64,000 nucleotides of DNA from Morinoia aosen (taxonomy: Eukaryota; Arthropoda; Malacostraca; Amphipoda; Talitridae): positions 34,944,139-35,008,138 of the forward strand of contig CM059563.1 in the NCBI GenBank assembly GCA_030386875.1. Direction: 5' to 3'. Below the pieces are notes generated by a model. That model made no database searches. It saw only the letters and a program-made list of their open reading frames with translations, and was not told the DNA's origin. A program made the position numbers and the translations under genes. This document shows, piece by piece, positions 1-64,000 of the stretch. Within the stretch, counting starts at the first letter, position 1. Each line of letters begins with the position of its first letter.

Positions 1-330
1 AATTTAAGGATGAACTTCCTGAAGGCATGCTTAGCTCGGTTGTATACAAGCATAGTTGTGCACGATGTGGTGCATCTGAATACGTTGGATCTACATCCCG
101 TAGCCTGCGTATTCGTGTGGCTGAGCATGCTGGACGAAGTCACCGTACTAAAAACCTTTTATCAGCACCTTCTCACTCTGCAATACGCACACATGCAGAA
201 AAATGCGACCTGCCTGTTAGACTATCTGATTTTGAGGTATTAGGCCGAGGAAGTAACCCAATAGAACTCAGAATATTAGAATCTCTTTTCATTTATAGAC
301 TAAAGCCAAATCTCAATGATATGCAGTCTG
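1..330 (+). mobile_element. Penelope-like retroelement 1, GIY-YIG coding end (left part)
   Basis: This is the 3' coding end of a Penelope-like element, the C-terminal endonuclease that follows the reverse transcriptase in these retroelements. The frame is open from base 3 and enters from outside the window. It shows a CxxC pair (SCARCGASEYVGST), the GIY-YIG core as EYVGSTSRSLRIRV, the helix residue pattern AEHAGRS, and a family-typical tail with IELRILESLFIY and LKPNLN. The element stops abruptly at 336, where a Polinton has inserted, and its sequence resumes at 14175. I see the domain directly; the family assignment comes from the GIY-YIG domain with an upstream CxxC and the Penelope-type C-terminus. 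The reverse transcriptase part is off the left edge. Confidence 0.85.
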
Positions 331-336
331 CCTATC
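331..336. repeat. Polinton target-site duplication, left copy
   Basis: CCTATC stands immediately before the AGTAGTAAGG terminus of the left inverted repeat and recurs exactly at 14169-14174. Six bases is the duplication length typical of Polinton integration. Confidence 0.9.
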
Positions 337-627
337 AGTAGTAAGGGGAAAGAGCATGCCAGCCCAATTTTGGATTTTTGGAAGATTTCAGCAATTAAAG
401 AACGATCTTGAAAAGCCTCAAAGCCTCATTCATGATTTTTGGAGGGTTACAGCAATTAAAGAACGATCTTGTGAAGCCTCAAAATCCATGATTTTACGAA
501 TTAACTGGAAGAGTAAAAAATATTCTTATTTTGCAAAATTATTTCAATACTTAAAATATTACGATCAAGAAAAAGTGATTTGCTAATGAAATTTTTAAAG
601 AAGTATACAATTTCAATAAAACGTTTA
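337..627 (+). repeat. Polinton left terminal inverted repeat
   Basis: These 291 bases match the reverse complement of 13878-14168 at equal length with few mismatches. The terminus is AGTAGTAAGGGG. Inside, a segment of about 60 bases (around 371-431) is repeated at about 432-489, sharing CAGCAATTAAAGAACGATCT, so each inverted repeat carries its own internal tandem duplication. Confidence 0.92.
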
Positions 628-692
628 AAATATGTAATAAACTATTCACAATACTTGAATCCCTGTGTGTGTATAGGCTGGTGTTTCAAATT

Positions 693-1466
693 CTAGGTAT
701 TTACAAAGTCTTTAAAATACTTTTTCGGAATATAAACTTGGTTCAAATTCCTAAAGTATTTTCCCTTTAATGGGAGAACGTCTTTGTTTATCATTATGTA
801 GCTAAAAGGAATTTTGGAAGTATCACTGCAAAATTCAATAAATTCTTCTAAGGACATGTCTCCTGAGACGATGTCCATATGAATATTTCTTAAATCGTTA
901 GTTGGTAATTCAAATAGAATCAATAGGTTTGCATTCGTCCGTATCGACTGACGAGGTAATAAATAATAATTTTGAGTCAAGTAAATCGAGCTGCAATTAT
1001 TATGCCTCCCTCGGGTGTAAAAATTATCAGCTGGTGTCTGATTCTTTTCAGTTGCTATGTCATCGAATATAAACAATTTTTTTTTAGCATCCACTTCACT
1101 AGGATCAGGAATAGAAGTGATATCTTCAAAATATTTAACGATTACCTTTGCGCTGCGTTTTACAGGTAAGCCATCGAGAAATATATCAATATTTCCACTA
1201 CTGATTTTAAAAAGCTCAATTATTTCAGACTGTTTATAACCTTTTGAAAAAGCATTTTTAAGGAGTTTATATTCTGCTTGTTTTGTCGATTTACTATAAA
1301 GAAACAGGTTGGTAAAATCGAAATATTCCTCAAGAAGAAGTCTTATCAATAAACAGGTTTTACCACAATTCGATCTACCGACTATTACACACCGTAAAGA
1401 AGGTGAAGGAAAAATAAAATGATTCTTTTGATTATTTCTTTTACTGTCTTTCCACATATACACCAT
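693..1466 (-). CDS. Polinton packaging ATPase (FtsK/HerA, A32-like)
   Basis: This 257-residue protein is the genome-packaging ATPase of the element and would pump DNA into the capsid. The Walker A loop is near residues 29-37 (VGRSNCGKT) after a short basic, aromatic N-terminus. The Walker B strand is KKLFIFDD near residue 134, followed by a polar stretch typical of A32-like ATPases. The length fits the family, about 250 residues. The frame is open from ATG to stop and looks whole. It is the last gene of the minus-strand series, next to the left inverted repeat. Its upstream sequence (TATATAAAATG) is close to, but not the same as, the TTTAAAAAATG motif before the capsid genes. Family identification is firm; the packaging role is known for the family and not shown here. 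Confidence 0.85.
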   Translation of the reverse strand: MVYMWKDSKRNNQKNHFIFPSPSLRCVIVGRSNCGKTCLLIRLLLEEYFDFTNLFLYSKSTKQAEYKLLKNAFSKGYKQSEIIELFKISSGNIDIFLDGLPVKRSAKVIVKYFEDITSIPDPSEVDAKKKLFIFDDIATEKNQTPADNFYTRGRHNNCSSIYLTQNYYLLPRQSIRTNANLLILFELPTNDLRNIHMDIVSGDMSLEEFIEFCSDTSKIPFSYIMINKDVLPLKGKYFRNLNQVYIPKKYFKDFVNT

Positions 1467-1572
1467 TTTATATAACTAATAAACTACAACTGATTTTTCA
1501 AAATTTATTTCCTGTTTGTAGCAATTGTAAACATTGTTTTTTTAAATTTGCTACTTCATTACGTTCAATTCT

Positions 1573-2586
1573 TCAATGTTTTTTCTTTCTTATTGGTTGT
1601 CTCGTTGGGCAATAACGAGAGAAAAAGCTACCTTTGGTGTCATTAGAAACGTTACTGATTAGTGTTTCAAGATGAATGATATTTGACTCTAATTGAGTAA
1701 TAAATTCCTTATTTAATTCGACATCACTTTGAATTTGATTAACATTTAATTGCAATTGATTTATGTTTGCAGTATTGCGAACAACTTCTCTTTAAATGTC
1801 TGTAATAATATCTTCCATTTTATTAAGTTTAATTCTTCAACGTGTTTTTCTTTTTTATTAAGTTCATCTATTAAAAAACATGTTTTTTTAGTTCAACGGT
1901 TCAACGGTTTCTCGTCTCAAAGTATTCTCCAACGATATTAACCTATTTTTAATATCAGCGTTATCATCCTCCAATTTCTGCGATGACTGTTTCAATTTTT
2001 CTATTTCATTTGTATTTATGATTGTTTCTCTATCCTGTTCATGGAGATTATTTCTAAAAGTTTCAATGTATGAACTCATGTCGTTGAATACTCTCTCGAG
2101 ATTTGCGTAGTCTAATTTCATACTTTGTATTTCTTCTTCTTCCAACCTCTTTATCTCATTTTTCAAAAAGTCTGTATGTTTTAAAGTACCTGTTCGAATA
2201 ACCTCTATTTTTTCCTCAGATATTCTACTATGTTCATCGAGATTTGTCATAATTTCACTGAGTTTTTCTTGAAAACCTGTAGTATTCTCATCTATAAATG
2301 CCTGGATAGAATCACTTCGGAACTGATAATTTTCATTGATAAGATTTTCTCTTACCTCTATATATTTTCTGAGATGAAGCCTTAAATTTTCCAAAACTTC
2401 GTCCACATATTTTTTATTCGTAGCGTCAAATTCTTCGTTTGGAAAAGAAATATTTGGAAGTCTTCTATTATTTAAATCGAAATTTTGATCTTCATCAAGA
2501 TATTTAAAACCTATTCAAGGAGGTCCTGGTTGTGAAGATAAAAATGATTTTTTTCCTTGTTGTCCAAAAATATTAACGCCTATCAT
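1573..2586 (-). pseudogene. Polinton coiled-coil protein A (broken)
   Basis: This is a lysine-, glutamate- and asparagine-rich region with long heptad-like stretches, such as the segment beginning ENLRLHLRKYIEVRENL. It lies between the ATPase and a second coiled-coil gene. The likely start is at 2586, where TATAAAAAATG precedes a glycine/glutamine-rich N-terminus. The C-terminus is strongly basic (RKKKH). I do not recognise a named family. Its position and coiled-coil nature suggest a structural or fibre-like component, which is inference. The gene is broken. Confidence 0.5.
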
Positions 2587-2604
2587 TTTTTATACATAGA
2601 ATTT

Positions 2605-3927
2605 TCAATTCTCTAAATTTTCTCTAACTCTCATAGATATCAAATTGTTTACTCGGTCACTCAAACTTTCCACTTCCTGGTTTAATTTTACATTTTTATC
2701 AGTTTCATTCTGAAGCATTAATTTGAACTGACTGATTTCATTCTGATTTGAAATAATGTCTCTTGAAAACTCCTGGAAAAGACTTTCTACATCACTCAAG
2801 TTCTTAGCTAGTTCTTCTATTTCTCTTAATGGGACTGACTCTGCTCGTAATTCCATCATAATTTTGTTAAGATCATTGAATTTTTCTTCGCTGGATGAGG
2901 TTATGGTTGACTCTAAATTTTTCAGCTTATTGTCAACTTCAACAAACGAAGGTGCTAATGCTACAGTTCTTTCCATAACAAAAAGGTTTCTATCACTTAA
3001 ATCAGTTAGATGTGCCTCTAAGCTTTTACTTTTTTCTTCAACAGTATTGTTCAGTGTTGATTCTAAATTATTAAGCTTTTCTTCAATTTGATCATTAAGT
3101 GATGTCTGCAAGCTCATTTCTTTTTCATTCACAACGTTAATTATACTAATTTCTTGTTCTTCAACTTTATTACTTATTAATAAGTTCTTTGAATCAATTT
3201 GATCATTAATTTTAGTTTCTAAAGTCTTCAGTTTTTCATCCATTTGATTTTGTATAACTGACTCTTGATTCTTAAAATTCTCTTGAATCTCAGGAATTTT
3301 AACATCAATCAAATTGGTTATCTTAGAGTCCACAACCTCAATTTTAGCTTCAACTCCTTAAATCTGATCGGTTAATGCTGACTCTTTAACTAACAGCTTT
3401 TTGTCAATTCTAGTTTCAATACCTGACTCTAGACTCTTCAATTTGTCCCCAATCTCTGGAATTTTTACGTCTGTTAGGTTGATTATGTTTGAATCAATGT
3501 TTTCAAATTTAGCATCAATTTCATCAATTTTCTTCATCAATGTTGAGTCTATGCTTGATAGTCGTTCATCATTTGAAACAATTTTTGGTTCAAGAGCAAC
3601 GAACTTTTCAGATAAATCATAAATTAACGTCTCTAAGAATTTAACGATTGAGTCTACATCAGAAAATTTCACTTGTAAATCTGTTTTCAGGGTCACATAT
3701 TTCTCATCATACTCGTTTATAATTGGTTCCAATTCAGTTCTTTCATTTTTGAGAGCTTCAATAGTGTCTTTCAATGACTCTATATTAGAATCTTCAAGTA
3801 AACTTTTTATTTGCTCTACATTCTGCAAAAGTCCTTCAGAATTATTTTCACTACTTTCATGTTCATGATTTTCTTTACAGGAAGGTAAAAAGACCAACTT
3901 TGCTGCATAAATATTTCCACAAGACAT
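2605..3927 (-). pseudogene. Polinton coiled-coil protein B with internal repeats (broken)
   Basis: This long, acidic, almost entirely alpha-helical coiled-coil region starts MSCGNIYAAKLVF, right after the motif TTTAAAAAATG. Segments built like NLTDVKIPEIGDKLKSLES recur (a related one reads NLIDVKIPEIQ), showing growth by internal duplication. The repeated pattern of leucine/isoleucine every seven residues suggests a rod. No family is recognised. A fibre or scaffold role is a guess from its place beside the protease and capsid genes. The gene is broken. Confidence 0.5.
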
Positions 3928-3961
3928 TTTTTAAAGAAAAAAATTAACTGTAGTTTATTTT

Positions 3962-4408
3962 CTAAAAACTAGTTGGGGTTTTATACAGATCTAAAAGAAT
4001 TGCATGAAAGCTTTCATTTTCTAAACGCTTCAGCATTTCTAGACATAAATGTCCACAAATTACATCACCTATTTTCTGGATTTTGTAAGTAGAGAAAATT
4101 ATATCAACACGATCTGTTAAGTAGTCTTTAAATTCAATTGGATAAATCAAACCATAATTGTCAAAGTAATAACATATGTTATCTTTCTTATACCAACAAG
4201 TCCAATGCGTTCCTAATCCTTTTTCAGTGTCTAAATTTAGGATTCCGCATTCCGTTTCTAAAGGGTGTTTAGGTAAAGTATCTCTCATGTAAATACCTCG
4301 AAAATTCGGAATTTTCAATATATTTATGAAGTATTCTAAATCATGTTTAGATAATGGTTTGTTAGGTATTACTTCTTTGGTGGTTTCAAGTAGAGACCCT
4401 TTCCACAA
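3962..4408 (-). CDS. Polinton adenovirus-type cysteine protease
   Basis: This 148-residue protein belongs to the adenain-like protease family that matures capsid proteins in adenoviruses and Polintons. The catalytic pattern is visible in order: His in GTHWTCWY near residue 68, the acidic partner in YYFDNYG near residue 83, and Cys in the motif VICGHLCLEML near residue 118. Length and motif spacing fit the family. The N-terminus overlaps the end of the zinc-ribbon gene by about 40 bases in another frame, so the true start may be internal. The frame is open and looks whole. Confidence 0.85.
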   Translation of the reverse strand: MWKGSLLETTKEVIPNKPLSKHDLEYFINILKIPNFRGIYMRDTLPKHPLETECGILNLDTEKGLGTHWTCWYKKDNICYYFDNYGLIYPIEFKDYLTDRVDIIFSTYKIQKIGDVICGHLCLEMLKRLENESFHAILLDLYKTPTSF

Positions 4409-4758
4409 GGTTTTTTTTTTCTCGGAGTTATCCGTATACCTGAACCTTTTTTACTTTCCATTGCTTCATTGTGCCTTTTAGTTTCTGACAAGAGTTTATC
4501 ATCAGCTTTTTTCTTATTGACTGCGGATGCTATTGCAGCAGCACCTCCAGCCAAAGAGCCAGCAGCCCCAAGGCCAGCTAATAAAGCTGGAATTGTAAAT
4601 ATAAAACCCCCTTTCGTCGCAGTATCATTAGAAACAAAATAAGTCTTTGTCTTTTTACAAATAATACACATACCTTTGGCCAGTATCTTATTGTTCTTTG
4701 TAATTAAATATTGAGGATCATCAGTATCAGTTTTCTTCTTACACTTTACACAATACAT
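4369..4758 (-). CDS. Polinton zinc-ribbon, membrane-segment and basic-tail protein
   Basis: This 129-residue protein has three visible parts. An N-terminal zinc ribbon has two CxxC pairs (MYCVKCKKK and MCIICKKT). An alanine/glycine-rich hydrophobic segment runs through ALLAGLGAAGSLAGGAAAIA near residues 58-80. A basic tail contains ITPRKKKPCGKGLYLKPPKK. Small Polinton proteins of this build are thought to be minor core or membrane-active virion components comparable to adenovirus small core proteins; that role is inference. It starts directly at a TTTAAAAAATG motif. The frame is open. Confidence 0.6.
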   Translation of the reverse strand: MYCVKCKKKTDTDDPQYLITKNNKILAKGMCIICKKTKTYFVSNDTATKGGFIFTIPALLAGLGAAGSLAGGAAAIASAVNKKKADDKLLSETKRHNEAMESKKGSGIRITPRKKKPCGKGLYLKPPKK

Positions 4759-4793
4759 TTTTTAAACAGTATTATGTGAATATATTTTAATTT

Positions 4794-6062
4794 TTAGTAG
4801 TTTAAACTCATTTTATCACCGTCAGATTGCAATCGAATTACTCTGTCAGATAGAGTCAGTGCATATGCATGTGTATCATCAGGAATATTGGTTTTAAATT
4901 CTGCTTTAATTTTAATATCAATTGTAGTTTCCTTGATACGCTCATTTTGTCTGCTGATATCAAACACATAGATGGGATACAAATATTTAAAGTGTCTGTA
5001 TTCGATAGCACAATTTTCATTAGATACATAATCTATTAACATCTTATAAGCTGTAGCATAATTGTTAGAATCGAAATCAATCTGTAAATTGTGATCAGGG
5101 TATCGTTCATTATTCAGCTGAACATATGCATTCGTCAAGTTACAATGATCGAAAATTGCATTGTTTACAGCTTGTGAATTAGCTTTCTTAGTTTGGAATG
5201 CTAAAATTATGTATCGAGGTCTTTGAGATCCTGAATTTGGAGTTAAAGTCCAATCCAAGAATTTCTGTTGAGAGTTTACAATGGTTTGTTCCAATTGTCT
5301 ATTCAAATAAGGAATAGGTAATGTTATTTTATCCTTAATTTGACGATATAGCTTTATTTTATACTCATCAGACAGTTTGTAAGCTGGCAGTTTCCAAATT
5401 AATTTTGTAATAGTAATTTTACCATCAACTACTTTATCTTGCTGGTTTGCTTCTTTCTCATCTGATTTGAATGTAGCATTAGAATTATCACCTCTTCTTA
5501 AAGTCAGAGCATGTTTCACTCCATAAATTACCTTCTTATAATTTTCACAAAATCCAAACACATGTTCAAGTGGGATAGCAGCGCTGAATTCCCATTAGCT
5601 GAACTTAAGTAGTCATTTCGATCGCTAAATCCTTCGTTTGATTTTTCATTCTTCTTAGTATCAACGCTCCAGAAAAATATCATGTTTTCATTAACATTTC
5701 GGGGATAGCTAACTAATCCTTTTAGAGTTGTTGTAATTCCAGGGCTAACTATAACCTACAATTTCTTCATCTCCAATTCTGTAAGAAACTCTATCAAACA
5801 AATGCATTAATCCATTGTTGATTATTGTTATTTTTTCATCTTTAAAATTATAATCACTTCCATCTTCTTTATTCAAAGCTCCTTCTATATAAATAAAACT
5901 TTTACTAGGTAATACGAACTGATCTTGATTCTGGATAATGATCTTGATATCGTTATGTTCACGATTCAGATCAGTACCTATTTGTGGTTCATAGTTATGC
6001 GTTTCAATTTTTTCAATTGATTCATCAACTTTAATGTTTTCATTCCATCTTAAAGAATCCAT
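4794..6062 (-). pseudogene. Polinton major capsid protein (double jelly roll; broken)
   Basis: This is the fossil gene for the major capsid protein. The N-terminal part starts MDSLRWNENIKVDESIEKIE behind a TTTAAAAAATG motif and carries the family-typical LPSKSFIYIEG and LMHLFDRVSYRIGDEEI segments that open the first jelly roll. The C-terminal part has LPIPYLNRQ, a PRYIILAFQT strand and an FDISRQNERIK-type segment that closes the second. The order and spacing of these blocks fit the Polinton capsid family. The gene is broken. Identification is by motif recall without a structure search. Confidence 0.75.
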
Positions 6063-6090
6063 TTTTTAAAGATAATTTTATCAAGTTATC

Positions 6091-6784
6091 TTAATTTCTA
6101 GATCTTAGGTGTAATCGAACAGTTACTTCTTCACCTCTAGTATTCAGAGCATGTCCATTTTGATCAGTAAGCCAAATTCTCAAATCATAGAGTAAAGGTT
6201 GATATATCGGTAGATAAATTGGTTTATTTGGATTTTCTACAATTTTATATCCTGGTGGGACGTTTGGGAAAAAGGAATATAAAATATTATGCAAAGAACC
6301 GTTGAGGTATGAGCCGTTAATTGCGCTACAATGAACGAGTATTGCGTTAACAGACATTATGTTCACTATATTTATACTTTCATGTTCTCCAACACCTTCT
6401 AAGATAATTTCTCCAAATCCTAACATTGTATTTAAAGATTTTTCTTTATTGAAAAATACTTTTAACGCAGATGAATGGAGAACTATGACGCACTTCAAAG
6501 TATTAGTATTTGCTTTGATTTCAATAAAGCCTGCCAATGTTTTTGAATGAATTCGTCTATACTTTCTATTTCATAACAACCTGTTGGAAGTGTAATTACA
6601 TTTTCAACACCATTTAATTCATAATAAAATTTATTATTTTCATCAATGTTAGGAATAGAATGATACATGTCTAACCCAACCAGTGCCATTTCGTGAAATT
6701 TATTTTTGTTCAATTTATTGCAGGACTAAAGTTTATACTTATGTCACTTTTTCTTTCACTAATTACAATGCTTTGAGATTCCAT
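6091..6784 (-). pseudogene. Polinton minor capsid (penton-type) protein (broken)
   Basis: This region lies just upstream of the major capsid gene. It carries a DMYHSIPNI segment, a YEIESIDEFIQKH segment and the C-terminal strands NKPIYLPIYQPLLYDLRIWL and EEVTVRLHLR. These fit the single-jelly-roll vertex protein that accompanies the major capsid gene in Polintons. The likely start at 6784 sits on another TTTAAAAAATG motif and slightly overlaps the end of the neighbouring gene. The gene is broken. Confidence 0.65.
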
Positions 6785-7859
6785 TTTTTAAACAATAAAT
6801 CATCAAGCACCTTTACTTCAACAGTATTTAATAGACCTTGCTTTAAAAGTTCATGCGTAAGTATTTGCAGTTCATTAAAAACTCCTGTATTTCCAGCGGT
6901 AAACGAACCGAACAATAACTGGTGTCTTTTTACAAGATCATTGATGTTAGATGGTAATACAATAATACCTGATCCTGAAACGTCTGAATCCTCTCTGGGA
7001 GGATGACGAGGAGGTATAGGAGAAGATGTAGGAGAAGGTATAGGAGTAGGAGTTGGTCTAAAAGTAGACCTTCGTGAAGGGTCGAAAATTGGTCTCTGAC
7101 TTGTTGAAGGAATTTCGTGTCGACTCAAAATTGAGGATTCTACTATTCTTGAGCTTCTGAAAGGACTTGGTTCAGGGCTTGATTCACGACTTGATTCACG
7201 ACTTGATGGACTTGCTGATCTAATTGTTTCAACTGCAGCTTGAGCATTTTTTCGTTGAACTATTCGATAGAAGGGCTTAATAAATTTAGAATATTTCTCA
7301 CCCCTATTTGCTTTTATGGTACCGTCTTCCTTCAAATAAGCATCAGTTGAATACAACATATCATAATAATTATTTTTATCTTCGTCCCTAAAATCAATAG
7401 GATTTTGCTTTGTTAATAATTCCCATAATCCAGTTGTGCCTTCGTATACTCAATCTCCAATTTTCAAATCATCACCCAGAATATCTACCTTTTTATTTCC
7501 TAGCATAAATTTACTTCCATCCCAACGAATGCCATAAGCTTTATCATACTCATTTCCAGGTTTCCATGCAAACGCAAGAAATTCAATGCGATAGGCCCAA
7601 CTACGGTGTTGGATTGAGAAGATGGCAAAGCTATTTCTTGGATAGATTCAAGTTTTTCATGAGGTATATCTTTTATTGCCAACCTAGTTTGTTTAGTTTC
7701 GTCAACAATTTTAGATAAAGGTTCAATCAATGGTTTGTAAACTTTTTTAACATCATGGTATAAATCTTGTTCGATTCTTCTATCATTTGTGAATTGCTTT
7801 TTCAAAATCTTTGCTAAGTTTAGTAAATCTGATTTAGTTTTGATATCAATCAACGCCAT
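6763..7859 (-). pseudogene. Polinton Pro/Ser-rich protein of unknown role (broken)
   Basis: The region starts MALIDIKTKSDLLNLAKIL at a TTTAAAAAATG motif. It has a helical N-terminal half, a middle block with DMLYSTDAYLKEDG and KYSKFIKPFYRI, a low-complexity linker rich in serine, arginine and proline (SRESSPEPSPFRSS, PIPSPTSSPIPPR), and a C-terminal block ending near VEVKVLDDLLFKKW. Proteins with this middle block are common in animal Polintons but have no assigned function. The gene is broken. Confidence 0.55.
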
Positions 7860-7903
7860 TTTTTAAAGAGAAAAATTCAAAAAGACTTTAACTTAATATA
7901 AGT

Positions 7904-8929
7904 TCACTCTGAACTGACATTAAGTTCAGTTGCTGAGATCCATGAAGGTTCATCATAACCTTTCCACTTGACCAGAAGTTTTCCTTTAGTCTTCTTGAGA
8001 ATTTTCTCAATTGCATAAACATCACTAGTATATTTTGATAGTTCTTGTTCATAAAAACTTCCTTTTATTTCTTCACCATCCATATCTTTTAATCTATAAG
8101 TAATTGGTTCAGTAGCCAGTATTTCGGATACAATGAATAACTCATTAGTGAAATTTGGCAAATAACCCTTCCGGAAGTCTTTCCGTTTCTTGCTTATTCT
8201 TACTCTATCCCCAATTTTGATTTTCGGTGATGTGAAAGTTGGTTCGGTTGGAGGGAATAAGTTATCATAAACCTTTTTACTGTTCTTTTCCAGTGATGCT
8301 TGGTTAGGTGTCATTTTAATTGTTCTATGATAGCTATTATTGTAATTTTGCATTTTATCTTGTAAAATATTCACCCATTTTTTAGTTTTCATGTGTGTAA
8401 AATATTTCCACATTTTAGTTTTTAACGTCCTGTTGAAGCGTTCCACAACTTGAGCTTTAGTTTCATTTTCTGAACTAAACCACTGAATGTTATGTTTCTT
8501 GAATAGTTCTTGAGTGGATTTATTTGTAAACTCTAATCCTTTATCTGTCTGAACTTTAGAAGGAATTCGTATTTTAAATAGATTTTGAAAAGAAGTTTTG
8601 ATTTCTTTACCTGTCTTCTTACTTATTGGAATCGCCCATGCATATATACTGAAAATGTCAATTACTGTTAAAATGTAGTTTTTTCCTTGATCTTTATAGT
8701 TTTGCATGTCAACCAAATCAGCTTGCCATTGATCATCAATTTTTGATACCTTCACCCTTCTCGTTTTGAAATTATGTTTTATTGGTTTATGTAGAGTGTG
8801 AGTTTTTTGAGTTTCTAACCAATTTCGTACGAGAGTTGAAGATAAGCCGGATTTTTTAACGAGTTGATTCATTCCAGTATAACCAGTCTTTGGGTTATAA
8901 TATAAGTCATTCAAGATTTTATCGCTCAC
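7904..8929 (-). CDS. Polinton integrase (rve) with C-terminal chromodomain
   Basis: This 341-residue retroviral-type integrase inserts the element. The N-terminus has a helix-rich zinc-binding-like region. The catalytic DDE core is visible: first Asp in WQADLVDMQNY near residue 70, second Asp in VQTDKGLEF near residue 133, and Glu in AQVVERFNRTLK near residue 165. After an SH3-like stretch (IKIGDRVRISKKR) the last 40 residues form a chromodomain, with YAIEKILKKTKGKLLVKWKG and the aromatic WI before the terminal helix. Chromodomains are common in Polinton integrases and may steer insertion toward modified histones. The frame is open and looks whole. It ends four bases into the next gene upstream. 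Confidence 0.9.
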   Translation of the reverse strand: MSDKILNDLYYNPKTGYTGMNQLVKKSGLSSTLVRNWLETQKTHTLHKPIKHNFKTRRVKVSKIDDQWQADLVDMQNYKDQGKNYILTVIDIFSIYAWAIPISKKTGKEIKTSFQNLFKIRIPSKVQTDKGLEFTNKSTQELFKKHNIQWFSSENETKAQVVERFNRTLKTKMWKYFTHMKTKKWVNILQDKMQNYNNSYHRTIKMTPNQASLEKNSKKVYDNLFPPTEPTFTSPKIKIGDRVRISKKRKDFRKGYLPNFTNELFIVSEILATEPITYRLKDMDGEEIKGSFYEQELSKYTSDVYAIEKILKKTKGKLLVKWKGYDEPSWISATELNVSSE

Positions 8930-9456
8930 ATCAGTGAGCGTGTTTGAAAGTTTTTTGTCGACGAGAGGCCCATTCCTGCCCAGCTCTTACCTGCCATAAT
9001 TGCGGTAACTAATTTAGCATCTTGTCGAACGTATTCTGATTCATTTGGATCAGTTGCAATTTCAGCGGCTCTTTTTGCTAGAATATCATCAGCATAATTT
9101 CTGTCTTTCGTTGTTGAATGTTGTGAATAAAATATGTCATGATTCTTAGAAGCCTGATCGAGTGAGTTAACTCCTCGATAACCTTCTTGAATTCGCTTCT
9201 GCACCTTAGTTCCTGGACCGCAAAATGAGTAGGTATGTTTATTGTTGAATGAACCGTTCGGGACTTGTTCAGATTGAACATTAGATGGTAATTTCAAATG
9301 CATTTCAGGTAATGGAAGTTTTCTAAGTAATGGATTTACAATACCCTTCCCAGTTTTTTCTTCATTAACTATTGATTTCAAATCACTCAAATACTGTTCA
9401 TTTTCAACAGATAATAAATCTTGGTTATAGAAATCATTATTGTTTTAGATAATCAT
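8926..9456 (-). pseudogene. Polinton phospholipase A2-like (parvovirus VP1-like) protein (broken)
   Basis: The core shows the compact phospholipase A2-like fold known from parvovirus VP1 N-termini: a calcium-loop-like FCGPGTKVQKR, then the catalytic-type motif in LDQASKNHDIFYSQH, then a helix KDRNYADDILAKRAAEIA. In viruses this domain helps breach the endosome. Its presence in a Polinton argues for a past or potential virion. It lies between polymerase and integrase and overlaps the integrase start. The likely start at 9456 follows TAAAAAATG. The gene is broken. Confidence 0.65.
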
Positions 9457-9474
9457 TTTTTATGCCTTATTTAA

Positions 9475-12400
9475 TTAATATATATTATAGTGATTTAATG
9501 CTAGTGTGTTGATACCATCTGGTAATATATGTCGCTTGTCATCATTACCATTTAATGCAACCTTATTTATTTCTTTAGTATATAATTCGTGGTTAACACT
9601 TTGGATATTATACATAATTTTGTATATTGTTTCATTATTCAATGCTCTTTTATATTCATCCATTGTGATATTGTGCTCAGTTATGTTCTTACTTATACCT
9701 TTTGCTTTCTTACTCACGGAATTTTTCGTCTTGTAACAATATAGTTTTGCTCTGAGACCGACGAATTCTTCAATTGGTATTCCACACGTTTCGTCTTTCA
9801 TTTTCCCAATCACTTTCATATTTTTAGTTGAATATAGGAAGTGTTCTTTAGAATAGTTTGATGTATCATACAAGTCTTTATTTCTTTCCATATCTTTGTA
9901 CAAATCTTTTGTTTCGATATCATAACATAATGAATCTGCATCTGTAAACAACAACTTTGCCTTATTACCATATTTCTTTTTAATATGATTATAATGGAAA
10001 TCATACATTAATGTTTTACTTATATCTAATACAGATAACCCTACGTAGATGGGTTTATCAATTTTCAGTCTTTTTTTTTGCATATGACATGCTATCAAAT
10101 TTTCTGAGAATATTTTAAAACTGGTAAAGTTTGGTTTATTTGCTAATTTAATTAATTCTTTCTCTGACTTACCAAACGCACATCTACTCTATTTCTAATA
10201 TTTTCCATTGTTTTACCAAATACTGAATTGTTCATCAGCTTGTAGAAGTCTTTTTCAAATTCAGATTTAGCTTGCTGACGCATTTTTGTGTTGATATCAA
10301 TATATGATTTCATTCATGGACTTTCATCAAACTCTAATATTCTATGAATCTTCTCTAACTTCAATCCTAGATCTAGATATTGTGTTAGAGATTTAAGATG
10401 TACCACATATTTTTCTCGTTTTCCAAGATGTGGAACTAATTTATCTACATCGTTTACTTTGATATTTTCTGGAGCTAATGGTAAATCATTATGTAGAGCA
10501 TGTGTGTCTTTTGGATAACTTAAATCCACTTCTAATATATAACCTTTATCTGCTTTGAGTTTCGACTTTGGATCTTTCCATTTAAAGTTACCAGTAGGTA
10601 ATGATCGACACATAGCCCAGCCGTAATGATTATTTGCATCAATATATGTGATAAAACTATTTGGTTTTCCTTTATCGAATGTTTCTGGAATATATGGATT
10701 GTTTGCCTTTGCATATCGTGTTGATATTGTAGAAATCCCACTTCTTATTCCTTTTTCGATGAATAGTAGCATATCAGGATCTCAAACAAGTCCAATTCTA
10801 TTTTTGTATGTTTCAGTAGAGCATCGAAAGACAATCCTGGAGCTGTAAAATAATGTGCTGGATCTAGAGAATAAGTTTTCATGCATGTTAGTCTAAACTG
10901 TTCAAATACTTCTGCTAATAATAATGTATCCACTTTTAGATACAAATTATGGTAATCTTTGAATGTTCTACAATTAAAAGCTCTCCACACTTTGAGTGCA
11001 TGCTGATATTCATCTTCTGAAATATTTTTATTATTTAATCTACTGTAGAATTCACTTTTAGCTGGTAAACTATTAACGTTCATTTTTTCATAACTATTTA
11101 CATATTCATACGGATAAATACCTTTTTTGTTGATCAACTCTAATTGTTCTTCATTGAGAAAGAACTTCGACAATTCTTTGTGCTCAGATAAATTCTTTGA
11201 TAGTTTATCCAGAGACGAAGGTAAAAACCTGTAGCTGTCTAAAAACCGTAAGTCTCTGGTGATATCTTTAATTTTTCCTGTATGTTTACATACATAAGAA
11301 TCAACTTTTATGGTTTGTGTAAAACTAATATATTCTTCATCTGTTAGTGGAATAACGTTCAACTTTCCGGATATATTTCCCAAGTCTTTCACGAACAAAT
11401 GAGCATCGTAATTAGACAGATTATGTAAAAACACCGGTATAAAATTTGGATTTCTAATTTTTAAATTACATTTTAAATGAGTTGGACCTCTGTAATGACC
11501 TATCAAATGATTGTGGTCTCTAAAACTTTATAGTTATCTTCCGTAAATTCTCCGCCACATACATAACATCTAGTGGCTTCTTTATATTTTTCGAATTTAT
11601 CTGATGGTAAACACATTTTCTTATTCATTTTCAACAGACTATAAATTCTCTTGGTCTCTTTTTCTAAATATTCTACAAACTTTTGGGAAGCATCTTCACC
11701 ATTATATATTTCTAAACGGGAATATTCATCTGCTTCACATTTTGTATAGCAACAGAATGAATTAGGATTGTGCTTCTGAATGTTCATGGTGTAACTTGAG
11801 TTTTGATTTGGTTGACACGTATCTATTTTTGTCAATGTTGATTCGAAGTCAGCATAAATTGCAAAAGGATGTCCAATTGTTTTTTGGTAATGTTTAAATT
11901 TCAATTTACCTCCTTCAAGCACATACTTCGTTGGAGTGTGAACTGAGCAATCATCTTTATGTTTATCTAGAATATCTGATCTTCTAAAAACTGATAAACA
12001 ATACGGACATACATGTTTTGTGTAATGATTACTGGTTTTACAAAAAGGACTTAATGATTTCATGAGAACATTGTGAGTCGTGTTTGTATCTCTAATCAAT
12101 AGTAATGATACCACATCTTTATTCTTTGATGTTGATATTCTAAGTGGACACAATTCATTATTATAATTAAAACTATAAACGTTAAAGGAAATGTTATTTT
12201 TTTCGAATTTGGTTATACTTTTTAGTTCTACGGGGAACCTTATTTCAGAAAAATTAAGTTTTTCGGCTTCAGCTTTTAGTCTTTTAGAAATTCGATGACC
12301 GTTTTTTTTCATCTAGACAGAAATATCTCGCGATACACCATTTGAAGCATTCGTTGTCGGTGTTTTGTATATTTATTAATTTATAATTGGGATTTCGAAA

Positions 12401-13207
12401 CTTCTCAGGTAATTCAATATAGCTTGACCCTGTAATCGGTTTGTATTCAACGATTTTCAAACTGAACTCTAATAATTGTTCAACTATCCAACCAGATGAA
12501 TTTCTTGTGAATTCATCGATTTTATTAACAACCTCTTTGTGTAAATTTGCAATTTCTATGTATCCTTTTGATGCTGTCACAAATTTACCAGAGTTGAAAT
12601 ACGCTTGGCAGCGTTGCTTCTCATTTTCTAACTTTAATTTATAAAATTGCACTTTTAAATTAAGCTGTAATTTGAGATTGTCAAATGCTTGATTTTTTAT
12701 TACTTTTTCAATTTCAGGTGTGAAGTTTCTAAGAAATACCTCATAATCCTTGATTGAAATATCTCCGTAATCATACTGTGAGCTCATTCCATTTATTGCT
12801 CTAGTAACTTTTCTAAATTTACATCCATACACATTCCGGAAATGTTTCAATGATTTTCTATGACTATAGATATTTGTCAGGTGTATTTTACATATGTCAC
12901 AATATTTTTTTAACTTATTTTTACGTAGAGTGAAGAATTTATTAGATATTAACATATTATTAGTGTTTTTCATATGTGTCAGTGTCTTCTCATTTTTGGT
13001 AAAGTTTTTAATAGATACATTACAGATATTACAGAATACATTGAATGGTTTATTCATTTTTATAAGGTTCTTATCTGAGGGTATTTTATTTTTTTCAGGA
13101 TCAAATGAAGTCAATACTTTCTTTGTGTGTATTTTCGAGTTTTTATGTTGTCGTGTTTTTTCATTGTTATATAATGTATATACATCTGATGATTTATCAT
13201 ATACCAT
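9475..13207 (-). pseudogene. Polinton protein-primed DNA polymerase B (broken)
   Basis: This is the largest gene of the element. The N-terminal region carries C2H2-type fingers (FCNICNVSIKNF, YCDICKIHL, CPYCLSVFRRSD). The exonuclease domain shows the acidic motif in FAIYADFEST and the NLSNYDAHLFVKDL block. The polymerase domain shows the YLKVDTLLLAEVFEQFR and YFTAPGLSFDALLK blocks, motif A as YIDANNHYGWAM and motif C as LFTDADSLCYD. The order matches the protein-primed family B polymerases of Polintons. The gene is broken in several places. It begins near the right inverted repeat and its start context (TTAAAAATG) differs from that of the capsid genes. Confidence 0.9.
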
Positions 13208-13363
13208 TTTTAATACAATAAAAGTTCAACTAATTTGAAAAGCGTGAGTTCAGTAGTAGCACCTCCTTTAAGTACTCAGGCGAGAAAGCATCTGAAGTGA
13301 ACCCGGAAATTTTTGCTCCTTATCACAAAAATTTCATCATGACGAGCAATTGGGGGTGTTAAA

Positions 13364-13660
13364 TCTTGCATCATGTCTTGCAACCGGAAAGTATTTAGGA
13401 AGGTTGCATCATGTTTTACAACCGGAAAGTATTCAAAGGGGATTGCATCATGTTTTACAATCGAAAAGTTTTCAAGAAGATTGCATCATGTTTTACAATC
13501 GGAAAGGATATTTCATCATGTTTTACAGCTGGAAAGTATCTAAGAAGATTGCATCATGTTTTACAACCGGAAAGTATTTAAGAAGGTTGCATCATGTTTT
13601 ACAACCGGAAAGTATTTAAGAAGGTTGCATCATGTTTTACAATCAGAAAGGAGATTGCGT
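13364..13660 (+). repeat. 38-bp tandem repeat inside the Polinton
   Basis: About eight imperfect copies of a unit of about 38 bases containing GGTTGCATCATGTTTTACAA and CCGGAAAGTATTTAAGAA lie between the polymerase start and the right inverted repeat. Some units differ in length. The open frame through it is a by-product of the repeat. Confidence 0.85.
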
Positions 13661-13877
13661 TATGATGTACGGCACAAACGTGAAACTTGATAAGAATTCA
13701 TAACTATATTTTAAAGATTATTTGACATGCTTAAAAGCATACACTCATTATACCCTTGATAATCTTTTAGACCTAAATATTCAGCGAAAGGTTCCCATCC
13801 TATATTTGTATACATTAGTTTCTTCTAATAAATTTTCTATAGTTGTGAAGAACACGAGAAGATTTTGAGGGGATACC

Positions 13878-14168
13878 TAAACGTTTTTTTGAAATTATAT
13901 ACTTCTTTAAAAATTTCATTGGCAAATCACTTTTTCTTGATCGTAATATTTTAAGTATTGAAATAATTTTGCAAAATAAGAATATTTTTTACTCTTCCAG
14001 TTAATTCGTAAAATCATGGATTTTGAGGCTTCACAAGATCGTTCTTTAATTGCTGTAACCCTCCAAAAATCATGAATGAGGCTTTGAGGCTTTTCAAGAT
14101 CGTTCTTTAATTGCTGAAATCCTCCAAAAATCCAAAATTGGGCTGGCATGCTTTTTCCCCTTACTACT
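13878..14168 (-). repeat. Polinton right terminal inverted repeat
   Basis: This is the reverse complement of 337-627, equal in length (291 bp), with a handful of substitutions and the same internal duplication. It ends CCCCTTACTACT, directly followed by the target duplication. Confidence 0.92.
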
Positions 14169-14174
14169 CCTATC
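14169..14174. repeat. Polinton target-site duplication, right copy
   Basis: CCTATC is identical to 331-336, immediately outside the right inverted repeat. Confidence 0.9.
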
Positions 14175-14390
14175 CCCTACAAATAGTTTGTTAGCAAATG
14201 TTTCTAATTTCATGTTTGTTTTTACCATTGTGATTTTCTGAATGATTGATTTGTAATCTTAACTTTTACAGTGTTGAGAATGACCACTGCTAGTTGGTCG
14301 AAACGTTCACTTTTATCGATTTTATCATCCAATTAGTACAAAATTAGTACAAAAAGAGTCTAAGCGTTGCGTCATTAGTCTTCTTATTTT
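14175..14390 (+). mobile_element. Penelope-like retroelement 1, 3' tail (right part)
   Basis: This sequence continues the element interrupted at 336. It is A/T-rich and contains a hammerhead-like fold at 14273-14305. The outer border is not sharp; I place it near 14390 because nothing element-like is recognisable beyond. The assignment rests on the shared target duplication and on the ribozyme-like motif, which is a known hallmark of Penelope-like element ends. Confidence 0.6.
14273..14305 (+). ncRNA. Degenerate hammerhead ribozyme-like motif
   Basis: GTTGAGAA is followed by a stem (GACCA with TGGTC, loop CTGCTAGT) and then GAAACG. This follows the hammerhead layout of core, stem II and GAAA, but the first core box departs from CTGANGA. 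It is probably a decayed ribozyme. Confidence 0.4.
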
Positions 14391-14680
14391 AATTAATGAA
14401 ACCAATAGTGCCCACCCTTTGTACATAGTTTCTTCTTGATTTTAGTCGTAGTATTTTTTACTTCCGTGTTTATTTCCCGTATAATTTGTTCTATTCATCG
14501 TGGTTTTGTTCTATTCAGAAAATTTTTGCTGATGATGAGCCTGGTGCTCTAAATGTTTACCTTTTAAAATCAGACAGCAATAAATTATTTCAACAATTTT
14601 GACTTTGAGAACAGCCACCTTGGTGTTATTATTTACGATTCGTCTGCGTAAAAATACAGTCCATGATGTTCTTCAATATT
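14391..14680. other. Unassigned intronic sequence
   Basis: A/T-rich sequence with no gene, repeat array or terminal repeat that I can recognise. A short inverted match, TTTTGCTGATGATGAGCC, resembles transposon end sequence but has no partner here. Confidence 0.3.
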
Positions 14681-15240
14681 TACAGTGGGTATGGTGCACT
14701 TTGGTTTATACTTTTCGTTTTGTTGCCCCCCAGCATGAGTGTTGTGCTGTTTCTCTCAAATAGTTCAATTTTGGTTTCATCTAACCTCAGTATTGAGTTC
14801 CAAAACGCTGCTGACTTGTTCAAATGGTCGTTCGCATGCATCAGCTTGGCCTTGACATGACATTTCTGGCGAAAAGGGGTCCTGCGAGGGTGCGGGAGCG
14901 AAGAACTTCATGGCGTAGTGCCCTGCTGATCGTGAGTTTGCCGACTTCGATCCCAAATGCCTGAATTTCATCCTTCAATTCTTCACGAGTAGGTTGAGGC
15001 CTCTGTACTACTGTTCGAACCAATTTTCGAACAGCACGGTCGGTAATCATACGTGAACGGCCAGTTCGAGGCAAGCTGAGAGTCTTATTTCGGCATTTCC
15101 ACTCACGTATTTTGGTTCCAAACAAGGCTATAGGAACACACAGTTGTGCACACATCTTCTGATATCCTAAACCTTCATTATAGAGCTCCACAACACGTTC
15201 GGGAAGGTCTTTGCTCATGTCCTTGTTCTTACCCATGCTC
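14681..15240 (-). mobile_element. Tc1-like transposon fragment 1
   Basis: The minus strand encodes the N-terminal two thirds of a Tc1-type transposase. It starts MGKNKDMSKDLPERVVELY near 15236, with the paired helix-turn-helix region including VRKLVRTVVQRPQPTREELK and TISRALR. It continues, after a frame change near 14870, with HVKAKLMHANDHLNKSAAFW and NSILRLDETKIELF. The latter holds the first catalytic Asp. The rest of the catalytic domain is missing, so this is an old deleted copy. No clear terminal inverted repeats are visible. Confidence 0.75.
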
Positions 15241-15559
15241 ATGAGCTTACAGAACGAGCTGCTGTACCAATGACACGTTATTGGAGATGAATGCTGACGA
15301 AAGTTCGGCTGCCATATAATAGAATGTATTAGAACGTTCTGGAACAATTCTATAATAATTTTAACGTATAATATCGAAAATAGCACGGTATTGTAAACTT
15401 TTGTTCGCGTATCTTTCAAACAAATTCCAATAAAATTTTTCTATTGAATATTTGTCGGTTTTAGATGTACTATTTAACCTTTTAATACTATTTTTTCCCA
15501 ATTTCTCAACCCTACGGAATTTTTCTGGTTCATCACGCGTTCAAAGACGAAGAAAATTG
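15241..15559. other. Unassigned sequence between Tc1 fragment and Penelope-like element 2
   Basis: A/T-rich sequence. The part next to the transposase start may be Tc1 5' flank. I see no gene or repeat. Confidence 0.3.
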
Positions 15560-15600
15560 CTTATCATATTAACTAAAACACTTGCTTCACAATTTGATTT

Positions 15601-15634
15601 GAGCATCGTTTTGATGCACAAGCATCATCTTCAG
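15601..15634 (-). ncRNA. Hammerhead ribozyme motif of Penelope-like element 2
   Basis: On the minus strand the core box CTGAAGA matches the hammerhead consensus CTGANGA. It is followed by a perfect six-base stem II (TGATGC with GCATCA, loop TTGT) and then AAAACGATGC. Hammerhead ribozymes at element ends are known for Penelope-like retroelements. The final core (CAAAAC rather than GAAAC) is slightly off consensus, so activity is uncertain. Confidence 0.6.
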
Positions 15635-15676
15635 GCTGAAAAATACAGAGTTAATTTTACTGTTAGAATAATGAAA

Positions 15677-16122
15677 ACAATTTAAACAATTTATTTACCA
15701 CAGGTGATACGGATGCAGAATGCTTCTTAAGTCCAGTACAATGGTTAATTTTGAGTATAGCTGCCTGTGGGCCCGAAAAAGTTCATCGACTTAATTCTGG
15801 GGCATCCTACCATCAACGTACGTTATTCTAAGGTGCAGAATAATATTTAACCTAATTCACTTTACCTAGTTTCGCATTAGACTGATCAGTGAGATAATTA
15901 ACTCGATATTAGATGCTTCATTTTACGATATAGTTCATATGGACTAGATTTCACAGTATATTCGATAAAAGATTTATTCGATAAACGATTTAGGAGCAGA
16001 GTGAAGATCGACGATATTACCCATAGCAAAGTACATTATTAAGACCAATCATGTAGGGGACAAGATTTGACTTGGTGATCTTACTCGATTTGTATTCTGC
16101 TAGGAAGTGAGCATCAAGATTT
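15677..16122 (-). mobile_element. 5'-truncated LINE copy (3' tail only)
   Basis: On the minus strand this matches the 3' end of the LINE at 54689-56604: shared stretches include ATCACCAAGTCAAATC, CGGGCCCACAGG, and a tail of ATTGTTTAA repeats. It holds only the last codons and 3' untranslated region. It carries one copy of a segment of about 70 bases that is doubled in the longer LINE. Sequence divergence between the two is moderate, so they are separate insertions. Confidence 0.8.
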
Positions 16123-16413
16123 CAAGATTTCAAGATAATAAAAATGTAAATCAATTGCAAAACAGAATCAGACGATATAAAAAACTTACACAGATCACAT
16201 TGCAAGATAACTAGAGGCGATTAATTCTTACAATAGGATTACTGATCACTAGATGACTAGTTGAGATTGAACAAGAGTTAGATGTTGACAGCACCAGAGG
16301 CAGGAGCGAAATGAACCACCGAGCGGGTGTTACAAACTTCTAAGCTACAGTCCTATATTGAATAGTTTTAGACCAAAATAATCGGTAGGATGGATATGTA
16401 ATGCTTCTATTAT

Positions 16414-16588
16414 TTAAGTATGTTCTTTTTTAATTACAAGATATAAAATTTTGGTATATGAATATAGATTGACATTCGAGGTTTTAAAACTATGATCGAC
16501 ACGAAAGTGATTAAAAATAGAACCCTGGTACTTGTGCGCAGTTAATCTTTGTTTCAGGGTCATTCTAGTCATGCCAATGTAACTTTTT
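16414..16588 (-). pseudogene. GIY-YIG endonuclease core of Penelope-like element 2
   Basis: The minus strand encodes KKSYIGMTRMTLKQRLTAHK, the YIG half of a GIY-YIG domain with its conserved Arg and His, then FNHFRVDHSF and a tail typical of the family. The upstream half, with a C-rich pair (YQFKCSRREC), lies on the other side of the foldback element at 17436-17478. It is degraded and not functional. Confidence 0.7.
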
Positions 16589-16592
16589 TTAA
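16589..16592. repeat. TTAA target duplication, left
   Basis: TTAA directly borders the inverted repeat and is repeated at 17432-17435. Removing the insert leaves a single TTAA in continuous Penelope-type coding sequence. Confidence 0.85.
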
Positions 16593-17431
16593 GGATAGAG
16601 TCCCCCATAGGAACTTTTTTTTAATATTGAACTTAGAGCAATGAAATTTGGCATACTAATAGAAAATGCAATTTAGAATTGATTATCGTCTGTAAAAAAT
16701 GCGATTTTCTTTGAAAAAACGAGATGTTCATAGAAAACGGTGTTGTGGGTTTTTTTCAAAATGCTTCTTGTCAAAGAATTTTCAAGCTACAGTAATGATT
16801 TTTGTGTCATTGGATGCAAAAAGACGTGGATATTCCAATAACTCTAATGGTTTTTCCTAAATTTTCATTTTCAAACAAAAAAATGAAAATATTTGAGAGC
16901 AAACCTGATTTTCGAAAAAAACTTTGGTTTATGACGTCATAACTTCTAAAAAAAAATTAATTTCGAAAAGCAGTTCAAGTTTTTAGAATGCCCACGTTTT
17001 TCCGCATCCAATGATACCAAAATCATCCTTAAAACTCAAAAACTGCAGGAGAAGAAGCATTTTGAAACCCGAAAGTCCATTGTTCAATTATAAGCAAAAC
17101 AAAGAAGCAAACAATTTTAAACCAAAATTTTTAAAAATTTTTGGTTCAGGTTAGACCCCTGAAATTATTATGGAGAATACAGAGACATAGGAAATGACAT
17201 AGCAACGTCACACCGTGGAGAAAGTGCCATGGGGAAGGTGTAACATGATAAAATACCCCTTCCCCCTCCTCTCCCCCCCATTTTTCAAACCCCCCTAGCG
17301 GGCGAACGAGTGAACGTACGAGTCTCATTTTTACGCAGGATGTGTCTGACCTCCTACACTTCAAATTGTAGCAAAAATTTCCATTTGTGAAATCATCGCC
17401 AAAATCCTGGATCCTATGGGGGACTCTGTCC
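16593..17431. mobile_element. 839-bp non-autonomous foldback element with TTAA target (piggyBac-like MITE)
   Basis: The ends are 22-bp inverted repeats starting GGAYAGAGTCCCCCATAGGA with two mismatches, flanked by TTAA on both sides. Inside, two longer arms (about 16753-16850 and 16985-17075) are inverted copies of each other, sharing TTTCAAAATGCTTCTT and CATTGGATGC, so the whole can fold back. No transposase is present. TTAA targeting is the signature of the piggyBac superfamily, but the termini do not start with the usual CCC, so the superfamily is an inference. It splits the GIY-YIG domain of a Penelope-like element. Confidence 0.85.
16929..16942. promoter_or_regulatory. Perfect palindrome containing a CRE-type site
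   Basis: TTATGACGTCATAA is a 14-bp perfect palindrome near the centre of the foldback element and includes TGACGTCA, the consensus for CREB/ATF dimers. Regulatory use is not shown. Confidence 0.35.
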
Positions 17432-17435
17432 TTAA
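17432..17435. repeat. TTAA target duplication, right
   Basis: Partner of 16589-16592, directly outside the right 22-bp inverted repeat. Confidence 0.85.
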
Positions 17436-17645
17436 GAGACAAACATTCTCTTCTGCTACATTTAAACTGGTAAATCACGTTGGTTTTCCTTATGTCACAG
17501 ACCCTAGATCTGGTAATATTATTCTTTAAAAGGTGATCACTGATTTTTCAGATTTTTGTAATATACACGAACAGTAAGCAGTTTCCGCATCTATGTGCGT
17601 TACAAAATTTTTAACAAAGTTTCTGAATACTCGTTCGTCAATTTT

Positions 17646-18097
17646 TTAGTTCTTGTGCATTTCATTTTCATAAAATATATTTACATGACATGTGCAAGGT
17701 CCAGGAATATTGTCACTACGTAAAATTTGGTTTAGAAAGTTGTTTTTTATCCTGTCAACCAGAGTATTAGAAAAATTGTTAGTTATTAGCAATCTTTTAA
17801 CTCGAAGAATTTCTGAATGAAAACTTGCCCAGCTACTGCACTCTTCATGACCTCTATTTAATAAAGTATGAATAACGCCTTCTTTATATACGTGTAGAGC
17901 ATCAGAATCATAATTAATTGTTTCTCCAGCAATAGAAGGCTTTACGTACACGGACCTTTGGGAAGCACCCTGCAAAGATTCAACCAATACATCCAGAAAT
18001 GGCAACTTTCCTGGTACATCCAACTCATACGTGAAACGTAACACCGAATTGTCCATCATCAAATCCTTCAACAGCTCCAACTGCTCAACTCCAACTG
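17646..18097 (-). pseudogene. Reverse transcriptase C-terminal part of Penelope-like element 2
   Basis: About 144 residues encode the last conserved blocks of a Penelope-type reverse transcriptase: KLPFLDVLVES, SVYVKPSIAGETINYDSDA, VIHTLLNRGHEECSSWASFH and a thumb-like EILRVKRLLITNNF. The catalytic palm motifs would lie upstream and are lost at the junction with the 50-bp minisatellite. The frame is open over this stretch but the linker beyond it is decayed. Confidence 0.8.
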
Positions 18098-18100
18098 TAG

Positions 18101-19150
18101 TGGTGGTGTTACCTGTCAGCAGGGAGGAGCACTGCAGCGCAGAGAAGTACTGGTGGTGTTACCTGTCAGCAGTGAGGAGAACTGCAGTGCAGGGAAATAG
18201 TGGTGGTGTTACCTGTCAGCAGGGAGGAGAACTGCAGCGCAGGGAAGTAGTGGTGATGTTACCTGTCAGCAGGGAGGAGAACTGCAGCGCAGGGAAGTAG
18301 TGGTGATGTTACCTGTCAGCAGGGAGGAGAACTGCAGCGCAGGGAAGTAGTGGTGGTGTTATCTGTCAGCAGGGAGGAGAACTGCAGCGCAGAGAAGTAG
18401 TGGTGGTCTTACCTGTCAGCAAGGAGGAGAACTGCAGCGCAGAGAAGTAGTGGTGGTGTTACCTGTCAGCAGGGAGGAGAACTGCAGCGCAGGGAAGTAG
18501 TGGTGGTGTTACCTGTCAGCAGGGAGGAGAACTGCAGTGCAGGGAAGTAGTGGTGGTGTTACCTATCAGCAGGGAGGAAAACTGCAGCGCAAAGATATAG
18601 TGGTGGTGTTACCTGTCAGCAAGGAGGAGAACTGCAGCGCAGAGAAGTAGTGGAGGTGTTACCTGTCAGCACGGAGGAAAACTGCAGCGCAGGGAAGTAG
18701 TGGTGGTGTTACCTGTCAGCAGGGAGGAGAACTGCAGCGCAGGGAAGTAGTGGTGGTGTTACCTGTCAGCAGGGAGGAGAACTGCAGCGCAAAGAAATAG
18801 TGGTGGTGTTACCTGTCAGCAGGGAGGAGAACTGCAGCGCAGAGAAGTAGTGGAGGTGTTACCTGTCAGCACGGAGGAAAACTGCAGCGCAGAGAAATAG
18901 TGGTGGTGTTACCTGTCAGCAGGGAGGAAAACTGCAGCGCAGGGAAGTAGTGGTGGTGTTACCTGTCAGCAGGGAGGAGAACTGCAGCGCAGGGAAGTAG
19001 TGGTGGTGTTACCTGTCAGCAAGGAGGAGAACTGCAGTGCAGGGAAGTAGTGGTGGTGTTACCTGTTAGCAGGGAGGAGAACTGCAGTGCAAGGAAGTAG
19101 TGGTGGTGTTACCTGTCAGCAGGGAGGAGAACTGCAGCGCAGGGAAGTAG
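18101..19150 (-). repeat. 50-bp minisatellite made of a POMT2 exon end plus splice donor (21 copies)
   Basis: There are exactly 21 units of 50 bases with no length change. On the gene strand each unit holds the last coding bases of the exon at 19113-19250 (CTTCCCTGC...CTGCTGACAG) followed by the donor GTAACACCACCA. The exon itself supplies the first unit, so 20 more donor copies lie downstream of the real one. Units differ by scattered substitutions; one reads GCTAACAG. Because 50 is not a multiple of three, use of a later donor shifts the frame. Reading into the array adds [14 protein letters not shown] and then a stop. Confidence 0.95.
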
Positions 19151-19250
19151 TGGTGGTAATACAAGACGCGGTCCATAGTGAAGAAGGGCAGGTAGTGCAA
19201 CAGGTACGCCAGCAGCAACCATTTGCACCAGAACTCGATAGAGTCGTCAT
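19113..19250 (-). CDS. POMT2: POMT2 exon (C-terminal membrane helices)
   Basis: This exon encodes part of protein O-mannosyltransferase 2, the ER membrane enzyme that with POMT1 moves mannose from dolichol-phosphate-mannose to Ser/Thr of proteins such as dystroglycan. The 46 codons include [20 protein letters not shown] and QFSSLLTG, nearly matching the vertebrate POMT2 segment FPFFLMGRVLYFHHYFPA. The acceptor is TTATCTTTTCAG, the donor CAG|GTAACA. It starts and ends in phase 1 and joins the exon at 20133 in frame. Its donor end is the seed of the 50-bp minisatellite. The next exon is not found in the remaining 19 kb. Confidence 0.93.
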
Positions 19251-20132
19251 CTGAAAAGATAATCGCAATATGCAAAATGAGACCGAAGTACGAAGAGTCC
19301 AAAAAGCAATGCAGACAAAGGAGATCTTTTTCTTATTAGTCAAACTTTTTTGATCTAGATTTACTCCTTTTGTATTTGTAAGCTCTCCGTTTGGATTGTC
19401 TCAAAACGCCATTTGAAATCATTCAGCTCTCAGTTTACAGGGTTAATTGTCTGTATTAAAGTGCGACAGTGAACTGTAAAATTTTATCTAACTGAAGCTT
19501 TGAATTCAATCCAGTACTTGTTTCTCCCATGTGTAATTTTCTACTATTATTTTCCTTTTCGGGAAAAATTTTCGAACCAAACTCATACCAAAACGAAATT
19601 GAATGTAAAAATGATTTGGGAATTCCTTCATTTACATCTAAACCGTTCGTATACCACATTCTTATGTATGAGTGAACGGTTAAATGAAATTCATAAACAC
19701 CAAAGGGAAGTGCCCCCAAATTTTGCAGTCATCTCGATATATTCCGATAAATTGTTTTGCACAACCTGTAATAGCCCATCAGAAATGGAGTTCAATCCAA
19801 AAACTGCAAAAAAAATAGTTTTAGTTTAACATTGGCCAGACGCCAATTGCAGCAAAAGTAGTGCTTGAGCCCTCGTGTCTCAGACGACGTAAAATTAACG
19901 TCTAAGATCCGAGCTAGAAGTAGACCATATGTTTTACACTTTAATGTGAATGATTCGAGTAGGAGTGAGTAACAGCATCTTCATATATATAGGCATCTTT
20001 TTCAGTTTTTGAGAAGCAACCTGTGAGCCAGAAACCTATGATGAGAAATACGAATAACGAATGCCGTTCTTTACTGAGTAATTCACGTAGCAATGAAGAC
20101 CAGAGCTCCTTGATTCCATGCAGCTCACTGAC
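19251..20132 (-). other. POMT2 intron
   Basis: This is an 882-bp intron between phase-matched exons. It is A/T-rich. Short open frames around 19456-19829 show no recognisable domain. No mobile element seen. Confidence 0.6.
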
Positions 20133-20286
20133 CTCGATGGAAATGTTTGAGCCAGCCGCGCCTTCTGTGATATGCCGTCCTGATGAGCAAAAGCACGCTA
20201 ATCAGCACAGCTCCCGTACTCAGCCAGATCATCAGGGGGTTGCCGAGTAGCACTATGCGGTAGTTCACATCATACCATGGTTGTGA
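20133..20286 (-). CDS. POMT2: POMT2 exon (LLGNP segment)
   Basis: The 154 bases encode a luminal tail and a membrane helix: QPWYDVNYRIVLLGNPLMIW, then a hydrophobic stretch and basic RTAYHRRRGWLKHFHR at the membrane face. RVYLLGNP is one of the most conserved POMT signatures, here RIVLLGNP. The acceptor is GTATTTTTCAG, the donor CGAG|GTCAGT. It starts in phase 0 and ends in phase 1, fitting both neighbours. Confidence 0.93.
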
Positions 20287-21178
20287 CTGAAAAATACGGT
20301 AGAACCGTGATATTTTAACGACAGACGTAAATTTCGCAAATCCGTTTTTACTCTACGCGAATGATTTATTACAAAAAGTCAGAACTATTAGAACCTTTCA
20401 ATTAAATTCGTAAGTTAGAGCTAAATCGTAAACAATTCATTGGAACTGAAAAAAAAGTTCTAACAGGGTAGTGAGTTACATTGTTGACGGTAACCGGAGG
20501 TTTTAAAACTTTGCATACAAATGAGGTTCTGGGTATACTTGGGAATCTGATTCATCAACACATCCGTGGTGGGGGAACAGACGAAAAAAAAGTAGTAAAT
20601 AGATAAATAACTATAGGCATTATAGTGGGACATAGAATAGAAGGTAGTAGTAGAGTAGTAAGTGAACGCTCTGCGGTGGGGTAGGGTAGTGAGGGTAGTA
20701 CGCTCTGCGCTTCTGAGGCCCAAGGTAATATAAGAAAATGTTGCTATTTGGTGAAAAAAGCTTGCCATTGAACTCACGTTTTTCAATAAACAGATTTCAA
20801 TACTTTTTAGAAAAACGTATATGTTGACCATTTACACATTACTGTTGATGCATAACTTAGTTGAAAGTGACAACGATTTATAAATATGCCGAGGCGCACC
20901 AGAATCTATTATTGCAATAAATTAAATGGCCAAACCACAATTCAAAATTATTGTACTGTTGTTCTCTTTCTTAACATTTGAACTGGTAAAGTTCAGTGGG
21001 GGCGAAGTCAGAGGATTTGAGCGAAGAGTGCCTACAGAGATGAGAATAATCGCGACAGGCCAAAGAGTGTTTCTGTTGTTGAACTATACTCTAAGATGAA
21101 CAATGTGAAAATTTATTGAAGGTAATGTCAACATTTTACCTTAAAATTAAGCGTGAATAATTATTTATTCATTTTCAC
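20287..21178 (-). other. POMT2 intron
   Basis: An 892-bp intron. Around 20580-20720 it is purine-rich with GTAGTAG repeats and two near copies of a GCTCTGCG segment. No gene is seen; an open frame at 20460-20831 is low-complexity. Confidence 0.55.
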
Positions 21179-21285
21179 CTTGTAGACAATGGGCCACATC
21201 CATGGCCGGTGGTAGAAAGGACTGAAGCGTTCCTTGGAGTCCGGCTTCAGATGGCCATTCGTCCACCGCATGAGTAAGTGAGTTT
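21179..21285 (-). CDS. POMT2: POMT2 exon (PWMWPI segment)
   Basis: The 35 codons encode THLLMRWTNGHLKPDSKERF and HRPWMWPIVYK, corresponding to the vertebrate segment with NSGLKPKD and SKPWHWPINY just before the LLGNP block. The acceptor GTCTCGTAG is followed by two bases that complete a split lysine codon from the previous exon. The donor AAG|GTGAAA lies at a phase-0 border. Confidence 0.9.
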
Positions 21286-22913
21286 CTACGAGACGTTCCC
21301 ATGCATTCAGGGGCTCCACAAAATTACTTGCTTTAATACCTGTTCAAAACGCACCATTTTATGTGCAAGCAATTATTATCAGAATTTTCTGAAAATTAAT
21401 TTTTCCGCAAGATTTAGTTTTCTGTATGCAAAATTGGTAGCCAGCGCATGCTAGGTTCCTTTGCGATGAATGATTTTATGTTGAAGGTAAATCAAATATA
21501 TATTTAACTGAATTGACGTACGGTCCCAGAGTGGTTCGCTAGAAAAGGTCAGAGTAACTTCAGGAGTACACGTTCCTCAGGGAGTAGGAGGACTCCCAGG
21601 AAGTTGCTTCCACGTAAAGTTGGAAAAATTGTGCCTTACTTCACTATCGTGCCCTGCAATGGTGACGCTGCTGGAACACCTGGCTCTACTTCACTCGAAT
21701 GCAGTAACTGTGGTCTGAGATGTCATCTTTTTTACGGATTGTTTAAAATTTACTTCCGCTGCTAGATAACTTTTCCCGCGGGAGTGCTGCTTTCCAGGAG
21801 AATTAATTCAGGTTTTACATTGAAGGTTAATGTTTTGAATGTACTCAACTTCAATTGCATTCGTGAAATTAATATTGATTGGAAAATTAATTTTATTCCA
21901 TTTTTAAACTCCAAGGCCCTTCGTACTAGAAAGCCCTCCCATTTTCCCGAAATTTAATTTTACTTATCAATGGTGGGCAAAGTTACTTGAGTCTCCCATG
22001 TGTAATGAATAAAAATGGGCGCTCAAGCTTTATTAATCCTCAATCAGTGGAGAGTTATCACGAAAAGTGGTTACTCGATCACATGCCAATGTACAAATTT
22101 AACAGATTTGCTGGCGGCAGGAAACTTATATAAATTCCTGCATAGCTGAGCCTCAAAGTAAATTGAAAGAACATCACCCGTAATTTTATTCCAACTTTTC
22201 AAACATATCATTTACCATTTGTATCACAATCAAGCTTTCGTTACTTTCCAGTGAAAAGTAGACACAAAATTCACCTGGAAGGGAAAGGTTAGTATATAGC
22301 AATTTTATTTTTTCTATAATCATTTGTACATTTAGGATACGGATAATTGTTTGTAAAATTTAGAAGGCAAAAACAATTCAAATCAAGAGACTTCAAAGTT
22401 TTACATCAAAAAAGGGGAAAGTGAATTCAAGCTTTAGTTTATCATACAAAATTGAGAATAAATAATTACATAGAGTTCTTCGAAATTGTCATGACTGTTA
22501 TTCCACGATATTGTATTTCTGCAAGCAAAATTCCAAGAATATTATGTGCATTACTCGTGTTGCAATGTGCGTGTGAGTACCCTGCAGTGTGTTCATGAGG
22601 ACTTCGCAGGAGATGAAGCACACCTCGATAGGATATAAGGGACGACTCAGAAGAATATTAAGCATTATTTGACAGGATATTTCGAGGGACTCATAACGGC
22701 AGTGAAATCGAACCGATGGTTTTCATACAAAAAAATTCCTTAGTCTTTTGAGGAGATGTAGTGCATCATTGGACAATCCCAAAGTGCCAGTGATGTGCGC
22801 TACAAAATGTTCAACGAGTAAAATGAACAATTTTTTCCGACAGTGGTTGAAATTGGGGATAGAAAAATGTGTTGAACAGGATAGATGTAGTGGAGACACT
22901 TAAAATAACTCAC
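21286..22913 (-). other. POMT2 intron
   Basis: A 1.6-kb intron. On the plus strand near 21553-21606 a short translation resembles the SGVPQG block of LINE reverse transcriptases, but no flanking motifs support it. Otherwise nothing is recognised. Confidence 0.5.
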
Positions 22914-23011
22914 TGAAGTTATCGTAGGGGTTGAAGTTGGTCTCGATGCGCCAGAGCGCCTCTGACGACTTTGTACTCTTGCTGCAAGTAATTTCTTCCT
23001 GACTCTCTGCC
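22914..23011 (-). CDS. POMT2: POMT2 exon (end of MIR region)
   Basis: The 98 bases encode AESQEEITCSKSTKSSEALW then RIETNFNPYDNF, matching the end of the POMT2 MIR region (QLEVTC, then WNVEDHINP in vertebrates). The acceptor TTCTGCACGCAG precedes a single G that completes the Trp codon begun by the previous exon. The donor TTCA|GTGAGT leaves phase 1, taken up by the next exon. Confidence 0.9.
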
Positions 23012-23422
23012 CTGCGTGCAGAACATGTCCATTTGACGACAAAAATTCTCATTTAGAACCAAATGCGATCTGAGTAAAGATTTAGCGACCCGGTGAAAAC
23101 AAAAACGACCTGATCACAAGCCGAAGTAGTGTCAGTATTGTCACATTCTCCCTAGACTAAAATTGCAGGTCATGCGTGTCAATTTATCTGAACATCTACA
23201 GAAGTCTTTCAACCGTTTTTTCCTCTAAAATATACACATGATTGTAAAAAAATGTAATGTTTCATCATTAGACGTCTTATATTTTTAAAAAACAGTTGGG
23301 CTCTATAAAATAGTTATAAAATTTAGTGATCTATGAAAGTATTAAACTTATCTTATCTGAATACTGAAATATTTTATAAAAAAATTACAACGATTTTAAG
23401 ATGCGCTCATGTTGATGCTCAC
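23012..23422 (-). other. POMT2 intron
   Basis: A 411-bp intron between phase-matched exons; nothing else recognised. Confidence 0.6.
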
Positions 23423-23606
23423 CACTGTGATCCCAGTTTCTCCAGGGACCACGTTAGAACACAGCCAAATTTCAGGTTGACCAGCGAAAATCGCGAGGCC
23501 AGAGGCAAAATCTCTGAGCCATTCGAGTGGAGCTGCAGCCGCCGCTCCCACCTCGCAGGGCTGGCGACCGGCACGACGACCTGCCAGATGTGCGACTGTG
23601 GAGGCT
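23423..23606 (-). CDS. POMT2: POMT2 exon (MIR domain)
   Basis: The exon encodes SHIWQVVVP, a variable stretch, then LPLASRFSLVNLKFGCVLTW and LEKLGSQW. This is a MIR motif like the vertebrate block with FWRIEV, RFIHLVTGCVLGSSG and LPKWGW. MIR domains form a beta-trefoil facing the ER lumen. The donor is CAGTG|GTGAGC. Two acceptors are possible: TTGTGGCAG before 23606, which fits the candidate exon at 28138-28195, or CCTCCACAG before 23595, which would join directly to the exon at 32772. Both keep the frame. Confidence 0.88.
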
Positions 23607-26600
23607 CTGCCACAATCAACATGTTTCACTGAGAATCATCCCTTAGAAATTTGAATCACAGTAATTTTTAAACGTTGACGCAACGAATTTTCGAGACATC
23701 TTTTCCACTCGTCGAAACGCGTGTAGGTTTGAGTTCATAATTGGAAGATGTCGGCTCCGTTTTCTGCTAGCCTTCTTCGAGGTGCTTGGGTAGAGCAGAA
23801 CACTATGAAATAAAAAGTCCATGATTCGACATCAGTCAAACACCTGCAGTATTTTTATACTAGTTCCGTATGTCCTAATCTTTTTCCCCGTACTATTTTC
23901 AGATATCGTACATATTTTCTACGTTTTATTAAACATGCGTCTGGAACTTTGCATATCTCTACTTCGAAAATTAATAACTACCAACTAAAACCATCGTAGC
24001 GTCAAGGTTCCGTTTATTCTCGTTTTATTTGCATAGTAATTATCATAATACTTTTCCCTTCATAAATAGTTATTATTTAAGATATCGAAGTAGAATATTC
24101 CAAAATATCTGCGATAGTTACTTGACGTGAAGGTGCTAATTTAGTCAAACGTGAGTATGAGTATGGAACTCATAAAAAATTGTTTTCGTTTGAAGCCCTT
24201 AGTGAGTTAGTTTTATGTTCTTGACATCGTCAGCGATAAAATTCCGGGGTTTATCAGGTCATCTCAGGCCGCGTTACCAAGTGCGGCACTTCTGACCGCG
24301 ATCACCAAGGAATCGCTCTCACATTTTTTTGACATCCACATGCATAAGATATTCTCTTCGCTATATTAATCGAAACGTATTAGTTTAACAAGGAAAATAT
24401 TTATCTAACTTCTCCTGGTGAGGGAATCATTTTTATCATTGAGGGAAACGTGTATAGCACTGGCCAACCATTTTCTTCTGGGTACTAAAGTCCCTCACCT
24501 TTCGTGGAGTAGTACGGTCGGACTCCAGTTTTCTTGTATCATATAAAGTTTTAAATCTATAGACTTGCATTCATTGTAACCATGATTGTAATAAGCAGGT
24601 ACTTCATCACTACTTGAGCAGAAATGTAGGCAATAAATTGATTTCACAGTTATAATAAATAATGAAGTAAACTCTTCGTTCGCTGTAAAAAAAATGCGAA
24701 CACAGAATTGCTAAAAAAAAATTTCAGGGGAAGCTGATATTTTATAACGAGTGATGATAAAAAGTTCTGCCTCAACCAAATTCTAGGATGTACCATTTGA
24801 TTAACACACCCAGGGGTAGGCAATCTAATCTTCAGAAGTCAACCATGCACATGGCAATAGCGGAACCAAACTCCATGAAAAGGGTATTGCGCAATTCCGT
24901 AAATTGGCCAGAGATCAGCTGCATAAGTCGGCCGCAAGACAACTCCACGAACTGGCTATGACAAAATAAATGACACATAATCAGCACATGACGGTATTAG
25001 CCCAGGGCAAAACGATGAACCTTTAGCAGATCAAATAATTGAAAAGAACGTCTCAACCAAATTAAAGGCGCCCTTAAAATATTTGTTGGCAATGTTCAAA
25101 GCATTTTCCTAAATATGCAAGAAATGCAAACTATCTCGTCAACCACGTTGCATGATACTATAACTCTAACCACAACGTGGTTAAATTTAAGTGGAAGATG
25201 TCTTCCAGATGTCTTAAGTCCGTTATTTTCCTACTGACTTTTTATTATTTGCACCATGAGTGGGAAATTATGCAACAATTCTTTTTTGTTGCGACAGTTT
25301 TTGTATCTGTTCAAAAAAATAGACTTCCGTTGGAAAAAGTGCAAAAATGAATATTACGGAAAATGCTATATCCCCTACAATTTGCAGTTACTGAACCAGT
25401 AACATGTTTTCTAGATAGCTAAACGTATTATTTAAAGAAACATGGGATTAGAATTTCGATATTGTGATTCTTTGAATTTGAGATTTTTTCAAAAGGAGCA
25501 TTTTTTTGTCATCATATATATGTAATAGATTCTACAGTAAACATTTATTTTCAAAAACCCATACACCACGTTTTAGCTGTTTTTAAGCCCTATTGATCGA
25601 TATATTTGCTGTTCATGTACTTCCAAAACTGGGGAAGGAGTAGCATTTCAAACGTCAACAAGTTCAAGTTTTCAGGCAAGCCGGACAAACTCTTGACCTG
25701 GCAGAGTAATGCCGTAAGTGACCTACCTTTCGTAAGCTGTAATAGACGAACTAACATACGATAAAGTGAAGCCTACTGTTAGTTTCGTAAGAAAATTTTC
25801 TATACCATGAGTTAAAAAACAGACAATCGATAATATTTTTATTTGTTTTGACCCAGACGTGGGATAATTGGAATTCTATGTTGATTTAATGGGAATGATC
25901 TACATGCGTACTATCAGAAGTTTGTACTATCAGAAGCCGCATTTCTTTGTGCGATATTATTACGATTCTATTTGTGATGCCTCGTCGGAGAGTAGCACCA
26001 GCATGGCATAAAAAAGAGGTGATCTTGGCTCTAATATTTTGAAGAAAAATGTCAGATCATAGGACCACACTTAGCGTAATTACCGTGTGAAGAGATAATG
26101 TGTTGGTCTTGTGCGTGAAAATCAATGATAACAAATATTTTTCGTTGATGCCTGTCGCATGGGAATTGAATCAAACTGATAATGGCCATTTTCTATTCCA
26201 TTCAATTGTATTGCTAGTGCGCGTAGAAGTGTAAAGCGGGAAAAATTGCAAAATTTCATTATTGGTTTTGCATTCCTCATCGTTTCTTTATTTCACCTGT
26301 GAGTTTAGAGTTCTTTTCATGAGACCCATATTGTGTAAAGAAAATGTTTAATGTAACTTGGCGTATTTTGAGACTTACATCACAGAATAACATTCAGGGG
26401 TATGCCTTTATTGCGGCGGAAGTGCTTGAATTCCACTGACTCGTCTTGCTACGTACATTTCGCTACATTTAACAACGAACGTTTTGTTGATTAGCGTACT
26501 CATTAGGTGGTTCCTAGCAGGATGGTGAAGTGGCTCGTTGATGGTCAGTTTTTTATGGTAAATCGACTTGGTTCACGGCTTTGCTCCGTTTTGTCTTCGG

Positions 26601-28137
26601 CTCAGCCATGAGTGAACAAAAGGTTCCTTCGTTAGTTGATTGATAGCGTACTTTTATAATTTTCCCGTCTAAAAATATTCGAAAAAATAGAAAGAAAGGC
26701 TACTACTATGTCGCGTTCAAATAAGACGTGCAATGTTTTGTGGTAAAAAATGAAATTATAACGTATTTGACGGAAATTTATTCAAGACTCCGTGAGAAGA
26801 CGGAGCCTGTTAAGCATGCTTTCATTGTAAAAAAATTAACTTCGATTTTGATAAAAATAGCTTCGTACCGAACACGGTTATGAAAAGGGGCTAATTTCAA
26901 ATTACGACGTATAATTCGTATAAATTCAGGCCTGACAATTTTTGTTCGTAATAGTACGGAAGGAATTATCGACCCTTTGCATAGTATACATACACACGGC
27001 ATCTACACATTTTTTGTTCTACGGCTCTCTTCGTGGAAAGGCCCTTATGATGACCTGAAAGGGATTTTTTAAAAGAAAAAATAATTCTAACCAGCGCTTA
27101 CACCTAAGACATTTCAACTAATTGAACTGAAAACAATGTGTGTTATGCATTTTCTTTTGTTCTCCGTTCTATTTTTAGTGGGCACCGCTGAATTCTTTAA
27201 AAAAGAGCTCTCATGCAACATAATGAGTGAATACATCAATTTTATATTCTTTTCATTTTGGTGGCCTTGTTAAATATAGTATCATTCCTGTCTACGTGCC
27301 TCTGAAGAGCTGGTGCGTTCAGAGAGGTTTCACTAAGCACAGCAATATTGAGCTCCAACGTGAATCCAAAATCACCATTCCAAGATTTTGAAGGCTTGTC
27401 AGCACAGACTGATTACATTTGGATGGAATTAGGGTAACGCAATATTTTATAAGTTTGTGAAAGTAGTGTCTCTGGTTATAATTTTCAATTGCCTGAGGAA
27501 GTTATTGTACGTGTTTTTCCTAGACTATACTACACATTTTCAACAAAGTTTGTCAAAGGTCATCTCTGCTTAGATGTCCCTTCTAAAGATTACTGAAGAC
27601 TTGTTTTTAACCGAATATAGAAAATATAAAAGATGGCAAGACAAATACTAAAGCAAAACCCTTGCAGAACACCTAGAGTACTGAAGTAGAGGTTGAAAGA
27701 ATGATAGCCGTCGGGAAGAACTCATTTATAAAACGTGAATGGCCTCTGTTCCTGAGGGTCAGTTGCAATGGTCACAGATGAATGAGGCAACACTCTACAG
27801 TAATTCAAGTCCCATTAAACTCCTATGCATTTTTCAACTCAACCCTTTAAAGCATATCTTACTTTTAGAGAGTTGTTGTCATCGAATTACCAGTACTCAG
27901 TTCCATAATCTGACTTGCAACCTCTCAGATACGGGACGCGTATCGTGACCTTGGACGTGAATAAGCAGACCGTGCTCCAGTTTACTGGCTCAGTATTATA
28001 ATGTCACGATTCCTAATGTTTTGGGAAAAGTAGTTTAAGATTTGATATTGAAAAGGCAAGGTTAATCGCAATCAAGAGTCAGCCTGGCTGTAAGAGGACT
28101 CGAGAACAGTGGAAAAATGCTCCAAGGTTGGACCTAC
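23607..28137 (-). other. POMT2 intron (4.5 kb)
   Basis: A/T-rich intron without recognisable genes. Around 26836-26905 it contains a segment (GATAAAAATAGCT, then GTACCG, then GGCTAATTT) that recurs at 60438-60508, so a dispersed repeat is present. Around 26480-26640 there are weak inverted matches around GTTGATTAGCGTAC. No mobile-element coding sequence is seen. Confidence 0.5.
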
Positions 28138-28195
28138 CAGGCTGGTGACTTGTCAGCAGCGGGTCGACCGCAGGGTGCTCCAGTGGTAGCAGTGG
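28138..28195 (-). CDS. POMT2: Probable POMT2 exon (58 bp, variable loop)
   Basis: A G/C-rich island in A/T-rich intron has a good acceptor (TTGTTTGTCTCACGCAG) and donor (CCTG|GTAGGT). It reads PLLPLEHPAVDPLLTSHQP without stops. It begins in phase 0 after the exon at 32772 and ends in phase 1, exactly what the GGCAG acceptor of the exon at 23423 needs. The encoded loop between two MIR motifs is not conserved in other species, so homology cannot confirm it. Confidence 0.5.
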
Positions 28196-29394
28196 CTGCG
28201 TGAGACAAACAAGATGCCGAATTAAAAAATAGCGTGAAATTTTGCGAGCCTCAGTTTTATTATTTCTTCTCAGATAGAGCTGTATTAAAGTGAAATAAAA
28301 GTCAACGTGTGAGGTCGTGACACAAGTTTTAACTTTTTACTACAGTTCATGACACACATTTTCAAGCAGGGTTGCAATTGAGCAAAAAATATGAGAAACC
28401 TCGATTAAAAATTGTCTCTTTATATGAGCGATTTTATACTGAATACGAATTTTCCATTAAATTGACGGGTTTCAATTAATGCCCCAACATGAGTTACAGA
28501 ACAAACGAAGAGGACCACTGGAGTAAAATACACTACTAATGAGTCATGTAGCTTTATTTCAAGCGCTTATCTAGATGACACATGTTGCTAACTACTCTTT
28601 CATTGCTAGTTCATTTTCTGAGCTGAGCATTCAATTTTTTGGCAGCAAATCAAGTTTACTTGAAATGCGTGGTTAAAAATAAATTGAAAACAAATAAATA
28701 TCAAAATGAACACTGTGTGATAGGATGTTACTCTCACCAGCAACGAGTGCAATTAACTTCTTTCAGTAAATTTGTTTCTACTTTTCGGAGAACGCAAAGG
28801 GAGGAACAAACGAACGACAGAATTTGATATAATTAAAAGATAAGTAATTTTTTCCGCCTTTTCTTAATTACTAACTTTTACATCGTTCAGCAAAGTTACT
28901 TTTCTTTTAGCGAATGATCATTAGAAATTTAAAAACGAAGAATACGCTAAGCATTGCAATCTTATTTAATTAAGATTCGTCAAAACATGAATTGAAAGTA
29001 AGTACGCAGTGTCAGTTCTATAAAACATTTCAGAGACAAGCTCCATCTACAGTTAGCAGTCTGAAAGATTGAAATATAATGAAAAAAATCAGTCGTTTCA
29101 TAAAATACTAGGACCCAATAAAATCTACGAGTAAATTTACAAAGGATATGAACTATGGGGGCAAATGAAAACATGTTATTCTTTGGAAATATAAAGAGAT
29201 TCTAAAATGCGTAAATCTAAATCATTTGAAGCTGTGGGTAAAATGGGAAAATTGTTCTCTGCTGCGTGGTCACAGCACTTCTCGCCGTGAAGGCGGATAG
29301 ATAAATGCGGCGGTTGGGTTAGGTTTACATGTAGATTTTATTTTGTCCTTTATTTTATGAGATGACGGATTTTTTCTTTATATTTCAACCTCTC
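28196..29394 (-). other. POMT2 intron segment
   Basis: About 1.2 kb of A/T-rich intron; nothing recognised. Confidence 0.5.
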
Positions 29395-31465
29395 AAGATG
29401 GAGCTAGTCTCCGACTGAAGATGGAGCTAGTCTCCGACTGAAGATGGAGCTAGTCTCCGACTGAAGATGGAGCTAGTCTCCGACTGAAGATGGAGCTAGT
29501 CTTCGACTGAAGATGGAGCTAGTCTCCGACTGAAGATGGAGCTAGTCTCCGACTGAAGATGGAGCTAGTCTCCGACTGAAGATGGAGCTAGTCTCCGACT
29601 GAAGATGGAGCTGGTCTCCGACTGAAGATGGAGCTAGTCTCCGACTGAAGATGGAGCTAGTCTCCGACTGAAGATGGAGCTAGTCTCCGACTGAAGATGG
29701 AGCTAGTCTCCGACTGAAGATGGAGCTGGTCTCCGACTGAAGATGGAGCTAGTCTCCGACTGAAGATGGAGCTGGTCTCCGACTGAAGATGGAGCTAGTC
29801 TCCGACTGAAGATGGAGCTAGTCTCCGACTGAAGATGGAGCTGGTCTCCGACTGAAGATGGAGCTAGTCTCCGACTGAAGATGGAGCTGGTCTCCGACTG
29901 AAGATGGAGCTAGTCTCCGACTGAAGATGGAGCTGGTCTCCGACTGAAGATGGAGCTTGTCTCCGACTGAAGATGGAGCTTGTCTCCGACTGAAGATGGA
30001 GCTGGTCTCCGACTGAAGATGGAGCTGGTCTCCGACTGAAGATGGAGCTGGTCTCCGACTGAAGATGGAGCTGGTCTCCGACTGAAGATGGAGCTAGTCT
30101 CCGACTGAAGATGGAGCTGGTCTCCGACTGAAGATGGAGCTGGTCTCCAACTGAAGATGGAGCTTGTCTCCGACTGAAGATGGAGCTTGTCTCCGACTGA
30201 AGATGGAGCTGGTCTCCGACTGAAGATGGAGCTAGTCTCCGACTGAAGATGGAGCTTGTCTCCGACTGAAGATGGAGCTAGTCTCCGACTGAAGATGGAG
30301 CTAGTCTCCGACTGAAGATGGAGCTTGTCTCCGACTGAAGATGGAGCTTGTCTCCGACTGAAGATGGAGCTGGTCTCCGACTGAAGATGGAGCTGGTCTC
30401 CGACTGAAGATGGAGCTGGTCTCCGACTGAAGATGGAGCTTGTCTCCGACTGAAGATGGAGCTGGTCTCCGACTGAAGATGGAGCTGGTCTCCGACTGAA
30501 GATGGAGCTTGTCTCCGACTGAAGATGGAGCTAGTCTCCGACTGAAGATGGAGCTAGTCTCCGACTGAAGATGGAGCTGGTCTCCGACTGAAGATGGAGC
30601 TAGTCTCCGACTGAAGATGGAGCTAGTCTCCGACTGAAGATGGAGCTAGTCTCCGACTGAAGATGGAGCTAGTCTCCGACTGAAGATGGAGCTGGTCTCC
30701 GACTGAAGATGGAGCTAGTCTCCGACTGAAGATGGAGCTAGTCTCCGACTGAAGATGGAGCTGGTCTCCGACTGAAGATGGAGCTAGTCTCCGACTGAAG
30801 ATGGAGCTAGTCTCCGACTGAAGATGGAGCTAGTCTCCGACTGAAGATGGAGCTAGTCTCCGACTGAAGATGGAGCTGGTCTCCGACTGAAGATGGAGCT
30901 AGTCTCCGACTGAAGATGGAGCTAGTCTCCGACTGAAGATGGAGCTAGTCTCCAACTGAAGATGGAGCTAGTCTCCGACTGAAGATGGAGCTAGTATCCG
31001 ACTGAAGATGGAGCTAGTCTCCGACTGAAGATGGAGCTGGTCTCCGACTGAAGATGGAGCTAGTCTCCGACTGAAGATGGAGCTAGTCTCCGACTGAAGA
31101 TGGAGCTAGTCTCCGACTGAAGATGGAGCTGGTCTCCGACTGAAGATGGAGCTAGTCTCCGACTGAAGATGGAGCTAGTCCCCGACTGAAGATGGAGCTA
31201 GTCTCCGACTGAAGATGGAGCTAGTCTCCGACTGAAGATGGAGCTAGTCTCCGACTGAAGATGGAGCTAGTCTCCGACTGAAGATGGAGCTGGTCTCCGA
31301 CTGAAGATGGAGCTAGTCTCCGACTGAAGATGGAGCTGGTATCCGGCTGAAGATGGAGCTGGTCTCCGACTGAAGATGGAGCTAGTCTCCGACTGAAGAT
31401 GGAGCTGGTCTCCGACTGAAGATGGAGCTAGTCTCCGACTGAAGATGGAGCTGGTATCCGGAACG
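29395..31465. repeat. 23-bp minisatellite, about 90 copies
   Basis: Head-to-tail copies of a 23-base unit, GATGGAGCTAGTCTCCGACT plus GAA. Nearly all copies keep the same length. Most variation falls on one position, A, G or T after AGCT, with runs of like variants (for example a G/T-rich stretch at about 29950-30530). It does not border an exon, but on the gene strand each unit carries CTTCAG, an acceptor-like string. Confidence 0.95.
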
Positions 31466-31579
31466 TTTAATAGAACTGACACTGTCTACTTATTTAAATT
31501 CATGTTTTGAGAAATCTTTATTAAGTATGATTTCAATGCTTAACGCATTCTTCGTTCTTAAATTTATAATTTCATTCAT

Positions 31580-32745
31580 GCGTGATACCCATATGTGCTT
31601 CGTAATCTATATATTTCACAGCCCCCATGCCTTTGAGTGAGAAGAAAGTTTTCGGTCAAACGGGAGAACTTTGAAGGAAACCTGGTGCATGTGGTAGGAC
31701 TTCCTCTAGCACTAATAATAGCGCCAATTCCGCACGGCATTGGGTCTACATGTGTCTTAATGTACATCTGGTGAACTTTAACGAATATCAAATCAACTGT
31801 TCGCGTACTGTGGCCGCAGTGCTTGGCATTGTGGACCATATCCTTTTCGTCTTACTTGTCGTTCTATAGGTGATCCCACATATATTCTATTGGGTTAATG
31901 TTGGGAGACTGAGCTGGTCAATCTAAATGCCTGACATTCATATCAAATACCATTCACTCGGCGGTAATTTTACTGAAAGATAGGCAAAGCGACATAGCTT
32001 TCTTCAATCAGATGCTGCTCAAAGTGAAAAACTTAGGGGGTTAAGCGGCCTAAAGTAACCATGCTGGTTCAGTTTGAAGGAGACATCTTATTTCTGCGTT
32101 GTTGAAACAGCCCCAGAACATGACAGACCCTCATCCTCCTTGGATCACCATTTGCACTCAGACTTCATTGAAATCTTTTTAAGGTCTCCGATGAGAACAA
32201 TTCCGATTCAAGTGAGCAAGCGACACTCTTCCACTTCTCTACAGACCAATGTGCGGGTGCTCAAGCCCTGTTTAAACGAGTGGCCTTGCAGGCATGATTT
32301 AACATCAGCCAGAAAAGAACCACTCTGCTCCATACATCCACTGCAAAGAGTTTACGGAGAGTTCGTCCAGAAAACACTAGAGAATGGCCATGATTGATAT
32401 TTTACGGTTATCCCATCTTTGATAAAAATCGATTTCTGTCAGCAATTCGAGACTTAATGCGACGGTCTCTATCGGTTAGAATTTTCTTCCGACTATAACT
32501 TTGCCTTGAGCTGTCGTACGTAGCGAACTGTTCCTGCTGTTCGTAGACCCGCATAATAGTGTGGCAAGAAATACTTTCGAATTCCGCCGATTTCCTCCCT
32601 GCAATGATAGCCCCACTAAAAATAGTAGTCCATTTTTGCCATTACGTTCATTCGCAGTAGACAAGCCTACTCATACACATTTTTTATCAGTTTTTCTCTA
32701 TCATGATGAAAGTGAACTCAAAGAAACAACTACAGCTGATATCAA
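31580..32745 (-). mobile_element. Tc1-like transposon remnant 2
   Basis: The minus strand keeps recognisable Tc1 transposase pieces: a HWSVEKWKSVA block, GSVMFWGCF, the catalytic-region hallmark PAQSPNINPIEYMWDHL (31870-31918), and a C-terminal MPCGIGAIISARGSPT stretch. Several frame changes and stops show it is old. It ends close to the POMT2 exon donor at 32772. No clear terminal repeats. Confidence 0.75.
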
Positions 32746-32771
32746 AGAAATGATAAGTACTCATGACTGAC

Positions 32772-32955
32772 GTAAGGCTCAGCGTAGACAAGCTTGTGCT
32801 TGTTCACCACGAATGCCCCCAATTCGGAGGCGGCGAGAGTGGAGTTGGTGAGCGGGTGGTAGAGGCGAACGAAGTCTCCCGCTCTGACGATCTCCGGGCC
32901 ATCGGAGTACAGCTGGCCCTTCGTGTCAGGGTCATCCAGAGGGTACAGGATGCGA
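32772..32955 (-). CDS. POMT2: POMT2 exon (MIR domain), source of the 45-bp satellite
   Basis: The 184 bases encode RILYPLDDPDTKGQLYSDGP then EIVRAGDFVRLYHPLTNSTL and AASELGAFVVNKHKLVYAEPY. This fits the POMT2 MIR block with FVRHGDIIRLEHKETSRNL. One leading T completes a Phe codon started by the exon at 57296, and the end is phase 0. The nearest acceptor is GTTACAG before 32955, the donor TAC|GTCAGT. Its first bases (RILYPLDDPD) and its acceptor are repeated about 380 times upstream, so the true acceptor must be chosen among many copies. Confidence 0.9.
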
Positions 32956-33722
32956 CTGTAACATAAGAGTTCAGGGTCAACTAGAGGGTACAGGATGCGA
33001 CTGTAACAAAAGACGTCAGTGTCATCCAGAGGGTACAGGATGCGACTGTAACATAAGACGTCAGGGTCATCCAGAGGGTACAGGATGCGACTGTAACATA
33101 AGAGTTCAGGGTCATCCAGAGGGTACAGGATACGACTGTAACATAAAACGTCAGGGTCATCCAGAGGGTACAGGATGCGACTGTAACATAAGAGTTCAGG
33201 GTCATCTAGAGGGTACAGGATGCGACTGTAACAAAAGACGTCAGTGTCATCCAGAGGGTACAGGATGCGACTGTAACATAAGACGTCAGGGTCATCCAGA
33301 GGGTACAGGATGCAACTGTAACATAAGACGTCATGGTCATCAAGAGGGTACAAGATGCGACTGTAACATTAGACGTCAGGGTCATCCAGAGGGTACAGTG
33401 TGCAACTGTAACATAAGACGTCAGGGTCATCCAGAGGGTACAGGATGCGACTTTAACATAAGACGTCAGGGTCATCCAGAGGGTACAGGATATGACTGCA
33501 CCATAAGACGTCTGGGTCATCCAGAGGGTACAGGATATGACCGTAACATAAGACGTCAGGGTCATCCAGAGGGTACAGGATACGACTGTAACATAAGACG
33601 TCAGGGTCACCCAGAGGGTACAGGATGCGACTGTAACATAAGACGTCAGTGTCATCCAGAGGGTACAGGATATGACTGCACCATAAGACGTCAGGGTCAT
33701 CCAGAGGGTACAGGATATGACC
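32956..33722 (-). repeat. 45-bp satellite, block 1 (about 17 copies, touching the exon)
   Basis: On the gene strand each 45-base unit reads exon start (CGCATCCTGTACCCTCTGGA), then TGACCCTGACGTCTTATG, then TTACAG|T. It therefore contains a branch-point-like CTGAC 18 bases before a usable-looking acceptor. Since 45 is a multiple of three, the exon frame stays open through about eleven units, up to a stop near 33453. Confidence 0.95.
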
Positions 33723-34463
33723 GGGAAAACCGATAAGTAAGTAAGTACGGCTCGACAGAACCGACAAGTAAGTAAGTACGGCTCAACAGAACCGATAAGT
33801 AAGTAAGTACGGCTCGACAGAACCGATAAGTAAGTAAGTACGGCTCAACAGAACAATTAAGTAAGTAAGTACGGCTCGACAGAACCGATAGGTAAGTAAG
33901 TACGGCTCGACAGAACCGATAAGTAAGTAAGTACGGCTCGACAGAACCGATAAGTAAGTAAGTACGGCTCGACAGAACCGATAAGTAAGTAAGTACGGCT
34001 CGACAGAACCGATAAGTAAGTGAGTACGGCTCGACAGAACCGATAAGTAAGTAAGTACGGCTTGACAGAACCACTAAGTAAGTAAGTACGGCTCGACAGA
34101 ACCGATAAGTAAGTAAGTACGGCTCGACAGAACCGATAAGTAAGTAAGTACAGCTCGACAGAACTGATAAGTAAGTAAGTACGGCTCGACAGAACCGATA
34201 AGTAAGTAAGTAAGTACGGCTCGACAGAACCGATAAGTAGGTAAGTACGGCTCGACAGAACCGATAAGTTAGTAAGTACGGCTCGACAGAACCGATAAGT
34301 AAGTAAGTACGGCTCGACAGAACCGTTAAGTAAGTAAGTACGGCTCGACAGAACCGATAAGTAAGTAAGTACGGCTCGACAGAACCGATAAGTAAGTAAG
34401 TACGGCTCGACAGAACCGACAAGTAAGTAATTACGGCTCGACAGAACCGATAAGCAAGTAATT
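33723..34463 (+). repeat. 31-bp array, copy A (about 24 units)
   Basis: Units consist of CGGCTCGACAGAACCGATAA followed by GTAAGTAAGTA. Length varies by four bases through the number of GTAA steps. The plus strand (antisense to POMT2) is full of GTAAGT strings. It is identical in layout to copy B at 38473. Confidence 0.95.
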
Positions 34464-34842
34464 AATGGAAGAGGCGGCTAAAAAGCCTAGTAATTAGTAA
34501 TACCGCTGTGAAATGGCTAGTTTAAACAAAATAAACATGAAACACGCACATTCACACAAACCAAATCAGGAGTACGGTCAAAGAAAAGGACCAAGATTGC
34601 GAGAAGGTTGGAATATGCACAGGCGATGTGCAGCACTCGGTAGATTCACTTTACACCGTTAAGTAACAGAGGACGAGTAGCGAGTCCTGTAGGGCGTCGC
34701 GTAGTAGTAACAAATGTAATGCCTCTTAAATGAATATAAAAAGGTCTCACCGACATTGCTTCCTCCTCCGCCCCCGGTCAGCTGAAAGCCTTTAAAGTGC
34801 AAACTGACAAGTACCTGAGAGGCGCACCCGGAAATTCTCAAC
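34464..34842. repeat. 379-bp spacer, copy 1 of 3
   Basis: Non-tandem sequence between the 31-bp and 45-bp arrays, starting around TTAATGGAAGAGGCGGCT and ending CGGAAATTCTCAACA. Almost the same sequence occurs at 39214-39592 and 46212-46590, always in the order 31-bp array, spacer, 45-bp array. No gene or domain recognised. Confidence 0.9.
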
Positions 34843-37800
34843 ACATCCAGAGGGTACAGGATACGACTGTAACATAAGACGTCAGGGTTATCCAGAGGGT
34901 ACAGGATGCGACTGTAACACAAGACGTCAGGGTCATCCAGAGGGTACAGGATGCAACTGTAACATAAGACGTCAGGGTCATCCAGAGGGTACAGGATGCG
35001 ACTGTAACATAAGACGTCAGGATCATTCGGAGGGTACAGGATGCGACTGTAACATAAGACGTCAGGGTCATCCAGAGGGTACAGGATGCGACTGTAACAT
35101 AAGACGTCAGTGTCATCCAGAGGGTACAGGATGCGACTGTAACATAAGACGTCAGGGTCATCCAGAGGGTACAGGATACGACTGTAACATAAGACGTCAG
35201 GGTCATCCAGAGGGTACAGGATACGACTGTAACATAAGACGTCAGGGTCATCCAGAGGGTACAGGATGCGACTGTAACATAAGACGTCAAGGTCATCCAG
35301 AGGGTACAGGATGCGACTGTAACATAATACGTCAGGGTCATCCAGAGGGTACAGGATGCGACTGTAACATAAGACGTCAGGGTCATCCAGAGGGTACAGG
35401 ATGCGACTGTAACATAAGACTTCAAGGTCACCCAGAGGGTACAGGATACGACTGTAACATAAGACGTCAGGGTCATCCAGAGGGTACAGGATACGACTGT
35501 TACATAAAACGTCAGGGTCATCCAGAGGGTACAGGATACGACTGTAACTTAAGACGTCAAGGTCATCCAGAGGGTACAGGATACGATTGTAATATAAGAC
35601 GTCAGGGTCATCCAGAGGGTACAAGATGCGACTGTAACATAAGATGTCAGGGTCATCCAGAGGGTACAGGATGCGACTGTAACATAAGACGTCGGGGTCA
35701 TCCAGAGGGTACAGGATACGACTGTAACATAAGACGTCAGGGTCATCCAGAGGGTACAGGATGCGACTGTAACATAAGACGTCAAGGTCATCCAGAGGGT
35801 ACAGGATGCGACTGTAACATAAGACGTCAAGGTCATCAAGAGGGTACAGGATGCGACTGTAACATAAGAGGTCAAAGTCATCCAGAGGGTACAGGATGCG
35901 ACTGTAACATAAGACGTCAGGGTCATCCAGAGGGTACAGCTAGGATGCGACTGTAACATAAGACGTCAGTGTCATCCAGAGGGTACAGGATGCGACTGTA
36001 ACATAAGACGTCAGGGTCATCCAGAGGGTACAGGATACGACTGTAACATAAGACGTCAGGGTCATCCAGAGGGTACAGGATACGACTGTAACATAAGACG
36101 TCAGGGTCATCCAGAGGGTACAGGATGCGACTGTAACATAAGACGTCAAGGTCATCCAGAGGGTACAGGATGCGACTGTAACATAATACGTCAGGGTCAT
36201 CCAGAGGGTACAGGATGCGACTGTAACATAAGACGTCAGGGTCATGCAGAGGGTACAGGATACGACTGTAACATAAGACGTCAAGGTCATCCAGAGGGTA
36301 CAGGATACGACTGTAATATAAGACGTCAGGGTCATCCAGAGGGTACAGGATGCGAGTGCAACATAAGACGTCAGTGTCATCCAGAGGGTTCTCGATGCGA
36401 CTGTAACATAAGACGTCAAGGTCATCCAGAGGGTACAGGATGCGACTGTAACATAAGACGTCAGGGTCATCCAGAGGGTACAGGATGCAACTGTAACATA
36501 AGACGTCAAGGTCATCCAGAGGGTACAGGATGCGACTGTAACATAAGACGTCAGGGTCATCCAGAGGGTACAGGATGCGACTGTAACATAAGGCGTCAAG
36601 GTCATCCAGAGGGTACAGGATGCGACTGTAACATAAGACGTCAGGGTCATCCAGAGGGTACAGGATACGACTGTAACATAAGACGTCAGGGTCATCCAGA
36701 GGGCACAGGATACGACCGTAACATAAGACGTCAGGGTCATCCAGAGGGTACAGGATACGACTGTAACATAAGACGTCAGGATCATCCAGAGGGTACAGGA
36801 TGCGACTGTAACACAAGACGTCAGTGTCATCCAGAGGGTACAGGATGCGACTGTAACATAAGACGTCAGGGTCATCCAGAGGGTACAGGATGCGACTGTA
36901 ACATAAGACGTCAGGGTCATTCAGAGGGTACAGGATGCGACTGTAACATAAGACGTCAGGGTCATCCAGAGGGTACAGGATACGACTGTAACATAAGACG
37001 TCAGGGTCATCCAGAGGGTACAGGATGCGACTGTAACATAAGACGTCAAGGTCATCCAGAGGGTACAGGATGCGACTGTAACATAAGACGTCAAGGTCAT
37101 CCAGAGGGTACAGGATGCGACTGTAACATAAGACGTCAAGGTCATCCACAGGGTACAGGATGCGACTGTAACATAAGACGTCAAGGTCATCCAGAGGGTA
37201 CAGGATGCGACTGAAACATAAGACGTCAGGGTCATCAAGAGAGTACAGGATGCGACTGTAACATAAGACGTCAAGGTCATCCAGAGGGTACAGGATACGA
37301 CTGTAGCATAAGACGTCAGGGTCATCCAGAAGGTACAAGATGCGACTGTAACATAAGACGTCAGGGTCATCCAGAGGGTACAGGATGCGACTGTAACAAA
37401 AGAGTTCAGGGTCATCCAGAGGGTACAGGATACGACTGTAACATAAGACGTCAGGGTCATCCAGAGGGTACAGGATGCGACTGTAACATAAGAGTTCAGG
37501 GTCATCTAGAGGGTACAAGATGCGACTGTAACAGAAGACGTCAGTGTCATCCAGAGGGTACAGGATGCGTCTGTAACATAAGACGTCAGGGTCATCCAGA
37601 GGGTACAGGATGCAACTGTAACATAAGACGTCAGGGTCATCCAGAGGGTACAAGATGCGACTGTAACATTAGACGTCAGGGTCATCCAGAGGGTACAGTG
37701 TGCAACTGTAACATAAGACGTCAGGGTCATCCAGAGGATACAGGATGCGACTGTAACATAAGACGTCAGGGTCATCCAGAGGGTACAGGATATGACTGCA

Positions 37801-38471
37801 CCATAAGACGTCAGGGTCATCCAGAGGGTACAGGATATGACCGTAACATAAGACGGCAGGGTCATCCAGAGGGTACAGGATACGACTGTAACATAAGACG
37901 TCAGGGTCACCCAGAGGGTACAGGATGCGACTGTAACATAAGACGTCAGTGTCATCCAGAGGGTACAGGATGCGACTGTAACATAAGACGTCGGGGTTAT
38001 TCAGAGGGTACAGGATGCGACTGTAACATAAGACGTCAGGGTCATCCAGAGGGTACAGGATGCCACTGTAACATAAGACGTCAGTGTCATCCAGAGGGTA
38101 CAGGATGCGACTGTAACATAAGACGTCAGGGTCATCCAGAGGGTACAGGATGCGACTGTAACATGAGACGTCAGGGTCATCCAGAGGGTACAGGATACGA
38201 CTGTAACATAAGACGTCAGGGTCATCCAGAGGGTACAGGATGCGACTGTAACATAAGACGTCAAGGTCATCCAGAGGGTACAGGATGCGACTGTAACATA
38301 AGACGTCAAGGTCATCCAGAGAGTACAGGATGCGACTGTAACATAAGACGTCAAGGTCATCCAGAGGGTACAGGATGCGACTGTAACATAAGACGTCAAG
38401 GTCATCCAGAGGGTACAGGATACGACTGTAACATAAGACGTCAGGGTCATCCAGAGGGTACAGGATATGAC
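34843..38471 (-). repeat. 45-bp satellite, block 2 (about 80 copies)
   Basis: Same unit as block 1, running from the spacer to the next 31-bp array. It includes a marker unit with three extra bases (ACAGCTAGGATG near 35938) that recurs in blocks 3 and 4. Long open frames on both strands result from the 45-base period. Confidence 0.95.
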
Positions 38472-38472
38472 C

Positions 38473-39213
38473 GGGAAAACCGATAAGTAAGTAAGTACGG
38501 CTCGACAGAACCGACAAGTAAGTAAGTACGGCTCAACAGAACCGATAAGTAAGTAAGTACGGCTCGACAGAACCGATAAGTAAGTAAGTACGGCTCAACA
38601 GAACAATTAAGTAAGTAAGTACGGCTCGACAGAACCGATAGGTAAGTAAGTACGGCTCGACAGAACCGATAAGTAAGTAAGTACGGCTCGACAGAACCGA
38701 TAAGTAAGTAAGTACGGCTCGACAGAACCGATAAGTAAGTAAGTACGGCTCGACAGAACCGATAAGTAAGTGAGTACGGCTCGGCAGAACCGATAAGTAA
38801 GTAAGTACGGCTTGACAGAACCACTAAGTAAGTAAGTACGGCTCGACAGAACCGATAAGTAAGTAAGTACGGCTCGACAGAACCGATAAGTAAGTAAGTA
38901 CAGCTCGACAGAACTGATAAGTAAGTAAGTACGGCTCGACAGAACCGATAAGTAAGTAAGTAAGTACGGCTCGACAGAACCGATAAGTAGGTAAGTACGG
39001 CTCGACAGAACCGATAAGTTAGTAAGTACGGCTCGACAGAACCGATAAGTAAGTAAGTACGGCTCGACAGAACCGTTAAGTAAGTAAGTACGGCTCGACA
39101 GAACCGATAAGTAAGTAAGTACGGCTCGACAGAACCGATAAGTAAGTAAGTACGGCTCGACAGAACCGACAAGTAAGTAATTACGGCTCGACAGAACCGA
39201 TAAGCAAGTAATT
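38473..39213 (+). repeat. 31-bp array, copy B
   Basis: Same as copy A at 33723-34463, offset 4750, including the odd units with TAGGTAAG and GTTAGTAAG. Confidence 0.95.
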
Positions 39214-39592
39214 AATGGAAGAGGCGGCTAAAAAGCCTAGTAATTAGTAATACCGCTGTGAAATGGCTAGTTTAAACAAAATAAACATGAAACACGCACA
39301 TTCACACAAACCAAATCAGGAGTACGGTCAAAGAAAAGGACCAAGATTGCGAGAAGGTTGGAATATGCACAGGCGATGTGCAGCACTCGGTAGATTCACT
39401 TTACACCGTTAAGTAACAGAGGACGAGTAGCGAGTCCTGTAGGGCGTCGCGTAGTAGTAACAAATGTAATGCCTCTTAAATGAATATAAAAAGGTCTCAC
39501 CGACATTGCTTCCTCCTCCGCCCCCGGTCAGCTGAAAGCCTTTAAAGTGCAAACTGACAAGTACCTGAGAGGCGCACCCGGAAATTCTCAAC
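39214..39592. repeat. 379-bp spacer, copy 2 of 3
   Basis: Copy of 34464-34842, part of the 4750-bp duplication. Confidence 0.9.
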
Positions 39593-42500
39593 ACATCCAG
39601 AGGGTACAGGATACGACTGTAACATAAGACGTCAGGGTTATCCAGAGGGTACAGGATGCGACTGTAACACAAGACGTCAGGGTCATCCAGAGGGTACAGG
39701 ATGCAACTGTAACATAAGACGTCAGGGTCATCCAGAGGGTACAGGATGCGACTGTAACATAAGACGTCAGGATCATTCGGAGGGTACAGGATGCGACTGT
39801 AACATAAGACGTCAGGGTCATCCAGAGGGTACAGGATGCGACTGTAACATAAGACGTCAGTGTCATCCAGAGGGTACAGGATGCGACTGTAACATAAGAC
39901 GTCAGGGTCATCCAGAGGGTACAGGATACGACTGTAACATAAGACGTCAGGGTCATCCAGAGGGTACAGGATACGACTGTAACATAAGACGTCAGGGTCA
40001 TCCAGAGGGTACAGGATGCGACTGTAACATAAGACGTCAAGGTCATCCAGAGGGTACAGGATGCGACTGTAACATAATACGTCAGGGTCATCCAGAGGGT
40101 ACAGGATGCGACTGTAACATAAGACGTCAGGGTCATCCAGAGGGTACAGGATGCGACTGTAACATAAGACTTCAAGGTCACCCAGAGGGTACAGGATACG
40201 ACTGTAACATAAGACGTCAGGGTCATCCAGAGGGTACAGGATACGACTGTTACATAAAACGTCAGGGTCATCCAGAGGGTACAGGATACGACTGTAACTT
40301 AAGACGTCAAGGTCATCCAGAGGGTACAGGATACGATTGTAATATAAGACGTCAGGGTCATCCAGAGGGTACAAGATGCGACTGTAACATAAGATGTCAG
40401 GGTCATCCAGAGGGTACAGGATGCGACTGTAACATAAGACGTCGGGGTCATCCAGAGGGTACAGGATACGACTGTAACATAAGACGTCAGGGTCATCCAG
40501 AGGGTACAGGATGCGACTGTAACATAAGACGTCAAGGTCATCCAGAGGGTACAGGATGCGACTGTAACATAAGACGTCAAGGTCATCAAGAGGGTACAGG
40601 ATGCGACTGTAACATAAGAGGTCAAAGTCATCCAGAGGGTACAGGATGCGACTGTAACATAAGACGTCAGGGTCATCCAGAGGGTACAGCTAGGATGCGA
40701 CTGTAACATAAGACGTCAGTGTCATCCAGAGGGTACAGGATGCGACTGTAACATAAGACGTCAGGGTCATCCAGAGGGTACAGGATACGACTGTAACATA
40801 AGACGTCAGGGTCATCCAGAGGGTACAGGATACGACTGTAACATAAGACGTCAGGGTCATCCAGAGGGTACAGGATGCGACTGTAACATAAGACGTCAAG
40901 GTCATCCAGAGGGTACAGGATGCGACTGTAACATAATACGTCAGGGTCATCCAGAGGGTACAGGATGCGACTGTAACATAAGACGTCAGGGTCATGCAGA
41001 GGGTACAGGATACGACTGTAACATAAGACGTCAAGGTCATCCAGAGGGTACAGGATACGACTGTAATATAAGACGTCAGGGTCATCCAGAGGGTACAGGA
41101 TGCGAGTGCAACATAAGACGTCAGTGTCATCCAGAGGGTTCTCGATGCGACTGTAACATAAGACGTCAAGGTCATCCAGAGGGTACAGGATGCGACTGTA
41201 ACATAAGACGTCAGGGTCATCCAGAGGGTACAGGATGCAACTGTAACATAAGACGTCAAGGTCATCCAGAGGGTACAGGATGCGACTGTAACATAAGACG
41301 TCAGGGTCATCCAGAGGGTACAGGATGCGACTGTAACATAAGGCGTCAAGGTCATCCAGAGGGTACAGGATGCGACTGTAACATAAGACGTCAGGGTCAT
41401 CCAGAGGGTACAGGATACGACTGTAACATAAGACGTCAGGGTCATCCAGAGGGCACAGGATACGACCGTAACATAAGACGTCAGGGTCATCCAGAGGGTA
41501 CAGGATACGACTGTAACATAAGACGTCAGGATCATCCAGAGGGTACAGGATGCGACTGTAACACAAGACGTCAGTGTCATCCAGAGGGTACAGGATGCGA
41601 CTGTAACATAAGACGTCAGGGTCATCCAGAGGGTACAGGATGCGACTGTAACATAAGACGTCAGGGTCATTCAGAGGGTACAGGATGCGACTGTAACATA
41701 AGACGTCAGGGTCATCCAGAGGGTACAGGATACGACTGTAACATAAGACGTCAGGGTCATCCAGAGGGTACAGGATGCGACTGTAACATAAGACGTCAAG
41801 GTCATCCAGAGGGTACAGGATGCGACTGTAACATAAGACGTCAAGGTCATCCAGAGGGTACAGGATGCGACTGTAACATAAGACGTCAAGGTCATCCACA
41901 GGGTACAGGATGCGACTGTAACATAAGACGTCAAGGTCATCCAGAGGGTACAGGATGCGACTGAAACATAAGACGTCAGGGTCATCAAGAGAGTACAGGA
42001 TGCGACTGTAACATAAGACGTCAAGGTCATCCAGAGGGTACAGGATACGACTGTAGCATAAGACGTCAGGGTCATCCAGAAGGTACAAGATGCGACTGTA
42101 ACATAAGACGTCAGGGTCATCCAGAGGGTACAGGATGCGACTGTAACAAAAGAGTTCAGGGTCATCCAGAGGGTACAGGATACGACTGTAACATAAGACG
42201 TCAGGGTCATCCAGAGGGTACAGGATGCGACTGTAACATAAGAGTTCAGGGTCATCTAGAGGGTACAAGATGCGACTGTAACAGAAGACGTCAGTGTCAT
42301 CCAGAGGGTACAGGATGCGTCTGTAACATAAGACGTCAGGGTCATCCAGAGGGTACAGGATGCAACTGTAACATAAGACGTCAGGGTCATCCAGAGGGTA
42401 CAAGATGCGACTGTAACATTAGACGTCAGGGTCATCCAGAGGGTACAGTGTGCAACTGTAACATAAGACGTCAGGGTCATCCAGAGGATACAGGATGCGA

Positions 42501-44326
42501 CTGTAACATAAGACGTCAGGGTCATCCAGAGGGTACAGGATATGACTGCACCATAAGACGTCAGGGTCATCCAGAGGGTACAGGATATGACCGTAACATA
42601 AGACGGCAGGGTCATCCAGAGGGTACAGGATACGACTGTAACATAAGACGTCAGGGTCACCCAGAGGGTACAGGATGCGACTGTAACATAAGACGTCAGT
42701 GTCATCCAGAGGGTACAGGATGCGACTGTAACATAAGACGTCGGGGTTATTCAGAGGGTACAGGATGCGACTGTAACATAAGACGTCAGGGTCATCCAGA
42801 GGGTACAGGATGCCACTGTAACATAAGACGTCAGTGTCATCCAGAGGGTACAGGATGCGACTGTAACATAAGACGTCAGGGTCATCCAGAGGGTACAGGA
42901 TGCGACTGTAACATGAGACGTCAGGGTCATCCAGAGGGTACAGGATACGACTGTAACATAAGACGTCAGGGTCATCCAGAGGGTACAGGATGCGACTGTA
43001 ACATAAGACGTCAAGGTCATCCAGAGGGTACAGGATGCGACTGTAACATAAGACGTCAAGGTCATCCAGAGAGTACAGGATGCGACTGTAACATAAGACG
43101 TCAAGGTCATCCAGAGGGTACAGGATGCGACTGTAACATAAGACGTCAAGGTCATCCAGAGGGTACAGGATACGACTGTAACATAAGACGTCAGGGTCAT
43201 CCAGAGGGTACAAGATGCGACTGTAATATAAGACGTCAGGGTCATCCAGAGGGTACAGGATGCGACTGTAACATAAGACGTTAAGGTCATCCAGAGGGTA
43301 CAGGATACGACTGTAACATAAGACGTCAGGGTCATCCAGAGGGTACAAGATGCGACTGTAACATACGACGTCAGGGTCATCCAGAGGGTACAGGATGCGA
43401 CTGTAACATAAGACGTCAGGGTCATCCAGAGGGTACAGGATACGACTGTACCATAAGACGTCAGGGTCATCCAGAGGGCACAGCATACGACCGTAACATA
43501 AGACGTCAGGGTCATCCAGAGGGTACAGGATACGACTGTAACATAAGACGTCAGGGTCATCCAGAGGGTACAGGATGCGACTGTAACACAAGACGTCAGT
43601 GTCATCCAGAGGGTACAGGATGCGACTGTAACATAAGACGTCAGGGTCATCCAGAGGGTACAGGATGCGACTGTAACATAAGACGTCAGGGTCATTCAGA
43701 GGGTACAGGATGCGACTGTAACATAAGACGTCAGGGTCATCCAGAGGGTACAGGATACGACTGTAACATAAGACGTCAGGGTCATCCAGAGGGTACAGGA
43801 TGCGACTGTAACATAAGACGTCAAGGTCATCCAGAGGGTACAGGGTGCGACTGTAACATAAGACGTCAAGGTCATCCAGAGGGTACAGGATGCGACTGTA
43901 ACATAAGACGTCAAGGTCATCCAGAGGGTACAGGATGCGACTGTAACATAAGACGTCAAGGTCATCCAGAGGGTACAGGATGCGACTGAAACATAAGACG
44001 TCAGGGTCATCAAGAGGGTACAGGATGCGACTGTAACATAAGACGTCAAGGTCATCCAGAGGGTACAGGATACGACTGTAACATAAGACGTCAGGGTCAT
44101 CCAGAAGGTACAAGATGCGACTGTAACATAAGACGTCAGGGTCATCCAGAGGGTACAGGATGCGACTGTAACATAAGACGTCAGGGTCATCCAGAGGGTA
44201 CAGGGGACGACTGTACCATAAGACGTCAGGGTCATCCAGAGGGTACAGGATACGACTGTAACATAAGACGTCAGGGTCATCCAGAGGGCACAGGATACGA
44301 CCGTAACATAAGACGTCAGGCTCATC
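39593..44326 (-). repeat. 45-bp satellite, block 3 (about 105 copies)
   Basis: Continuation of the satellite. The first 3.6 kb duplicates block 2; from about 43213 the units continue with their own variants (for example ACCATAAGACG units near 43450 and 44215). It ends at a unique block at 44327. Confidence 0.95.
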
Positions 44327-44983
44327 TGTAAGGAAATCACACACTGCAAGGTTTTCGAAGTTTTTAATTTGGCAATGCAACAGATAGCAAAAAAACGTTG
44401 AAGTTTAACAAAGGCTGAGGGAAGAACGGAATTTTATTCCGTTCTGAAATCGGTTGGTAAGCCCTCGCTTCCTCCTAGTTTGTTGGTGTTCAGAGAGAGA
44501 CTGGAGTTACCGTTTTCAAGCATTGAATGGTACCTCTAGAAGGGTAGGAACTTCGGACAAAAATTAGGAGTCAGATGGGCGCTCAACAAGAATTTAGCGG
44601 GGCCGAAATGACGCCCTCATCTGCTGTCGAGTTGGAAGCAGACCGGACCCGGCCGTCGTGGCGGTGTACTGCGCAAAAGAAAACGGTAGAAAGCTTGCGA
44701 AATACACAAAACTAGCAAGTTTCTTTCAGTTATTTCAATAAAAGTGGAATGTAGAGCACAAATCTAAGTTCAAGATAAGTGAAGTCCTGATAACCCTCAC
44801 CTACGGAATTACTTCCCGAGTGAAGCCATTGGAGCTTCTTTTAGAACGAGGTTAGGTGAGAGATGGAAAAATAACGAAAAGACGATAGTGGAAGAATGCC
44901 ATTCAGAGCAAGTATCAATAAGAGTTAACGTTTTTAAGGATGGCCCAACGGGCTCTCAACACACGAGAGTAGCTTGACAGCTA
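44327..44983. other. Unique block inside the satellite
   Basis: About 657 bases of non-repeat sequence starting near TGTAAGGAAATCACACACTG and ending near AGAGTAGCTTGACAGC. It contains a short G/C-rich stretch around 44620-44660 and no open frame of note. It occurs only once here. It might be an inserted element or original intron, and I cannot tell which. Confidence 0.4.
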
Positions 44984-46211
44984 AGTAAGTACGGCTCAAC
45001 AGAACCGGTAAGTAGGTAAGTACGGCTCGACAGAACCGGTAAGTAGGTAAGTACGGCTCGACAGAACCGGTAAGCAAGTAAGTACGGCTCAACAAAACCG
45101 GTAAGTAAGTAAGTACGGCTCGACAGAACCGGTAAGTAAGTACGGCTCGACAGAACCGGTAAGTAAGTAAGTACGGCTCAACAGAACCGGTAAGTAAGTA
45201 AGTACGGCTCAACAGAACCGGTAAGTAAGTAAGTACGGGTCGACAGAACCGGTAAGTAAGTACGGCTCGACAGAACCGGTAAGTAAGTAAGTACGGCTCG
45301 ACAGAACCGGTAAGTGAGTAAGTACGGCTCGACAGAACCGGTAAGTAAGTACGGCTCAACAGAACCGGTAAGTAAGTAAGTACGGCTCGACAGAACCGGT
45401 AAGTAAGTACGGCTCGACAGAACCGGTAAGTAAGTATGTACGGCTCAACAGAACCGGTAAGTAAGTAAGTACGGCTCAACAGAACCGGTAAGTAAGTAAG
45501 TACGGCTCAACAGAACCGGTAAGTAAGTAAGTACGGCTCGACAGAACCGATAAGTAAGTAGGTACGGCTCGACAGAACCGATAAGTAAGTAAGTACAGCT
45601 CGACAGAACTAATAGGTAAGTAAGTACGGCTCGACAGAACCGATAAGTAAGTAAGTACGGCTCGACAGAACCGATAAGTAAGTAAGTACGGCTCGACAGA
45701 ACCGATAAGTAAGTACGGCTCGACAGAACCGATAAGTAAGTAAGTACGGCTCGACAGAACCGATAAGTAAGTAAGTACGGCTCGACAGAACCGATAAGTA
45801 AGTAAGTACGGCTCGACAGAACCGATAAGTAAGTAAGTACGGCTCGACAGAACCGATAAGTAAGTAAGTACGGCTCGACAGAACCGATAAGTAAGTAAGT
45901 ACGGCTCGACAGAACCGATAAGTAAGTAAGTACGGCTCAACAGAACCGATAAGTAAGTAAGTACGGCTCGACAGAACCGATAAGTAAGTAAGTACGGCTC
46001 AACAGAACCATTAAGTAAGTAAGTACGGCTCGACAGAACCGAGAAGTAAGTAAGTACGGCTCGACAGAACCGATAAGTAAGTAAGTACGGCTCGACAGAA
46101 CCGATAAGTAAGTAAGTACGGCTCGACAGAACCGATAAGTAAGTAAGTACGGCTCGACAGAACCGATAAGTAAGTAATTACGGCTCGACAGAACCGATAA
46201 GCAAGTAATTA
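44984..46211 (+). repeat. 31-bp array, copy C (about 40 units, two subfamilies)
   Basis: The first half (to about 45540) uses units with ACCGGTAAGTAAGT, the second half units with ACCGATAAGT. Several units are one or two GTAA steps shorter. The second half resembles copies A and B, so the first half is a separate expansion. Confidence 0.95.
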
Positions 46212-46590
46212 ATGGAAGGGGTGGCTAAAAAGCCTAGTAATTAGTAATACCGCTCTGAAATGGCTAGTTTAAACAAAATAAACATGAAACACGCACATTC
46301 ACACAAACCAAATCAGGAGTACGGTCAAAGAAAAGGACCAAGATTGCGAGAAGGTTGGAATATGCACAGGCGATGTGCAGCACTCGGTAGATTCACTTTA
46401 CACCGTTAAGTAACAGAGGACGAGTAGCGAGTCCTGTAGGGCGTCGCGTAGTAGTAACAAATGTAATGCCTCTTAAATGAATATAAAAAGGTCTCACCAA
46501 CATTGCTTCCTCCTCCGCCCCCGGTCAGCTGAAAGCCTATAAAGTGCAAACTGACAAGTACCTGAGAGGCGCACCCGGAAATTCTCAACA
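46212..46590. repeat. 379-bp spacer, copy 3 of 3
   Basis: Same spacer with a few differences from copies 1 and 2 (AAGGGGTGGC for AAGAGGCGGC, CTCTGAAAT for CTGTGAAAT), so it is the older-diverged copy. Confidence 0.9.
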
Positions 46591-49500
46591 CATCCAGAGG
46601 GTACAGGATACGACTGTAACATAAGACGTCAGGGTTATCCAGAGGGTACAGGATGCGACTGTAACACAAGACGTCAGGGTCATCCAGAGGGTACAGGATG
46701 CAACTGTAACACAAGACGTCAGGGTCATCCAGAGGGTACAGGATACGACTGTAACATAAGACGTCAGGGTTATCCAGAGGGTACAGGATGCGACTGTAAC
46801 ACAAGACGTCAGGGTCATCCAGAGGGTACAGGATGCAACTGTAACATAAGACGTCAGGGTCATCCAGAGGGTACAGGATGCGACTGTAACATAAGACGTC
46901 AGGATCATTCAGAGGGTACAGGATGCGACTGTAACATAAGACGTCAGGGTCATCCAGAGGGTACAGGATGCGACTGTAACATAAGACGTCAGTGTCATCC
47001 AGAGGGTACAGGATGCGACTGTAACATAAGACGTCAGGGTCATCCAGAGGGTACAGGATACGACTGTAACATAAGACGTCAGGGTCATCCAGAGGGTACA
47101 GGATACGACTGTAACATAAGACGTCAGGGTCATCCAGAGGATACAGGATGCGACTGTAACATAAGACGTCAAGGTCATCCAGAGGGTACAGGATGCGACT
47201 GTAACATAATACGTCAGGGGCATCCAGAGGGTACAGGATGCGACTGTAACATAAGACGTCAGGGTCATCCAGAGGGTACAGGATGCGACTGTAACATAAG
47301 ACTTCAGGGTCATCCAGAGGGTACAGGATACGACTGTAACATAAGACGTCAGGGTCATCTAGAGGGTACAGGATACGACTGTTACATAAAACGTCAGGGT
47401 CATCCAGAGGGTACAGGGTACGACTATAACTTAAGACGTCAAGGTCATCCAGAGGGTACAGGATACGATTGTAATATAAGACGTCAGGGTCATCCAGAGG
47501 GTACAAGATGCGACTGTACCATAAGATGTCAGGGTCATCCAGAGGGTACAGGATGCGACTGTAACATAAGACGTCGGGGTCATCCAGAGAGTACAGGATA
47601 CGACTGTAACATAAGACGTCAGGGTCATCCAGAGGGTACAGGATGCGACTGTAACATAAGACGTCAAGGTCATCCAGAGGGTACAGGATGCGACTGTAAC
47701 ATAAGACGTAAAGGTCATCAAGAGGGTACAGGATGCGACTGTAACATAAGACGTCAAAGTCATCCAGAGGGTACAGGATGCGACTGTAACATAAGACGTC
47801 AGGGTCATCCAGAGGGTACAGCTAGGATGCGACTGTAACATAAGACGTCAGTGTCATCCAGAGGGTACATGATGCGACTGTAACATAAGACGTCAGGGTC
47901 ATCCAGAGGGTACAGGATACGACTGTAACATAAGACGTCAGGGTCATCCAGAGGGTACAGGATACGACTGTAACATAAGACGTCAGGGTCATCCAGAGGG
48001 TACAGGATGCGACTGTAACATAAGACGTCAAGGTCATCCAGAGGGTACAGGATGCGACTGTAACATAATACGTCAGGGTCATCCAGAGGGTACAGGATGC
48101 GACTGTAACATAAGACGTCAGGGTCATGCAGAGGGTACAGGATACGACTGTAACATAAGACGTCAAGGTCATCCAGAGGGTACAGGATACGACTGTAATA
48201 TAAGACGTCAGGGTCATCCAGAGGGTACAGGATGCGAGTGCAACATAAGACGTCAGTGTCATCCAGAGGGTTCTCGATGCGACTGTAACATAAGACGTCA
48301 AGGTCATCCAGAGGGTACAGGATACGACTGTAACATAAGACGGCAGGGTCATCCAGAGGGTACAAGATGCGACTGTAACATAAGACGTCAGGGTCATCCA
48401 GAGAGTACAGGATGCGACTGTAACATAAGACGTCAGGGTCATCCAGAGGGTACAGGATACGACTGTATCATAAGACGTCAGGGTCATCCAGAGGGTACAG
48501 GATGCGACTGTAACATAAAACGTCAAGGTCATCCAGAGGGTACAGGATGCAACTGTAACATAAGACGTAAGGTCATCCAGAGGGTACAGGATGCGACTGT
48601 AACAAAGGACGTCAAGGTCATCCAGAGGGTACAGGATGCGACTGTAACATAAGACGTCAGGGTCATCCAGAGGGTACAGGATGCAACTGTAACATAAGAC
48701 GTCAAGGTCATCCAGAGGGTAAAGGATGCGACTGTAACATAAGACGTCAGGGTCATCCAGAGGGTACAGGATGCGACTGTGACATAAGGCGTCAAGGTCA
48801 TCCAGAGGGTACAGGATACGACTGTAACATAAGACGTCAGGGTCATCCAGAGGGTACAAGATGCGACTGTAACATAAGACGTCAGGGTCATCCAGAGGGT
48901 ACAGGATGCGACTGTAACATAAGACGTCAGGGTCATCCAGAGGGTACAGGATACGACTGTAACATAAGATGTCAGGGTCATCCAGAGGGTACAGGATGCG
49001 ACTGTAACATAAGACGTCAAGGTCATCCAGAGGGTACAGGATGCGACTGTAACATAATACGTCAAGGTCATCCAGAGGGTACAGGATACGACTGTAACAT
49101 AAGACGTCAAGGTCATCCAGAGGGTACAGGATACGACTGTAACATAAGACGTCAGGGTCATCCAGAGGGTACAGGATGCGACTGTAACATAAGACGTCAG
49201 GATCATTCAGAGGGTACAGGATGCGACTGTAACATAAGACGTCAGGGTCATCCAGAGGGTACAGGATGCGACTGTAACATAAGACGTCAGTGTCATCCAG
49301 AGGGTACAGGATGCGACTGTAACATAAGACGTCAGGGTCATCCAGAAGGTACAGGATACGACTGTAACATAAGACGTCAGGGTCATCCAGAGGGTACAGG
49401 ATACGACTGTAACATAAGACGTCAGGGTCATCCAGAGGATACAGGATGCGACTGTAACATAAGACGTCAAGGTCATCCAGAGGGTACAGGATGCGACTGT

Positions 49501-52500
49501 AACATAATACGTCAGGGGCATCCAGAGGGTACAGGATGCGACTGTAACATAAGACGTCAGGGTCATCCAGAGGGTACAGGATGCGACTGTAACATAAGAC
49601 TTCAGGGTCATCCAGAGGGTACAGGATACGACTGTAACATAAGACGTCAGGGTCATCTAGAGGGTACAGGATACGAATGTTACATAAAACGTCAGGGTCA
49701 TCCAGAGGGTACAGGATACGACTATAACTTAAGACGTCAAGGTCATCCAGAGGGTACAGGATACGATTGTAATATAAGACGTCAGGGTCATCCAGAGGGT
49801 ACAAGATGCGACTGTACCATAAGATGTCAGGGTCATCCAGAGGGTACAGGATGCGACTGTAACATAAGACGTCGGGGTCGTCCAGAGAGTACAGAATACG
49901 ACTGTAACATAAGACGTCAGGGTCATCCAGAGGGTACAGGATGCGACTGTAACATAAGACGTCAAGGTCATCCAGAGGGTACAGGATGCGACTGTAACAT
50001 AAGACGTAAAGGTCATCAAGAGGGTACAGGATGCGACTGTAACATAAGACGTCAAAGTCATCCAGAGGGTACAGGATGCGACTGTAACATAAGACGTCAG
50101 GGTCATCCAGAGGGTACAGCTAGGATGCGACTGTAACATAAGACGTCAGTGTCATCCAGAGGGTACATGATGCGACTGTAACATAAGACGTCAGGGTCAT
50201 CCAGAGGGTACAGGATACGACTGTAACATAAGACGTCAGGGTCATCCAGAGGGTACAGGATACGACTGTAACATAAGACGTCAGGGTCATCCAGAGGGTA
50301 CAGGATGCGACTGTAACATAAGACGTCAAGGTCATCCAGAGGGTACAGGATGCGACTGTAACATAATACGTCAGGGTCATCCAGAGGGTACAGGATGCGA
50401 CTGTAACATAAGACGTCAGGGTCATGCAGAGGGTACAGGATACGACTGTAACATAAGACGTCAAGGTCATCCAGAGGGTACAGGATACGACTGTAATATA
50501 AGACGTCAGGGTCATCCAGAGGGTACAGGATGCGAGTGCAACATAAGACGTCAGTGTCATCCAGAGGGTTCTCGATGCGACTGTAACATAAGACGTCAAG
50601 GTCATCCAGAGGGTACAGGATACGACTGTAACATAAGACGGCAGGGTCATCCAGAGGGTACAAGATGCGACTGTAACATAAGACGTCAGGGTCATCCAGA
50701 GAGTACAGGATGCGACTGTAACATAAGACGTCAGGGTCATCCAGAGGGTACAGGATACGACTGTATCATAAGACGTCAGGGTCATCCAGAGGGTACAGGA
50801 TGCGACTGTAACATAAGACGTCAAGGTCATCCAGAGGGTACAGGATGCAACTGTAACATAAGACGTAAGGTCATCCAGAGGGTACAGGATGCGACTGTAA
50901 CATAAGACGTCAAGGTCATCCAGAGGGTACAGGATGCGACTGTAACATAAGACGTCAGGGTCATCCAGAGGGTACAGGATGCAACTGTAACATAAGACGT
51001 CAAGGTCATCCAGAGGGTACAGGATGCGACTGTAACATAAGACGTCAGGGTCATCCAGAGGGTACAGGATGCGACTGTGACATAAGGCGTCAAGGTCATC
51101 CAGAGGGTACAGGATACGACTGTAACATAAGACGTCAGGGTCATCCAGAGGGTACAAGATGCGACTGTAACATAAGACGTCAGGGTCATCCAGAGGGTAC
51201 AGGATGCGACTGTAACATAAGACGTCAGGGTCATCCAGAGGGTACAGGATACGACTGTAACATAAGATGTCAGGGTCATCCAGAGGGTACAGGATGCGAC
51301 TGTAACATAAGACGTCAAGGTCATCCAGAGGGTACAGGATGCGACTGTAACATAATACGTCAAGGTCATCCAGAGGGTACAGGATACGACTGTAACATAA
51401 GACGTCAAGGTCATCCAGAGGGTACAGGATACGACTGTAACATAAGACGTCAGGGTCATCCAGAGAGTACAGGATACGACTGTAACCTAAGACGTCAAGG
51501 TCATCCAGAGGGTACAGGATGCGTCTGTAACATAAGACGTCAAGGTCATCCAGAGGGTACAGGCTGCGACTGTAACATAAGACGTCAAGGTCATCCAGAG
51601 GGTTCAGGATGCGACTGTAACATAAGACGTCAGGGTCATCCAGAGGGTACAGCTAGGATGCGACTGTAACATAAGACGTCAGTGTCATCCAGAGGGTACA
51701 GGATGCGACTGTAACATAAGACGTCAGGGTCATCCAGAGGGTACAGGATACGACTGTAACATAAGACGTCAGGGTCATCCAGAGGGTACAGGATACGACT
51801 GTAACATAAGACGTCAGGGTCATCCAGAGGGTACAGGATGCGACTGTAACATAAGACGTCAAGGTCATCCAGAGGGTACAGGATGCGACTGTAACATAAT
51901 ACGTCAGGGTCATCCAGAGGGTACAGGATGCGACTGTAACATAAGACGTCAGGGTCATGCAGAGGGTACAGGATACGACTGTAACATAAGACGTCAAGGT
52001 CATCCAGAGGGTACAGGATACGACTGTAATATAAGACGTCAGGGTCATCCAGAGGGTACAGGATGCGAGTGCAACATAAGACGTCAGTGTCATCCAGAGG
52101 GTTCTCGATGCGACTGTAACATAAGACGTCAAGGTCATCCAGAGGGTACAGGATACGACTGTAACATAAGACGGCAGGGTCATCCAGAGGGTACAAAATG
52201 CGACTGTAACATAAGACGTCAGGGTCATCCAGAGGGTACAGGATGCGACTGTAACAAAAGACGTCAGGGTCATCCAGAGGGTACAGTATATGACTGTATC
52301 ATAAGACGTCAGGGTCATCCAGAGGGTACAGGATGCGACTGTAACATAAGACGTCAAGGTCATCCAGAGGGTACAGGATGCAACTGTAACATTAGACGTC
52401 AAGGTCATCCAGAGGGTACAGGATGCGACTGTAACATAAGACGTCAAGGTCATCCAGAGGGTACAGGATGCGACTGTAACATAAGACGTCAGGGTCATCC

Positions 52501-54514
52501 AGAGGGTACAGGATGCAACTGTAACATAAGACGTCAAGGTCATCCAGAGGGTACAGGATGCGACTGTAACATAAGACGTCAGGGTCATCCAGAGGGTACA
52601 GGATGCGACTGTAACATAAGGCGTCAAGGTCATCCAGAGGGTACAGGATACGACTGTAACATAAGACGTCAGGGTCATCCAGAGGGTACAAGATGCGACT
52701 GTAACATAAGACGTCAGGGTCATCCAGAGGGTACAGGATGCGACTGTAACATAAGACGTCAGGGTCATCCAGAGGGTACAGGATACGACTGTAACATGAG
52801 ATGTCAGGGTCATCCAGAGGGTACAGGATGCGACTGTAACATAAGACGTCAAGGTCATCCAGAGGGTACAGGATGCGACTGTAACATAATACGTCAAGGT
52901 CATCCAGAGGGTACAGGATACGACTGTAACATAAGACGTCAAGGTCATCCAGAGAGTACAGGATACGACTGTAACCTAAGACGTCAAGGTCATCCAGAGG
53001 GTACAGGATGCGTCTGTAACATAAGACGTCAAGGTCATCCAGAGGGTACAGGATGCGACTGTAACATAAGACGTCAAGGTCATCCAGAGGGTACAGGATG
53101 CGACTGTAACATAAGACGTCAAGGTCATCCAGAGGGTACAGGATGCGACTCTAACATAAGACGTCAGGGTCATCTAGAGGGTACAGGATGCGACTGTAAC
53201 ATAAGACGTCAAGGTCATCCAGAGGGTACAGGATGCGACTGTAACATAAGACTTCAAGGTCATCCAGAGGGTACAGGATACGACTGTAACATATGACGTC
53301 AAGGTCATCCAGAAAGTACAGGATGCGACTGTAACATAAGACGTCAAGGTCATCCAGATGGTACAGGATACGACTGTAACATAAGACGTCAAGGTCGTCC
53401 AGAGAGTACAGGATACGACTGTAACATAAGACGTCATGGTCATCCAGAGGGTACAGGATACGACTGTAACATAAGACGTCAGGGTCATCCAGAGGGTACA
53501 GGATACGACTGAAACATAAGACGTCAGGGTCATCCACAGGGTACAGGATACGACTGTACCATAAGACGTCAGGGTCATCCAGAGGGTACAGGATACGACT
53601 GTACCATAAGACGTCAGGGTCATCCAGAGGGTACAGGATACGACTGTACCATAAGATGTCAGGGTCATCCAGAGGGTACAGGATACGACTGTAACATAAG
53701 ACGTCAGGGTCATCCAGATGGTACAGGGTACGACTGTACCATAAGACGTCAGGGTCATCCAGAGGGTACAGGATACGACTGTAACATAAGACGTCAGGGT
53801 CATCCAGAGGGTACAGGATACGACTGTAACATAAGACGTCAGGGTCATCCAGAGGGTACAGGATACGACTGTAACATAAGACGTCAGAGTCATCCAGAGG
53901 CTACAGGATACGACTGTAACATGAGACTTCAAGGTCATCCAGAGGGTGCAGGATACGACTGTAACATAAGACGTCAGGGTCATCCAGAGGGTACAGGATA
54001 CGACTGTACCATAAGACGTCAGGGTCATCCAGAGGGTACAGGATACGACTGTAACATAAGACGTCAGGGTCATCCAGAGGGTACAGGATACGACTGTACC
54101 ATAAGACGTCAGGGTCATCCAGAGGGTACAGGATACGACTGTAACATAAGACGTCAGGGTCATCCAGAGGGTACAGGATACGACTGTAACATAAGACTTC
54201 AGGGTCATCCAGAGGGTACAGGATACGACTGTAACATTAGACGTCAGGGTCATCCAGAGGGTACAAGATACGACTGTAACATAAGACGTCAGGGTCATCC
54301 AGAGGGTACAGGATACGACTGTACCATAAGACGTCAGGGTCATCCAGAGGGTACAGGATACGACTGTAACATAAGACGTCAGGGTCATCCAGAGGGTACA
54401 GGATACGACTGTACCATAAGACGTCAGGGTCATCCAAAGGGTACAGGATACGACTATAACATAAGACGTCAGGGTCATCCAGAGGGTACAGGATACGACT
54501 GTAACATAAAACGT
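46591..54514 (-). repeat. 45-bp satellite, block 4 (about 176 copies)
   Basis: Longest block. The CTA-marked unit occurs near 47820, 50118 and 51651, showing internal duplications of 2298 and 1533 bases (51 and 34 units plus the three marker bases). Towards the right end (from about 53540) units alternate between GTAACATAAG and GTACCATAAG forms, a different local subfamily. The block ends where the LINE region begins. Confidence 0.95.
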
Positions 54515-54688
54515 GCAAAAAACACGTACCACCTAATAGATGTAATGCGTTCTGAATTATTGGGGAAACACGGAAAATTTATTCTATTTTAAAGTCAGAT
54601 TATCCATATTTTCGAACAGCAAATTTGAAACGTATAATTTATATGTGTTACTATTCCCACAAGAGTTCAAGAAAAAAATGTTTTTTAA
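54515..54688. other. Junction between satellite and LINE
   Basis: A/T-rich stretch of 174 bases. Neither satellite nor recognisable LINE protein; possibly frame-shifted or decayed LINE 5' sequence. Confidence 0.3.
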
Positions 54689-56032
54689 ATGCTTTTTAAA
54701 AAATGCTTTTCCAATATTATTAACCAGTCTCTCTTACTAGGCACTTTCCCGAACTCCCTCAAAGTTGCTAGAGTAACCCCTATCTTTAAAAATGGTGAAA
54801 AAACCTGTGTAAACAATTATCGACCTATCTCCATGTTACCAATTATTAGCAAGGTATTCGAGAAAATTGTGTATAAAAAAGTGTACTCTTATTTTGAACA
54901 AAAATCATTTCTCTATGATAAACAATAAGGCTTTCGCTGTAAAAAATCAACAACACAGGCAATATTAAATCATTTACAATTCCTTTATTCTAATATAGAT
55001 AACGGAAAGACTGTCTTCTCTGTATTTCTTGACTTTCGAAAGGCATTCGGTTGTGTGGACCATAACATATTACTCTCGAAACTTCAATGTTATGGCATTC
55101 GTGGGGTTGCCCATGATTGGGTCAGATCATACCTAACAAATCGGAAGCAATACGTTGTCATTGACGACGCAAAATCGGACCCACAGAAAATTAGCCATGG
55201 AGTTCCACAAGGATCTGTTCTTGGGTCTCTCCTTTTTCTGATTTTTATCAATGATATTATTAAATCTACATCATTTTTTAAATTCATACTTTTTGCCGAT
55301 GACAGTACGCTTTCTGCGAACCTTCCGAACGAAAATCCCACTACGATTGCGGAGAGTATAAATAATGAACTCCATAAGGTTTCACTGTGGCTTAAAGCTA
55401 ATAAAATAAGCCTCAACATCGATAAAACAAATTATATTACGTTCTCATACAAGAAAAATATATCTCTACCATCCATTAAAATTGGCGAAGGTGAAATCAA
55501 AGAAACCAACTCATGTAAATTTCTGGGCATCATAATAGATAAACATCTGACCTTCAAAGAGCACATCACTCATATTAGTTCTAAATTATCAAAATCCATC
55601 GGAATCCTGAATAAAGTTAAAAATTTCCTGCCTGAAACAGCCTTACTAATGCTTTATCGAACGCTCATTTCACCACACCTGCAATACGGAATAGAAGCAT
55701 GGCATGGAACTGATAAAAATAAAACCAATATAATTTTTACTCTGCAAAAAAGAGCCATCAGAGCGGTAAAGAACCTAGAATATAATGCTCACACAAATGA
55801 TTCATTCAAAAATTTACAAATACTTAAACTCTCGGATCTCTACAAAATCTCCATCTGCAATTTCATCTACAAAACATTAGCTAATGATGGCGACAATAGC
55901 CTTCAACAGTTATTAACTGCGCAAACTGGTCATCACGACCATTTAACACGAAATAAAAGTAAATTCATGCTTCCTTATTATTCAAAGGCCCGCTCGCAAC
56001 ATAGTATACTATTCGTTGGAACTAAAACCTGA
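54689..56032 (+). pseudogene. LINE reverse transcriptase
   Basis: Visible motifs in order: YRPISMLPIISKVFEKIV, GFRCKKSTTQAI, motif A FLDFRKAFGCVDHN, motif B HGVPQGSVLGSLLFLIFIND, motif C FADDSTL, then SCKFLGIIIDKHLTFKEHI and the thumb-like LLMLYRTLISPHLQYGIEAW. The same frame continues from 54689 to the end with an in-frame TAA at 54926 just before GFR and a TGA at 56030, where related proteins have TrpAsn in TWNSIP. The second acidic residue of motif A (usually AFD) is Gly here. So it is a recent but inactive copy. Confidence 0.85.
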
Positions 56033-56604
56033 AACTCAATACCTGCGGAGATCCGTGAAGTAATTCTTACAAGGTATTTAAAAGAAATCTTGAGTCTCAC
56101 TTCTTATCAGAATACTAGTCGTGTAAGATCACCAAGTCAAATCCTGCCTCCTACATGTCTGGTCCTAATAATGCAATTTGCCATGAGTAATATCGCCGAT
56201 TTTCAGTCTGCTCCCAAATCGTTATCGAATATACTGTTAAATATTGTCCATATGACCTATATTGTAAAATTAAACGTCAATATCGAGTTCATTATCCTGT
56301 TGATCAGTCTAATGCGAAACTAGGCTAAGTGAATTAGGTTAAACATTATTGTACGCCCTAGAATAATGTAATGGTAGGATGCCCTAGAAGTCGCTAAGTG
56401 AATAAGTGAATTAGGTTAAACATTATTGTACGCCCTAGAATAATGTAATGGTAGGATGTCCTAGAAGTCGCTGAACTTATTCGGGCCCACAGGTAGCTAT
56501 ACTCAACTCTGACCATTGTATTAGACTTAAGAAACATTCTACCTCTGTATCTCCTGTGGTAAATAAATTGTTTAAATTGTTTAAATTGTTTAAATTGTTT
56601 AACA
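54689..56604 (+). mobile_element. 5'-truncated LINE (CR1/L2-like group) with reverse transcriptase
   Basis: A non-LTR retrotransposon that copies itself by target-primed reverse transcription. It keeps the reverse transcriptase and 3' region; the endonuclease and first frame are missing. The coding part runs to 56032, and the 3' region ends in about four ATTGTTTAA repeats, a tail type typical of CR1/L2-like elements. The 3' region holds a direct repeat of about 70 bases (around 56320-56395 and 56404-56470). Orientation is antisense to POMT2. A shorter relative lies at 15677-16122. Confidence 0.88.
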
Positions 56605-57129
56605 GTTAAATTCAAGCACCAGAGTTATTTAGTTGAAGGGCATCGACATTATGGAGTGCATACATACAATATTACCATACAAGTTTGTATGTTTCGCTAA
56701 CTACACATCTCTTTTTATGTTACGATTTCTCAATGTTCTTCAACAACTCTATTTAGGTGCCCCGGCCTCTTCATTGGGCCTGCATTCCTACATGCAAGTT
56801 GCCTCGCCACGGCCTGTTGAGCTGTCATCGCTACGCTTCTCAATCTCCGTTCATTTCGGACTTTTTTATACGATCAAAACGTTTGCAAGTATGTTAACTT
56901 TTAGGATTTTTTTCAAGTCATTTATTCATTTTGATCATGGCCTCGCCCTATCTTTCTTACGTCTATATTACTTGCTACTCGCATTCAAAGTATTAAAGTC
57001 CTTAAATTGTATCTGTTTTACTTAGGTGAGGAAATATAGAAATTCCACTTGAAAAAATGTTTCCAACGAGGTAAATTAAAATTGCACCAATTTGAAGTTT
57101 CTTATCAGACAACTACATTTCACTCAGTG
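56605..57129 (-). other. POMT2 intron segment
   Basis: Holds a G/C-richer stretch at 56755-56840 inside a 130-residue plus-strand open frame without recognisable domain. It could be a fragment of an unknown repeat. No other feature. Confidence 0.35.
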
Positions 57130-57310
57130 CTCACCAGTGCGCTAAAGAAGGACTCACAATAAGTTGTTGCGGTCTTTAGCATAAACTTGAAGTTTCTGAA
57201 CATACAACAGTACTCCCCACGCGCAAGAAGGACTCACAATAAGTCGTTGTATTCCTTGCATACAACGGTACTCCCCACGCGCAAGAAGGACTCACAATAA
57301 GTTGTTGTGG
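57130..57310 (-). repeat. Three tandem copies of a POMT2 exon end and donor
   Basis: The donor region of the exon at 57296 (gene strand CAACAACTTATT|GTGAGTCCTTC) is present three times: at the exon, near 57230, and near 57150. The farther copies carry the exon-side bases, GACTTATT and CAACTTATT, and the donor GTGAGTCCTT, joined by CGCGTGGGGAGTAC sequence. Copy spacing is about 65-85 bases with some divergence, so this is a small, older version of the junction arrays seen elsewhere in the gene. Confidence 0.85.
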
Positions 57311-57446
57311 TCCTTAGCCCTGTACCCCGTGACCTGCTGCAGGGCAGGCCGCAGACGGGACGGAGGGTAGCTGAGGTTGTGGGAGTGCAGGTAGGGCCCC
57401 GCCAGGTGGTCATTACGCAGCGAGATCAGGCCTCCGTACACCACCT
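57296..57446 (-). CDS. POMT2: POMT2 exon (first MIR motif)
   Basis: The 151 bases encode VVYGGLISLRNDHLAGPYLH, SHNLSYP and LQQVTGYRAKDHNN, matching the vertebrate block LAYGSVITVKNL, GYLHSHRHLYP and QQQVTTYLHKDYNN. This is the start of the luminal MIR region. The acceptor GCAACGGCAG is followed by AG, which completes a codon begun by the exon at 59080. The donor TATT|GTGAGT leaves phase 2, completed by T of the exon at 32955. The intron that follows is over 24 kb because of the satellite. Confidence 0.95.
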
Positions 57447-59079
57447 CTGCCGTTGCTCAGTATGAATCATTGTATCACAGAGTGCCCAGAACAAAATTTA
57501 TCTGGAATTGTTCGCAATTCCTTTCCGCCAGCTATACGTTTCACTGACAACAAAATTTGTCTGGAACAGTTCGTGATCCTAAGGTTTCCGCAAGTAATGT
57601 CATAGTACATGGGTTTGTTAGTGTTTCCGTCGATTTTAAATCGCTTCCCGTCACGATATTTGCGACATAGGACAAAATAAGAGCAGAAGCATCCAGCGAA
57701 GTAAATCTTGAAGACGAGATTTAGTGCCAGTTTCCATTTTGATAAACAAATTTTTTTCTCATAAATTGAATAAAATATTCTGAAAGAGTAGACTTATATT
57801 CATTGCTACGATCATAACTTGATGCAACTAAAATGATGATTCAAATCCAAAAGTCCTATTGGTCGTTGCCCAAAGGCATATAAGACTTGTCTCATTTATT
57901 TAAAGTTCGTTAATATATTACGTGAGACAATGAAGTAACATTTCTTCGTAGTTAATCTTACACTAAGCGGTGTATTTATCTAACATTCATCTGAACTACA
58001 TCACTGATTGCTAGGCGGAAGTATTGTTTAACGTTTATTTAAAGTTAATCACTTGACTGAGCTAAGCCATCTGGTCGCATTTATGAATTTTTCGCAATAC
58101 TAAGCACAAGCCATTAAGTAATATTCATTTAAAGTCTAGCACTATGATAAGCTGAATAATTAAGTAACATTTAATTTCAACGTTTATTACCATACCAAAC
58201 GAGACAATTAAGTAACATTTCTTGCATGTTTACCACTAAGCCAGGGTGAGAAATTCGAGAAACATTGTTTGAAATTATAATGATGAAAGCGGTAAATTCA
58301 GAAATATTGAATTTGAATTTATCGCAAAAACTAGGCAAACAAAACGACGATCTTCAACCGATAACGGCCAGGAAAATTAAAACACTAAAAACCCATAGTG
58401 TAATGACTGTTGCTGCAGTCCTTGCATCGCCTTTTTTCCCTTGAGTTAAGGTGTGATTCACTAGATAAATGACTCAACATTTGATGACGATTGCCTGATT
58501 TCCCCACGTCTACATCATTTTCTCCATTTGAAGCACAAACAAGGATCGTATTATGTAATTCTCTAGAATAAACCAAGCACTATGGACGACGCAAAGTAAG
58601 CCCAATACAGGAAGGTGTTTCATATCCAGCACCCCATCAACACTGCCATCAAGGTGCATGTTGAATGTTACTGCGGTGTTGGTTAGGAACTGTCATGAAA
58701 AACTTGGAAAATCGTGCAGACGAGCAGATGGTAGGAAACTCACCGATAAGATCTTCATCTACTTCGCTTTGGGATTTTCAAAACCTAAGCTGCAACTTTT
58801 CCATGACGACAAAAGCTTAATATTCTGAAATAATTCTTCATAAAACTACCCAGCTTAAATTGCATTGTACCACCCTATAATACATTTAATGAGAGATACC
58901 GTCATGATTCCGTCATCTGTTTCGTTTGATTCTAAGCTAAACTGTAATGTCGATCCTGAACAAGTCTCTGATGGAGAAAAGTTTACGACGTTCTATTCAT
59001 TTTTGTGAACATCACGGAATGATGAAGTTAGTCTATTACATAAGTTCACAGATCTTATATAATCGCAAAAATTTCTCAC
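57447..59079 (-). other. POMT2 intron
   Basis: A 1.6-kb intron. Between about 57890 and 58250 a degenerate repeated pattern is seen (AAGTAACATTT with TTTAAAGTTA-like spacers, about four times). No gene recognised. Confidence 0.5.
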
Positions 59080-59174
59080 GTGGGGATAGAGTTGCGTTGT
59101 GCAGAATGTTTCCTTGCAAAGTCATCTGGTACTCAGGGCTAAGAGCCGCTTCTTCGCTCCCGGCTAAGCTAAAC
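59080..59174 (-). CDS. POMT2: POMT2 exon (luminal loop before MIR)
   Basis: The 95 bases encode SLAGSEEAALSPEYQMTLQG then NILHNATLSP. This corresponds to the vertebrate segment [22 protein letters not shown] that precedes the first MIR motif. The acceptor is TTTTCCTTTTAG, the donor CCAC|GTGAGA. The phase 2 entry and phase 1 exit both fit the neighbours. NAT is a potential N-glycosylation site, conserved in position with NAS. Confidence 0.93.
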
Positions 59175-60249
59175 CTAAAAGGAAAACGAGTGATTTGAAA
59201 AATTTCAAGGCACACAAAACTTTGAGCAGTTGTTGTCTTAATCTGAAAGATTTAGGTGACTCTACTCTGTTTTGATTTCCTTCTCATCACAGACATTAGA
59301 CTTTGAGCTGCTGCTGTCTTAATCTTGTGGCTTTTAATTGACTACCTCATTTTGATTTCATTCTCATGACGAGTAGTTTCATTTTACAAATTATTTATAT
59401 TCAGCAACTAACTCTTGTGTCAATCAGTGCTGTTTGCAAATAAATCCAAAATAACAGCCCACCTTTTATCAATCTGTAGCATAATATTCGACTTAATAGA
59501 TCTCAAACTTGGTTTTCAATTTCCGTTTATTAACTCAATACATTTTTGAAAGAAATAAATTAGGTAAACAGTGATCTGAATTGGCTGAAAAGAGATACAT
59601 CGAATGTAAGTTTCTACCTCGAAAATTTTGAAGCCCTACTATATTCCCTTCAGGCATGCAATACAATGTATACGCAACTCACCGCTGGGAATTTCTTGAT
59701 CACATAATTACATATTATTTGAACACCGAAAATATTGAGAATTCTTTCCTGTTTTCCTGTGCTAGTAGTGCGTGTATATTTTTCAAATACAGACATTTTA
59801 CTAGGGTCAAATTCCGATATAAATTTAAGGCAGTATGTTGAACACCCAAAAAATATGAGAATTGTTTTTTGAGAAATTGGGCTTTTTAGTTTCTGACTAT
59901 AGTGTAAAAGCAAGAAAAGACTATTTTCATGATTTCGAGTTGCTGGATCGGCTAAAACGCCTAAATTTCAAGCAAAATCGCATTTCTTGCAGGCTAAGTT
60001 GAAATCATTAATACAAAATTCTCTGGTAGGGCTCAAGTCCTTGATAGGCTCTTCATGATTTGCAAACGAGTGTTTAAATTTTACCAAAATATAGGTTAAC
60101 AAAATGCAAAACATATTTTCAATATTCATGACCGATGTTCTACACAGGAGAATCAGATGCAACCCCTAATGGTAGCTCCCTCAAATTTCAAGACGACACC
60201 CAGTGATCGTATCAGAACAAAGGAACACAACACGTCGCGGAGCACTCAC
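59175..60249 (-). other. POMT2 intron
   Basis: A 1.1-kb intron. At 59218-59372 a segment of about 80 bases is tandemly duplicated with divergence (both copies share CTTTGAGC and TGTCTTAATCT). Otherwise nothing recognised. Confidence 0.5.
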
Positions 60250-60356
60250 GCTCGGTACAGGCGCGCGTCGTGAATAAAGAAGCAAGTGAGGTACACGACT
60301 GCCGGCAGCAGCACAAGGCACACGACTCGGGCTATCAGATGCATCAGCAGTTCCCG
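60250..60356 (-). CDS. POMT2: POMT2 exon (membrane helix)
   Basis: The 107 bases encode RELLMHLIARVVCLVLLPAV then VYLTCFFIHDARLYRA, a membrane helix ending in the lumen, matching the vertebrate [20 protein letters not shown]. The acceptor GTTCGCAG opens phase 0. The donor GAGC|GTGAGT closes in phase 2. Confidence 0.93.
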
Positions 60357-60579
60357 CTGCGAACAAAATATCCAATCAACTACCATTTTTTAACAACACA
60401 GAAAAAATTCTGAAAAGTATCATTTTCCCACTGTATCTAATTTTGATTTCGATAAAAATAGCTAGGTACCGGACCCCATCACAGAATGAGGCTAATTTAA
60501 TGAAGCCAGAATGAGTCTGGTTCCTATCAATGTCCACATGAGGTATTGCAATAACGCTATTTCTGACTTCACTTCTCAC
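60357..60579 (-). other. POMT2 intron (223 bp)
   Basis: Short intron; includes a copy of the dispersed segment also found at 26836-26905. Confidence 0.5.
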
Positions 60580-60721
60580 CGCCGTAGATCGGGCGAAGAA
60601 ACCCCAGATTTCAGAAGCGGTGAAGAGTCCCACCACCGCCACCGTGAACAGGCCCACGAACTTCACACTCACAACACATCCCAGGGACAAGCCCGTCGCT
60701 GCTAGGCTGGCCCACCAGCTC
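60580..60721 (-). CDS. POMT2: POMT2 exon (VKFVGLF helix)
   Basis: The 142 bases encode SWWASLAATGLSLGCVVSVK then FVGLFTVAVVGLFTASEIWG, membrane helices with the highly conserved VKFVGLF. Vertebrate POMT2 has [20 protein letters not shown]. The acceptor TATTTTTCAAG gives one G that completes a Ser codon from the exon at 62234. The donor GGCG|GTGAGA is phase 0. Confidence 0.95.
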
Positions 60722-61595
60722 CTTGAAAAATATCCAGCCCTGGAAGTAAAGTTTCAAACTTCTATGGTGACATTATTTTCTGTTTCCAGTCCACTCAGCC
60801 AACAACCTGTTTGTTTCATTGCTGACTTTCGCTAACATTTGTGTCTGCATTACGTAGAAAGGCTGCTCGTTCTATGAAGAACTCATGACTCAAAATACCT
60901 GAGGTGAATATGAAATCGATAGAATCGGTCGAATGTGAACACATTGACATTGAATTATTTTACGCGTAAATTATAATTGTTAGGCAAACAACAATAGTTT
61001 TTCCATTTCTGAGCTGAGATTGAGCTCGCCAATATACTTGGCCCCTTGGCACCTATATGACACGTCGGTAACCTCTCCATGAGTAACAACATTCGGCATC
61101 GTGAGGTAGGCGATCCATTAAGGTTCATTCTGGTAAGTAACCTCGTTCGAACTGTTATTCTGAAATATCAGTAGAGCGAACAATTGGGGAATCTAATTCA
61201 TGTTTCAATGATGGTTTTGGTCCCAAACGTATTGCAGAGCTGACGACAAAAAATTCAAATGTATCGAATTCAAAAATCTATTATGAATTGAACTTCAGTT
61301 AGAACATAAATACAACAATTTAGGCATAGATTAGGGTTACTTGTTTACCGAATTAATAGCTTCCTACAGTGCTTCCAAGATTATCCAGCCTGTTTACTTG
61401 TTTAAACGAATGAATGAAGCACACGAGAGAAGAAATGTTAAAAATCCTACACAACACCGTACTAATTATTCTTGCACGCCTAACTAGATGATGTGACATG
61501 CGCAAATTAACATACAGAACAATTAGCACATTCCTACACACTTATCAATACAAGCCACTCTCACATGTTACCACAATCCACGCTTGCGTTTCAAC
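60722..61595 (-). other. POMT2 intron segment
   Basis: A/T-rich intron between the 20-bp array and the exon at 60580; nothing recognised. Confidence 0.5.
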
Positions 61596-62233
61596 ACATT
61601 CCACGCTCACGCGTCAACACAAGCCACGTTCACACAACACAAGCTACGCTCACATATCAACACAAGCCCCGTTCACACAACACATTCCACGCTCACGCGT
61701 CAACACAAGCCACGCTCACATATCAACACAAGCCACGTTCACACAACACAAGCTACGCTCACATATCAACACAAGCCACGTTCACACAACACATTCCACG
61801 CTCACGCGTCAACACAAGCCACGCTCACACAACACAAGCCATGCTCACGCATCAACACAAGCCACGCTCACACAACACAAGCCACGCTCACACAACACAA
61901 GCCACGCTCATACAACACAAGCCACGCTCACACAACACAAGCCACGCTCACACAATACAAGCCACGCTCACACAACACAAGCCACGCTCACACAACACAA
62001 GCCCCGCTCATACAACACAAGCCACGCTCACACAACACAAGCCACGTTCACACAACACAAGCCACGCTCACACAACGCAAGCCACGCTCACACAATACAA
62101 GCCACGCTCACACAGCACAAGCCACGCTCACACAACACAAGCCATGCTCACACAACACAAGCCACGCTCATACAACCCAAGCCACACTCACACAACACAA
62201 GCACCACGCACACACAACACAAGCCACGCTCAC
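61596..62233 (-). repeat. 20-bp minisatellite starting at a POMT2 donor (about 32 copies)
   Basis: On the gene strand the intron begins GTGAGCGTGGCTTGTGTTGT directly at the donor of the exon at 62234, and this 20-base unit repeats for about 640 bases. Units nearest the exon are simple. The far third (to about 61850) mixes in longer composite units with ATTGTGTTGATATGTGAGC-like and ACGCGTGAGC-like forms. Almost every unit keeps GTGAGC or GTGAAC, so many donor-like strings follow the real one. Confidence 0.9.
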
Positions 62234-62342
62234 GAGCACGAGGCGCGGTGCAGGAAGGTCAGGGAGAGCCAGGCGGCCACCACGAAGAAGAGCAGCGGCG
62301 CGTCGAGGAGGATGAATTTGGTTAGAGTCAAGGAGCCAACGT
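62234..62342 (-). CDS. POMT2: POMT2 exon (ILLD helix)
   Basis: The 109 bases encode VGSLTLTKFILLDAPLLFFV then VAAWLSLTFLHRASC, the conserved luminal-loop-to-helix segment (LSQYILLDPILMFF in relatives). The acceptor GTGACATTGCAG is followed by two bases completing a codon. The donor GCTC|GTGAGC ends in phase 2. It is the most 5' exon visible; the catalytic first loop and the initiator Met lie to the right of the window. Confidence 0.92.
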
Positions 62343-63149
62343 CTGCAATGTCACAGAGCATAAATATGTTGGTCAGAGTCCGGGACCCAACTAATATTTG
62401 GGTCCTGTTAATGTTTTGTTATTATATACCGCGTGGACTATAAAAAGTAAACCAAACTTTAAATGTTAATAACTTTGGATTGAGATATATCAGTTTCATT
62501 TGTTGGGTTACACACAGAGATATGTATCCTGACAACAAAGCTTTAGTTCTGAGTATAAATATGTAAGGTTTAATTCGTCTGGAATTTACTTTTAAATATA
62601 AATTTCCAGTGACTAAGCCCATCGTTATGCAACTAACAAAAGAGCAACACACTTTCATCAACAGCGTCTGGGCGGAACAAAGAATATAAAGGAAGTATAA
62701 AATAAATATGAACAGAGATTTCCTGATAGATGTTCTCCAAGACATTCCTTCAGCAAATCTGTTAATGAAATCTCTGCTACGCCACCATGATTTTTCTAAA
62801 AGTAAATAGAAGGTACGAAATTTCTGAAAATATATTCATGACTGGCAAAGATTGTCTCTGCAATATCATAATTTGTGCTGGTAATTTTAATTGATCCCAG
62901 AACATTATCCGGGCTTTGAATAATATCTATCTTTCCTTCAATAATCTCTTGAGGTGGCAGTCGTTTACATTATGTCCTTTACTTTGAAGTTGGAATGTTT
63001 GTTTTGATAGAAATGATTTTGCGTAGAATATCACATTGAATTTTCAATAAAATATTCATGTAGCTACAGGTATAAAACTGAAAACCTGGAACCCCTATGA
63101 AAAAATGCAATTTTCGTAATTAGAGGTTTGGGCCATCATTGCTCGAATG
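62343..63149 (-). other. POMT2 intron segment
   Basis: A/T-rich; nothing recognised. A short plus-strand echo of exon sequence (GGTCAGAGTC near 62371 against GGTTAGAGTC near 62321) suggests a small local duplication of about 50 bases. Confidence 0.4.
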
Positions 63150-64000
63150 ACGGCTTGAATTTGAATTTCATATCCAATAGCCATAAAAGTCGTACACAAA
63201 ATTAGAAAAAAATTGCAGCTGTTCCTCTTTCAAAACGGTCTTGATATCAGCCACAATACGTGAATGAGAAAGTCGAGCCGAGACTTTGTTTTTTAAACCA
63301 TTCCTCGCAGGCTCAATGATCTTTACATCAAGGATATAAGCACTTCACGTGAAATAATTCACATCATCATTATGCTCATCAAACCATGTATGGACACAAT
63401 GAGCGTTTGAACAGAGGTATTTTTATCTTGGCATAGATGACGTTCTACAGTAAAAACTGTCTGATGCTTAGGGAGTAATGATCAGCATGAATGCTGCTGT
63501 AATGCTCGCCTGGGATTTCCCCCTCAGGACTCCAAGCCAAGCCAAGGAATTGCTCCCCACGCCACCACAGACCCCTCCATAGCCACAGCACGAACTGAGG
63601 TAAACAAGAAATGATTTTGCCAGTGTTGACCTGACAAAAACACGTCTGAGGATCTGGAATAATGAAGACGATGATTCATCAGACTGGATTACCTACTCCC
63701 ATTGTTGTTGAGTCCAATTTTGGCAATCTAGGTAAAACAGTCTTTGAACTTCGAATTTCAGCCACTGTTTTGCTTCACTGAGGATACTTTTCCCAGTTTT
63801 GTATAGGCTGTTGTAACGCTTAGTACAGTGGTGGGGATGCCCACAAAGTTGGATGTTCAAGACACAGACGCTCCAGCGAGTGGGCTCCAATTGATCATGC
63901 CACCTTACGCATCAAGCAAATCGAGTGTAATAGCAATTGGTGGGGAACAATTTTCTTAGTACAACTCCCAAGCCTGCAGGATGCTTAACTGGTATCTTTC
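63150..64000 (-). mobile_element. Tc1-like transposon remnant 3
   Basis: The minus strand preserves Tc1 transposase blocks of a different subfamily from the other two: KQWLKFEVQRLFYLDCQNW, then WTQQQWE, VIQSDESSSSLFQ with the first catalytic Asp, LRRVFVR, and further down VKIIEPLW and SARLSHSRIVADIKTVL. Many stops and frame changes show great age. It continues past the right edge. Confidence 0.7.

Follow-up and report, generated by a model that had tools for sequence, protein, structure and literature searches.

Why do four splice junctions of a single gene each lie at a tandem repeat? The gene, POMT2, is on the minus strand of the window, by which we mean the whole 64,000-nucleotide stretch of Morinoia aosen DNA analysed here. 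Twelve exons in the window, with 24 junctions, form a GT-AG model that gives a single open reading of 532 amino acids with zero stops. Across 492 aligned positions this reading shares 74.6% identity with Trinorchestia longiramus P0002 (Table 1).

Tandem arrays at the splice junctions of POMT2

Using the exon model and Tandem Repeats Finder (TRF), we confirmed the array junctions proposed in a preliminary description, namely the donors at 19113, 57296 and 62234 and the acceptor at 32955. The copy numbers given there for these positions (21, 3, about 32 and about 380, respectively) became 21, 3, 33 and 375 on recounting. Arrays were found at 4 of the 24 POMT2 junctions in the window and the remaining 20 lacked them. 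At X5, X6 and X12 the unit contains the junction itself, as had been described, and so spans exon and intron in tandem at one junction; this part of the description did not hold for X1, where the unit is intronic throughout. The X12 unit consists of 34 exon nucleotides plus GTAACACCACCACTAC, with AG|GT retained in 20 of 21 copies, and the X5 unit joins the final exon bases to GTGAGT. In the X1 array the first intron base (GT) is the start of the unit GTGAGCGTGGCTTGTGTTGT, which carries no exon sequence; GT is retained in 29 of the 33 copies and GTGAGC in 21, and the base before GT is T in the array copies versus C in the exon. In the window, several copies run head to tail into the intron while the exon stays single and intact.

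The four units share no run longer than 8 bp in any pairing, which supports an independent origin. Independent seeding had also been proposed earlier, and it agrees with our finding that two POMT2 paralogues (A and B) have separate junction arrays built from different units. A scan of positions 1-17000 of the window for three of the units returned zero matches for each, and an Rfam search at gathering thresholds also returned zero. A 23-bp array at 29395-31460 was rejected as a junction array, as its matches outside itself were two overlapping weak ones (29033-29053), none at an exon.

The X6 unit comprises 14 intron nucleotides ending in CAG and 31 exon nucleotides. Its 375 copies, a count that includes the exon's own copy, fall into four blocks (173, 104, 80 and 18) separated by three inserts. 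Each insert combines 31-bp repeats with other sequence of about 380 bp, and the longest contains about 650 bp in addition. AG is retained in 356 copies, and 76 of the 375 are identical to the true exon sequence. The longest insert resembles a solo LTR, and its sequence suggests an LTR nature. The two shorter insert copies belong to a repeat at an offset of 4750 whose copies match exactly for 4428 bp; because this repeat could be an assembly error, 375 is the count in this assembly only.

Table 1. Exons, junction arrays and array inserts of POMT2 in the window
Feature	Positions	Strand	Details
X12 donor array	18097..19157	-	50-bp unit, 21 copies; TRF (21.2 copies) and unit count
Exon X12	19113..19250	-	exon model; last exon base 19113; final 96 nt 94-96% identical to paralogues A, B
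Exon X11	20133..20286	-	exon model; no array
Exon X10	21179..21339	-	exon model; no array
Exon X9	22914..23011	-	exon model; no array
Exon X8	23423..23606	-	exon model; no array
Exon X7	28138..28195	-	58 bp; no array; correct phase between X6 and X8
Exon X6	32772..32955	-	exon model; first exon base 32955
X6 acceptor array	32925..54514	-	45-bp unit, 375 copies, 21.6 kb; TRF 32925-33716 and 34844-54514
Shorter inserted-block copy	33728..34842		31-bp repeats and ~380 bp
Second shorter inserted-block copy	38474..39592		TRF and sequence inspection
Longest insert in 45-bp array	44327..46590		TG...CA ends, 4-bp target duplication CATC, 31-bp repeats inside
X5 donor repeat	57145..57315	-	3 copies, spacing 58 and ~79 bp; TRF 57201-57315 (58 bp)
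Exon X5	57296..57446	-	exon model; last exon base 57296
Exon X4	59080..59174	-	exon model; no array
Exon X3	60250..60356	-	exon model; no array
Exon X2	60580..60739	-	exon model; no array
X1 donor array	61564..62233	-	20-bp unit, 33 copies; TRF 61615-62233
Exon X1	62234..62342	-	tblastn to Trinorchestia P0002, AG/GT borders; last exon base 62234

Junction arrays in POMT2 paralogues and other genes

In the 1.99-Gb genome the 50-bp array occupies the corresponding donor of five POMT2 copies, the X12 locus and four others, with 21, 11, 13, 25 and 9 copies (TRF 21.2, 11.0, 13.9, 25.8 and 9.0). Inverted duplicates in this one assembly, 98.95% and 97.81% identical, differ in copy number (11 versus 9 and 13 versus 25), which may reflect length instability. 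The distal flanks of the array are of three different kinds across three paralogue groups, and paralogue A has two more arrays that span junctions. When three paralogues were compared, the final 96 nucleotides of X12 were 94-98% identical (2-5 of 32 third positions differing) while the neighbouring X11 was 49-54% identical. Such high identity over 96 exon bases, despite about 50% in the neighbouring exon, implies gene conversion, by which the X12 array and its exon seed would have been copied between old POMT2 paralogues. The peptide at the end of X12 is conserved, which explains part of the identity between paralogues but not that of the third positions.

Junction arrays are also present on further contigs of the genome. 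By inspection, 3 of 52 myosin exons have such a repeat, two of the three degenerate; one of the degenerate cases (L057) was recognised by eye and lies under the threshold of the matched test described below. Repeats within 60 bases of a myosin edge, with no clear exon copy, were seen at L054, L062, L065, L074, L080 and L083.

Probable origin and tolerance of the arrays

We consider it probable that these arrays are minisatellites of the kind named mirages, which arose by duplication largely blind to junctions, were tolerated through splicing and were then amplified and spread. The first step would be a short tandem duplication across an exon-intron border, the product of which is seen in the X5, X6 and X12 units, each made of exon plus splice site. 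Unequal exchange would add copies, and in part this has left its signs: homogenised copies, a multi-kb block repeated together with its inserted element, and copy-number differences in recent duplicates. Selection would preserve a single intact exon where the array ends, and the spliceosome would pick the site belonging to the exon body, with the extra copies turning into intron; the open 532-residue reading makes normal mRNA splicing past the arrays likely. Matched controls suggest that the initial duplication occurs largely without regard to exon borders. There would then be two reasons why arrays are seen at borders: splicing allows them to be tolerated, and intronic DNA that derives from an exon can be recognised.

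It had been proposed that a shared local cause acts at the exon-intron border, and exon borders could be true hot spots at which a GC step, splice-site sequence or co-transcriptional structure starts duplication. We regard this as unlikely, although placement tests speak for it. Of the ten TRF loci between 14001 and 64000, four have an end no more than one unit away from a junction (P=0.004 under random placement). The same is true of 4 of the 7 loci inside the gene span (P=0.002), and of 3 of 9 when exons were spared and the big array was held fixed (P=0.019). In the matched test, duplication was scored at 3/24 junctions in the window, 2/25 in paralogue A and 1/12 in paralogue B (for both, those with borders fixable by motif), and at 3/104 myosin edges, which are ends of profile matches rather than fixed splice sites and include one (L071) that is intronic on inspection. 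The corresponding random intron positions, which are mutually non-independent, were duplicated in 155/1500, 55/1500, 43/1500 and 14/1200 cases; a set of window controls from which the junction arrays had not been removed (804/1500) was not used. Pooling without the window controls gave 9/165 junctions versus 112/4200 random sites (p=0.047). However, the difference was lost when window controls were added (9/165 versus 267/5700, p=0.58), when independent events only were counted (7/163, p=0.21) or when L071 was removed (8/165, p=0.14), and each set alone gave p=0.15 to 0.73, the last being the window. The 80 nucleotides at array junctions had a GC content of 0.56 versus 0.46 (p=0.018), a figure that includes array DNA, but neither exon-side GC (p=0.15) nor hairpin energy (p=0.82) differed at array junctions. 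The matched test, the hairpin energy and the exon-side GC thus fail to support a shared border cause, while a weak junction preference is possible because of the placement results and the pooled p=0.047.

Less probable still is that the arrays are functional, every copy being a usable splice site that buffers or varies splicing. With AG|GT after a pyrimidine-rich tract in nearly every copy, the X12 units could be dual-specific or recursive sites, and human UBC uses dual-specific arrays (PMC10809524). The 15-codon X6 copies could insert in-frame repeats of 15 amino acids, as the exon frame is open across nine upstream copies and 364 of the 375 copies lack a stop. Against this, the 50-bp and 20-bp units would cause frameshifts, and AG is hardly more conserved in the 45-mers (97.5%) than the intron part (96.9%) or the exon part (95.6%). 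Distinct X6 variants comprised 14 synonymous and 37 other changes, with 23 and 67 possible, and in the array copies neither the splice dinucleotides nor the encoded peptide showed signs of selection. Exact repeated 7-residue words occurred in 3 of the first 20 retrieved proteins (P0002, P0006 and P0009), at places unmapped relative to junctions, and none was judged tandem at an array site. With the 12-exon reading open and the copies varying without a sign of selection, tolerance through splicing was the better of the two ideas first put forward. Collapse or expansion of repeats in the assembly, to which the exact 4428-bp repeat in the X6 array would lend weight, is very improbable, given the five loci with differing copy numbers and three distal flanks, the junction arrays on other contigs, and the divergence of some of the 20 copies closest to exon X6, which differ from the unit at 9 and 10 of 45 bases.

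Relation to mirages and other junction repeats

The preliminary description knew of no named class for such repeats. Tandem repeats over exon-intron borders are a rare kind that has already been named, as mirages in amphioxus, where accounts describe them in Adh3, the globins BflGb6 and BflGb9, PGBD5 and TnC as minisatellite-like arrays in which a 5' or 3' exon border is tandemly duplicated, with units of 10-160 bp (PMC3087553, PMC3902484). In these accounts they are said to leave mRNA splicing undisturbed, to be unstable in length and to show concerted evolution within an array, and are suggested as possibly a general cephalochordate feature. The POMT2 arrays are likewise tandem exon-border duplications, but their host is a crustacean, they reach 375 copies and 21.6 kb versus 3 and 6 units in the BflGb6 haplotypes described, several occur in one gene, and one is common to old paralogues.

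Human cases are comparable in part. The CBS 31-bp VNTR, c.1444_1467+7(16_21), has by its name a donor-site unit made up of 24 bases of exon and 7 of intron, in 16-21 copies, and a second duplication in that gene, 844ins68 at the intron 7/exon 8 border, is described as spliced out of the mRNA (PMC2630376). CBS thus resembles POMT2 in its donor-spanning unit and second duplicated junction, and differs in being polymorphic in humans and having far fewer copies than X6. Dual-specific arrays in UBC and VCX3A consist of tandem AG|GT units proposed to render repeat expansion tolerable (PMC10809524). The X12 unit is similar in its AG|GT, and the X6 unit has AG|TC instead; the UBC units are described as coding, with sites seen in use, whereas coding and dual use of the 50-bp unit would be hypothetical. 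Human segmental duplicates carry internal tandem repeats at exon-intron boundaries, as POMT2 does, that alter gene structure and are proposed to form introns, but these lie in recent paralogues, and the portions of the report consulted contain none of X6 size (PMC2812944). Intron minisatellites of earthworm metallothionein were set aside as a parallel, as the corresponding portions of their report describe no repeats across junctions (PMC12783039).

Mirages were known before from lancelets, with scattered human cases, and are found here in two unrelated gene families of a crustacean. In POMT2 the coding sequence is intact although border stretches have multiplied in tandem, in the extreme case into hundreds of copies, and the arrays tie mirages to intron growth and gene conversion. 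A crustacean with a 375-copy acceptor array and an array shared by old paralogues would make the cause and the tolerance by splicing testable in an arthropod. We tentatively suggest, at somewhat less than even confidence, that exon borders in the amphipod lineage may be a genome-wide, continuing source of minisatellites, affecting a few percent of junctions, adding as much as 20 kb to introns and drawing neighbouring exon sequence into conversion between old paralogues. If so, splice-junction repeats would mould intron size and protein-coding paralogues alike.

Repeats at POMT2 splice junctions

Using tblastn with retrieved relatives, together with splice borders read from the sequence, we modelled the minus-strand gene POMT2 (protein O-mannosyl-transferase 2) as 12 exons, X1 to X12, with GT-AG borders and a single open 532-residue reading; the small exon X7 was located via a phase gap. 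Among eight proteins compared, the closest was P0002 of the talitrid amphipod Trinorchestia longiramus (74.6% over 492 positions), which would make the window probably amphipod DNA from near Talitroidea; the runners-up by score were proteins of Eriocheir sinensis (P0003, 46%) and Hyalella azteca (P0015, 57%). No later exon beyond X12 was present among the tblastn matches listed for the window.

Four of the 24 POMT2 junctions lie in arrays, as originally described. These arrays span 23,385 of the 64,000 bases, and the X6 array makes up most of the 24,340-base intron 5. When 11 exons (22 junctions; X7 left out) were compared with the window by blastn, copies were found at the four array junctions, and the other junctions of those exons gave only 12–17-bp matches (E of at least 0.05). 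X7 had no duplicated junction by the matched 40-mer test described below. The preliminary description held that every unit contains the junction itself; this applies to the X12, X6 and X5 units, which hold both exon and intron bases, but not to the intron-only X1 unit.

Features in the window (positions 1–64,000) and elsewhere in the genome; a slash marks the exon-intron border
Feature	Location	Unit	Copies	Remarks
X12 donor array	window	50 bp: 34 exon, 16 intron bases	21	AG/GT in 20
X6 acceptor array	window	45 bp: 14 intron, 31 exon bases	375	AG in 356
X5 donor repeat	window	spacing 58 and about 79 bp	3	
X1 donor array	window	20 bp, intron-only	33	GT in 29
Longest block inserted in X6 array	44327–46590			TG...CA ends, CATC target duplication
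Polinton/Maverick-like element	358–14155, minus			Pox_A32 packaging-ATPase-like, double-jelly-roll capsid and rve integrase frames; inverted 61-bp repeat near both ends; downstream of X12
Tc1/Sleeping Beauty-like transposase fragment	14844–15440			under Pfam cut-offs
Array away from junctions	29395–31460, intron 6	23 bp	about 90	long open stretches in minus-strand frames
RVT_1 reverse transcriptase open frame, LINE-like	54929–56029, intron 5			immediately upstream of X6 array
Donor array	paralogue A (L027–L032 joined)	35 bp, GTCAT/GTGAGT...	4.7	
X0 donor array	paralogue A	72 bp: 57 exon, 15 intron bases	2.1	
Array near X0	paralogue A	20 bp, intron-only	34	ends 6 bases before X0
Array at an upstream exon	paralogue B	39 bp	4	starts 5 bases inside donor
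Tandem repeat	paralogue B copy, L023 1004–2771 (S3 11004–12771)	269 bp	6.6	period absent from TRF list of the other copy's stretch (S2)
Myosin L073	C11, donor	42 bp	about 4	exon bases included
Myosin L057	C2, donor			degenerate
Myosin L072	C11, acceptor			degenerate; outside the eight TRF cases
Large inverted duplication	C8, parts of 33.26–33.40 and 35.07–35.18 Mb			two POMT2 paralogues; flanks window on both sides; 98–99% identical where compared

The preliminary description knew of no named class for such repeats. The accessible text of two amphioxus papers (PMC3087553, PMC3902484) does name one, mirages, which are minisatellite-like tandem repeats spanning an exon-intron border. Accessible portions of further papers report that human CBS has a duplication of its intron 7/exon 8 border as well as a donor VNTR of 16–21 copies (PMC2630376), and treat dual-specific splice-site arrays (PMC10809524) and human repeats at exon-intron boundaries (PMC2812944). 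No arthropod case was recognised among the papers listed by literature searches, which is weak evidence of absence given that these were mostly titles or abstract openings and subscription papers were largely missing. The accessible text of a Daphnia repeat survey (PMC3152781) makes no mention of junction repeats and no use of 'splice', and that of the Parhyale genome paper (PMC5111886) likewise makes no mention of junction repeats.

Array growth and variation among copies

The 45-bp array is broken three times by a block of 31-bp repeats and about 380 bases, and from its ends and target duplication we infer that the longest block resembles a solo LTR. One stretch of 4428 bases recurs without any change at an offset of 4750, which shows that blocks were duplicated or, in some measure, that the assembly is faulty. 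At the X6 joint the exon shares, by eye, only AC with the distal flank in the intron; at X12, 14 of 16 bases agree between GTATTACCACCACTAC of the exon and GTAACACCACCACTAC of the intron.

No selection on the array copies was seen, either in AG conservation (97.5%, versus 96.9% for the intron part and 95.6% for the exon part of the 45-bp copies) or in the distinct variants, 14 synonymous and 37 non-synonymous versus 23 and 67 possible. Since the X6 reading frame is open across nine upstream copies, wrong acceptor choice would add 15-residue repeats without a frameshift.

Exon borders compared with random intron sites

Whether units fall at exon borders more often than at random depended on the test. 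Array placement within the window, with P = 0.002–0.019 for an excess at junctions, stands against the overall outcome of a matched test in which a junction-centred 40-mer was re-found at most 200 bases away on the intron side with at least 29 of 40 matches. For an unrelated gene sample we took 52 of 79 matches to myosin-head exons (PF00063); the flanks were 1.5 kb long for the best 12 and 160 bases long for the 40 that followed in the listed order. Duplicated junctions numbered 3/24 in the window, 2/25 and 1/12 in the POMT2 paralogues A and B, and 3/104 in myosin. Among random intron sites, 155/1500 were duplicated in the window with its junction arrays removed, 55/1500 in paralogue A, 43/1500 in paralogue B and 14/1200 in the 12 myosin loci with long flanks.

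Pooled without the window controls, junctions exceeded random sites (9/165 versus 112/4200, p = 0.047). Treating the X12 array common to the paralogues as a single event gave 7/163 (p = 0.21), leaving out locus L071 gave 8/165 versus 112/4200 (p = 0.14), and including the window controls gave 9/165 versus 267/5700 (p = 0.58). POMT2 did not differ clearly from myosin (4/59 versus 3/104, p = 0.26), nor did the window by itself (3/24 versus 3/104, p = 0.08), whose own junction-array rate is inflated by its having been chosen for looking odd. A weak border preference is possible; a strong one was not shown. In the myosin sample, TRF repeats lay at most 60 bases from the hit edge in 8/52 exons, and inspection identified mirages in 3/52.

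Probable spread of the X12 array between paralogues

In a search of the genome (1.99 Gb, 29 contigs), the 50-bp array was found at five sites, all on C8, the contig of the window, and every one at POMT2 exon X12. The 45-bp array gave 170 matches, and all among the matches listed fell in the window's own array. Paralogue A is like Trinorchestia P0009 and paralogue B like P0016, and each is present as two inverted copies, whose fetched stretches aligned with 98.95% identity across 33.2 kb for A and 97.81% across 43.5 kb for B. A scan for the 50-mer counted 21 units in the window, 11 and 9 at the two A loci, and 13 and 25 at the two B loci; TRF repeats make up 3.7–8.2% of the four fetched paralogue stretches.

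With A and B each represented by a single copy, the last 96 bases of X12 are 93.8% (window-A), 95.8% (window-B) and 97.9% (A-B) identical, and only 2–5 of their 32 third codon positions differ. Identity among the three is 50–69% over the first 42 bases of X12 and 49–54% over exon X11. The identity of the X12 end, with so few third-position differences, points to gene conversion as the process that may have moved the array and its exon seed between paralogues. At the array site Trinorchestia P0016 reads LLTGKFDSSYL, unlike the array; on the assumption that the P0016 model continues into intron sequence here, this hints that the X12 array is younger than the paralogues that carry it.
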